Below are positions 1 through 41,779 of a stretch of 41,779 nt of DNA, piece by piece. The notes beneath the pieces were generated by a model, which saw nothing but the letters and a program-made list of their open reading frames with translations, was not told where the DNA came from and did not search any database. This DNA is from Tannerellaceae bacterium (lineage in GTDB: Bacteria; Bacteroidota; Bacteroidia; Bacteroidales; Tannerellaceae). The translations under genes and the position numbers were made by a program. The stretch's first letter is position 1. The number at the start of each line of letters is the position of its first letter. Location: NCBI GenBank assembly GCA_031271045.1, contig JAISWO010000011.1, positions 1-41,779 on the forward strand, read 5' to 3'.

Positions 1-179
1 TTGTAAATCTTTGCTTTGGAGGTTGGGTAACCATGTTCCCTCAATAACTCCAGCGCATCCGTCAATGTGATGGTATCAACCTGAGATTGACTGGATGCGA
101 TTTTCGGTAAAGCGCCGGACACCGCCTCGCTTACGATTGCCCGTAATTCTTCGGGTGTGGTAACAATAATGTTGTTCAT
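1..179 (-). CDS. Small helix-turn-helix / excisionase-like protein, N-terminal part (cut by window edge)
   Basis: The reading frame starts at ATG 179 on the minus strand and runs off the left edge, so only about 59 residues are visible. The visible part has an acidic N-terminus (TPEELRAIV), a variable linker, and then ITLTDALELLREHGYPTSKA. That last stretch is the usual opening of MerR/Xis-like helix-turn-helix proteins found beside integrases in Bacteroidetes mobile elements. It has the same orientation as the next HTH gene and the integrase, which suggests an excision or control module. A near-perfect inverted repeat lies directly upstream of the start codon (183-213). The protein class comes from motif resemblance only; the target and exact role are unknown. 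Confidence 0.6.
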   Translation of the reverse strand, partial: MNNIIVTTPEELRAIVSEAVSGALPKIASSQSQVDTITLTDALELLREHGYPTSKAKIY

Positions 180-404
180 AAACTCAAATTTTAATGGTGT
201 TATTAAATTTGAGTGCAAATTAAAAACAGATACAACTGATAATCAAATCAGTAAATAGGATTACACGGGTAGGACAAACGAGGACAAGAGGTGAAACAGC
301 TACATATCGGAAAGACGAAAAACAGTTGTTCGCATTTACACTCTGGTGACATATCCGGACACTTCAAGGACAGACACGGTCAATGTAAAGCTGAAAAATA
401 AATT
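180..404. other. AT-rich intergenic stretch inside the mobile element
   Basis: Apart from the inverted repeat at 183-213, no supported gene is seen. Short AGGACAA words recur around 270-290, but no clear promoter of the TAnnTTTG type is visible in either direction. Confidence 0.4.
183..213. promoter_or_regulatory. Inverted repeat just upstream of the partial HTH gene
   Basis: CTCAAATTTTAAT (183-195) and ATTAAATTTGAG (202-213) are inverted copies with a 6-nt spacer and one bulged base. The site begins 3 nt upstream of the ATG at 179. Position and symmetry suit an autoregulatory operator or a leader hairpin; which of these it is cannot be told from sequence. Confidence 0.45.
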
Positions 405-815
405 TTACTTCCGGTTCTTTTGGTTTATAAGTTGTTCCAGAATTATATCAGGAGGAAATATTTCTATACTGCTGATAGTCTTTGATTTGACTGGAGTAAT
501 GAAGCCATCTTTAATCCATTTGTTAAGGGTGGGGCGTGAAATTTTCAACATTCTGGCGATGTCTTTTTTTAATACCATTGCCTCGCCATTGAAAACCTGA
601 AGAAATTCTTTATTGACCATCATGTAGCGTTTCAGATTGTCTATGGCTTTATCAATATCCTGAATATGAGGTATGATTTTCTTTTTCACCGATATTTCGA
701 TGGTACTCATATCATAATCGGCAGCCAATTCGGGATTTTTCTGTAATTCCGACACAATCATATCGTAAATCGAAGTGTCTTGGGCTGATATTTTATAGAG
801 CTTACGGCGGGACAT
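405..815 (-). CDS. Helix-turn-helix accessory protein of the integrated element (136 aa)
   Basis: A 136-residue basic protein. Its C-terminal third contains KKDIARMLKISRPTLNKWI, a well-formed helix-turn-helix of the Xis/MerR-like kind, followed by a short wing with basic residues (KDGFITPVKSK). The N-terminal two thirds are predicted helical, with no family I recognise. It lies in the same orientation as the integrase and between it and the second HTH gene, as is common for excision or regulatory genes in Bacteroidetes integrative elements. The region upstream (833-933) carries repeated CCAATT-containing sequence that could be its binding site. Function as excisionase or transcription factor is inferred. 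Confidence 0.65.
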   Translation of the reverse strand: MSRRKLYKISAQDTSIYDMIVSELQKNPELAADYDMSTIEISVKKKIIPHIQDIDKAIDNLKRYMMVNKEFLQVFNGEAMVLKKDIARMLKISRPTLNKWIKDGFITPVKSKTISSIEIFPPDIILEQLINQKNRK

Positions 816-832
816 GTTGTGATTTTGAATTA

Positions 833-933
833 TTATGAGCCAATTCTGGCCAATTAGAAATTTGACAATTATCTAATTATCATTGATATACTATTTTTAG
901 ATGTCTTTGTTGTCATATACTTATGAGCCAATT
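833..933. repeat. Spaced direct repeats between integrase and HTH gene
   Basis: TTATGAGCCAATT occurs exactly at 833-845 and again at 921-933. A further CCAATT core lies at 850-855. The repeats sit downstream of int and upstream of the 405-815 HTH gene. They could be binding sites for the integrase arm domain or for an HTH protein (inference). Confidence 0.45.
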
Positions 934-1028
934 AAAAATGGTTCCCATTTAAAAATATAGTTTGTTCTGCTTTTCTATCCCGGTTGTCATAAAAAAATGA
1001 AATATGGAACAAAAGTATAAAATTACAG

Positions 1029-2261
1029 TCAATCTCCGAAATTTGTCAGCAGTCTGGCGTTCTTTTCCCGTTCTTCCCTTTCAAACGATGCAAGATAATT
1101 TTCAGTAGTTTTCAAGTCATTATGTCCCAGACTTTCGGAAATATAAGAAATGTTCGCTCCCGAACGTTTAAGTACGGTTGCATAACTATGGCGGGCAGTA
1201 TAGGTGCTAATACCGTCAATACCTAAAGCAATCCCTATCTTTTTCAATCGCTTGTTGCATAATTTCACGATTGACTTTATCTTATCTTTCTTTTCAATGG
1301 GTGCTTCATTACCGGATAGATATCCGAAGATGTATGAATCCGGTTTTCGATCTTTATTTCCCCACCTGTCGATGATAGCCTGCATTTCCGGGGTAAGAAT
1401 TGCGCAAACTTCTTTCTTCAACTTAGCGGTACGGGATGTTTTCGCTCTAAGGAAACAAATTTCCCCATTATGGATATTGGAATATTTGAGAGTCAGCATA
1501 TCGGCAAAATTAATACCGTTGCAGAGATACGAGAAAAACCACAAGTCTCGATACCTTTCCGTCGCTTCTCGTCCGTCTGTGTAAGTTACTATTGACTTAA
1601 CCTGTTGTATCGTCAGTGCTAATTTTCTGCCCTGTCCAGTTGGAATCTCATACCTTCCGTTTCCGAATGGATATTGGTTCTCTTTGAGGACACCTGCTTT
1701 TTTCCCTTCGTTCATAATACAGCGAATAGCCCGGCAATACATGCCAATCGTTGTATAGCTCCTACCGTTATTAAGCAGATATTTCTCATATTTACGCAAC
1801 CAATCTACGGTGATACTTTCAAATAATATCCGATTTCCTGCAAAATTTTCAATACTTCTCAATGCGTCTTTGTAGTATAGATGACTGCCGACCTGGGCAT
1901 TGTCCAATAACGTTTGTATTTTTGTTCTGAAGGCTATGTTTACAGTATCGGATACCGTTTTACATAAGCGGGCATTGAGTGCGTCAAAAGAAAAGCCTTC
2001 TTCATATTCCAACTCCTGAACAGTCTCTTTTATCTTCTCAAAAGAGTTTTGAATGTCCATTCGGATTAAAATCAATGATTTACTCTTTGTCTCGGGTAAT
2101 TTTGTCCAATCCTCCATAGACAAAGTCTTACCTGTTGAGTAGTATTTGCGCACACGCCTATACGTTACCCGTATCTTAACCGGGTACAAATTTTCATTGG
2201 TTGCTCTCCTATCATCAATGATAGAAGCCACTGTCACACCATTATTCGAATAATTATACAT
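1029..2261 (-). CDS. int: Tyrosine recombinase / integrase of the mobile element
   Basis: A protein of 410 residues if translation starts at ATG 2261 (an in-frame upstream ATG at 2333 would add 24 residues that look unlike the family). The N-terminal arm-binding part (RVTYRRVRKYYSTGKTLS) and SAM-like core-binding domain are followed by the catalytic domain. Box II shows TARHSYATVLKR (Arg 357), then SLGH (His 380) and the nucleophile in ENYLASF (Tyr 389). At the box I position (CNGINFADM) the usual Arg is replaced by Asn at about residue 251. The known relative IntDOT also lacks this Arg, so activity is still plausible. The gene reads away from the adjacent tRNA-half junction, the normal layout for element integrases, and probably catalyses recombination at the tRNA 3' end. 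Confidence 0.92.
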   Translation of the reverse strand: MYNYSNNGVTVASIIDDRRATNENLYPVKIRVTYRRVRKYYSTGKTLSMEDWTKLPETKSKSLILIRMDIQNSFEKIKETVQELEYEEGFSFDALNARLCKTVSDTVNIAFRTKIQTLLDNAQVGSHLYYKDALRSIENFAGNRILFESITVDWLRKYEKYLLNNGRSYTTIGMYCRAIRCIMNEGKKAGVLKENQYPFGNGRYEIPTGQGRKLALTIQQVKSIVTYTDGREATERYRDLWFFSYLCNGINFADMLTLKYSNIHNGEICFLRAKTSRTAKLKKEVCAILTPEMQAIIDRWGNKDRKPDSYIFGYLSGNEAPIEKKDKIKSIVKLCNKRLKKIGIALGIDGISTYTARHSYATVLKRSGANISYISESLGHNDLKTTENYLASFEREEREKNARLLTNFGD

Positions 2262-2436
2262 ATCTTTATTGTTCTCTGTGTGTAAATAAAAATTTGCACA
2301 CAATTTGCACACAAAGATAGCGATTATATCCAAATAAATACAATAGCACGATACGATAAAATTTTATTTTACGCTGATATTTAATAAATTAAATGTCAAA
2401 AGAAAATCAAGGAAAACATATGAAAAGGCTTGTGTG

Positions 2437-2482
2437 CTGACTCATAATCAGGGAGTCCTTGGTTCAAGCCCAAGTGGGACCA
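2437..2482 (+). other. tRNA(CAT) 3'-half: attachment-site junction of the integrated element
   Basis: From 2437 the sequence is the 3' part of a tRNA. The anticodon stem CTGA/TCAG encloses loop CTCATAA (anticodon CAT, 2443-2445); a 5-nt variable region follows, then a T-arm (stem CTTGG/CCAAG around TTCAAGC), the acceptor strand TGGGACC and discriminator A at 2482. No D-arm or 5' acceptor strand precedes it, and the 27:43 pair is already broken (G opposite G), so identity to a tRNA begins at about 2437. This is expected at the distal junction of an element inserted in a tRNA 3' end. The intact tRNA should lie at the other end of the element, outside the window to the left. Identity as tRNA-Met or a CAT isoacceptor is inferred from the anticodon. 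Confidence 0.8.
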
Positions 2483-2490
2483 CGTTGATA

Positions 2491-2524
2491 GACGGCCGCT
2501 TATGATTACTCATAAGCGGCCGTC
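2491..2524. terminator. Strong hairpin terminator after the tRNA half
   Basis: Perfect 15-bp stem GACGGCCGCTTATGA / TCATAAGCGGCCGTC with loop TTAC, followed by a T-rich stretch (CTGTTTCTGTT). It probably terminated the tRNA transcript, and it also lies just downstream of the leftward six-gene operon ending at 2557, so it may act in both directions. Confidence 0.8.
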
Positions 2525-2556
2525 CTGTTTCTGTTACATAGGTTTTGTACGCGCTT

Positions 2557-3639
2557 TCAGAAAGAGTATTTCAGCCTGGCAAAGGCCAATAATATCTGCA
2601 TATTACCCAAGCCGGCTATGTCCGATGCGGCGAAGTATTGAGCGATGAAGGAAAGGTCGAGATCGCCGGCAACGGAACAATCGAGGGAACAACCGGCATA
2701 AAAAGCTTGTATCCCGGCAAAGTATAGGGCCGACAACGAAGCGTTCAAACGGGGAGTGAGCGGATAAGAGGCCTGCATAAACATATTCCAGTCGCTGATC
2801 GAGAGGTGTTTGGCCGACAAGGGTGCTTCGTACAATCCCATCAGGCCGGCCGAGGAGGCGTTGCCGCCGTTGTTGTACAACGCCTCTGCTTGTAGCATCA
2901 GCGAGTTGGGAAACATGTAATCCATTCCCACGGAAGCGGCTATCACAAAACCGCTTCCATCCGCCGGCAAGCTATCCGTGGGATGGAAGAGCGAAACCTC
3001 ACCACGGAAATTAAGACCGCGGAAGTCGCCGCTCCACGCTCCGGCTGCGACGATGTCGGATCCGGCGTAAAGGCCTCCCATCACCTGGTAATCGAAGTTG
3101 TTGCGGTTCCAACGATGCAGCAAGGCGGCCGTCACCCGGTGCGAAGCATTGAGCGAGGCTGCCAGTTCGGTAGATGCCGTCGGGCTATGGTAGCGGGTTG
3201 CCCGGAAGGCATCGCTACCCGGGCGTTCCACATAATCGAAATCGAAGAAGGAATAAGTGTTGAACAAATCGTTAGGATTCCAGACGAGCGTCTGCCCCCA
3301 GTTGACGCGCTGACGCCCGAGTTGCAGGTTCCACGGCCCCTGCTCGAAGGTAAGGTAAAGGCGGTCGAAGGTTGCATGCAGTTCATGCTCCTTGTCTCCC
3401 AGGTTGCCGGCGATGTAGCGGTTTCTCATACCGGCATCCATACGCCAATTGGCGGCAAACTGCCATCCGAAGTTGAGGCGGTTGTGCAGCAGGTTCTCCC
3501 ACGCCCATGTAGCTGAGGGACGCTGTGCGACGACCGAAACCATATCGCTTACGTAGCCCGACAGTTCCGGCTTGCCGGTCTGTGCAGCCATGGAGCCTGC
3601 GATGAGCGCCAGGCAAAGGAGCATGAGGAAGCGTTTCAT
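2557..3639 (-). CDS. Outer-membrane beta-barrel protein, last gene of the ABC/LolA-like operon
   Basis: A 360-residue protein with a clear signal peptide ([20 protein letters not shown]). The rest is rich in alternating aromatic and polar strands and ends in [11 protein letters not shown], with a C-terminal aromatic typical of outer-membrane barrels. The segment [21 protein letters not shown] resembles DUF1302/porin-like barrels that accompany lipid or hydrophobic-substrate exporters. Its start overlaps the stop of the ATPase gene by 4 nt, so it is translationally coupled to the transporter. I infer that it is the outer-membrane exit or acceptor component for substrate handled by the two permeases and the LolA-like carrier. 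The substrate is unknown. Confidence 0.75.
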
Positions 3640-4331
3640 CCTTCTTTGACGATGTCGTTTACGATCCGTCCGTCTTCGAGGGTAATGATACGCCGCGCCT
3701 TGGCCATGATGCGCGGATCGTGGGTGGAGAAGAGGAAAGTGGTATGCTCCTGCTTGTTCAGGCGCTCCATCATGTCGAGGAGGTTTGCGGCAGACTTACT
3801 GTCTAAGTTGGCCGTAGGCTCGTCGGCCAGGATGAAGCGGGGCTTCGAGGCCAGGGCGCGGGCCACGGCGACGCGCTGCTGCTGTCCTCCGGAAAGTTTG
3901 GCCGGACGGCTGTCGGCGCGGTCGCCCAGCCCGACGGCATCAAGCAGTTCCATCGAACGGCTGTCGGCATCCCTGCGCTTACGTCCCTGCAAGTCCATGA
4001 TGAAGGAGACATTCTCTTTCGCTGTCAGCACCGGGATCAGGTTATAGGATTGAAAGATGAAACCGATATGATGCAGGCGGAAGTCTATCAGCTCCCGGGA
4101 CGAGAGGCGCGAGATGTCTTCTCCATCAATGCAGAGGCTGCCCGCTGTAGGAGTATCCAGGCCTCCAATCAGGTTGAGGAGCGTAGTTTTTCCCGAACCG
4201 GAAGGGCCTACGATGGCCGTAAATTCGCCTTGCGCGATACAGAGGCTTACGCCGTCTACGGCATGTACTTCGGATGCCTGGTCTTTGTATATCTTGTATA
4301 AGTCTTTTGTTTCAATAATAAAGGATGACAT
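3636..4331 (-). CDS. ABC transporter ATP-binding protein (LolD/MacB type)
   Basis: A 231-residue ATPase with every expected motif: Walker [11 protein letters not shown]-loop in [17 protein letters not shown], signature [15 protein letters not shown], Walker [13 protein letters not shown] and the H-loop in STHD. The length and the [10 protein letters not shown] segment fit the LolD/MacB/FtsE subfamily, which pairs with FtsX-type permeases and performs mechanotransmission rather than classical import. It follows two such permeases in the same operon with a 45-nt gap, and overlaps the downstream barrel gene by 4 nt. It should power substrate extraction from the inner membrane by the two upstream permease proteins. 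Confidence 0.93.
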
Positions 4332-4376
4332 AATCTTAGGTGTTTTTATAGGAATGAATGGTGTTCAATATCAATA

Positions 4377-5606
4377 TCAATATCTGATGGAATCCAGCGG
4401 TTCGAGCTTCAGGGCTTTGCGGGCAGGATAGATGGCGGACAGGAGGCCGGTCAGGATGACCAGCGTCACGATCCCGGCAAAGGTCTTCAGTTGCATGACC
4501 GGATAGACGATCGAGCCGAAGCCGAAATCCTCGAACTGGTCTTCGAGCATAAAGGTGAGGTCGATACCATTCCTCGCCGTATATCCGGTGACTACCAGAC
4601 CCAGCAGGATACCAATGCAACTGCCCAGCCCGGTGAGGAACAACGTCTCGAGCATAATCATCCGGAAGATCCGCTTCCGGCTCATACCGATGCAGGCCAG
4701 CATACCCAGCTCGCGCGTGCGCTCCAGAACGGCCATCAGCATCGTATTGACGATCCCGAACGACAAGGCGGCCAGGAAGATCGCCAGTATGACGCCATTC
4801 ATCAGGTCGATCCACCGGAACATCAGCCCCAGCTCGGGTTGCAACACATCCCAGCTTTGCACATCCATGCCGGGCAGTAAGGTTTGCAGCCGGGGCAGGG
4901 CGCTACGGCAGGTTTCAAAGCCGGAGGTCATCAGGCTTACCTCGTGGGCGGCGCCGGCGGGCAGTCCGGTGTAGGGCAGGATATCGCTTTTGCGCACCAA
5001 TACGCATCCTTCGTCGAAGGAGGTATTCGACGTCTTGAAGATGCCGCCTACGCGGAAGGCGACGTTCTGTATTTCGCCTTCTGTATCCTGGAAGGTGAGC
5101 ACTAATTTTGACCTCAGGCGGACTTTCAGTTTCTCGGCCGTCTTGCGGCTGATGACGATCTGCATCCGTCCGTCGTCGGGAAAGAAGGAGCCGCAGGTGT
5201 CGGGGATGGTTTGGTAGAGGAGGAAGACGCCCTTTTCGTCGGCCACATCGACTCCTTTTACCGCAACGCCGACCGCATTAGCCGCCGAGGCCAGCATACC
5301 GCTCAGCTCGAGCCGGTAGCTCGAGCCGGTGATTTCGCTCACGGAGGCGATGTGACTTCGGACGTCTTCTTGCATGAAGAAGGCGTTGATGTCGTTGTTT
5401 GCATCGAAGTCCGGATGATGAATCCGGATGTAGGAGAGGTGGTTCCGGATGTCGGACTCGACGCTGCGGCTGATCCATCCGCTCATAAAGGCCGTCATGA
5501 AGGTTCCGGCAAACAGGCCGACGGCAATTGCGCCCAGTATCATGCCGCTACGTAGTTTGTTACGCCATATATTCTTCCAGGCGAGGGAAACAAGGATTGT
5601 TTTCAT
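4377..5606 (-). CDS. FtsX/LolE-type ABC transporter permease (second of pair)
   Basis: A 409-residue membrane protein with the MacB/FtsX layout. One N-terminal membrane helix (LRSGMILGAIAVGLFAGTF) comes just after the amphipathic start AWKNIWRNK. A large periplasmic MacB-core-like domain covers roughly residues 45-275. Three C-terminal helices form the FtsX domain, with the coupling motif ERTRELGMLACIGMSR. The paired permease gene upstream ends in the overlap TGATG, sharing one nucleotide. The two permeases probably form a LolC/LolE-like heterodimer, served by the ATPase encoded downstream. Confidence 0.9.
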   Translation of the reverse strand: MKTILVSLAWKNIWRNKLRSGMILGAIAVGLFAGTFMTAFMSGWISRSVESDIRNHLSYIRIHHPDFDANNDINAFFMQEDVRSHIASVSEITGSSYRLELSGMLASAANAVGVAVKGVDVADEKGVFLLYQTIPDTCGSFFPDDGRMQIVISRKTAEKLKVRLRSKLVLTFQDTEGEIQNVAFRVGGIFKTSNTSFDEGCVLVRKSDILPYTGLPAGAAHEVSLMTSGFETCRSALPRLQTLLPGMDVQSWDVLQPELGLMFRWIDLMNGVILAIFLAALSFGIVNTMLMAVLERTRELGMLACIGMSRKRIFRMIMLETLFLTGLGSCIGILLGLVVTGYTARNGIDLTFMLEDQFEDFGFGSIVYPVMQLKTFAGIVTLVILTGLLSAIYPARKALKLEPLDSIRY

Positions 5607-6823
5607 CAGGATCGGATTGCTTTGTTTACTTCTAATTTTATGATCACACGGACCGGATAGAGGATGGTCAGGCTTGTTATCAGCAGTACAATGAGCGCCT
5701 GGCTGACGAACAGGAATGGGTCGGCGTCCATCGGGACGACCGGCTCCATGCCGTAAGCGCTCATAGCAACCGCCACCTCGCCGCCGAGCGGTATGGGATG
5801 ATGATGGAAATAAAGCACAATGGGAATGCTCGCCGCAAGTCCGGCCAGGAGTCCTATGCAGGTCATGAAGAAGAGCTCGGTGGCTACGCTCCGGGCTAAT
5901 CGGCCTCTTCGCATACCCAGGGCGACGATCATACCGAACTCCCTACGCCGCTCGGTGGTCATCATAATGATCGTTCCCAGGATGCCGAAGCCGACAATGA
6001 GGTAGAGTACAAAGATGATGATCTTCGAGAAGGCCGCATCGGACTCGGCTTGCTTGAGGAGGTCTTTCATGGTGACTTCCCAGGATAAGGTTTCATAGAT
6101 CGAAGGGTCTATGCTTTCGTTCACCTTGTGCATGGTTTCCTCCAGCGCTTTGCCGTCGTCGATGGCAATGAGGATCCCGCTGTATCCATTGGGCATGCCG
6201 ATAAATTCCTGCGCCGCCGGGAGCGACATATAAAGCAGCCCCTTGTCCATCTCGGGCGTTATGAATGACAGGATACCGCGGATCGGATACAGCCCTATGG
6301 CTCCGGCGCCGTGATAGCCTTGCCCGATCAGCGCCAGGCTGTCGCCGACGCTTACCTGGAGGTATTCGCTCAGGGCTTTGCCGATCAGCACTCCGTTGTC
6401 GGCCGGTTCGAGGTAATTGCCGGCCACGAGCCGCTGCGGAAGTGATGATTTCTTTTCTTCCCGCACCGGGTCGATGCCTGTGACGGCAATGCCTTTGCTT
6501 ACGTTATAATCGGAAGAGGCCAGGGCAAATGTTTCGATCCGCGGGGAAATGTTTACTACGTGTGCAATCCGCTCCAACTGCGCAATCGTCTCCGGGTCCA
6601 TCTCCATGAAGTTGTCCGTTACCGGATCGTCCCAGTATCCTTTCAGGTGAACCTGGATATGTCCGGTCTGGGTGCGCAACATATTCTCGATCACCCTTGT
6701 CCACGAGCCGTTCGAGAACGACATCATCAGGATGGACAGGAAGACGGCAAAGAATACGGAGGAAATCGTGATGAGCGTCCGGCGATGATTACGCCAGATG
6801 TTTCGCCAGGGTAGTCGTATCAT
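5606..6823 (-). CDS. FtsX/LolC-type ABC transporter permease (first of pair)
   Basis: A 405-residue protein starting IRLPWRNIWRNHRRT, then an N-terminal membrane helix, a periplasmic domain of about 220 residues, and three C-terminal membrane helices with the FtsX coupling segment ERRREFGMIVALGMRRGR. It has the same architecture as the next gene but only modest similarity by eye, which favours a heterodimeric transporter. It begins 2 nt after the stop of the LolA-like gene and shares one nucleotide with the next gene, so the transporter is tightly coupled with a periplasmic carrier. Confidence 0.9.
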   Translation of the reverse strand: MIRLPWRNIWRNHRRTLITISSVFFAVFLSILMMSFSNGSWTRVIENMLRTQTGHIQVHLKGYWDDPVTDNFMEMDPETIAQLERIAHVVNISPRIETFALASSDYNVSKGIAVTGIDPVREEKKSSLPQRLVAGNYLEPADNGVLIGKALSEYLQVSVGDSLALIGQGYHGAGAIGLYPIRGILSFITPEMDKGLLYMSLPAAQEFIGMPNGYSGILIAIDDGKALEETMHKVNESIDPSIYETLSWEVTMKDLLKQAESDAAFSKIIIFVLYLIVGFGILGTIIMMTTERRREFGMIVALGMRRGRLARSVATELFFMTCIGLLAGLAASIPIVLYFHHHPIPLGGEVAVAMSAYGMEPVVPMDADPFLFVSQALIVLLITSLTILYPVRVIIKLEVNKAIRS

Positions 6824-6825
6824 GG

Positions 6826-7605
6826 TTATTTAACGCTTTTCATGTTTTGCTGGGAGAAGAAGGAGTCTGCAAGGGGCGGGTCGAAGTCGTGCCGGAGGAT
6901 GGTCATGACGGTTTTCTGGTTGGGCTTGTCGGCCGGGACGATTTCCATGCGCGAAGCGAGGCGGCGGCGGCCGTAGGAGCGGATGTCATAGCCGTTGTAG
7001 GTATTGATCAGGAGGTTGTCTTCGTCGTAGAACTCGGTTTTGATCTCGATATAGTCTGTCGTCGAGATCCACATGACGAGCTTACCCCATACCACGGTGG
7101 CGTCTTCCTTGGGGAGCAGGATGACTTTATAGCAATCATACTCGCGCACCTTTTCGGTCTTTTCCAGTTGGTGTGTATAATCGTTCACGCTCGAGGATTG
7201 CTTCACCAAGTCGTCGTTAGTAAAGTCGCTGCCCATCCAGGATTGCCCCATGACGGATGACGACATTTTGATCATCCTTCCGATGCTTGGCACCCAGTTC
7301 CACAGGTCTTTTTGCCTCTTGAGGAAGGCTTGCCCCTTGTCTTTGGCCGGCGAGGTGATCAGGACTAAGGAATAGTCGTCGCCTTTGGACCAGTTTTTGA
7401 TTCCGACTTCGCGCGTCCAGGTGGGGCGTACGACCGTCATGGTGATTTCGGAGTAGAGGCTGTTGCCTCGACTGTTTTCGTCGGCTTTGCGTACGATCTC
7501 GGTTGCCGTCGGAGTTTGCGCCCGGAGGGATACAACGATGGGAAGCAACAGCAGGCATATCGCCGTCGTTCTTCCGGAGCGCAGATAGTCTTTCATTGTT
7601 TTCAT
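6826..7605 (-). CDS. LolA-like outer-membrane lipoprotein-sorting protein
   Basis: A 259-residue exported protein with a signal peptide (about residues 12-30, ending LRAQ). The mature part has the signature of the COG2834/LolA-like family: repeated amphipathic strands (SEITMTVVRPTWTREVGIKNW), then LWNWVPSIGRMIKMSSSVMG followed by QSWMGSDFTNDDLVK. Such proteins are half-open beta-barrels that shuttle lipid or lipoprotein-like ligands across the periplasm. It lies between the TetR gene (41-nt gap) and two FtsX-type permeases (2-nt gap). I infer that it receives the ligand released by the permeases and passes it to the outer-membrane barrel at the end of the operon. It differs from housekeeping LolA, so a dedicated cargo is likely. 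Confidence 0.87.
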   Translation of the reverse strand: MKTMKDYLRSGRTTAICLLLLPIVVSLRAQTPTATEIVRKADENSRGNSLYSEITMTVVRPTWTREVGIKNWSKGDDYSLVLITSPAKDKGQAFLKRQKDLWNWVPSIGRMIKMSSSVMGQSWMGSDFTNDDLVKQSSSVNDYTHQLEKTEKVREYDCYKVILLPKEDATVVWGKLVMWISTTDYIEIKTEFYDEDNLLINTYNGYDIRSYGRRRLASRMEIVPADKPNQKTVMTILRHDFDPPLADSFFSQQNMKSVK

Positions 7606-7646
7606 TGCATATCAGCTTTTACATTATAATATATATGTACTATTCT

Positions 7647-8258
7647 CTATTCGCTCTTTTCTGTTTTCTCTTCCCGGTTCGTTAGACCGAACTTTTCGTG
7701 GAGAAAGTCGACAATCGATTCCTTGAGCATATCCATCGGCAGCGTACTCTGCCGGTCGCCAAAGAGGGCCAGGATGGAGAATCCCTTCGAAAGGGTGCTC
7801 ATGAGCAGCAATTCCTTGAGCGCCCTCTCGCCGAAATGCCGGTTGTAAAATTCAACCATCGAATGGAAAGGCCGGTTGGCGTCTGCCAAGGGTCCGAGCC
7901 TTTGCACCACTCCGGGCTGGACGCTCAGGGCGGTATAGAGCTTGAAGAAATTCTTCTGTATCGTGATTTTATCAAACATCCTCTCGACGCTCTCCACGAA
8001 GGTCTCCGGCGTCAGGTGTTCGGGGAAGAGTCCTTCGCTCATCCTGTCGATGCCCGAGGTCAGGATATTGTACAACAGATCATCCTTACTCTTGAAATAG
8101 GTATAGATTAATCCTTTTGCAACGCCGGCCTGCCGGGCGATCTGTTCGATGCTGGTGTGCACATAACCGGCTTCGGCAAAGAGTTCGAGCGCGGCATCCA
8201 TGATGATTTGCTTCTTTTCCGTCCGAATAGCTTCATTCTGTTCTTTTGTTCTCGGCAT
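7647..8258 (-). CDS. TetR/AcrR-family transcriptional regulator
   Basis: A 203-residue protein with the N-terminal TetR DNA-binding domain: IIMDAALELFAEAGYVHTSIEQIARQAGVAKGLIYTYF is split over helices 1-3, and FKSKDDLLYNIL continues it. The C-terminal ligand domain is variable. It is the first gene of a leftward operon with the LolA-like carrier, permeases, ATPase and barrel. A perfect Bacteroidetes-type promoter and a TGAC...GTCA palindrome lie directly upstream, so autorepression plus control of the whole operon is the simplest model. The inducer is unknown, possibly the transported compound (inference). Confidence 0.93.
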   Translation of the reverse strand: MPRTKEQNEAIRTEKKQIIMDAALELFAEAGYVHTSIEQIARQAGVAKGLIYTYFKSKDDLLYNILTSGIDRMSEGLFPEHLTPETFVESVERMFDKITIQKNFFKLYTALSVQPGVVQRLGPLADANRPFHSMVEFYNRHFGERALKELLLMSTLSKGFSILALFGDRQSTLPMDMLKESIVDFLHEKFGLTNREEKTEKSE

Positions 8259-8270
8259 ATCTTTTTATAT

Positions 8271-8284
8271 TGACTGGTTGGTCA
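8271..8284. promoter_or_regulatory. Putative TetR operator
   Basis: TGACTGGTTGGTCA is an inverted repeat (TGAC/GTCA arms with a central GGTT region). It lies between the -7 box and the tetR start codon, over the predicted transcription start (about 8280). The form is typical of TetR-family operators. Confidence 0.6.
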
Positions 8285-8286
8285 GG

Positions 8287-8317
8287 CAAAAATAGACATT
8301 TCTTTGACACAAGCAAA
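8287..8317 (-). promoter_or_regulatory. Promoter of the TetR-led six-gene operon
   Basis: On the minus strand the -33 box TTTG (8314-8317) is followed after 19 nt by TATTTTTG (8287-8294), a full match to the Bacteroidetes TTTG/TAnnTTTG promoter. The start codon is at 8258. Confidence 0.8.
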
Positions 8318-8360
8318 AAAAGAAGAAAAAAGAAGGTGGAAATAGACTCTATAACGAATA

Positions 8361-8402
8361 AAATGAAGCACGCATACGCTTAAATGAGGCACGTATACAC
8401 TT
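8361..8402. repeat. Two adjacent 21-bp repeats
   Basis: AAATGAAGCACGCATACGCTT (8361-8381) is followed at once by a copy with 3 of 21 bases changed (8382-8402). GCACGC at 8368 can also pair with GCGTGC at 8410-8415. The repeat lies between the beta-helix lipoprotein stop (8419) and the tetR promoter, and is the smallest of the window's tandem arrays. Confidence 0.7.
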
Positions 8403-8418
8403 TTACATAGCGTGCATC

Positions 8419-9654
8419 TTATTTAACGCTTTGCTGCATGGCGCCGGCGATGGCGGGAGGAGTCTTTAGCGGAAGAGTTTGGCAGGGATGGGCATATTCG
8501 GCGGCGGGGATCAGGGTGAAGCCTTCCCGTTTTAATCGGGTGGACAAATAAGTATCCATCTCCGGTTCTGTTTTACCTTTCAGCGATTCAAACAGTTCTG
8601 CCGAGGGAAGATAGTTTGCGTTCAGATCGCCTTTCCTGTACTTCTGATTGCCTTTGTCGACCGACAAAAGATTGGCGGCGGGCAGGGCGATGTTGTCCGA
8701 CAAGAGGTTGTTCAGCATCACGACGCCCTGGTTCGGGAGGCGCGAGGAGGGAATAAAGAGCGGGTTGGTGGTAGCTTTGCTGTTCAGGATCGTATTATGG
8801 CTCAGGTATAAGGCGTTTTCTTTCCATTGGGTATTGCTTTCTTCGCCGAAGGCGATGATCGCCGTATTGGGGCTTTGTTCGGATTGCTGGATAATGTTCC
8901 CGACAACGATATGCGTTCCGCCATCGGGGAGGTCCAGTTCATAACTTGCATTATGGGTGTTATTGTTTTCGTTGCTGATCCGGTTGTTCATGATCAGGCT
9001 GAAGCGGGCGCGGCATTTGACTAAATGTCCTTCCCTGGCATGGTGCGAATAGGAGGCCGTCATCCGGAAGGTGTCGATCCGTCCGACATAAATATTGTGC
9101 GACATCCCGTCGCCATTGCCCATATATCCAAATTCCGTATTCCTGACAATCAGGACGCCGCCGGAGTTGGCCGTTAAGATGCCACATTCGCTGTGCAGGA
9201 ATTTGCAGTTTTCCACCGTCAGGCGGCCTTTGACGAAGCGTATCCCGGCTCCGTTCCGGTCGGGGACGGTTACGTTGGTGAACGTAAATCCTTCTACTTT
9301 TACGTTCCCGCCGTTGATCTCCCAGATGGCTTTCCCTTCCCACGATTTGCCGCTAGCGTTGAGGATGACTTCGCCGCCTACGGCGCGCAGGTAGAGCTCA
9401 TTCTGCCTCCATACCGTCACATCGCCCCGGTAGGTGCCGGCATCCACTTCAATCAGCGTGCTGTCCGTTGCGACGAGCGATGCTTCGCGGATGGTTTTAA
9501 ACGCTTTATCCGGACCGACTTTCAGGGTATCGTTGCAGACAATTTCACGGTTCCTTTCTGCCGTCGCGGGGTCGCCGTCGATGGGCAGTAATTCTTCGCC
9601 TGTGCAGGCGGCAAGCATGACAAGTGGCATAAAAAACAGAACTTTTAGTTTCAT
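8419..9654 (-). CDS. Right-handed beta-helix surface lipoprotein
   Basis: A 411-residue lipoprotein starting at ATG 9654. The signal MKLKVLFFMPLVMLAAC gives a lipobox LAAC, and AGAAGG lies just before the ATG. The longer in-frame start at 9687 would overlap the -7 box and is unlikely. The mature part has pectate-lyase-like repeats: TIREASLVATDSTLIEVDAGTY at the N-cap, then many short strands with asparagine ladders (ENCKFLHSECGILTANS, VRNTEFGYMGNGDGMSHNIYVG, GNIIQQSEQ). This is typical of right-handed parallel beta-helix (PbH1) proteins, often polysaccharide lyases or carbohydrate-binding surface proteins. No catalytic residues can be assigned confidently. It diverges from the ferric-reductase-like gene. 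Confidence 0.8.
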   Translation of the reverse strand: MKLKVLFFMPLVMLAACTGEELLPIDGDPATAERNREIVCNDTLKVGPDKAFKTIREASLVATDSTLIEVDAGTYRGDVTVWRQNELYLRAVGGEVILNASGKSWEGKAIWEINGGNVKVEGFTFTNVTVPDRNGAGIRFVKGRLTVENCKFLHSECGILTANSGGVLIVRNTEFGYMGNGDGMSHNIYVGRIDTFRMTASYSHHAREGHLVKCRARFSLIMNNRISNENNNTHNASYELDLPDGGTHIVVGNIIQQSEQSPNTAIIAFGEESNTQWKENALYLSHNTILNSKATTNPLFIPSSRLPNQGVVMLNNLLSDNIALPAANLLSVDKGNQKYRKGDLNANYLPSAELFESLKGKTEPEMDTYLSTRLKREGFTLIPAAEYAHPCQTLPLKTPPAIAGAMQQSVK

Positions 9655-9684
9655 CCTTCTTTTGTGTTTATTTATAATTTGCCG

Positions 9685-9692
9685 CAAATGTA
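9685..9692 (-). promoter_or_regulatory. -7 box of the beta-helix lipoprotein gene
   Basis: TACATTTG on the minus strand, 31 nt before ATG 9654, matches the TAnnTTTG consensus. No good -33 box is seen. It supports the shorter start. Confidence 0.6.
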
Positions 9693-9724
9693 ATAAAAAC
9701 CCCTTGCCTCTCTTAATGGACGGC

Positions 9725-9750
9725 AGGTATTTTCTTTGCCGAAAATACCT
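9725..9750. promoter_or_regulatory. Palindrome in the divergent control region
   Basis: AGGTATTTTC and GAAAATACCT form perfect 10-bp inverted arms around TTTGCC. An outer GGCAGG (9722-9727) / CCTGCC (9765-9770) pair, followed by CGTTTTTC, could form a second structure. The site lies between two divergent promoters, so it is a candidate binding site for a shared regulator or an RNA hairpin. Confidence 0.55.
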
Positions 9751-9762
9751 AAGGATAGGGAT

Positions 9763-9792
9763 TGCCTGCCCGTTTTTCTTGGCGCAACTTTG
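9763..9792 (+). promoter_or_regulatory. Probable promoter of the ferric-reductase-like gene
   Basis: TTG at 9763-9765 is followed after 19 nt by CAACTTTG (9785-9792), one mismatch from TAnnTTTG. The ATG follows at 9816. Confidence 0.45.
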
Positions 9793-9815
9793 CGGGCAAT
9801 AAATGAATTAACAAA

Positions 9816-10757
9816 ATGATAAAATTGATACTTGATTTCGTGCAGTTCCTCTACACTGTATTCCCTCTGGTCACAAGTGTGATCATTCTGGCTTTGCTGG
9901 GCGTCTGGCTTTCCGGATCCATCAAGAAGCACGCTACGGTTTATTACATCATAATGGCTTTGCCTTCGCTGATGGTTATCATTCCTTCCGTCGGACGGCT
10001 CGTCGGCGTTGAGATGCCCAATTTCTACAATATTCCCCTGATGGGAGGCGTCCTGAGGGATTACGTCCACATGGCTACGCTCGGTTTCCCGCTCTTAGTC
10101 ATCATCATGTACGTGGGCGCCCTCAATCCCCGCTACCAATGGGTGAAACGCTTGATGTCCATACGCAAGGAACTGTCCATCATCTCCGGTTTCCCGGTCC
10201 TTGCGCACTCTTTAGTCAGGGTATCGTACAATTTCATCGGGCCGCTTTCCTACTTCACCCGCCACGACGAATACATGGCGACAACAAAGGTCGTAAACGA
10301 ATTAGGCGCCGGCATCAGCAACTTCAGTTTCGTGCTGGGCATCGTGCTGCTGGCCCTCTTTCTTCCCCTTTGGATAACTTCCTTTGATGCCGTACACCGG
10401 CGTATGGGAGGCCTGCAATGGAAGAAGCTGCAAAGATGGTCTTACGTTTTGTACGCCCTTCTTTTTGTCCATGCGATGGGCCTTTCGGTCGGCGGAGCGC
10501 TCAATCCCAGAGGCGGTGGCGAAAGGCAACGGCCGGCCACCGAAAACACACAAGCCCCCGCCGCCAGGGGAGGCGGAGGCGGCCATGCATCCAGCATCAG
10601 CCTCTCCGACATCCGGGTCAGCGCCGATGCCAGGAGGACGATCCACATCACCTCCCTCGTCCTGGTCTTCGGTTCTTACCTTTACCTCCGCGTGCGGAAA
10701 GCGAACGCCTCTGCCTCCCGCCGGAAGGCCGGTGATACCGAAAAAGCCGTGCATTAA
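9816..10757 (+). CDS. Ferric-reductase-like transmembrane protein
   Basis: A 313-residue membrane protein with about seven predicted helices, including FPLVTSVIILALLGVWLSG, YIIMALPSLMVIIPSVG, FSFVLGIVLLALFLPLWITS and a last helix near residues 275-290. The core resembles the ferric reductase/MsrQ/YedZ fold: WKKLQRWSYVLYALLFVHAMG is the typical W-LQR-YvlY-hxxH segment with a haem-ligand histidine. No FAD/NAD-binding domain follows, so electrons must come from or go to a partner not encoded nearby. A hydrophilic Gly/Arg/Pro-rich insertion (about residues 232-258, with several consecutive Gly) before the final helix is unusual. No msrP-like gene is adjacent, so a methionine-sulfoxide role is not supported by context. 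Confidence 0.75.
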   Translation: MIKLILDFVQFLYTVFPLVTSVIILALLGVWLSGSIKKHATVYYIIMALPSLMVIIPSVGRLVGVEMPNFYNIPLMGGVLRDYVHMATLGFPLLVIIMYVGALNPRYQWVKRLMSIRKELSIISGFPVLAHSLVRVSYNFIGPLSYFTRHDEYMATTKVVNELGAGISNFSFVLGIVLLALFLPLWITSFDAVHRRMGGLQWKKLQRWSYVLYALLFVHAMGLSVGGALNPRGGGERQRPATENTQAPAARGGGGGHASSISLSDIRVSADARRTIHITSLVLVFGSYLYLRVRKANASASRRKAGDTEKAVH

Positions 10758-10785
10758 GATCTGCGGTCGTCCTGACAAAATAAGT

Positions 10786-10818
10786 AAAGGGGTTGTCTTG
10801 AAGCAAGACAACCCCTTT
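10786..10818. terminator. Bidirectional terminator between convergent genes
   Basis: Perfect 15-bp stem AAAGGGGTTGTCTTG / CAAGACAACCCCTTT with an AAG loop, between genes that converge (stops at 10757 and 10845). It is flanked by A-rich and T-rich sequence. Confidence 0.85.
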
Positions 10819-10844
10819 CTGTTTCACGTCCTTCCGGAGGGCGG

Positions 10845-13800
10845 TCAGAGATTGAAGCCGGAGAGTTCGAGGGTTGGCTTTTCGCCGCGGGTGTCGCGGT
10901 TGGAAAGGCGCATGGTGACGGTCTTTTCTTCGCCGGGCATCAGCGAGATGTAGTTGTCGCTGAAGAAGACCGGCAGGATGCGTCCGGCTGTACGGTCACC
11001 GACGACATTCAGCCGCAGCATCAGGGCCGGCGTCGCGGTGTTGTTCTTCAGCGTAGCGCTCAGGAGCCAGTTTTCGCCTTCGCGAACGAGGGAGGTTTGC
11101 GTGTCGAGCGTTACTTTGGGCAGTTGACGGAGCGATTGATAGTTGCCGTCTTCCTTGCCTCGCCAGTAGAAGTTGTCGGAGATGACCTGGCCGTTCTCCG
11201 TCAGCGTCAGCTTGATGAAGTAGGTGTCGGAGAGGGTCTCCGGATATTCGAGGTTGAAGGCCTTCACCGTGGCGTCTTCGGGGACGTCGAGGGTCGTTTC
11301 CTTTTCCCATTGCACGGAGCCGTCCTGGTTGATCAGTTGGGCGCGGGCGACCAGTCCGGTGCGATTCCAGGCGTGATAGTTGACGACTTCGATCCAGTCT
11401 TCCTTCTTGAAGTCGTAGACCGGGTTCCATTGTATATGGATCGGTTCGGAGGCTTTTTTGCATCCGAAGTAGGCGCCGGTGGGATCGAAATAATAGTCGT
11501 AGGTCTGCCACACCATCGAGGGCCAGGCCGGATGACTCATCCAGAGCAACATGCCGCGGCGGTATTCACTGCGTCCTTCGAAGATGGCGCGGTAGCCGTT
11601 GTAATTGATCCACTGCGCCCATTCGGCGAACTGTTGGGCGCCGGAGGGTTTGCCGAAGGCTTTTTCTATGATTTCGTTGAAGGAATTGGCCGACTGTGCC
11701 GAGGCGCCGGAGGTTCCTCCCAGGGTATAATCGTGGAGTCCGTAGATGCTGTTGGGCGTCTCCTTGGTGCTTACCGGCTCGACGGCGTCGGGGCCGAAGG
11801 CCAGGAGCAGGCTTTCGTAGTTCATCACGGCGGGCATACCGCGTTCGCTGTGGAACTTATTGTTGCCGTAGAGGAGGAAATAGTCCCTGGGCGGCAAGGC
11901 GCGGTAAGGGCCTCCTCCGCTGACGATGCCCATGGCCGAGTTGGAGATGTAATGGATGCCGGGATGGAGTTCGGGCACGAAGCGTCGGATGGCGTCGTCG
12001 AGGGCCGGGGGCGGGTTGCCTTCGTTGCGGCCTACGTAGATACCGATGGAGGGATGGTTGCGGATCCGTTTGACGAAGTCTTCGCCGTTGGCGATGAAGA
12101 GGTCGTTATCGTAGGGGTTCGGTCCGTCGACGGGGTTGGCCAGCCAGAAGTCCTGCCATACCATGATGCCGTGGCGGTCGCAGGCTTCGAAGAACTCTTC
12201 GTCGCCGATTTGTCCGACCCAGTTGCGTATCATGGTGAAGTTCATATCGGCGTGGTAGGCGACGGCGATGTCGTATTCGCGTCCGCGATAGTTGAGGTTA
12301 GATTCGCCGAAGCCCCAGTTGCCGCCGAAGCCGATGAAGCGTCGTCCGTTGACGTAGAGGCTGAGCGTCTGGTTGTCTTCGTCGAAGGTCATTTGCCGGA
12401 CGCCGGACCGGAAGGAGGTACGGTCGGAGGTTGCTCCGTTGATGTCGAAGCTCAGCGTCACGTCGTAGAGATAGGGTTCGCCGTATCCTTTGGGCCACCA
12501 GAGGCGGGGGTTCTGCAATTGCAGCGCCGGCGTGGTGGAGGGATCCAGGCGGACGATTTTCGTTTCGGAGGCGGCCAGGCTCACGGGCTGTTCGAAGGCG
12601 GCTTCGCCGTAGGAGCCCCGCAAGGTGCCGTCGACGGCGGCGTCCGTTTGGTTGTGGAGCGTCACTTCGACAAAGAGGCTGGCGGAGGTGGTGTCCGGCA
12701 GCGGCAATTCGGCGCGTATGAAGGGATCTTCGATGGCGACGGCGCCGGTACGGGTGAGGAAGACGTCGTTCCAGATGCCGATGTTACGCCCGCGGATGGT
12801 TGGGATCCAGTCCCACCCGACGGAGGCGTGGAAGGTAGGATTGTCGGCGCCCAGGATGCCGCCGTTCTGGTCGGTGCTGAAGGCGGTTTGTTCTTTGATG
12901 GCGCCGGGGTGTTCGTTCTTGATCAGTTCGACGGCGATGGCGTTGGTTTTGCCGGCGGCGACCAAACGGGTAACGTCAAACCTGCCGCGCATGAAGGCGC
13001 CGTCGATGCGTCCGGCTTTTTGTCCGTTGACGTAGACGTTGGCCTTCCAGTTGATACCGTCGAAATGGAGGAAGAGGTTACCGTCCTTGAATCCGCCGGG
13101 CAGGGTAAACTCGTTGCGATACCAGAAGTTGGAGTTGAAGAACGATTCGGAGACCTGCAACTGGTTGTCGGCATAGTTGGGGTCGGGTATGGCGCCGATC
13201 CGCAGGTAGCTGGTCAGTACGGTTCCGGGGACGGTGGCGATGATCCAGTCTTGGGCTTCGAATCCGGGCTGCGAGATGTCTTCGCCGGAGGCGTTCACCT
13301 GGGATGCACGTTGCAGCGTCCAGGCGCCTCCGTTCAGGGTCAGTCGATTTTCTTCGGCCTTGGGCGCCGGTTTCGGGCGGGGCGAGAGGCCTCCTTTGCC
13401 CCAAACTTCGAGTTCCGACAGGACGTAGGGTTGGTTGTTTTCGGCTTCCTTCATCAGGATGCGGAGGTATTGTCCGCTTGCGGCCTGGCTGAGGGTGATG
13501 GCGTCGGTTTTTTCGCTTCCGCCGGGCAGGGGGGCCAGGTCGTTCCATGTCCGGGCATCGCCGGATACCTGTATGGTTCCGGCGAGGGCCTTATTGATCC
13601 AGTGCAGGTTGATCTTGTCGAACGAGGCCTTCGCTCCGAAGTCGACGTAGACCCATTCTTCGCCCGTTCCGGCGCTTTGCCATGCGCTGTTGAAGTAGCG
13701 CGAGGGGAGGATGGTGAGCAGTTCTTCGCCCTGGTAGAAATCCCAGTCGCTGAAGGTCCAGGTTTTGGCGCAGGGCATTTTCATCGCGATCTTATAGTAA

Positions 13801-14513
13801 GGATAGCGCAGGGTTTGATCCAGCTCGAAGACCTGGTTGATCGTGGTGGACGGTTCCGGCGGGGAGAAGCTGAAGGTGAAGGAGGGGCGGGGTGCGTCGG
13901 GGTCGACCGGCGGCATGCGGAAGCCTCCGAATCCCCGGAAGCGGGCCGGCGGTTCGACGCCGATGCGTCCGGGGCCTTTTTCCTGTCCGACGACGTCCCA
14001 GTTGAGGCCGTCATTCGATCCGTAGGCGACGATTTCGTATCCGCGCGGCTTGGCGGCGTCGTAGGTGACGCTTCCGCGGAGGACGATCTTATCCACTTCG
14101 ATGGCGGAGTGCCGGATGGCCAATTGCAGGAACACTTCGTCGCCGGTGGTACGGTAGCGGGAGTCGCTTTTGCCGTCGAAGAGCCATTCGCGTTCGTTTT
14201 TCGCCAGGTCGCCGGCCTGGGTCGATACCTGGATGGTGGCCGGTTGGGCGGTGGCGACGATCCCGTCGGTTGCCAGCTGGGCCGTCAGGTTGTAGTCATA
14301 GCTCGACGAATGGTAGGCGGTGCGGAGCCGGGCGATGTTCCGGTAGGAATTGTCGGGCGCCAGTTGCGGCGCAAAATCTTCTGCCGGATTTCCGGGATAG
14401 ACACCCAGGGGGCGCGAATAGCCGGAGGATTCTCCCGGAGGGTTACATCCCGGGAGCAGGAAGACGAGCGAGGCGCCTCCCAGGAGGAAAGAAAGAATTT
14501 GTTTCGTACTCAT
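10845..14513 (-). CDS. Glycoside hydrolase family 2 lipoprotein with discoidin-like N-terminal domains
   Basis: About 1222 residues from ATG 14513. The signal MSTKQILSFLLGGASLVF ends in a lipobox LLPGC; the longer in-frame start at 14561 would run through the -7 box at 14548 and is rejected. Two F5/8 type C (discoidin/CBM32-like) segments cover roughly residues 60-390 (YEIVAYGSNDGLNWDVVG and GTIQVSGDARTWNDLAPLPG). A GH2 sugar-binding domain, an Ig-like domain and the TIM barrel follow. The acid/base Glu is about residue 831 in GRNEGNPP, and the nucleophile about residue 890 in FHSERGMP. The motif pattern is closest to GH2 beta-mannosidase / exo-beta-glucosaminidase types. It probably trims glycans at the cell surface or in the periplasm. 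No SusC/SusD pair is adjacent. Confidence 0.88.
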   Translation of the reverse strand: MSTKQILSFLLGGASLVFLLPGCNPPGESSGYSRPLGVYPGNPAEDFAPQLAPDNSYRNIARLRTAYHSSSYDYNLTAQLATDGIVATAQPATIQVSTQAGDLAKNEREWLFDGKSDSRYRTTGDEVFLQLAIRHSAIEVDKIVLRGSVTYDAAKPRGYEIVAYGSNDGLNWDVVGQEKGPGRIGVEPPARFRGFGGFRMPPVDPDAPRPSFTFSFSPPEPSTTINQVFELDQTLRYPYYKIAMKMPCAKTWTFSDWDFYQGEELLTILPSRYFNSAWQSAGTGEEWVYVDFGAKASFDKINLHWINKALAGTIQVSGDARTWNDLAPLPGGSEKTDAITLSQAASGQYLRILMKEAENNQPYVLSELEVWGKGGLSPRPKPAPKAEENRLTLNGGAWTLQRASQVNASGEDISQPGFEAQDWIIATVPGTVLTSYLRIGAIPDPNYADNQLQVSESFFNSNFWYRNEFTLPGGFKDGNLFLHFDGINWKANVYVNGQKAGRIDGAFMRGRFDVTRLVAAGKTNAIAVELIKNEHPGAIKEQTAFSTDQNGGILGADNPTFHASVGWDWIPTIRGRNIGIWNDVFLTRTGAVAIEDPFIRAELPLPDTTSASLFVEVTLHNQTDAAVDGTLRGSYGEAAFEQPVSLAASETKIVRLDPSTTPALQLQNPRLWWPKGYGEPYLYDVTLSFDINGATSDRTSFRSGVRQMTFDEDNQTLSLYVNGRRFIGFGGNWGFGESNLNYRGREYDIAVAYHADMNFTMIRNWVGQIGDEEFFEACDRHGIMVWQDFWLANPVDGPNPYDNDLFIANGEDFVKRIRNHPSIGIYVGRNEGNPPPALDDAIRRFVPELHPGIHYISNSAMGIVSGGGPYRALPPRDYFLLYGNNKFHSERGMPAVMNYESLLLAFGPDAVEPVSTKETPNSIYGLHDYTLGGTSGASAQSANSFNEIIEKAFGKPSGAQQFAEWAQWINYNGYRAIFEGRSEYRRGMLLWMSHPAWPSMVWQTYDYYFDPTGAYFGCKKASEPIHIQWNPVYDFKKEDWIEVVNYHAWNRTGLVARAQLINQDGSVQWEKETTLDVPEDATVKAFNLEYPETLSDTYFIKLTLTENGQVISDNFYWRGKEDGNYQSLRQLPKVTLDTQTSLVREGENWLLSATLKNNTATPALMLRLNVVGDRTAGRILPVFFSDNYISLMPGEEKTVTMRLSNRDTRGEKPTLELSGFNL

Positions 14514-14547
14514 AAAAAAAAGGGTATTAGAATTGATTTTTACGAAG

Positions 14548-14555
14548 CAAAGATA
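14548..14555 (-). promoter_or_regulatory. -7 box of the GH2 gene
   Basis: TATCTTTG on the minus strand is a perfect TAnnTTTG, 34 nt before ATG 14513. It fixes the start choice. No convincing -33 TTTG. Confidence 0.7.
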
Positions 14556-14662
14556 CGTCATATAAATGGATTATCACCCTTTGCCTGCCCAATGCGCGCC
14601 GTTTTCTTTTCCCCCGCCCTGCGATCGCCGACGGAGGGTCAAAAATTGTTGGCAACTCAAGC

Positions 14663-15080
14663 ACTGTTGTGCTTTTTCGGCTGACAACTGTCAGGGACCC
14701 CGGAACTGTTGTGCTTTTCCGGCCGACAACTGTCGGGGACCCTGGAACTGTTGTGCCTGGTCGGCCGACAACTGCGTGGAAGCCGGAACTCTTGTGCCTG
14801 GTCGGCCGGCAATTGTTGGGGACCCTGGCACTGTTCTGCCAGGTCTGCCGCCAATTGTTGGGGACCCTGGCACTGTTCTGCCAGGTCGGCCGCCAACTGT
14901 TGGGGAACAAAGCAGTGTTATGCCGGGTCTGCTGCCAACTGTTGGGGTACGAAGCAGTGTTGTGCCGGGTTGCCGGCAATTGTGGGGGGGGCGAAGCACT
15001 GTTGTGCCGGGTCTGCCGGCAGTTGTGGGGGGGCGAAGCACTGTTGTGCCGGGTCTGCCGGCAGTTATTGGGGGATAAGC
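14663..15080. repeat. Tandem array of ten 42-bp units with internal palindromes
   Basis: Ten units begin at 14663, 14705, 14747, 14788, 14830, 14872, 14914, 14956, 14998 and 15040. All are 42 bp except units 3 and 10, which are 41 bp. Each has the pattern ACTGTTGTGCC-GGTCGGCC-GACAACTGT-GGGGACC, with drift along the array. Unit 1 contains the palindrome CTGACAACTGTCAG and unit 2 CCGACAACTGTCGG, a paired change that keeps symmetry. Unit 4 keeps it with G-T pairs. The array sits between the divergent GH2 and small-lipoprotein genes. It lies in no recognisable gene; because 42 is a multiple of 3 it leaves frames open on both strands by chance. Confidence 0.9.
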
Positions 15081-15151
15081 AATTATCACACGACGGCCAT
15101 TTTTTTGTTTTTTATTTTCGACGAACTTACTGATTATTCGAAAACCCTTTC

Positions 15152-15159
15152 TATCTTTG
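15152..15159 (+). promoter_or_regulatory. -7 box of the small lipoprotein/barrel pair
   Basis: TATCTTTG matches TAnnTTTG, about 57 nt before ATG 15216. The -33 region is weak. Confidence 0.65.
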
Positions 15160-15215
15160 CCGCCGATAGCTATCAAAACTAAATGTAATTGTTTAATTAT
15201 TTTAAAATTCACAAG

Positions 15216-15458
15216 ATGAAGATGCTGAAATTTTTTATTCCGTTTTTCTTTCTGGCGCTCATAGTTGCATGCCAAAATCAGGAAGACTTTGAAGGTTCTT
15301 CTTTAAACGACCAAAATTCAAGTCAAGCAACTCCTTATCGCCATCGTTTTGCAAGCGTAGATGATTTTAAAAAGTACTTATCAGAGAATGAAAAGTCTGA
15401 TAAGGGTATTTCCGACAAGGGTATTTATGTTGTATCTGATATTCGTGTTGCCCTATGA
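15216..15458 (+). CDS. Small lipoprotein of unknown function (80 aa), possibly an N-terminal remnant
   Basis: Starts at ATG 15216 with signal peptide MKMLKFFIPFFFLALIVAC (lipobox LIVAC), then an acidic, Ser/Asn-rich linker and HRFASVDDFKKYLSENEK. Near the end is a small duplication, SDKGISDKGI, encoded by an imperfect direct repeat of about 15 bp. The stop codon overlaps the ATG of the next gene by 4 nt. The HRFASVDDF segment resembles the first residues after the lipidation site of longer Bacteroidales lipoproteins, so this could be a truncated relative; that is a guess. I do not recognise the family. Its link with the downstream barrel suggests an envelope role. Confidence 0.6.
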   Translation: MKMLKFFIPFFFLALIVACQNQEDFEGSSLNDQNSSQATPYRHRFASVDDFKKYLSENEKSDKGISDKGIYVVSDIRVAL

Positions 15459-16207
15459 AAAAGATATTAGTTATATGCTCCTGCCTGTTTGTTGCCATAG
15501 CCGCCCAGGCGCAGGAAGACAAACATTTATCCTTCGGCCTGGTATTTGACAAAAGTAACGACCCGACGGACGAGATGGGCCTCGGACAACTCAACGGTAA
15601 GTACTCTGCCAAGAGGGAAAACCTCGGACTGGAAGTCCTGTATGATATTACGTCCAAATGGCGGATGAAGAATATCGTCGGAGTTACATTTTGTAATTCC
15701 GATTTCGGTCTTTCCGCCCCACAAAGTGAAATGCCGATGGGGGAAATGCTCTCCGAAATGCAGCTCTCCCTTTCTCATGCCGTTTTATACAATCTGTGGG
15801 GCTGGCAGACCGAAGACCGGAATCTGCGCCTTTCGCTGAATCCCTACCTTGAGCTGCGATACGGTCATACCCTCAAGGGAGCGGGAGAAAAGAGTAATAA
15901 CGGGTCCGGCGACCTGACATCTGCCGAAACGGCCCAGTGGGTCGAAGCCAATAACCTGCCTGCTGTGAACTCGCGGACGAAAATGCCGGCTTATAGCCTC
16001 GCCGCTACGGCCGGCTTGCAGGCTGAGCTGGTTTTTTTCAAACATTTCGGAGTGTTCTACGCGATCGGCTACAACCAGTCGCTCACAGGACATTCGCGCA
16101 TCGACCTGGACTACATCTACAAAAGCAATGCGCCGGGTTATGTCGGCCGCAGCTCCAAAGATGCCGGCCTGAACCACTCCTTCGGTCTCCGCTGGTACAT
16201 TAAGTAA
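15455..16207 (+). CDS. Outer-membrane beta-barrel protein of unknown function
   Basis: A 250-residue protein with a cleavable signal peptide (MKKILVICSCLFVAIAAQAQ). Alternating strands with aromatic girdle residues follow (NLGLEVLYDITSKWRMKNIVG, FGVFYAIGYNQSLTG), and it ends NHSFGLRWYIK, typical of small outer-membrane barrels in Bacteroidetes. It overlaps the small lipoprotein gene by 4 nt, so the two are co-translated and perhaps act together. A terminator follows at 16243. No specific function can be assigned. Confidence 0.75.
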   Translation: MKKILVICSCLFVAIAAQAQEDKHLSFGLVFDKSNDPTDEMGLGQLNGKYSAKRENLGLEVLYDITSKWRMKNIVGVTFCNSDFGLSAPQSEMPMGEMLSEMQLSLSHAVLYNLWGWQTEDRNLRLSLNPYLELRYGHTLKGAGEKSNNGSGDLTSAETAQWVEANNLPAVNSRTKMPAYSLAATAGLQAELVFFKHFGVFYAIGYNQSLTGHSRIDLDYIYKSNAPGYVGRSSKDAGLNHSFGLRWYIK

Positions 16208-16242
16208 CTCCCCCCTGCCCCCCGGCAAGGGAAGAGAATCAT

Positions 16243-16288
16243 ACGGACAGCCCTCCTCGCAACAAGAGGGAGCTGTCCGTTTCTTTTT
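16243..16288 (+). terminator. Terminator after the barrel gene
   Basis: ACGGACAGC (16243-16251) pairs with GCTGTCCGT (16272-16280); inner CCTC/GAGG pairs extend the stem. TTTCTTTTT follows on the plus strand. Confidence 0.8.
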
Positions 16289-16326
16289 CCCCGCCCGGCG
16301 ATGGCCGGCGGAGGGGATAAAAAACA

Positions 16327-16334
16327 TACCTTTG
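16327..16334 (+). promoter_or_regulatory. -7 box of truA
   Basis: TACCTTTG matches TAnnTTTG and lies 25 nt before the ATG at 16359. It rules out the in-frame ATG at 16332. Confidence 0.65.
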
Positions 16335-16358
16335 CCCGAAAACGAAAGAGAACAGACA

Positions 16359-17123
16359 ATGAACCGGTATTTTATGTATGTTTCCTACAATGGGCGGAAT
16401 TACTGCGGATGGCAGACGCAGCCCAATGCGCCGTCGGTGCAACAAACGATAGAGGAGGCCTTGGCCGTATGGTTCCGCCGGCCTGTACCGATCACCGGCG
16501 CCGGGCGTACCGATACGGGCGTGCATGCCCGCCTGATGGCGGCGCATTTCGACAGGGAAGAGACGCTCGCCGACCTGCCCTTCCTGGCCGATAAGCTGAA
16601 CCGCCTGCTGCCCCGCGATATTGCCGTCGACCGGATCGTCCCCGTCCGGCCGGATGCACATGCGCGCTTCGACGCCCTGTCGCGAACCTATCATTATTAT
16701 GTGACCACGCACAAGGATCCCTTCCTCGAAGCCTTCGCCTGCCGCCTCTTCGCCACGCCGGACTTCGACGCCATGAACGAAGCCTGCCGCGAACTCTGCC
16801 GCCATGCCGACTTCACCAGCTTCAGCAAACTGCATACCGACGTCCGTACCAACAACTGCCGCATCACCCACGCCGCCTGGGAAGAAGACGGCAAGGCCTG
16901 GCGGTTCAGCATCACCGCCGACCGCTTCCTGCGCAATATGGTGCGCGCCATCGTCGGGACCTTGCTCGAAGTAGGACGGGGGAAGCTGACCGTCGACGGC
17001 TTCCGCGACATCATCGAGGCACGCAACCGCTGCCGGGCCGGTACGTCGGCCCCCGCCCAGGCCCTGTTCCTGAACAATATCACCTACCCCGACGACGTAT
17101 TTAAGCCTCCGCACGCAGGATAA
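16359..17123 (+). CDS. truA: tRNA pseudouridine(38-40) synthase TruA
   Basis: A 254-residue protein starting MNRYFMYVSYNGRNYCGWQ, the usual TruA opening. The catalytic aspartate is Asp 52 in GAGRTDTGVHA. Further family blocks are FDALSRTYHYYVTT, DFTSFSK and a C-terminal RFLRNMVRAIVGTLLEVGRG. It converts uridines 38, 39 and 40 of the tRNA anticodon arm to pseudouridine in the cytoplasm. The start is set by the -7 box that overlaps the upstream ATG. It is followed by the DUF3256 gene, which has its own -7 box. Confidence 0.96.
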   Translation: MNRYFMYVSYNGRNYCGWQTQPNAPSVQQTIEEALAVWFRRPVPITGAGRTDTGVHARLMAAHFDREETLADLPFLADKLNRLLPRDIAVDRIVPVRPDAHARFDALSRTYHYYVTTHKDPFLEAFACRLFATPDFDAMNEACRELCRHADFTSFSKLHTDVRTNNCRITHAAWEEDGKAWRFSITADRFLRNMVRAIVGTLLEVGRGKLTVDGFRDIIEARNRCRAGTSAPAQALFLNNITYPDDVFKPPHAG

Positions 17124-17136
17124 GAAAGGATATGCG

Positions 17137-17144
17137 TATATTTG
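17137..17144 (+). promoter_or_regulatory. -7 box of the DUF3256 gene
   Basis: TATATTTG, a perfect TAnnTTTG, 22 nt before ATG 17166. It excludes the alternative start at 17142. Confidence 0.6.
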
Positions 17145-17165
17145 GGCCTTCAAAACAAAAACAAA

Positions 17166-17795
17166 ATGAAACGATATAAATTGCTCCTCCTGGTATGCGC
17201 CTGCTCCATCGGTATGCAGGCGCAGGATATGAAAACGCTTTTCACACAAATGCCCGACATCTTGCTGCCACAGCTCGAAACGGCCTGGCGGAAAGACCTC
17301 GCCGACCTCTACCTGAACGGCAAGGAAGCACGGCTGCAAAACATCATGGAAGGATACTCCCGGCTGCTGGAACTGACCGCCGACTACCTCCTGCTCCAGG
17401 TGACGGAACGAAGCTACGTCGAGATGAAAACGCTCCCGCTGATCAACAACACCCACATCCTCTGCGTGGTGACAACCGTCGAAGGCCCGGCGCCCGATAG
17501 CCGCATCGCCTTCTACACCACCGACTGGCAGCCGCTCGAAGCCTCCGGACTGTTCAACCCCGTAAAGGCGGAAGACTTCCTGGTCGCCGCCAACGCCGAC
17601 AACGACGCCTACCTCGACGCCGCCGCCCTGCTGGATATGGACCTGATACGCTACCGCCTGAGCCCCGGCGACCTCACCCTGACGGCCTCCCTCAGCACGC
17701 CGGCCTACCTGCAGCGGACCAACAGCGCCAGGGTAGAACCTTTCCTGCGGAATCAGCCCATCGTCTTTACGTGGAACAAATCCTCTTTCCGCTAA
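17166..17795 (+). CDS. DUF3256-family exported protein
   Basis: A 209-residue protein with signal peptide MKRYKLLLLVCACSIGMQAQ and a mature part beginning DMKTLFTQMPDILLPQLETA. The layout, length and position after truA fit the Bacteroidales DUF3256 family; the assignment is from memory of the family. Sequence blocks include DLYLNGKEARLQNIMEG and INNTHILCVVTTVEGP, and the C-terminus ends IVFTWNKSSFR. It is probably periplasmic or attached to the outer membrane, and its function is unknown. The next gene, a WaaP-like kinase, begins 18 nt downstream, so the two are likely co-transcribed. Confidence 0.75.
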   Translation: MKRYKLLLLVCACSIGMQAQDMKTLFTQMPDILLPQLETAWRKDLADLYLNGKEARLQNIMEGYSRLLELTADYLLLQVTERSYVEMKTLPLINNTHILCVVTTVEGPAPDSRIAFYTTDWQPLEASGLFNPVKAEDFLVAANADNDAYLDAAALLDMDLIRYRLSPGDLTLTASLSTPAYLQRTNSARVEPFLRNQPIVFTWNKSSFR

Positions 17796-17813
17796 CATAC
17801 GCCCCCTCCGGAC

Positions 17814-18566
17814 ATGCAGATCATCATCCACCCGGCATACCGCTCGCTCGCTCCCTGGATCGAAGCCCTGCCCGACCGCTTCGGACACGAAGGCGAATCT
17901 ATCTACAAGGAAAGAAACGAAATCAAACGCATCCGAACCGAACAGATCGACGTGGCGGTGAAATCCTTCCGGATCCCCCACCTCGCCAACCGGATCGCCT
18001 ATACCTTCTTCCGCCCCTCCAAAGCCAAACGCTCGTACCGGAACGCACAGATACTGCTGGAAAAAGGCATCGGTACGCCCCACCCCATCGCCTGCATCGA
18101 AGAAAAGACAGGTGGATTGCTCGCGCGCTCGTTCTACGTCTCGGAGCACATCAGCGACGCGGGCCTACTGCGCGAGCTGCGCGGACAACCGCTCAGGGAA
18201 GTACAGGACCTGGCCGAAGCCTTCGCCCACTTCACCGCCGGCATCCACCGCCGCGAAACGCTCCACTGCGATTATTCGCCCGGAAATATCCTCTACCGCA
18301 AAGACGGGGAACAAACCTTTAGCTTCTACTTGGTAGACATCAACCGGATGCGCTTCGACCGGCCCGTCGACGCCCCAACCGCCGCCTTCAACCTGCGCAA
18401 ACTCTGGGGAAAGACCGAAACCATCCTCTTCATCGCCGGCATCTATGCCCGCGACAGAGGCTTCGACGAAGCGCATTTCAAAGAAATGCTCCTGCACTAC
18501 CGCCATATATTCTGGAGTAGATACATTCGTAAACATCCCGGAGCAAAATGTTTGGTGGAAGAATAA
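17814..18566 (+). CDS. Lipopolysaccharide kinase (WaaP/Kdo-kinase-like)
   Basis: A 250-residue cytoplasmic protein with the small-kinase motifs of the Kdo/WaaP family: the ATP-binding Lys 50 in IDVAVKSF, the catalytic loop LHCDYSPGNILY (Asp 153, Asn 158), and the metal-binding Asp 175 in LVDINRM. The segment TFFRPSKAKRSYRNAQILLEKGIGTPHPIA matches the helical region that follows the lysine in this family. It probably phosphorylates a lipid A-core sugar during LPS assembly. It lies close behind the DUF3256 gene, ending 105 nt before the M16 protease gene. Confidence 0.85.
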   Translation: MQIIIHPAYRSLAPWIEALPDRFGHEGESIYKERNEIKRIRTEQIDVAVKSFRIPHLANRIAYTFFRPSKAKRSYRNAQILLEKGIGTPHPIACIEEKTGGLLARSFYVSEHISDAGLLRELRGQPLREVQDLAEAFAHFTAGIHRRETLHCDYSPGNILYRKDGEQTFSFYLVDINRMRFDRPVDAPTAAFNLRKLWGKTETILFIAGIYARDRGFDEAHFKEMLLHYRHIFWSRYIRKHPGAKCLVEE

Positions 18567-18671
18567 AACGGAGGCGTCTGCGACGCTTGCGTATTGGTGG
18601 GAAAACATTACTTTTGACCGTGAATTTTTCATTGTTTTTTTACTTACTTTCTTATTTAAAAATTATTTGTC

Positions 18672-21575
18672 ATGAGAAAATTTTATTCTTTGTTATTGGC
18701 GTCACTGGCGATCCTGCTGACCGCGTCCTGCGGAACAGGCTCGAAGTACGCGTATGAAACCGTCCCCGGCGATCCGCTGCAAACGCGCATCTACACCCTT
18801 GACAACGGACTGAAAGTGTATCTGTCGGTCAATGCCGACAAACCGCGCATCCAGACATTCGTCGGCGTACGGGTGGGAGGCAAAAACGACCCCGCCGAAA
18901 CAACCGGACTGTCTCATTATTTTGAACACCTGATGTTCAAAGGAACTCCCAGCTTCGGCTCCTCCGACTATGAAGCCGAGAAACCGCTGCTGGACCAAAT
19001 CGAAGCCTTGTTTGAAACCTACCGCCAAACAACCGACGAAGCAGAACGCAAAGCTATTTACGCCCAAATAGACAGCGTCTCGCAGGAGGCTTCCAAAATC
19101 GCCATCCCCAACGAGTACGACAAACTGATGTCGGCCATCGGTTCGCAGGGCACCAACGCCTTCACCTCCTACGACGTGACGGCCTATACGGAAGACATCC
19201 CCTCGAACGAAATCGAAAACTGGGCCGCTATACAGGCCGACCGCTTCGCCAATCCCGTGATCCGACTCTTCCACACCGAACTCGAAACGGTGTACGAAGA
19301 ATACAACATGAGCCTCACGCGCGACAGCCGGAAAGTCAACGACGCCCTGTTTACCGCCCTCTTCCCCCACCACCCCTACGGCACGCAAACCATCCTCGGC
19401 TCCCAGGAACACCTCAAGAACCCGTCGATTATCAACATCAAGCGGCACTTCGAGACCTATTATGTACCGAATAATATGACCGTCTGTATGGTGGGAGACC
19501 TGAATCCCGACCAGACAATCCAGGTCATAGATAAATACTTCGGCTCCCTTGTCCCCAAAGAACTGCCGGCGCTGCAAACCTCGCCCGAACAGCCCATCAC
19601 GGCGCCCATCGTCAAGGAAGTCGTCGGACTTGAAGCCGAAAACGTCTCCATCGCCTACCGCCTGCCCGGCGCCAATACACAAGACGCCGCCGTCGCCGAG
19701 TTTATCGACTACCTGCTGACCAACGGCAAAGCGGGCCTGATCGACCTCAACCTCGTGCAGAAGCAAAAAGTGCTCCGGGCCTCCAGCGGAGTCTCCTCCC
19801 TGTCCGACTACAGCGTGTTCTTGCTGACAGGTACCCCCAAAGAAGGGCAAACGCTGGATGAAGTGAAAGGCCTCCTGCTCGAACAGGTCGACCTGCTCAA
19901 GAAAGGCGAGTTCGACGACAAACTGCTCGAAGCCGTCATTAATAACTTCAAGCTCGAACGTTACTTCCAGCAGCAGGAATACCAGTACGCCGCCCAAATC
20001 ATGCTCTTCGCCTTCGTCAACCAAACCGAATGGAAAGACGAAGTGGAGAGAATAAACTTCCAGTCGAAGCTGACCAAGCAAGACGTGATCGACTTCTGTA
20101 ATAAATATTACAACGACAATTACGCCATCGTCTATAAACGCCAGGGCATACCCGACAATAAGAAAATAGACAAGCCGACCATCACGCCCATCTCGGCCAA
20201 CCGCGACAACGAAAGCGCCTTCCTGGCCTCCTTCCGCACACGCGAAGTGAAACCCATCGAACCGGTCTTCCTTGATTACTCCAAAGACCTCTCGAAGCTG
20301 TCCGTCAAGCAGAATCTCCCGGTGTTGTACAAACAGAATACCACCAACCCGATCTTCTCGCTCTACTACGTATTCGAAATGGGGAACAATCACAACAAAG
20401 CCCTGGGCACGGCCTTCACCTACCTGAACTACTTAGGCACATCGACCCGGACGGCCGAAGAAATCAAAAGCGAACTCTATCAATTAGCCTGCACCTTCGG
20501 CGTACAGGCAACCAATGAACGGGTATACGTCTACATCAGCGGACTGAGCGACAACTTCGACAAAGCGCTCGCTATCCTCGAAGAACGCTTGGCCGATGCA
20601 AAAGCCGACGTGGATACGTACAACAACCTGGTGGCCGATATACTGAAAAGCCGCGCCAATGACAAATTGAACCAATCGGTCAACTTCAGCGTGCTGCAAA
20701 ACTATGCCCTCTGGGGGCCCAAGTCGCCGACGACAAACATCCTCTCGGAAGCCGAACTCAAGGCCATGAACCCCGACGACCTGGTGAATGTCACCAAAGG
20801 CCTCCGGAACTTTGAGCATACCATTCTGTATTACGGCCCGCTGACGGAAGCGCAAATCACCGAAACGCTCAACCGGAACCATGCCGTGGCAGACGCCCTC
20901 CAGCCCGTTCCGGAGCCGACTCCGTTCGTCGAACAGGAAACAACGGGAAACAAAGTGCTGCTCGCTCATTACGACGCCAAGCAGATCTACATGGGCATGC
21001 TCCACAAAGGAGGCGGCTTCGACAAATCAATCGAACCCCAGCGTACAATGTACAACACCTACTTCGGCGGCAGTATGAACAGCATCGTCTTCCAGGAAAT
21101 GCGCGAAGCCCGCGGATTGGCTTACACCGCCAGGGCCAACTATCAACGCCCCGGCAAGCCCGACCGCGCGTATTTACTGAACACCTTCATCGCTACGCAG
21201 AACGATAAGCTGAAAGATGCCACCGACGCCTTCAACAGCATCCTGAACGATATGCCGGAATCGGAAAAAGCCTTCAGCCTCGCCAAGGAAAACATCCTGA
21301 CGGATCTGCGCACCGAACGTATCCTGCGCGACGACATCCTCTGGGACTACCTCGAAGCTAAAGAATTTGGATACGAAACCGACGCCCGCAAGGAACTGTA
21401 TGAAAAAGTGCCGGGCTTCACCCTGGACGACGTAAAAGCCTTCCAGCAACAGTACGTCAAGGATAAACCCTACACCTACTGCATCCTGGGAGATACAAAG
21501 GACTTAGACATGAAAACCCTGCGAGAAATCGGCCCGATAACGATCCTGAAACAGGAAGAGATTTTTGGGTATTGA
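18672..21575 (+). CDS. M16-family zinc metallopeptidase, lipoprotein, two-domain (967 aa)
   Basis: The N-terminus MRKFYSLLLASLAILLTASC has a lipobox (TASC), so it is probably lipid-anchored in the envelope. The inverted zinc motif is intact: His 82, Glu 85 and His 86 in GLSHYFEHLMFKGT, with the third ligand Glu in the ELETVYEEYN segment near residue 205. An insertion of about 40 residues (roughly 105-150) separates them. The second half repeats the fold without the HxxEH motif (EMREARGLAYTARANYQRPG), as in pitrilysin-type M16 proteins. It degrades peptides, with unknown targets. It is followed after 11 nt by a TTG-started NtrC-type gene, so the protease and the two-component pair may share a transcript. 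Confidence 0.93.
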   Translation: MRKFYSLLLASLAILLTASCGTGSKYAYETVPGDPLQTRIYTLDNGLKVYLSVNADKPRIQTFVGVRVGGKNDPAETTGLSHYFEHLMFKGTPSFGSSDYEAEKPLLDQIEALFETYRQTTDEAERKAIYAQIDSVSQEASKIAIPNEYDKLMSAIGSQGTNAFTSYDVTAYTEDIPSNEIENWAAIQADRFANPVIRLFHTELETVYEEYNMSLTRDSRKVNDALFTALFPHHPYGTQTILGSQEHLKNPSIINIKRHFETYYVPNNMTVCMVGDLNPDQTIQVIDKYFGSLVPKELPALQTSPEQPITAPIVKEVVGLEAENVSIAYRLPGANTQDAAVAEFIDYLLTNGKAGLIDLNLVQKQKVLRASSGVSSLSDYSVFLLTGTPKEGQTLDEVKGLLLEQVDLLKKGEFDDKLLEAVINNFKLERYFQQQEYQYAAQIMLFAFVNQTEWKDEVERINFQSKLTKQDVIDFCNKYYNDNYAIVYKRQGIPDNKKIDKPTITPISANRDNESAFLASFRTREVKPIEPVFLDYSKDLSKLSVKQNLPVLYKQNTTNPIFSLYYVFEMGNNHNKALGTAFTYLNYLGTSTRTAEEIKSELYQLACTFGVQATNERVYVYISGLSDNFDKALAILEERLADAKADVDTYNNLVADILKSRANDKLNQSVNFSVLQNYALWGPKSPTTNILSEAELKAMNPDDLVNVTKGLRNFEHTILYYGPLTEAQITETLNRNHAVADALQPVPEPTPFVEQETTGNKVLLAHYDAKQIYMGMLHKGGGFDKSIEPQRTMYNTYFGGSMNSIVFQEMREARGLAYTARANYQRPGKPDRAYLLNTFIATQNDKLKDATDAFNSILNDMPESEKAFSLAKENILTDLRTERILRDDILWDYLEAKEFGYETDARKELYEKVPGFTLDDVKAFQQQYVKDKPYTYCILGDTKDLDMKTLREIGPITILKQEEIFGY

Positions 21576-21586
21576 TCTTTGATTAG

Positions 21587-22915
21587 TTGAAAACAATAGT
21601 CGTAGTTGATGACAACAAGGCGATTCTGACAGCCGTCCGGATGTTGCTGGAAACGCGCTTCCGGAAGGTGATCACCCTCCCCTCTCCCAATCTGATAGCA
21701 CATACGCTTAGAGAGGAAAAAGCAGATATCGTATTGCTCGACATGAACTTCTCGGCAGGAACCAATACCGGCAACGAAGGATTGTACTGGCTTTCGGAAA
21801 TAAAGAAGCAGCAACCTTCGCTGCCGGTTGTTCTTTTCACCGCATACGCAGACATCGGACTGGCTGTCCGGGGCATCAAAGAAGGCGCCGCCGACTTTAT
21901 CGTCAAGCCCTGGGATAACGCCCAACTGATCGAAACCTTGCTGAAATACGCCTCACCGCCCCCCGCCACCCCAGCGGGACACACATCGCGGGAAGGAAAA
22001 GAAGGTATGTTCTGGGGATACTCCGAAACAATGAACAACCTGCGCTCGCTGATCGAAAAGGTAGCCCGCACAGACGCCAATATCCTCCTCACCGGCGAGA
22101 ATGGAACGGGCAAGGAGATGCTGGCGCGCGAAATTCACGCCCTCTCTAACCGCAAACAGGCGCCCATCGTGACGGTAGATATGGGAGCCATCACGGAAAC
22201 TTTGTTCGAGAGCGAATTGTTCGGACACGTGAAGGGAGCCTTCACCGACGCACGCGCCGACCGCCCCGGTAAGTTCGAAGCCGCCCATCGCGGCACGCTC
22301 TTTCTCGACGAGATCGGCAACCTGCCCTTCCACCTGCAAGCCAAACTGCTGACCGCCCTCCAAAGCCGCAGCATCGTACGGGTGGGAAGCAATACGCCGG
22401 CGCCGGTCGACATACGCCTTATATCCGCCACCAACAAAGACTTGAAGGAAATGGTCGACAAGGGCCTCTTCCGCGAAGACCTGCTCTACCGGATCAACAC
22501 CATCCACGTAGAAATACCTCCCCTCCGACGCCGTCCGGAAGATATCCTCCCCCTTGCCGGAATATTCCTCCGCCGCTATGCCGGTGTGTACGGCAAACCG
22601 GCCCTGCACCTGAGCGAGGCCGCCGGAGAGAAACTGAAAACCCAAGCCTGGGCAGGCAATATCCGCGAGCTGCAACATGCCATCGAGAAAGCCGTCATCA
22701 TCTCCGAAGGAGACACGTTGGAAGCAACTCATTTCAGCTTCCCGGACAAAAAAGCCTCCTCCCTGCCCAAAGAAGCAACCACGCTCGAAGAAATGGAATA
22801 TAACATGATCAAAAGAGCGATGGAGAAACATAACGGCAACCTCTCGCTCGTAGCCGCCCAACTGGGTATCTCGCGCCAGACATTATATAATAAGATAAAA
22901 CGATACGAACTCTAA
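21587..22915 (+). CDS. NtrC-type sigma-54-dependent response regulator
   Basis: A 442-residue protein that begins at TTG 21587; no ATG precedes the conserved KTIVVVDDN. The receiver domain has the phospho-acceptor Asp 52 and Lys 107. The AAA+ domain has Walker A GENGTGKE (about 170-177) and Walker B GTLFLDEIG. The sigma-54 contact loop reads GAFTDA (217-222) instead of the classical GAFTGA, a change I recall as common in Bacteroidetes relatives. The C-terminal Fis-type helix-turn-helix is GNLSLVAAQLGISRQTLYNKI. The stop TAA is directly followed by the ATG of the histidine kinase, so they form a pair. No -24/-12 target promoter was recognised in the window. Confidence 0.94.
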   Translation: MKTIVVVDDNKAILTAVRMLLETRFRKVITLPSPNLIAHTLREEKADIVLLDMNFSAGTNTGNEGLYWLSEIKKQQPSLPVVLFTAYADIGLAVRGIKEGAADFIVKPWDNAQLIETLLKYASPPPATPAGHTSREGKEGMFWGYSETMNNLRSLIEKVARTDANILLTGENGTGKEMLAREIHALSNRKQAPIVTVDMGAITETLFESELFGHVKGAFTDARADRPGKFEAAHRGTLFLDEIGNLPFHLQAKLLTALQSRSIVRVGSNTPAPVDIRLISATNKDLKEMVDKGLFREDLLYRINTIHVEIPPLRRRPEDILPLAGIFLRRYAGVYGKPALHLSEAAGEKLKTQAWAGNIRELQHAIEKAVIISEGDTLEATHFSFPDKKASSLPKEATTLEEMEYNMIKRAMEKHNGNLSLVAAQLGISRQTLYNKIKRYEL

Positions 22916-24229
22916 ATGCCGAAACTCCGCAACAGCCTGACTTTTTGCCTGTCTTTACTGCTGGCGCTGACAGTCGCCGCCACGTACTTTGCCCTCATGC
23001 AAGACTGGTGGATGCTGGGGATTGCACTTATCGGATGGGCAAAAGCGATCGATTTAGTCCGTATCCTCTTCAAACGCAATGCCCGGAAGGTAGCTTTCAT
23101 GTTCGACGCCATCGACAATGCCGACCATACCTTCCGCTATGCCGAGAGCGAACGCTCCTCGAACGACAAATTAGTGAACCGCTCGCTGAACCGCATCATA
23201 CAGATCCTCTTTCAGGCACAGGCAGACACCATCCAGAAGGAAAAGTACTACGAACTCATACTGAACAGCGTCAACACCGGCATCATCGTATTGGACGACA
23301 ACGGATATATTTTCCAATCCAATAACGAAGCGCTTCGCCTGTTAGGACTTTCCGTCTTTACACACGTGAAACAACTCCGGCGCCTTGGCGAAGGACTGGA
23401 AGACTTCTTCACCCACATCCGACCGGGCGACCGCCATCAAATATCCTTCAACAACGAACGCGGAACAATCCACCTCTCAGCCCGCGCGTCCGAAATGACC
23501 CTGAGGAACAAACACGTTCGCATACTCGCCATCAACGATATAAACAGCGAACTCGACGACAAGGAAATCGACTCGTGGACACGCCTCACCCGCGTGCTGA
23601 CGCACGAAATCATGAATACCGTCACTCCCATCACCTCCCTCTCCGACACCCTGCTTTCCCTCCACGGCAATGCCGATAAAGAGATACGCAACGGCTTGGA
23701 AACGATCAGCTCAACCGGTAAAAGCCTGATATCATTCGTCGAATCGTACCGCAAATTCACCCATATCCCTACGCCGGAACCCACCCTGTTTTATGTGCAC
23801 AGATTAGCAGAGCGGATGCTGCAATTGGCAGCGAATCAAAAAGACTATCCACATATAACCTTCGCCGCCAACATACAGCCGGAAGACCTGATTGTCTATG
23901 CCGACGAGAGCCTCATCAACCAAGTCGTACTCAATCTGCTCAAAAACGCCATGCAAGCCATCGGCAATGAACGGACCGACGGACGGATCGAACTCCGGGC
24001 CTGTTGCAACGAACAGGAAGCCGTTATCATTGAAATAAGCAACAACGGCCCATCCATTCCTCCGGAAGACGCCGAACACATCTTCATCCCCTTTTTCACC
24101 ACCAAAGAAAGCGGAAGCGGCGTCGGCCTCTCCATCTCCCGCCAGATCATGCACCTTTCGGGCGGCAGCATCACACTGAAAAACACTCCCACAACCCGGG
24201 AAACCACCTTCGTCCTAACCTTTCCCTAA
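22916..24229 (+). CDS. Sensor histidine kinase partner of the NtrC-type regulator
   Basis: A 437-residue protein with two N-terminal membrane helices (about 8-27 and 31-50) and almost no periplasmic loop. A PAS-like domain follows (about 110-205, GIIVLDDNGYIFQSNNEAL). The phospho-acceptor His 230 is in RVLTHEIMNTVTP. An ATPase domain has N-box NQVVLNLLKNAMQAI, a G1-like segment and G2 SGSGVGLSISRQ. The short sensor suggests it reads membrane or cytoplasmic state rather than a periplasmic ligand. It begins at the base after the regulator's stop codon. The tandem hairpin array at 24265 follows the stop and may end the transcript. Confidence 0.93.
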   Translation: MPKLRNSLTFCLSLLLALTVAATYFALMQDWWMLGIALIGWAKAIDLVRILFKRNARKVAFMFDAIDNADHTFRYAESERSSNDKLVNRSLNRIIQILFQAQADTIQKEKYYELILNSVNTGIIVLDDNGYIFQSNNEALRLLGLSVFTHVKQLRRLGEGLEDFFTHIRPGDRHQISFNNERGTIHLSARASEMTLRNKHVRILAINDINSELDDKEIDSWTRLTRVLTHEIMNTVTPITSLSDTLLSLHGNADKEIRNGLETISSTGKSLISFVESYRKFTHIPTPEPTLFYVHRLAERMLQLAANQKDYPHITFAANIQPEDLIVYADESLINQVVLNLLKNAMQAIGNERTDGRIELRACCNEQEAVIIEISNNGPSIPPEDAEHIFIPFFTTKESGSGVGLSISRQIMHLSGGSITLKNTPTTRETTFVLTFP

Positions 24230-24264
24230 GGGAACCTCAGCCGCCAACCACCGCTATTATTCAG

Positions 24265-24422
24265 CGCCTTTGTGTAACGTCGTTGCACAACACCTTTGTG
24301 CAACATTACACAACGCCTTTGTGCAGCCTTGCACAACACCTTTGTGCAGCGTTGCACAACGCCTTTGTGCAACCTTACACAACGCCTTTGTGCAACGTTA
24401 CACAATGCCTTTGTGCAGCGTT
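24265..24422. repeat. Tandem array of six 23-bp hairpin units
   Basis: Six exact-length 23-bp units (24285-24422) with consensus GCACAACGCCTTTGTGCAACGTT are preceded by one degraded unit. Each unit contains GCACAA-N5-TTGTGC, so each can form a 6-bp hairpin. Substitutions alternate between ACACAA and GCACAA and between CAACG, CAGCG, CAACC and CAGCC. The array lies between the histidine kinase stop and ftsX and lacks spacers, so it is not a CRISPR. Confidence 0.9.
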
Positions 24423-24595
24423 ACTAACCGTCTCCTCTCCTCAATGGCTTTTATTATTCCGCTTAGCCGGCAGGTTAAAGAAACGAAAACAGGATACTTT
24501 CTCGCAAATTATTTGTTCTTTTGCAGGCAATTGGGGAGAATTCCGGATCGGTTAGTCTCCCGATTTGCTTTAACAATAAATTTTGTATACGTCCG

Positions 24596-25474
24596 ATGGC
24601 AGAAAGTAGAAAAATAAGCGTCGTTTCTTTCTTTAATTCCCGCGTTACTTCGGTAATCAGTATTGCGCTGGTACTATTCCTGCTGGGACTGATCTGCCTG
24701 ATCGCTTTGCTGGGGAGCAGACTGTCCGATTATGTGAAAGAAAACATCGCATTCTCCGTCGTATTGAAAGACGATGTGAGGGAAGCCGACATCAAAAGAA
24801 TCCAAAAGAACCTGGACGACCTGCCCTTTATCAAATCAACGGAATATATCTCCAAAGAACAGGCAGCAAAGGAATTAGAAAACGAATTAGGAGAAAACCC
24901 GGAAACTTTCCTCGGCTTCAACCCCTTGCAGGCGTCGATCGAAGTGAAGCTCCATTCCGAATATGCCAACCCAGACAGTTTGCAGGTCATTGAAAAAAAA
25001 ATAAAAACCTATACCACCGTATCCGAATTGCTCTACAGGAAAGATATGATGCAGGTTGTAAACGACAACATGAGACGGCTCAGCCTGGTTTTGCTCACGC
25101 TGGCCTTGATGTTGATGGCTATCTCGTTCGTCCTTATCAGCAATACGATCCGTTTACTGATTTATTCAAAACGCTTCCTGATTCACACCATGCAATTGGT
25201 CGGCGCTACGGCCGGCTTCATCCGGCGACCGTTTATCCGGCATAATATTGTAAGTGGCCTTTTTGCTTCCATCCTGGCGATATTGATGCTCATCAGCGCA
25301 TTGTACTATCTGCAAAGCGAATTGGCAGGATTTGTGCAGATGCTTGATACGGGAATGTTGCTGCTCGTCTTCCTGTCTGTGTTTATCATGGGCATCGGAC
25401 TCTCGGTTGTCGCTACGGTATTGGCGGTCAACAGATATTTGCATATGGAAGTAGATAAATTGTATTACATATAA
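24596..25474 (+). CDS. ftsX: Cell-division protein FtsX
   Basis: A 292-residue protein if started at ATG 24596 (MAESRKISVVSFFNSR); the longer frame from 24521 is not FtsX-like before this point. One N-terminal membrane helix (ISIALVLFLLGLICLIALLG) is followed by an extracytoplasmic domain with ENIAFSVVLKDDV and FLGFNPLQASIEVKL, then three C-terminal helices with the coupling segment HTMQLVGATAGFIRRPF. FtsX works with the ATPase FtsE in the division ring to activate peptidoglycan hydrolases. No ftsE is adjacent, as is usual in Bacteroidetes. It heads a conserved run with DUF3098, uppP, truB, queA and folK. Confidence 0.9.
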   Translation: MAESRKISVVSFFNSRVTSVISIALVLFLLGLICLIALLGSRLSDYVKENIAFSVVLKDDVREADIKRIQKNLDDLPFIKSTEYISKEQAAKELENELGENPETFLGFNPLQASIEVKLHSEYANPDSLQVIEKKIKTYTTVSELLYRKDMMQVVNDNMRRLSLVLLTLALMLMAISFVLISNTIRLLIYSKRFLIHTMQLVGATAGFIRRPFIRHNIVSGLFASILAILMLISALYYLQSELAGFVQMLDTGMLLLVFLSVFIMGIGLSVVATVLAVNRYLHMEVDKLYYI

Positions 25475-25491
25475 TTCAACAAACGTGTAAA

Positions 25492-25734
25492 ATGACAAAA
25501 AACGATTTTGCCTTCGGGAAAGATAACTTTATTTTAATTGCCGTAGCTGTGGTAATTATCATCGCAGGTTTCTCATTAATGAGCGGAGGAGGCGCCCCCG
25601 ACCCTACATCTTTCAATCCGGAGATATTCAACTCACGTCGCATCGCCGTAGCGCCGATTATCACAATGGCCGGTTTCGGGCTGATGATCTTCGCCATACT
25701 CAAAAACAGTAAAGAGAAGACAAACAAAAAATGA
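25492..25734 (+). CDS. DUF3098-family small membrane protein (80 aa)
   Basis: An 80-residue protein with two membrane helices ([20 protein letters not shown] and [16 protein letters not shown]) and a short loop containing [15 protein letters not shown]. The family (DUF3098) is conserved between ftsX and uppP in Bacteroidetes; function is unknown, probably linked to division or cell-wall synthesis by context. Its stop overlaps the uppP start by 4 nt. Confidence 0.9.
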
Positions 25735-26528
25735 ACTGGATAGAAGCTTTGATTTTAGGCGTCATCCAGGGACTTACAGAATTTCTTCCGGTAAGCAGTA
25801 GCGGCCATTTGGTCATCGGTAGCACCCTCTTTGGCCTCAATGGCGATGAAAACCTGGCCTTTGCCATCGTTGTCCATGCCGCCACGGTATTGAGTACGAT
25901 CGTCGTCCTGTGGAGCGAAATCTCCACCCTTTTCAAAGGCCTGTTCCGGTTTAAATGGAACGAAGAAACAAGCTCAGTCGCCAAAATCCTCCTGTCCATG
26001 ATCCCGGTAGCCATCATTGGCGTATGCTTCAAAGAAGATGTGGAAAAACTCTTCGGTAGCGGACTGCTTCCGGTCGGTTGTATGCTGATATTGACAGCCC
26101 TACTATTAGCCTTTTCTTATTACGCCAAACCGCGGCAGAAAGAAACCCTGTCTTTCAAAGACAGCTTCATCATCGGCATAGCCCAGGCATGTGCCGTCCT
26201 TCCCGGACTGTCCCGGTCGGGCTCAACAATCGCCACCGGAATCTTGCTGGGCAACCAAAAAGAACAAGTTGCCAAATTCTCTTTCCTGATGGTGATCATT
26301 CCCATACTGGGGGAAGCGTTCCTGGATCTGATCAAAGGCGACTTTTCCGCCGAAGCCTCCGGATTATCAGCCGTAACGCTGCTCGCCGGTTTCCTTGCCG
26401 CATTTGCAACCGGGGCTATTGCTTGCAAATGGATGATCAACCTGGTAAAAAAAGGCAAACTGATCTATTTTGCCTACTACTGCCTGATCGCCGGATTGTG
26501 TACCGTCGTGTATTCATTCATTCATTAA
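25731..26528 (+). CDS. uppP: Undecaprenyl-diphosphatase UppP (BacA)
   Basis: A 265-residue polytopic membrane protein with both signatures of the BacA/UppP family: [21 protein letters not shown] near the N-terminus and [18 protein letters not shown] at about residue 160. It dephosphorylates undecaprenyl diphosphate to recycle the carrier lipid for peptidoglycan and O-antigen synthesis. Overexpression in other bacteria gives bacitracin resistance (family knowledge). It overlaps the DUF3098 gene by 4 nt and is followed after 20 nt by truB. Confidence 0.96.
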
Positions 26529-26548
26529 GTCATTCTCATTCATTCATT

Positions 26549-27250
26549 ATGGACTTTATAGCTGGAGAGGTTATTTATTTAAATAAACCGCTAACGTGGA
26601 CATCCTTCGACCTGGTAAACAGATTCCGCTACAAACTAACGCGGAAACTACAGTTGAAAAAAATAAAAGTAGGACATGCCGGAACACTTGATCCTCTGGC
26701 TACCGGCGTGATGATCCTCTGTACGGGAAAGGCAACCAAACGGATTGAAGAATTTCAAAACAAAACAAAGGAATATATCGCAACACTGAAATTAGGAGAA
26801 ACAACCCCTTCGTATGACCTGGAAGAAGCAGTGGACGCCGTGTACCCGACAGAACATATTACCCGCGAAAAGGTGGAAGAAGTATTGAAGCTGTTTACCG
26901 GCTCCATCCAACAAATACCTCCCGTTTTTTCAGCAGTCAAAATAAATGGAAAAAGAGCCTATAAATTCGCCCGGAAAGGCAAAGACGTTGAGCTGCAACC
27001 CAAGAATTTAGTGATTGACGAACTGGAATTGCAAGAATGTAAGCTGCCCTATATTACTATACGAGTCGTATGCAGCAAAGGAACTTATATTCGTGCACTG
27101 GCAAGAGATATCGGCGAATCGCTGCAATCGGGAGCGCACCTGACCGCATTGGAACGCACCAGGATTGGAGACATAACAATCGACATGTGCCTGCCGGTCG
27201 AAGACATAGACTCTTATCTGGAGAAAATGATGATAAAAATAACAGATTAA
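26549..27250 (+). CDS. truB: tRNA pseudouridine(55) synthase TruB
   Basis: A 233-residue protein starting MDFIAGEVIYLNKPLTWTSF. The catalytic Asp lies in GHAGTLDPLATGVMILCTG; family blocks KEYIATLKLGETTPSYDLE, PVFSAVKINGKRAYKFAR and GTYIRALARDIGE are intact. It makes pseudouridine 55 in the T-loop of tRNAs. The start is the first ATG after uppP; sequence before it is CATT-rich and is not part of the protein. queA begins 3 nt after its stop. Confidence 0.96.
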   Translation: MDFIAGEVIYLNKPLTWTSFDLVNRFRYKLTRKLQLKKIKVGHAGTLDPLATGVMILCTGKATKRIEEFQNKTKEYIATLKLGETTPSYDLEEAVDAVYPTEHITREKVEEVLKLFTGSIQQIPPVFSAVKINGKRAYKFARKGKDVELQPKNLVIDELELQECKLPYITIRVVCSKGTYIRALARDIGESLQSGAHLTALERTRIGDITIDMCLPVEDIDSYLEKMMIKITD

Positions 27251-27253
27251 AAT

Positions 27254-28309
27254 ATGAGTATGAAGCTTTCTAAATTTAAGTTCAATTTGCCGGGCGAACT
27301 GATTGCCTTATATCCGGCTCCGATCAGAGACGAATCACGCATGATGGTGATTCATCGCAAAACAGGAAAAATAGAACATAAAGTATTCAAGGAGATTTTA
27401 AATTATTTCGGAGAAAAAGATGTGTTTGTTTTCAATAATACACGCGTCTTTCCTGCCCGGCTATACGGTAATAAAGAAAAAACAGGCGCCCGTATCGAAG
27501 TATTCCTCCTTCGCGAACTCAACCCCAGCCTGCGTTTATGGGATGTGTTGGTTGACCCTGCCCGGAAAATACGTATCGGAAACAAACTCTACTTCGGAGA
27601 AAACGACGCCATGGTAGCAGAAGTAATCGATAATACCACATCGAGAGGACGTACCCTCCGGTTTCTCCACGACGGTAATCACGACGAATTTAAAAAAACA
27701 CTCTTTGCGCTGGGAGAAACACCACTGCCCAAATATATTGACCGCCCGGCAGAACCGGAAGACGTAGCGCGCTATCAGAACATTTTCGCCTCCGAAGAAG
27801 GAGCCGTAGTGGCACCAGCCGCCGGTCTGCACTTCAGCCGCGAATTATTGAAACGCTTAGAAATCAAAGATTGCCGCTTTGCTTTCCTCACCGTACATTC
27901 CGGACTGGGAAACTTCCGCGAAATAGACGTCGAAGATCTTACCAAACATAAAATGGATTCGGAACAAATGCTTGTAAATGCAGATGTCGTGAAGATTGTA
28001 AACAAAGGAAAAGACGAAAACAGCAAAATATGCGCCGTCGGCACATCCGTCATGCGAGCTATCGAAACAGCAGTAAGTACGGATGGTCATCTGAAAGAAT
28101 TTGAAGGCTGGACGAATAAGTTTATCTTCCCGCCTTACGATTTTAGCGTAGCTACAAGCATGGTGACCAACTTCCATCTTCCGCTTTCCACCCTCCTGAT
28201 GATGACAGCTTCTTTCGGAGGATACGAACTGATTATGGATGCCTACCGGCAGGCTGTGGAAGAAAAATATCACTTTGGCGCTTATGGAGACGCCATGCTG
28301 ATTATCTGA
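27254..28309 (+). CDS. queA: S-adenosylmethionine:tRNA ribosyltransferase-isomerase QueA
   Basis: A 351-residue protein with the QueA hallmarks [67 protein letters not shown] and the C-terminal [17 protein letters not shown]. It transfers the ribose part of S-adenosylmethionine to 7-aminomethyl-7-deazaguanine in tRNA, giving epoxyqueuosine. It is in line with truB and folK; the folK ATG follows after one base. Confidence 0.96.
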
Positions 28310-28310
28310 T

Positions 28311-28766
28311 ATGGCAACGGCTTATCTGGGTTTGGGAACAAATCTGGGCGATAAAAGCAAAAACATAACAACGGCCGTAAAACTGTTGGAAAGGACGGGA
28401 ACGATTCTCGCCCTTTCCCGTTTTTATGAGAATCCTCCTTGGGGATTTGAGTCGGAAAATGAGTTTCTAAATGCCGTACTCGCCATTGAGACGATGCTCC
28501 CCCCCCATGAACTGCTGGATATAACCCAACACATAGAGCGCGAAATGGGACGTACCCAAAAAACAAGCGCCGCTTACCACGATCGCATCATCGACATTGA
28601 TATATTGCTGTATGATGATATAATTTTGCACACTACCCGATTAATCCTACCGCATCCGTTCATGCACAAACGCTGTTTTGTGATCGTCCCTTTCGCCGAG
28701 ATAGCTCCCTCGCTTTCGCATCCTGTGCTGAAAAAGACGATCGGCGAACTGGCTCTTTCCTTTTAG
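28311..28766 (+). CDS. folK: 6-hydroxymethyl-7,8-dihydropterin pyrophosphokinase FolK
   Basis: A 151-residue protein with the FolK motifs: N-terminal ATAYLGLGTNLGDKSKN, then SRFYENPPWGF, the metal/ATP motif DRIIDIDILLYDD (usual form RxLDIDLL) and LPHPFMHKRCFVIVP. It attaches pyrophosphate to the pterin in folate synthesis. The last four bases overlap the end of the convergent histidine kinase gene. Confidence 0.94.
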   Translation: MATAYLGLGTNLGDKSKNITTAVKLLERTGTILALSRFYENPPWGFESENEFLNAVLAIETMLPPHELLDITQHIEREMGRTQKTSAAYHDRIIDIDILLYDDIILHTTRLILPHPFMHKRCFVIVPFAEIAPSLSHPVLKKTIGELALSF

Positions 28767-29920
28767 CCTTTATATCTACGCAATTCGATACGGAAAGTTG
28801 TCCCTTTTCCTATTTCCGAACTCTTTACAAAAATTCGCCCTCCGTGATATGATTCTATTATCCGCCTTACTAAAGATAAGCCCAAACCCCAACCTCTGGT
28901 CTTGGTTGTATATCCCGGACTGAAGATGGTGTCGAATTTTGATTTAGGTATTCCCTTCCCCGTATCGGAAACATCAATAATAATCAGCTTCTTCTTCATT
29001 CCCATCTGAACTGTAATCGTCCCCTGCCCTTCCATAGCATCCACCGCATTCTTCATCAGATTCTCAATCACCCATGAGAAAAGGGATTCGTTCATCAAAG
29101 CCAAAACCGGCTCTTCGGGCAGGCTACTACATATCTTTACTTTCGAAGATATTCTCGTACTCATGTATTCCAGCGCCAGACGAATTAAATGGGACATATT
29201 CATCGGTGTGGGATCAGGAGCCGATCCTATCTTGGAAAAGCGTTCCGCAATAGTTTCCAATCGCTTCACATCTTTCTCCATTTCACTTATAAAAGATACC
29301 GGGACTTCTTTCGTACGTAAATATTCCATCCATGCAATCAGAGAAGATATGGGAGTGCCTAATTGATGAGCCGTTTCTTTCGACAAGCCTACCCAGATTT
29401 TATTCTGTTCAGCCTTTTTCGTGCTGTCCAAAGCAAAAAAGGCAATCAGTATAAAGACAAAAACGACGGATAGCTGTGCGTATGGGTAGAGCAGAAGGCG
29501 TTTCAGGATGATGGAGTCGTCATAATACAAATATTGGAACGTTCCATCTCCTATATCAATCGTTATCGGGGCGTTTTTGCTTTTAAATTCCATCACTTTC
29601 TTTTGGAGAAAGGCTTCTACATTTTTTTCGGGAAGATCTATATTCCTATATTCTATTATCTGATCGTTTTCGTCGCAGAGAAAAACAGGAATGGATGTGT
29701 TACCTTGAATGATCCGCAGGGTAAGCGACATATTCAAACTGGTATCTTCGTTGACGATCACGCGTCCGGCTTCCGCCCATATCTCGATCTTTTCCCGCTC
29801 GTCTTCTGCCAGTTTTTTTATCAATGTATTCGACACAACAACCGAAGCTATTGCAATTGCAATTGCTCCGAAAATAAAAAAATACTTCAACTGCTGGCGA
29901 GAATCATATATGTTCTTCAT
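28763..29920 (-). CDS. Orphan sensor histidine kinase with two membrane helices
   Basis: Start chosen at ATG 29920 (MKNIYDSRQQLKYFF), preceded by an AGAG stretch; an in-frame ATG at 29959 would add 13 residues. Two membrane helices (about residues 15-32 and 150-165) flank a periplasmic domain of about 115 residues with the segment VNEDTSLNMSLTLRIIQGN. The phospho-acceptor is His 185 in GLSKETAHQLGTPISSL. The ATPase domain shows ENLMKNAVDAMEG, VSDTGKGIP and WGLGLSLVRRI. No response regulator gene is adjacent, so its partner lies elsewhere. It ends convergent with folK, with a 4-nt overlap of the coding ends. Confidence 0.9.
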   Translation of the reverse strand: MKNIYDSRQQLKYFFIFGAIAIAIASVVVSNTLIKKLAEDEREKIEIWAEAGRVIVNEDTSLNMSLTLRIIQGNTSIPVFLCDENDQIIEYRNIDLPEKNVEAFLQKKVMEFKSKNAPITIDIGDGTFQYLYYDDSIILKRLLLYPYAQLSVVFVFILIAFFALDSTKKAEQNKIWVGLSKETAHQLGTPISSLIAWMEYLRTKEVPVSFISEMEKDVKRLETIAERFSKIGSAPDPTPMNMSHLIRLALEYMSTRISSKVKICSSLPEEPVLALMNESLFSWVIENLMKNAVDAMEGQGTITVQMGMKKKLIIIDVSDTGKGIPKSKFDTIFSPGYTTKTRGWGLGLSLVRRIIESYHGGRIFVKSSEIGKGTTFRIELRRYKG

Positions 29921-30002
29921 AATCTCTTTTTGAATATCTATATAACTAACGATGATCATATCGTATTATTTCATAAGAAGGTGAATCGGGGGGGGCGGAG
30001 GT

Positions 30003-30914
30003 TTATTTGTTGGGCGTTGGGGGTTGTTTTCTTTTCTTGTAGAGTTGGTAGGAGTTGATGATGTTTTGCCAGAGGATGTAGGCGGCGGGGGCGATGGAGG
30101 AGATGGGGTGGAGGTAGGCTTGGGATATCCAAATGGCCAGGATGGTGTTTTTCTGTCCTAATCCTTGTCCGCAGGAGATGGGATCGCCGTAGTGCCGGCC
30201 GATGCGGCGGCCTAAAAGGAATTGACAGACGCAGATGAGTAAGGAGGCAAGGGCGAGGGCTATCTCGGTTGAGTAGTCGGGGTTTTGTTGCTCGACAAGG
30301 AAGTGGACGGTCTTTCCGGTTACGACCGTAAGGGCTACGACCCACAGGTAGAACGAGAGATTGTGGATGCTGGTCAGGCGGGCGTTGATTTTCGGGAAGG
30401 CGTAGCGGATGAGCCAGGCCAGGAGCAGGGGGAGAAGCAGGACGGGGGCTACTTGCCGGCAGATGCGGAGGAAGGATTCGGCGAAGGGTATTTCGGCAGG
30501 GGCGCCGATCCAGGGGAGGATGAGGGGGGAGAGGATGGCGACGGCGGTGTTGCAGAGCAGGAGGTAGGTGGTGAGGAAGGCGACGTTGCCGCCCAGTATG
30601 CCGGTGATGACGGCGGCTGCGGTGGCGGTGGGTACCAGTATGCAGATGAAGGCTCCCTGGGCTATGAGTGGGTGGAGGGGATAGAGCAGGGCATAGATCA
30701 GGAGGGAGCCGGCCAGTTGTATGATCAGCAGCCAGAGGTGGGCCGGATGCAGGGCTATGGCGCGGGGCGAGAGCTTGCAAAAGGTAAGCAGGAGCATAGC
30801 GAAGATGAGGTAGGGGGTAAGAAAAGAGAGGTAACTTATCCAGGGATAAGCTACCACTCCGGTTATCATCGCTATGGGGAGCGCCTGGTTTTTGATCTGT
30901 CGCAAGAGGTTCAC
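30003..30914 (-). CDS. BASS-family (bile acid:Na+ symporter-like) membrane transporter
   Basis: A 303-residue protein with about nine to ten membrane helices. Two segments resemble the discontinuous-helix motifs of the SBF/BASS fold: ATAAAVITGILGGNVAFLTTY with a following helix that ends SPLILPW, and GLGQKNTILAIWISQAYLHP. The C-terminus is short and basic. The substrate is unknown; relatives move bile acids, pantothenate or organic anions with sodium (family knowledge). It lies 12 nt downstream of the NagB-PIG-L gene and probably shares its transcript. GC content is very high and codon use matches the flanking genes. Confidence 0.8.
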   Translation of the reverse strand: MNLLRQIKNQALPIAMITGVVAYPWISYLSFLTPYLIFAMLLLTFCKLSPRAIALHPAHLWLLIIQLAGSLLIYALLYPLHPLIAQGAFICILVPTATAAAVITGILGGNVAFLTTYLLLCNTAVAILSPLILPWIGAPAEIPFAESFLRICRQVAPVLLLPLLLAWLIRYAFPKINARLTSIHNLSFYLWVVALTVVTGKTVHFLVEQQNPDYSTEIALALASLLICVCQFLLGRRIGRHYGDPISCGQGLGQKNTILAIWISQAYLHPISSIAPAAYILWQNIINSYQLYKKRKQPPTPNK

Positions 30915-30926
30915 GCCCGGCGGGGG

Positions 30927-32921
30927 TTATTTGAGCGGGATATATTGCACGAAGGCTTCGATGGCTTCGTAGGCGGCGAGGCCTAATTGGCGGTAGAGGT
31001 CGGCGGTGGCGCGGTTGCGGTCTTCGGCTCGTTGCCAGAAGAGGCGTTCGTCGTCGCCGAGGAAGGGTGCGCTTTCGGCCTGCGACTGGTGTCGGAGGAT
31101 GGCGTTGCGTTTGTTACGGAGTTCTTCGGGACTGATGGGTACGGCCATCTCGATGTGATCCATTTCCCATTCGGCCCAGGCTCCGCGATACATCCAGATG
31201 CGGCATTGTTGCATCCAGGGTTGTTCTTTGACTTCGTCGATGGCGGCCAGGGCGGCGTCGAGGCAGACTTTGTGTGTTCCGTGGGGGTCGGCCAGGTCGC
31301 CGGCTACGAAGATTTGGTGGGGTTGTATTTCTTCGAGCAGATGGCGGACGATGGCGACGTCATCGGGTCCGAGATCGTTCTTTTTGACCATACCGGTTTC
31401 GTAGAAGGGGAGGTCGAGGAAGCGTATGTGGCTATCGTCGGTGATGCCGGAGTAGCGGGCGGCGGCTCGGGCTTCTTCGCGGCGGATGGTTCCTTTGATG
31501 AAGAGGACGTCGTTGGTTTCTTTTTCTCCTTTTGCTTTTGTTTTTTCGTATCGGAGGTATTGTATGATGTCTTCGGCTTTGTGTCGGAGGGCGGGGTCGG
31601 CGGGTGCGTAGTGGTTGGATACGTCGCGGAGGTATTCGCAGTAGCGGATGACGTCTTCGTCGCCGACGGCGATATTGCCGGAGGTTTGGTAGGCGACGTA
31701 GACGTCGTGTTGTTGGCTACAGAGTCGGTGGAAGGTTCCTCCCATGGAGATGACGTCGTCGTCGGGGTGTGGGCTGAAGATGATGACCTTTTTGGGATAG
31801 GGCATGGCTCGTTCGGGTCGGTTGGCGTCGTCGGCATTGGGTTTACCTCCGGGCCATCCGGTGATGGTGTGCTGGATGTCGTTGAAGATTTTGATGTTGA
31901 CATTGTAGGCGGAGCCGTAGAGTGCGAGGAGTTCCCCGAGGCCGTTCTCACTGTAGTCTTTGTTGGTGAGTTTGAGGATGGGTTTGCCGGTGAGGCGACA
32001 GAGCCAGACGATGGCGCGGCGGATGAGTTGGTTGTCCCACTCGCAGTGTGTGACGAGCCAGGGGTGGCTGATGCGGGTGAGCTGGTAGGCGGCCGAGAGG
32101 TCGATGACGACTTGGGCGTTGCCGGCGCTTTGGAGGTAGGAGGCGGGGATGCTGTCGCTTTCTTTGCCTTCGACGGCTTGGCTGATGATGTTGGCTTTGC
32201 TTTCGCCCCAGGCCATGAGGATGGTTTGCCGGGCGTGGAGGAGGGTGGAGACTCCGGCGGTGATGACTCCGGCGGGTACGTTCTCGATGGACTTGAATAT
32301 ACGGGCGGCTTCTTTGCGCGAATCGTTGTCGAGCAGTACGAGGCGGGTGGTGGTGTTGATGCCGGCTCCGGGGCCATTGAAACTGATGTTACCGGCGTGT
32401 CCGATGCCGAGCAGGGCGCAGTCGAGGCCTCCGGCGTCGCGGATTTGTTGTTCGTATTGGAGGCAGAAATCGTAGATGTTCTCTTTGGGCATGAATCCGT
32501 CGGGGGAATAGATGTTGTTGGGGTGTATGTCGACGTGATCGAGGAAGTAATCTTTCAGGTAGGCGAGGTTACTGAAGGCGACGGAGTCGAGGGGGTAGAA
32601 CTCGTAGAGGTTGAAGACGACGACGTTACGGAAGCTGAGTCCTTCTTCGCGGTGTTGCCGGATGAGTTCTTTGAATACGCTTTGAGGGGTTCGTCCTCCG
32701 GGGAGGGCGAGGACGAAGTTTTGTCCGGTGGTTTGTTTGTCTTTGATCTGCCGGGCGATGTTGCGGGCGATGGCGCAGGATCCTTCGTCGGCGGATTCAT
32801 AGATGGAGGTGGGGATCTTCTCAAAGCGCGTGAGGATGGATTGCTCGTAGGCATTTTCCGGTCGGTAATACCGTGCGGGTATTCGTGTGAGTGAAATTTG
32901 TGAACTTAAATCGGTTTTCAT
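30927..32921 (-). CDS. NagB-like/PIG-L fusion protein, NagB half lacking catalytic residues
   Basis: A 664-residue fusion. The N-terminal half (about 1-290) is glucosamine-6-phosphate deaminase/isomerase-like with the phosphate loop ALPGGRTPQSVF, but residues equivalent to E. coli NagB Asp72, Asp141, His143 and Glu148 are Tyr 106 (FNLYEF), Ala 176, Asn 178 (GHAGNIS) and Gly 183. The linker (about 290-375) contains TGKPILKLTNKDYSENGL. The C-terminal half is a PIG-L/LmbE deacetylase-like domain with the zinc motif FSPHPDDDVISMGGT (His 385, Asp 388) and a later DPHGTH. Databases commonly call such proteins glucosamine-6-phosphate deaminase; the visible residues argue against that activity. Deacetylation of an amino-sugar conjugate, with the NagB half as a binding or regulatory module, is my inference. 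Confidence 0.88.
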   Translation of the reverse strand: MKTDLSSQISLTRIPARYYRPENAYEQSILTRFEKIPTSIYESADEGSCAIARNIARQIKDKQTTGQNFVLALPGGRTPQSVFKELIRQHREEGLSFRNVVVFNLYEFYPLDSVAFSNLAYLKDYFLDHVDIHPNNIYSPDGFMPKENIYDFCLQYEQQIRDAGGLDCALLGIGHAGNISFNGPGAGINTTTRLVLLDNDSRKEAARIFKSIENVPAGVITAGVSTLLHARQTILMAWGESKANIISQAVEGKESDSIPASYLQSAGNAQVVIDLSAAYQLTRISHPWLVTHCEWDNQLIRRAIVWLCRLTGKPILKLTNKDYSENGLGELLALYGSAYNVNIKIFNDIQHTITGWPGGKPNADDANRPERAMPYPKKVIIFSPHPDDDVISMGGTFHRLCSQQHDVYVAYQTSGNIAVGDEDVIRYCEYLRDVSNHYAPADPALRHKAEDIIQYLRYEKTKAKGEKETNDVLFIKGTIRREEARAAARYSGITDDSHIRFLDLPFYETGMVKKNDLGPDDVAIVRHLLEEIQPHQIFVAGDLADPHGTHKVCLDAALAAIDEVKEQPWMQQCRIWMYRGAWAEWEMDHIEMAVPISPEELRNKRNAILRHQSQAESAPFLGDDERLFWQRAEDRNRATADLYRQLGLAAYEAIEAFVQYIPLK

Positions 32922-32952
32922 ATTGTTTTAGCATTGAATGTTTATCAATGCG

Positions 32953-32960
32953 CAAAGGTA
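32953..32960 (-). promoter_or_regulatory. -7 box of the NagB-PIG-L operon
   Basis: TACCTTTG on the minus strand, 32 nt before ATG 32921, matches TAnnTTTG; no good -33 box at the right spacing. Confidence 0.6.
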
Positions 32961-33035
32961 GTTGTTTTTTGTGAATAGTTTTTACGAATAGCCGCGGGGT
33001 TTTTGAGTATTTGAGGCGGAAGGGTGGGTTCTCCT

Positions 33036-33377
33036 TGGGACATAATCTGTTATTCCTGGGACATGCAGTGACTTTGGGGCGATATGCAGTGACTTTGGAG
33101 CGATATGCAGTGACTTTCGAGCGATATGCAGTGACTTTTGAGCGATATGCAGTGACTTTGGGGCGATATGCAGTGACTTTCGAGCGATATGCAGTGACTT
33201 TTGAGCGATATGCAGTGACTTGGGAGCGATATGCAGTGACTTGGGAACGATATGCAGTGACTTGGGAACGATATGCAGTGACTTGGGAACGATATGCAGT
33301 GACTTGGGAGCGATATGCAGTGACTTTGGAGCGATATGCAGTGACTTTGAGGCGATATGCAGTGACTTTTTAGCTCA
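33036..33377. repeat. Tandem array of fifteen 21-bp units (ATGCAGTGACTT type)
   Basis: ATGCAGTGACTT recurs every 21 bp exactly, from 33063 to 33357 (15 copies). One more degraded unit starts at 33036, recognised by TGGGACAT repeating 21 bp later. Only the five or so bases after GACTT vary (GGGGC, GGAGC, CGAGC, TGAGC, GGAAC). Three consecutive central copies share GGGAAC, which shows local unit duplication. It is upstream of the NagB-PIG-L promoter. Confidence 0.95.
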
Positions 33378-33521
33378 CTTGTTTGTTCTTTAAGCTCACT
33401 TGTCTGTTCTTTAAGCTCACTTGTCTGTTCTTTAAGGGCACTTGTCTGTTCTTTAAGGGCACTTGTCTGTTCCTTAAGGGCACTTGACTGTTCTTTGGGC
33501 CCACTTGACTGTTCTTTGAGC
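33375..33521. repeat. Second tandem array of seven 21-bp units (CACTTGTCTGTTC type)
   Basis: Seven units of exactly 21 bp begin at 33375, 33396, 33417, 33438, 33459, 33480 and 33501. The consensus is TCACTTGTCTGTTCTTTAAGC, drifting to GCACTTGACTG and CCACTTGACTG on the right. The array abuts the first 21-bp array with no gap but has an unrelated sequence. On the minus strand the combined arrays leave an open frame of seven-residue repeats, which I regard as chance. Confidence 0.95.
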
Positions 33522-33535
33522 GGGATATTTTGATG

Positions 33536-33543
33536 CAAATGTA
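33536..33543 (-). promoter_or_regulatory. Isolated -7 box pointing into the 21-bp arrays
   Basis: TACATTTG on the minus strand is a perfect TAnnTTTG just upstream of the second array. No -33 box is evident and no gene starts nearby. It could produce a transcript through the repeats toward the NagB-PIG-L operon. Confidence 0.35.
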
Positions 33544-33686
33544 GAAATAAATAGTCTATGGTGCCGGAATTTTGAAGGGGAAAAAAGGATTTGTGATAAA
33601 TAGAGGTGATAAACGGTTTCTTCGGGCGTTCTATAAGGTAGAGGGAGTAAGTTGCAGAGAGTGAATTTGTTCAATGAAGGAAATGG

Positions 33687-33752
33687 TCAAGGAAGGGTTG
33701 ATGGTATCGGACGATCGTTGATATTCAACCCTTCCTTGAGAGAAGATTTTTT
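33687..33752 (+). terminator. Hairpin with plus-strand T-run downstream of the arrays
   Basis: TCAAGGAAGGGTTGA (33687-33701) pairs perfectly with TCAACCCTTCCTTGA (33725-33739), giving a 15-bp stem with a 23-nt loop. GAGAAGATTTTTT follows on the plus strand. It also lies just downstream of the minus-strand barrel gene (stop at 33785), so it may serve that gene, but the T-run points the other way. Confidence 0.65.
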
Positions 33753-33784
33753 ATCGCAAATGGTTGCGTTGCGCGACTGTTGAT

Positions 33785-35563
33785 TTAAAATTGGATGCTG
33801 ATGCCGGCCATGAGGTTGAATCCATGGAGGGGATAGCCGTAGATGAGTTCGTATTGCTTGAACAGGAGGTTGCGGGCTGTGAGCCAGAGGGCGAAGGTGT
33901 CGCTGAAGGTGTAGGAGGCGGTGAGGTTCAGTTCGTCGATGTCTCGCATGTCTTCGTTGACGGTATGTACGAGGGCTTTGCGGCCGGCTATGCGGTAGTA
34001 GTCGAGGGAGAGCGAGAGGGGTTCGACGGGGCGGACCTTCAGGCCGGCGGTTATCTCGACCGAAGGGCGTCCGTAGGCTTTTCGTTCGGGTAAAAGGGAG
34101 AGATCGGTTGTGGCCAAACGGTCGTCCAGATCGTTGCGTTCTTCATCCCAGCGGTTGTAAATGCCTTTGAAGGTCAGTTCAAAGAGGTTGAGGCAGGCGT
34201 ATTCCAGTTCGATTCCGGTGCGAAGGAGTTTGGAGTCCATCGAGAGTACGCGGCTGAAGTTGCCGAATCCTTCGGGGTTTTGGTAGGGAATGAAGAAGTA
34301 GTCGTCGTCTGTGAGCTTGTATTGGCCGAAGAGGTGGAAGCGGAAGCCGGGCAGGATGGCGGTTCGGAGGCCGGCTGTGAGGTCTAACCAGGTGCGCGAC
34401 GGGGTGACGCCGGTATAGGGATCGACGTAGCGGTTTTCGCGCGCGAGCATGAAGGCGCTGTTGGAGCGTATTTCGCCTCCGGCCTTGGCATAGGCAAGTG
34501 TTTTGGCTCCGAGTCGGAGTTCTCCGGCGAAGTGAGGAGAGGCGAACAGGCGCGTATCGTTTTCGCCCTGAGGTGCAACGCCCATGAAGCTGACTCCGAG
34601 GGAGAGGCTTCCGGCGGTTCCTTCGATGCGGTAATAGGGTGTCAGGGTTCCTTCCAGGTGGTTGTCGAACGAGGCGGTGGAGCGTTCGGGCAGGGTGTAG
34701 AAGAAGTAGTTGAAGTGGGTGGCTATGCCGATTTGCTGGTCGGCTCCCCAGATTCGGAACCATTTCAGGCGCGCGCCGGCGGTATGTTCGGCAATTCCCG
34801 GCATGCTGTTATCCCATGCGTATTTGTAGGAGAAGCGTGTGAAGTCGATTCCGAGGGCGTAGTTGGAGGCTTTGACGCCCTGGGATTCGAGGGCGGCTGT
34901 GGCTGTGAGTTGTTGGCTTACCTGGTTGGTTTTGGTATCGACGATCTCCGGGACGGGCCATCTGGAGTGTACGCTGGGAGAGGGCAGGCCGTAGTAGTTG
35001 AAAGCCGAGTAGGCGTATTTTGCACCCAGCTGGAGGACCGAAGCGTCGAAGGAGTGGAGGAAGTCAAGGCCTCCGAGGTTGTCGTTGACATTGGCTTCTA
35101 CTTTCTGGTCTTTCATGAATCCTCTGGTATATTTCACTTTGCCTTGTGTGGAACGATGGGAGAGGAAGAAGTTGAGGCGGTCTTTGGCGGTATGCAGCAG
35201 GTGGTATCCGGCGTCGGCATTGATGTTACGATAAGCGCCGGCTCCGATGGTTGCATATCCGCGGCGCTTGCTGTAGTCCATGTCTTGCAGGATACGGGCG
35301 GCGGGGAGGAGGTTGATTTCGCGCTCCGGATCGGCGGGGAGGGACAAGATGGCGTAATCGACCGGCGTGGAGGTGACGACCGGTTCCTTGACGGCCGGCA
35401 GGGTATTGACTTTGTTGGCGTCCTGGACGGAGGGGTTGTATTCCCGTTCCAAGGTCAGTTCTCGATTCAGGGCCTCCTGTTGTTCTTCCTGAGCCGCGAG
35501 TGTTACGGTGATTCCGGACAGGAGCAGGATGGAGAGCGTCTTTAGGGAGTATCTTGTTTTCAT
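33785..35563 (-). CDS. TonB-dependent-receptor-like outer-membrane barrel without plug
   Basis: A 592-residue protein with signal peptide (MKTRYSLKTLSILLLSGITVTLAAQ), a short N-terminal linker (LEREYNPSVQDANKVNTLPAVKEP) and then a long barrel of about 20 strands, ending GFNLMAGISIQF. C-terminal blocks (YTFSDTFALWLTARNLLFKQYELIYGYP) resemble TonB-dependent receptor barrels, but there is no TonB box or plug domain. Its start follows the TPR gene stop by 10 nt, so it is co-transcribed. A large TPR protein paired with a plug-less barrel is a recurring Bacteroidetes arrangement; the role is unknown, perhaps an outer-membrane scaffold. Confidence 0.8.
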   Translation of the reverse strand: MKTRYSLKTLSILLLSGITVTLAAQEEQQEALNRELTLEREYNPSVQDANKVNTLPAVKEPVVTSTPVDYAILSLPADPEREINLLPAARILQDMDYSKRRGYATIGAGAYRNINADAGYHLLHTAKDRLNFFLSHRSTQGKVKYTRGFMKDQKVEANVNDNLGGLDFLHSFDASVLQLGAKYAYSAFNYYGLPSPSVHSRWPVPEIVDTKTNQVSQQLTATAALESQGVKASNYALGIDFTRFSYKYAWDNSMPGIAEHTAGARLKWFRIWGADQQIGIATHFNYFFYTLPERSTASFDNHLEGTLTPYYRIEGTAGSLSLGVSFMGVAPQGENDTRLFASPHFAGELRLGAKTLAYAKAGGEIRSNSAFMLARENRYVDPYTGVTPSRTWLDLTAGLRTAILPGFRFHLFGQYKLTDDDYFFIPYQNPEGFGNFSRVLSMDSKLLRTGIELEYACLNLFELTFKGIYNRWDEERNDLDDRLATTDLSLLPERKAYGRPSVEITAGLKVRPVEPLSLSLDYYRIAGRKALVHTVNEDMRDIDELNLTASYTFSDTFALWLTARNLLFKQYELIYGYPLHGFNLMAGISIQF

Positions 35564-35573
35564 CGTTCTAATG

Positions 35574-38500
35574 TTAATTCTTTAGTTTACCTAATCTGTT
35601 TTCTATCATAGCGGCGATGTCGTCATCGGTCTTGTAGTTGTTGCGCAAGCTGGTCAGGTATTGTCGAGCCTGGAAGTCGTCTCCCTGTCGGATATAGATG
35701 TCGGCCAGCAGGATGAAGCCTCGTGCGAGCCAATAAGGGTGAGGCGTTCCTTCTTCGATGAAGTTCATCAGTTCCTTTTCGGCTTTCGCGTGATCGTTGG
35801 TATCGAAATAGACTTGCGCCAGCAGGTATTTGGATTCGGCGCCATATACCGTGCGTGTATCTTTGGCCAGCGCCTGCAAGTCGGGCAGCGCTTTGGCGGG
35901 TTGATTGAGGCTGAGGAAGGCTTTGGCGCGGATATAGCGGGCTTCTGTCCGGACTTCGGGCAAGAGTTTGGCGCCTTTGAGTATTTCTTCGGCGGCTGCG
36001 AGGGCGTCGGCGGATTGTCCGGTAAATTGAGCGCAGCGCATGATTCCCAGTTTGGCGGCTTCGCGGTTTTGCAGGTCTTCGGCTATGAGTCGCAGGTTCT
36101 TGAAGCTTTCCAAGGCGTCTTTGTAATCTTTTTCTACGTATTCAATTTCGGCTTTGCGCGCCCAGGCGTCTTCCATAAATTTCGTGTCGCGGCTTTCGAG
36201 CACGATGTTGTAGAGTCGCTTTGCTTCGGCATAGTTCTTTGCGGCAAAGTGGATGGAGGCTAAGTAATAGCTGGCTTGTGTAGCGAATGCGCCGGCGGGA
36301 AAGTTTTGCAGGTAATTCGCTAAACTGCGGCGTGCGCCGTCGTGATCGCCTCTCATAAACAATCGTTCGGCGGCGATATAGGTCAGTGAATCCTGTTCGG
36401 TGACTTCCATCCGCAGGCTGCCACTTCCACCGAGGGAATTGGCATAAGCGGCATAGGCGCCGATGTCGTCCAGTTCGATATAGATCGTTTTCAAATCCTG
36501 AAGTGCGACGCGGGCTTCTTCGCTTTCGGGGTAATCGCTGATCACTTTCTTATAGGCTGCGATGGCTTTGTCGGGCTGGTTGGCGTTGTAATGCAACAAT
36601 CCGAGCTGTACGCCGGCTTTGCGCGCCCGACTGGTCTGCGGGAAGCGGCGTATCAACGTTTCGAAAGCAGCAGCGGCGGCGGTGGCGTTGTCAAGCAGCA
36701 CACAGGTTCGTCCTTTCTCGTACAGGGCGTCGGGAACGTAGCGCGAATCGGGATAGTCGGACACTAAGCGGTCCATGACGACGATCTTGCCCCGGTAGTC
36801 TTTCAGCAATCCGGTGATATAGCCTTTCTGAAACAGTGAGTAATCGCCGGTTGGCGGATACAGGGCGGCTGCACGGGTGTAGCTTTCTTCCGCCTGGGCA
36901 AAGCGGCGGTTATAGAACAGGCAATCGCCGATGCGGTTGTATGCGTCGGCATAGGTTTCGCCCTGAGGATTGCGTTCGAGGGTGGCGTACTGCCGGAAGT
37001 TCTGAAGGGCTTCGTCGTAGCGTTGCTGCTTGAAGAAGCAGTATCCGGTATTATAATAAGCCAGGGCGTACATGTCGGTATCGCGCCGGCGCGTGTTGTT
37101 CATATAGGTGCGATAGTCGGCTATGGCGTTCTGATAGAGTCCTTGTCGATAGTAGGATTCTCCGCGCCAGAAGTAGGCTTCGTTGCGCGACTCGGCGTGA
37201 TAGACGCCCATGTCGATGGCGAGTGTGAAGAGGCTGACGGCTTCGTCCATCGTCATATTGGCAAAGGCTTGGGTGCCTAATTGGAAGAGGATGTCTTGCT
37301 TGGCTTCCAGGATCTTTGTTCCGGGGGTACGGATCTTCTCGATGGAGGCAAGCGCTGCCTGGTAGTTCTTGGTCGTGAGGTAGGTTTCGACCAAGTAAGC
37401 ATTTACCTTGTCGGTGTATTTGGAGCGAGGGTAGTCGTTCAGGAAATTCTCGAAGACGGCGACCGATTCACCGAATCCCGTAAAGGCGGTTTCGTGGATC
37501 AGGAGGGCGTAATTGTAGGTAGCCGCTTCTTTGATCTGAAGATCGAAAGAGGCCGTTGATGCGGCTTCGAAAGCCATACGGGCATTGTTCTTGTCGTTTT
37601 TCTTCAGGTAACTTTGCCCCAGGTAGAGGTAGGCGTTCTGGGCCAGTGCGTCGGAGAGGCTGACGGTCTGGCTCAGGTGGGTTATGGCATTGGTATAGTC
37701 TGCATTGTTGTAATAGCTGACGCCGAGGAGGTAGATGTCGTTCCGCTTTGTCTCGTCCGTCAGGGCGGCGTATTCCGACAGGTAGGTGATGGCTTTGTCG
37801 CGGTTATTGAGGTGGTAATAGGAGTTGCCGGTGATGCGATAGATTTCGCTATTGTTCGGGCTGTCGGGATAGTGGGCCAGGAGATCTTCTCCTTCTTTGA
37901 CTACCTGGTCGTACTTGCCTTGTATGAAATAAATCTGGGCGATGAAGTACTGCGCCGTCTCGCGGTAGGAGTCGGCATCTTTCAGGCGGGTAAATCCGGC
38001 CAGCGCTTCGTCGTAGCGTTTTGCTTCGTAGTCGATATAGGCGACGTAATAGGAGGCTGCTTCGCGATAGGTGGTTCCATCTTGCCTGACGCGCAAAAAA
38101 TAAGCGCGGGCCTTCGGCGTATCGCCCGTTTGTAGCAGGGAATAGGCGAGCCGGTAGGTGTAGGCTTCCTGCTGGTTGGCGGCGAGGTGGTCGATATTGG
38201 CTTCGCTGAGCCAGAAGGCGGCTTTCTCGTATTCCCTGGCGCCGAAATGGACGGAGCCGATATAGAAATGGATTTCGTCGGCATGACGAGTGTCGGGATA
38301 GGTGTCTATATATTCTTTCAATTGCTCCGGAGCTTGGGGGAGGCCTTGGGCGTAGGAGGCGCAAGCCAGCATATAGTCGGCTTCCTGTATCAGGGAGGCG
38401 TCGTCGGCATATTGTTTATAGGCTTGCAGTTTGTCGATGCTCCCGGTGTAGTTTTTCTGTTCAAAGAGTTCTTTGCCTTCGACAAACAAACGATTGGGGG

Positions 38501-38588
38501 CGGTGAACTGATACGATCGCTGTCCGACGGCCGTATAAGTATAACTGCTCCATACCAGGCATAAGGGAATTAACAGTCTTCTCATCAT
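35574..38588 (-). CDS. Large exported tetratricopeptide-repeat protein (about 1004 aa)
   Basis: Start at ATG 38588 (MMRRLLIPLCLVWSSYTYTAVG, a signal peptide); a second ATG at 38585 is equally possible. AAGGA sits directly before it. The reading frame extends far upstream without a signal and overlaps the Nudix gene, so the longer form is rejected. The mature protein is nearly all helical TPR units of about 34-36 residues, for example AYYNTGYCFFKQQRYDEALQNFRQYA and NRIGDCLFYNRRFAQAEESYTRAAALYP, with YbgF/BamD-like spacing. It is likely periplasmic or attached to the outer membrane and acts as a scaffold. The downstream barrel gene is 10 nt away, suggesting a two-component envelope complex. Confidence 0.88.
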   Translation of the reverse strand: MMRRLLIPLCLVWSSYTYTAVGQRSYQFTAPNRLFVEGKELFEQKNYTGSIDKLQAYKQYADDASLIQEADYMLACASYAQGLPQAPEQLKEYIDTYPDTRHADEIHFYIGSVHFGAREYEKAAFWLSEANIDHLAANQQEAYTYRLAYSLLQTGDTPKARAYFLRVRQDGTTYREAASYYVAYIDYEAKRYDEALAGFTRLKDADSYRETAQYFIAQIYFIQGKYDQVVKEGEDLLAHYPDSPNNSEIYRITGNSYYHLNNRDKAITYLSEYAALTDETKRNDIYLLGVSYYNNADYTNAITHLSQTVSLSDALAQNAYLYLGQSYLKKNDKNNARMAFEAASTASFDLQIKEAATYNYALLIHETAFTGFGESVAVFENFLNDYPRSKYTDKVNAYLVETYLTTKNYQAALASIEKIRTPGTKILEAKQDILFQLGTQAFANMTMDEAVSLFTLAIDMGVYHAESRNEAYFWRGESYYRQGLYQNAIADYRTYMNNTRRRDTDMYALAYYNTGYCFFKQQRYDEALQNFRQYATLERNPQGETYADAYNRIGDCLFYNRRFAQAEESYTRAAALYPPTGDYSLFQKGYITGLLKDYRGKIVVMDRLVSDYPDSRYVPDALYEKGRTCVLLDNATAAAAAFETLIRRFPQTSRARKAGVQLGLLHYNANQPDKAIAAYKKVISDYPESEEARVALQDLKTIYIELDDIGAYAAYANSLGGSGSLRMEVTEQDSLTYIAAERLFMRGDHDGARRSLANYLQNFPAGAFATQASYYLASIHFAAKNYAEAKRLYNIVLESRDTKFMEDAWARKAEIEYVEKDYKDALESFKNLRLIAEDLQNREAAKLGIMRCAQFTGQSADALAAAEEILKGAKLLPEVRTEARYIRAKAFLSLNQPAKALPDLQALAKDTRTVYGAESKYLLAQVYFDTNDHAKAEKELMNFIEEGTPHPYWLARGFILLADIYIRQGDDFQARQYLTSLRNNYKTDDDIAAMIENRLGKLKN

Positions 38589-38612
38589 TCCTTGTTTTAA
38601 TAATATATGATA

Positions 38613-38620
38613 CAAATGTA
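38613..38620 (-). promoter_or_regulatory. -7 box of the TPR/barrel operon
   Basis: TACATTTG on the minus strand, 24 nt before ATG 38588, matches TAnnTTTG. It lies within 25 nt of the Nudix gene stop at 38635. Confidence 0.65.
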
Positions 38621-38634
38621 CGCGATAAAACTCA

Positions 38635-39189
38635 TTAATCGCATCCGGCGTTTCCGAAAAATGTATTTTGGCGCTCTTTGTAAATGCGAACGCCTTTTTG
38701 GATGGAATGTAAGCCGAAGTCTTCCGGGTGCAGGCCGGAGGGGGGGAGGATAAGGATCCCGGAGGCGTCGTCGGCTGCCCGGAGGCCGTCGAAATGGGGG
38801 ACGCGACAGTCGTAGAACAGGTCCAGCGTGTGGACGTTGAAGCCGCCGTAGGGGTAGATGTTGGGCAGGGAAAAGAGGTAGCGGACGCCTTCGAGACAAA
38901 GGCCGGTTTCTTCCTGCACTTCCCGGCGAACGGCTTCTTCGGCTGTTTCGTGCATATCGACAAAGCCGCCGGGGAGGTCCAGGGAGCCGCGGGCGGGGTC
39001 TTTGGCGCGCCTGACGAGCAGGAGTTCTCCGCGGGCGTTTTGGATGAAGCAGGCGACCGCAGCGGAGGGATTGAAGTAATATATGAAGCCGCAGGCGCTG
39101 CATTGCTTGGCCTTTTCGTTGCGGACGGCGAACGGGGCGGCGCCGCAAACCGGGCAATGCAGGAACTGCGCTAAGGGATGGAGATTCAT
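38635..39189 (-). CDS. Nudix hydrolase with N-terminal zinc ribbon
   Basis: A 184-residue protein. Four cysteines form a zinc ribbon (Cys 12, 15, 30 and 33 in HCPVCG and QCSACGF). The Nudix box is complete at residues 75-97: G-x5-E-x7-REVQEETGL, starting GGFVDMHE. The layout is like NudC-type NAD(H) pyrophosphatases but shorter, so the substrate could be NADH, ADP-ribose or another nucleoside diphosphate. Its start overlaps the upstream DUF6261-like gene stop by 4 nt, suggesting coupled translation. The C-terminal part (HSIQKGVRIYKERQ) is variable. Confidence 0.92.
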   Translation of the reverse strand: MNLHPLAQFLHCPVCGAAPFAVRNEKAKQCSACGFIYYFNPSAAVACFIQNARGELLLVRRAKDPARGSLDLPGGFVDMHETAEEAVRREVQEETGLCLEGVRYLFSLPNIYPYGGFNVHTLDLFYDCRVPHFDGLRAADDASGILILPPSGLHPEDFGLHSIQKGVRIYKERQNTFFGNAGCD

Positions 39190-39905
39190 TCGGCGAGGGC
39201 GTCGGGGTTAGCGGGGCTGTCGCTGTCGTCGCCGGGGTGGTTTGCCAAAACGCGGCTGTGGCGGCGGCGGAGGTAGAGGAGCCTGTATTGCCTGAGGGTG
39301 GCGTTGATGCGGTTGATGATTGCGCCCAGGGTGGCGGCTTTGGCGGTGTTACCGGTTAGTTGGGCGACGATACTGAAGGCTTCGAGCACGCAAAGAAAGT
39401 TGTCAAAGGCCCTGTCCACCCGGGGGCGGATGTGTTTCATGAGACCTTTCATTTCGGCCTCTTTGAGGTTCAGTTCACGTTTGGCATAGAAGGCCTTGAA
39501 CTCTTCGTTGCAGGCTTCGAGTTTATCGACGGCCGTTTGCAGTCCGAGGGCAGCGATGCTGGGAGCGTACTTCGCCAGCCTGAAGTCCTGAACCATATTA
39601 TAGATCAGGGCGCTGGCCTCGACCATCGAGGCGGAGGTTATTTTCTTGAAATTGTCGAGCACGAAGACGAGGCGATGTGCGGCTGTTTTTTCGACCTTGA
39701 GACTGCGTTTATAGCCGTCGTCTTCCTTGCAGAAGAGGTTGTAGAAAATAAGATAGTGGGCTTCCGCTTCGCTAAAGTCGGCTTTATGCTGTTCGAGGGG
39801 TTCGAGGGGTTCGATGATTTCCTCGTACAATTCAAAATGCTCGCTATTGCGCAGATGAACGATAAAGCCTCGAAGTTTGTCAACTTTTCTTACGCTTTGA
39901 TACAT
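39186..39905 (-). CDS. DUF6261-like helical protein of unknown function
   Basis: About 239 residues from ATG 39905 (MYQSVRKVDKLRGFIVHLRN). The in-frame TTG at 39977 is rejected because the promoter -7 box at 39933 and -33 box at 39962 fall inside that extension. The protein is nearly all helical, with the segments LRNSEHFELYEEIIEPL, VFVLDNFKKITSASMVEASALIY and NTAKAATLGAIINRINATLR. I recall similar Bacteroidales proteins as DUF6261, often present in several copies per genome; this needs a profile search. It overlaps the Nudix gene by 4 nt. A 41-bp tandem array lies upstream of its promoter. Confidence 0.7.
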   Translation of the reverse strand: MYQSVRKVDKLRGFIVHLRNSEHFELYEEIIEPLEPLEQHKADFSEAEAHYLIFYNLFCKEDDGYKRSLKVEKTAAHRLVFVLDNFKKITSASMVEASALIYNMVQDFRLAKYAPSIAALGLQTAVDKLEACNEEFKAFYAKRELNLKEAEMKGLMKHIRPRVDRAFDNFLCVLEAFSIVAQLTGNTAKAATLGAIINRINATLRQYRLLYLRRRHSRVLANHPGDDSDSPANPDALAE

Positions 39906-39932
39906 TTGAGCGATTTTCAATGATTTGTCCCA

Positions 39933-39965
39933 CAAATGTACGTCTTTACCGGATAATTTTCCAAA
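39933..39965 (-). promoter_or_regulatory. Promoter of the DUF6261-like/Nudix operon
   Basis: On the minus strand the -33 box TTTG (39962-39965) is followed after 21 nt by TACATTTG (39933-39940), a full Bacteroidetes-type match. The ATG at 39905 follows 27 nt after the box. Confidence 0.7.
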
Positions 39966-40058
39966 TAATTCGTTCAAAACAGTTTCGTGCTATAAAATAT
40001 TATGTATTCTCTCCTTGACTTTCCGGTGGTTTGGAAGGTTATGGTGATTCTTGGGATT

Positions 40059-40304
40059 TTTGTAGCTTTTAAGGAAGAAGGTAGGGATATTTGTTTCCGA
40101 GGTGGCGTTTTGGGGGAAAAGAATAGGTGTTTCTTCTTATAAAGTATCGTTTTGGAGGAAGAAATAAGTGTGTTTTCTTACAAAATGGCATTTGGGAGAA
40201 GAAGATAAATGTTTCTTCTTCTAAAGTATTGTTTTGGAGGAAGAGAGAAGTGTATCTTTTTACAAAGTGACATTTTGAAGAGAGAGATAATTGTTTTTTC
40301 TTCG
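40059..40304. repeat. Tandem array of six 41-bp units
   Basis: Units of exactly 41 bp begin at 40059, 40100, 40141, 40182, 40223 and 40264. The common pattern is AAAGTATCGTTTTGGAGGAA, then GAAATAAGTGTGTTTTCTTAC, with drift at both ends. It lies between the DUF6261-like promoter and the ROK kinase stop; no gene is seen in it. Confidence 0.85.
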
Positions 40305-40350
40305 CAAGAGGGGGGCGATGGATCAGGAAAGGGCGCATATAAATGCAAAT

Positions 40351-40390
40351 GGACGATCGGTAATCCCTGAGCGGGAATTACCGATCGTCC
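40351..40390. terminator. Hairpin terminator of the ROK kinase gene
   Basis: GGACGATCGGTAAT (40351-40364) pairs with ATTACCGATCGTCC (40377-40390), with an extra CCC/GGG pairing and one bulged A at the top. It begins 24 nt beyond the gene's stop. The T-tract is weak on both sides. Confidence 0.7.
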
Positions 40391-40414
40391 ATCGTCCTGC
40401 GATGAATCGCTTGT

Positions 40415-41386
40415 TTAATTCATTTCTTTCGATTCCCAGGCGAGTGCGCTGGCGCCTAAGATGGCGGCGTCGGCTTCTTTCAGCTCCGAGAAGAGTATCT
40501 TCGTCTTCCCGGCAAAGGCGCTCAGTACGTTCTTTTGCATCGCTTCCCGGATGGGATTGGTGATCAAGTCGCCGGCTTGGGCCAGTCCGCCAAACAGGAC
40601 AATGGCCTCGGGACTTGAAAATGCAATGAAATCGGCAAACGCTTCACCCAATATCCGGCCCGTGGCCTCGAATACTTCCAGCGCGATCCGGTCATCCTTC
40701 ACCGCTGCATCGTATATATCTTTCGATGTGAGTTTTTCTGGATCCAGATTCCTCAAAAGACTGCCTTCCTGACGTGTTTCCAGATATTCATGCGCCGTAC
40801 GCACGATGCCCGTAGCCGAGGTGTATGTTTCCAGGCAACCCCGTCGGCCGCAACCACATATACGCCCGTCGGGACGGCGTACGATGACATGCCCCAGTTC
40901 GCCGGCAAAACCGTCGTGCCCGTAGACTAAATTCCCACCTATCACGATACCGCTCCCGACGCCTGTCCCCAGCGTGATCATGATAAAGTCTTTCATTCCC
41001 CTGGCCGCTCCGTACGTCATCTCGCCGATGGCGGCTGCGTTGGCATCGTTAGTCAATGTCACGGGAATATGATCCAGCCTTTCGCTCAGGAGCTGTGCAA
41101 AAGGGATACAACCTTTCCATTTAAGATTGGCAGCATCCTCAATACAGCCGCTAAAATAATTTCCCTTGGGCGCTCCTACTCCGATCCCTTTGATCTTAGC
41201 CGATCCTCCCGCCTGATCAATAAAACTCCGGAGGGACTGTGCCAATTCATCCACATAGTCATTCACATCGTCATGTTTCTGTGTCTTAATCGACCCGCTT
41301 TGCAAGATGCTTCCGCGCGCATCCACAACTCCAAATACGGTGTTGGTGCCGCCAATATCAATACCTACTACATAAGGTTTCTCCAT
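40415..41386 (-). CDS. ROK-family sugar kinase (glucokinase-like)
   Basis: A 323-residue protein with the ROK features: ATP/phosphate loop GIDIGGTNTVFGVVD, catalytic Asp 114 in LTNDANAAAIGE, GTGVGSGIVIGG, and the zinc motif GHVIVRRPDGRICGCGRRGC. Members phosphorylate glucose, mannose, N-acetylmannosamine or related sugars; glucokinase is the most likely reading for this length and motif set, but specificity cannot be fixed from sequence. It stands alone with its own strong promoter and terminator, next to an rrn operon. Confidence 0.92.
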   Translation of the reverse strand: MEKPYVVGIDIGGTNTVFGVVDARGSILQSGSIKTQKHDDVNDYVDELAQSLRSFIDQAGGSAKIKGIGVGAPKGNYFSGCIEDAANLKWKGCIPFAQLLSERLDHIPVTLTNDANAAAIGEMTYGAARGMKDFIMITLGTGVGSGIVIGGNLVYGHDGFAGELGHVIVRRPDGRICGCGRRGCLETYTSATGIVRTAHEYLETRQEGSLLRNLDPEKLTSKDIYDAAVKDDRIALEVFEATGRILGEAFADFIAFSSPEAIVLFGGLAQAGDLITNPIREAMQKNVLSAFAGKTKILFSELKEADAAILGASALAWESKEMN

Positions 41387-41435
41387 GATCTTATGATTTT
41401 TATAAGATTAGTAATATGTTTCTTATTTGCGAGAA

Positions 41436-41465
41436 CAAATATAGTAATTTTATTGTACCTCCAAA
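41436..41465 (-). promoter_or_regulatory. Promoter of the ROK kinase gene
   Basis: On the minus strand TTTG (41462-41465) is followed after 18 nt by TATATTTG (41436-41443), a full TTTG/TAnnTTTG match; ATG at 41386. Confidence 0.75.
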
Positions 41466-41665
41466 TGTCTGAAGACAGAATATAAAAAAAACTTCCTACA
41501 TCATTCCACCTAAATATAAAGAATCTATTAGGCACATCAAAGCCCTATCGCCAGCGCGTCCTCTTCATCGCCCTTAGTCCCTGCCCCTTTATCGGAAGTG
41601 TCATTTTCCTGCTTAAAGTGATGGCTCTATGCCAAATGAATATCGTATCAACACCCTACAGGCAC
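41466..41665. other. Intergenic stretch between ROK kinase promoter and rrn terminator
   Basis: About 200 bp without a supported gene. No promoter, repeat array or structured element stands out. Confidence 0.5.
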
Positions 41666-41705
41666 AAAAAAACAGGGAGTGGATCTATATAAAGATTCAC
41701 TCCCT
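41666..41705 (-). terminator. Rho-independent terminator of the rrn operon
   Basis: On the minus strand AGGGAGTGAATCT pairs with AGATCCACTCCCT (one wobble) around a 6-nt loop (41674-41705), and is followed by seven T (41666-41672). It lies just downstream of the 5S gene. Confidence 0.9.
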
Positions 41706-41721
41706 TGTGTTGTTGATTGTA

Positions 41722-41779
41722 AAGACGGCGGCTACCTACTCTCCCACTTTCGCAGTACCATCGGCGTGGTTGGGCTTAA
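41722..41779 (-). rRNA. rrf: 5S ribosomal RNA, 3' half (cut by window edge)
   Basis: The minus strand reads AACCACGCCGATGGTACTGC, followed by GTGGGAGAGTAGG and GCCGCCGTCTT. These are conserved 3'-half helices and loop E region of bacterial 5S rRNA. The 5' half and presumably the 23S and 16S genes lie beyond the right edge. The 3' end is set by similarity to known 5S ends and could differ by a few bases. Confidence 0.9.

Follow-up and report, generated by a model that had tools for sequence, protein, structure and literature searches.

Intergenic tandem arrays with units of about two or four helical turns in a Tannerellaceae genome

The window, by which we mean the whole analysed stretch of 41,779 nucleotides from the genome of a gut bacterium of the Tannerellaceae, carries six tandem arrays between its genes (Table 1). 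Tandem arrays were called with TRF, which recovered all six, so the initial annotation was right to list units of 21, 42, 23, 21, 21 and 41 bp as real arrays. The first of them has just two copies and a score of 63. At a score of at least 60, shuffled spacers of the same genome yielded no row. By the gene calls, no array lies within a gene and each has one or more gene starts downstream of it, as had been proposed; distances to gene starts were computed for the five arrays scoring at least 70. A small frame starts near 15216, ahead of the plus-strand gene called at 15455. A promoter-like motif, TAnnTTTG, lies 21 bp past the array at 33368..33522 and is directed into it on the minus strand.

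Table 1. Tandem arrays of the window and their neighbouring genes.
Position	Strand	Unit (bp)	Copies	Remarks	Genes
8361..8402	.	21	2.0	TRF score 63, weak	start of TetR-like gene (7647-8258, -; TetR_N match); end of gene 8419-9618 (-)
14663..15073	.	42	5.8 and 6.8	two overlapping 42-bp TRF rows	between divergent genes: glycoside hydrolase family 2-like (10845-14561, -) and + gene called at 15455
24281..24424	.	23	6.3		172 bp upstream of ftsX (24596-25474, +)
33063..33369	.	21	14.6		upstream of glucosamine-6-phosphate isomerase/PIG-L-like gene (30927-32921, -)
33368..33522	.	21	7.4	unit differs from that of the abutting array 33063..33369	
40106..40303	.	41	4.8	diverged, 68% matches	129 bp upstream of DUF6261 gene (39186-39977, -)

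The array survey covered 756 kb, or 27%, of this genome, which is a draft of 74 contigs and 88.5% complete. All 50 non-coding arrays with a TRF score of at least 80 had units of 21-23, 41-43 or 84 bp; 26 were of 21-23 bp and the other 24 of 41-43 or 84 bp. Thus, the expected peak of unit lengths near 21 and 42 bp is present in the sampled 27%, and simple extrapolation gives about 180 arrays in the whole genome. In the same genus, 21 of 22 arrays obeyed this size rule (stretches sampled from 14 of the other 17 genomes), and so did 43 of 49 arrays from 80 Tannerellaceae loci when multiples were counted (40 of 49 without multiples). The 41-43 bp class is about as common as the 21-23 bp class, and three-turn units are nearly absent: of 123 Tannerellaceae arrays, a single one, with 32-bp units, is of this kind. 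Such regularity might be suspected to come from chance, from a bias of the tool or from the assembly, since draft copy numbers may be wrong. Dinucleotide-shuffled non-coding DNA of the sample (133 kb) gave no TRF row with a score of at least 60, against 58 in the real DNA, shuffles over four other groups gave two rows in total, and the same size classes were found in contigs whose titles give them as isolates, such as L044, L045 and L047. The size rule as a product of chance or artefact is therefore refuted, and an origin of this kind is next to impossible.

The arrays avoid genes, as had been suggested: 50 were non-coding and seven coding-labelled, though 83% of the DNA is coding by the gene calls. 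Promoter-like motifs within 160 bp of arrays pointed outward in 33 cases and inward in 10, an excess that is in part plain geometry because promoters lie near genes. Between convergent genes, arrays were not significantly depleted (3/37 versus 41/231, p = 0.23).

The drift of units within arrays had been taken as a sign of repeated local duplication, and this idea was supported. Over 31 arrays, adjacent copies differed by 0.114 per site, compared with 0.135 over all pairs; the adjacent-copy difference was the lower one in 26 of the 31, as local duplication predicts, and individually significant in nine. The further proposal that each site built an unrelated array from its own seed was only partly right. 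Compared with each other, the window arrays gave no match. However, all three queries searched against the whole genome, which represent four of the six arrays, found family members elsewhere in it. The array at 14663..15073 had four further match rows at three places (C27, C23 and C8), that at 24281..24424 had 12 match rows at eight places, itself included, and relatives of the array at 33063..33369 lay on contigs C29 and C24, where C24 carries a composite similar to the two abutting arrays in the same order. Array-versus-array comparison, with families assigned by hand, gave 33 families among 52 sampled arrays, and 29 of the 52 have array sequence in common with another sampled array, a count that leaves out four arrays linked solely via a neighbouring array or flank. 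None of the three queries, the arrays at 14663..15073 and 24281..24424 included, matched in the 17 congeners; the families are species-specific. A plasmid source was rejected, as a plasmid collection gave no match to positions 33060-33540 of the window.

Dispersal of this kind would be expected if the arrays rode in MITE-like elements, as the BrickBuilt and PgRS repeats of Porphyromonas gingivalis do, or were themselves very small mobile repeats. The array at 18591-18772 of locus L021 has a long inverted repeat in its flanks, and a few families have some flank in common. In most family pairs, however, similarity ends at the array edge, and seven sites of the 23-bp family had 250-bp flanks without mutual similarity at E 0.01. 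The search for flanking repeats scoring at least 12 in 48 arrays gave inverted repeats in two and direct repeats in none, which speaks against a MITE or insertion-sequence origin. PF01797 (Y1 transposase) was matched in six of 18 genomes of the genus; no match of the Y1/RAYT type came from this genome, at 88.5% completeness, or from 11 further ones of the genus, the array-rich G011 and G001 among them. We consider a mobile element decidedly improbable.

The slots of the arrays were also compared with those of relatives. No relative's locus had both flanking genes of a window array side by side, so the comparison was limited to upstream slots; the ftsX slot was compared across related species by alignment. 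Related species carry unrelated units at one slot, and some close relatives have an array where others, at that slot, have none. In Parabacteroides, 22-bp arrays seemed to share a slot, but this was mostly positional coincidence; two of eight species have arrays in the orthologous slot.

Unrelated units at one slot are consistent with a step in the replication, repair or recombination of this lineage that yields tandem duplications of roughly two or four turns, for instance through two nicks on the same face of the helix or through the copying of tiny circles with phase-dependent strain, after which the arrays would be largely neutral. The size classes are independent of sequence, and the rule is already seen in arrays with fewer than 2.8 copies, both in this genome (11/13) and in the genus (12/14, counting 20-22 and 42-43 bp); for such arrays the rule is explained by a ruler acting during duplication as well as, or better than, by a later binding protein. 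A 42-bp unit as a doubled 21-mer is mostly ruled out, since the mean lag-21 autocorrelation excess was just +0.024 over 44 arrays. On the other hand, two-copy arrays may be longer ones that have shrunk, and this explanation predicts neither the near absence of three-turn units nor the conserved dyad arms described below. We know of no enzyme that acts in this way. Rolling-circle copying is said to have a helical length bias; as the preferred mechanism it was demoted, because array ends appeared non-random by eye. Overall, a duplication ruler is unlikely, though it deserves serious consideration. A more specific version, in which a dedicated process of Tannerellaceae measures paired helical turns, makes sequence-blind duplications at two or four but not three turns in variable slots near promoters and copies arrays between spacers, seems improbable.

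As to what the units themselves contain, no universal motif was found over the 33 families; the best hexamer, CTCCAA, occurred in eight of them, against a shuffled 95% limit of six. Invariant blocks and dyad symmetry were tested in 49 arrays of this genome (score of at least 100, periods of 20-43, gene overlap below 0.8). The general test for an invariant block was positive in just five of the 49. The array at 33063..33369 has an invariant 16-bp block and five variable columns (p < 0.001 against 2000 column shuffles). The unit was significantly dyad-symmetric in 18 arrays and not significantly so in 31; in the window, the unit of the array at 24281..24424 is dyad-symmetric, with arms TTGCACAA/TTGTGCAA. 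In the 18 arrays, several of which come from the same families and are therefore not independent, variable columns amounted to 39/294 in the arms and 81/260 outside (rotation P < 0.0002). The arms are thus more conserved than loop and spacer. Among relatives, for which arrays labelled as coding were also taken in if their units had 21 or 42 bp, 27 of 74 arrays were dyad-symmetric, and the arms varied at 119/490 columns versus 82/265 outside (P = 0.008). Sixty runs of a neutral simulation gave an arm/outside ratio of 0.99 (SD 0.22, lowest 0.68); the observed ratio was 0.43 in this genome and 0.78 in the relatives, the latter about within one SD of the simulation.

Dyad symmetry might also reflect a function at the RNA level, with transcribed arrays acting as repeated hairpins or small RNAs. 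The array at 33368..33522 lies just downstream of its promoter-like motif, and 52-nt repeats of Bacillus coagulans are transcribed according to PMC8161180. However, folding needs no unit of two or four turns, and Rfam matched nothing in the window at gathering scores. Two families chosen by pattern (25 and 15 units) had no compensatory changes at variable dyad pairs; as the patterns fixed several positions, the free dyad pairs alone count. Uncompensated changes are expected of two half-sites that are read separately, not of a base-paired stem. An RNA function is accordingly very improbable.

We tentatively favour another explanation, which we regard as possible rather than probable: the arrays may be intergenic minisatellites of a constant-size class which grew by duplication and were retained as same-face sites for a dimeric protein near promoters. 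A short sequence, containing a dyad site in about one third of cases, would undergo in-register duplication with a spacing of roughly two or four turns of the helix. Expansion and drift of the array would follow through slippage or unequal exchange, and its sequence could move into further spacers of this genome, mostly leaving the flanks behind. With a spacing of two or four turns, the bound copies of a dimeric DNA-binding protein would all sit on the same helix face, and this is the most likely reason why the arrays have been retained. They would do so near, and usually upstream of, promoters, where their role might be regulation or local DNA architecture. The size rule, the location, the signs of local duplication, the dispersal and the conservation of arms in dyad units were observed; we infer the candidate dimeric protein, that it binds the arrays, and that expression might be affected. 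Against the same-face arrangement, with 10.5 bp per turn the units of 22 and 23 bp do not make up whole turns, the families have no single motif in common, and most units are not significantly dyad-symmetric.

The arrays described here belong to a class of bacterial repeats that is known, though unexplained, and they are a lineage-rich example of it. Subirana and Messeguer reportedly had this class in print in J Bacteriol in 2020. The initial annotation was mistaken in holding that no named class fits, as constant-size, variable-sequence bacterial tandem repeats are described by Subirana and Messeguer (IJMS 2021, PMC8161180). In that description, the many unrelated or loosely related units of a genome share a single length of 20-21 nt (in many groups 20-23), the repeats are mostly not protein-coding, their families are species-specific, and strains conserve them only in part. 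The length of 20-21 nt is equated there with two helical turns, a polymerising protein or RNA is proposed, and function and origin are given as not known as of 2021. Likewise, our arrays have dominant unit lengths with differing sequences (50/50 arrays; 33 families among 52) and species-specific families (matched in their own genome and in 0/17 congeners). The same paper reports a few 40-41 nt arrays in Bacillus, called related to the 20-21 nt ones, a 52-nt class, and a short sequence common to the repeats in many species but not all. In contrast, units of 41-43 bp are here about as frequent as those of 21-23 bp and mostly not doubled 21-mers, there is no 52-nt class, and no short sequence occurs in all units (best hexamer in 8/33 families).

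REP/BIME palindromic units with RAYT transposases are intergenic and dyad-symmetric. Our arrays resemble them in their intergenic position and in the dyad symmetry of some families, but differ in their strict head-to-tail period, in that most units are not significantly palindromic, and in that this genome had no Y1 transposase match. Porphyromonas gingivalis belongs to the same order as the present genome. Its BrickBuilt (23 nt) and PgRS/MITE464 (41 nt) repeats are close neighbours of our arrays. According to Klein et al. (2015, PMC4596501), they are intergenic dispersed arrays, and BrickBuilt has imperfect copies in variable number as well as leader and tail segments with IS5-related terminal inverted repeats. 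The arrays studied here are likewise intergenic and dispersed, with some units of 23 or 41 nt; unlike BrickBuilt, their flanks are mostly unshared and flanking inverted repeats are rare (2/48). Cyanobacterial small dispersed repeats (Elhai et al. 2008, as described in PMC2884548), some 20 bp in length, tandem, varying in copy number and possibly mobile, are similar in their short tandem units and varied copies.

To these systems, our study adds a common 41-43 bp class, near-zero three-turn units, a size rule that already holds for arrays of two copies, families that are dispersed through this genome yet have no match in 17 congeners, arrays of unrelated sequence in a shared slot of related species, and conserved dyad arms. 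By this evidence, Porphyromonas may owe its 22-, 23- and 41-nt repeats to one wider phenomenon. With about 180 arrays, two size classes, slots that are filled in some close relatives and empty in others, and family members in culture, it becomes testable whether unit length is fixed at the birth of the duplication or by a later binder.

These intergenic tandem arrays obey a genuine and strong size rule, and they belong to a class that is already known. The window is the complete contig C49 of a 2.79-Mb draft genome (74 contigs, 88.5% complete). Among the matches listed for its nagB-like protein, the top four (82-84% identity) all come from MAGs named Tannerellaceae bacterium; the listed matches after these are Parabacteroides and Tannerella records. 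All six arrays described in the window by the initial annotation were found by TRF and confirmed by reading the sequence, and gene calls show that each is non-coding and lies 5' of at least one gene start. The integrase gene, together with the adjoining small HTH gene, suggests the end of a mobile element. The two hairpins, in which a GGACGATCG-like core is common by eye, are likely terminators or a dispersed palindrome.

Arrays and other features in the window and in sampled loci (L-numbers)
Feature	Position	Unit (bp)	Remark
Array	8361-8402	21	Weakest in the window, two copies only
Array	14663-15073	42	
Array	24281-24424	23	Upstream of ftsX (24596-25474, +)
Array	33063-33369	21	Invariant 16-bp block and five variable columns
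Array	33368-33522	21	
Array	40106-40303	41	
Tyrosine-type integrase gene	405-2333		Phage_int_SAM_5, Phage_integrase; adjoins small HTH gene at contig edge
Long hairpin	33687-33739		Close to gene end
Long hairpin	about 40340-40395		Close to gene end
Array	L016:9904-10012		Unit visibly a dimer
Array	L021:18559-18799	23	Source genome, contig C14; between near-perfect inverted repeats of about 27 bp
Coding tandem repeats	L012:85-2689	138	Source genome, contig C7
Array-plus-promoter module	L143:9902-10244		Similar neighbouring segment in all three modules
Array-plus-promoter module	L143:18753-19053		
Array-plus-promoter module	L019:10990-11335		

Forty extra stretches of the source genome (714 kb) were sampled, giving 755,547 bp with the window, or 27% of the genome, and 83% of this DNA was called coding by a simple codon-usage gene caller written for the analysis. 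At a TRF score of at least 80, every one of the 50 non-coding arrays fell in the size classes of 21-23, 41-43 and 84 bp (21 bp, 17 arrays; 22 bp, 1; 23 bp, 8; 41 bp, 6; 42 bp, 16; 43 bp, 1; 84 bp, 1), so that the proposed peaks near 21 and 42 bp hold in the part of the genome sampled. Seven arrays were labelled coding (21, 24, 42, 42, 45, 138 and 138 bp), of which both 42-bp arrays probably lie in false gene calls; the 138-bp coding repeats at L012 are a class apart from the intergenic arrays. Since 83% of the sample is coding, 50 non-coding against seven coding arrays means strong avoidance of genes, as had also been claimed. Lowering the score to 70 gave 54 non-coding arrays, the extra units being 12, 17, 26 and one of 21 bp. 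Dinucleotide-shuffled non-coding DNA of the source genome gave no TRF rows at score 60 versus 58 in the real DNA, and shuffles of the four other groups gave 1, 0, 1 and 0. The 42-bp class is mostly not a doubled 21: the 44 arrays of all groups with units of 41-43 or 84 bp had an autocorrelation excess averaging +0.41 at lag 42 and only +0.024 at lag 21, and the units of a few arrays, such as that at L016, are visibly dimers. The rule is present even below 2.8 copies, in 11 of 13 arrays of the source genome and in 12 of 14 of the genus, where units of 20-22 and 42-43 bp were counted; some of these may be shrunken remnants.

The same sizes prevail in relatives. The genus has 17 other genomes, and the stretches sampled from 14 of them held 22 non-coding arrays, 21 of these in the size classes (exception, 264 bp), with none in four of the 14 congeners (19-31 kb sampled each). 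Both arrays from three further genera of the family conform, as do 43 of 49 at 80 Tannerellaceae loci when 64, 66 and 82 bp are taken as multiples; some of these loci may derive from genomes sampled twice. Units of 22 bp are rare in the source genome and predominant in the short class of the 80 loci. Summed over Tannerellaceae, 112 of 123 arrays have units of strictly 20-24 or 40-44 bp, and one (32 bp) comes close to three turns. Beyond the family density is lower (other families of the order, three arrays in 400 kb; the class, two in 200 kb; other classes, three in 200 kb), and periods are mixed (42 and 22 bp once each); arrays are likewise sparse in three members of the family (two in 300 kb).

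Arrays appear to grow locally and to disperse within a genome. In 26 of 31 arrays neighbouring copies resembled each other more than random pairs did, end copies were somewhat more diverged (p=0.038), and adjacent copies differed by 926 substitutions, with 65 indel bases in arrays relative to their consensus. By recount, 29 of 52 sampled arrays have array sequence in common with another (component count, 33), and the similarity mostly ends at the array edge. No general inverted or direct repeats flank the arrays. A few families share flank, for example two arrays on contig C18 with a common downstream segment of about 150 bp bearing a promoter-like motif. When 18 genomes of the genus were searched with three queries covering four window arrays, all matches came from the source genome (3, 5 and 12 rows, each query's own site among them); the 17 others had none. 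Among seven inspected sites of the 23-bp family, that of the array upstream of ftsX, five carry recognisable family arrays; at one, on C32, a different 23-bp array is followed directly by family units, and at another, on C66, there was no TRF row of at least 15 bp at score 45. The 250-bp flanks of six array-bearing family sites and the window site had no mutual similarity at E 0.01. The inverted repeat at L021 is a possible element end, the clearest case among 48 arrays. The reading frame after the L143 and L019 modules resembles, by eye, the DUF6261 protein encoded beside the 41-bp window array.

At orthologous sites the arrays turn over. Upstream of ftsX, 6 of 30 species, the source included, have an array of 21-23-bp units 129-241 bp before the gene, and in none of 15 species pairs did the units resemble each other more than after shuffling. 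Of a group of three species with about 94% identity across the aligned region, a single one has the array, and in five close species the segment directly 5' of the conserved promoter-side 200 bp was not alignable. At L114 the slot upstream of ftsX contains array units arranged as a large inverted repeat, and the segment in which they lie could not be aligned with that of a relative showing 94% identity. A second slot has arrays in two of eight species, with differing units.

Arrays occupy 44 of 268 spacers of at least 60 bp. TAnnTTTG motifs, which we take to be promoter-like, within 160 bp of arrays point away in 33 cases and in in 10; arrays occur in 3 of 37 spacers between convergent genes, no significant depletion (p=0.23).

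Dyad symmetry beyond shuffles at p 0.05 was found in 17 of 49 units, or 18 with a search permitting shorter loops (about 2.5 expected), counts that are not fully independent because some arrays are from the same families. In the 18 units variable columns were 39/294 in the arms versus 81/260 outside (rotation P<0.0002); in relatives, where 27 of 74 units are dyad-symmetric, they were 119/490 versus 82/265 (P=0.008). Neutral simulation of duplication and mutation gave an arm/outside ratio near 1 (SD 0.22), so the 0.43 of the source genome stands out and the 0.78 of relatives alone does not. In two dyad families, with units chosen by patterns fixing other positions, varying partner positions change without compensation, a pattern that fits protein half-sites better than base-paired stems. 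A run test for invariant blocks over 49 arrays was positive in five only. We tentatively favour retention of the arrays by same-face protein binding following local duplication, a reading somewhat short of even probability; the main rival, that duplication itself acts as the ruler of unit size, seems to us less likely.

The statement that no named class fits does not hold. Constant-size, variable-sequence repeats (20-21 or 52 nt) were described in Bacillus and other bacteria by Subirana and Messeguer (PMC8161180), who, in the portions of the article available, report species-specific families, point out the two-turn length and state that the role is not known. 'Bacteroid' and '42 nt' are absent from its main text (2021), and the literature retrieved, in part, held no specific earlier description in this group besides P. 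gingivalis work. Relative to the 2021 description, our results add that the four-turn class is independent, that three-turn units are almost lacking, that arrays of two copies already obey the rule, that one slot can carry unrelated arrays and that dyad arms are conserved. In P. gingivalis, BrickBuilt (23 nt) and PgRS (41 nt), reported inside MITE-like elements in the accessible part of PMC4596501, have the same unit sizes as arrays of the source genome.
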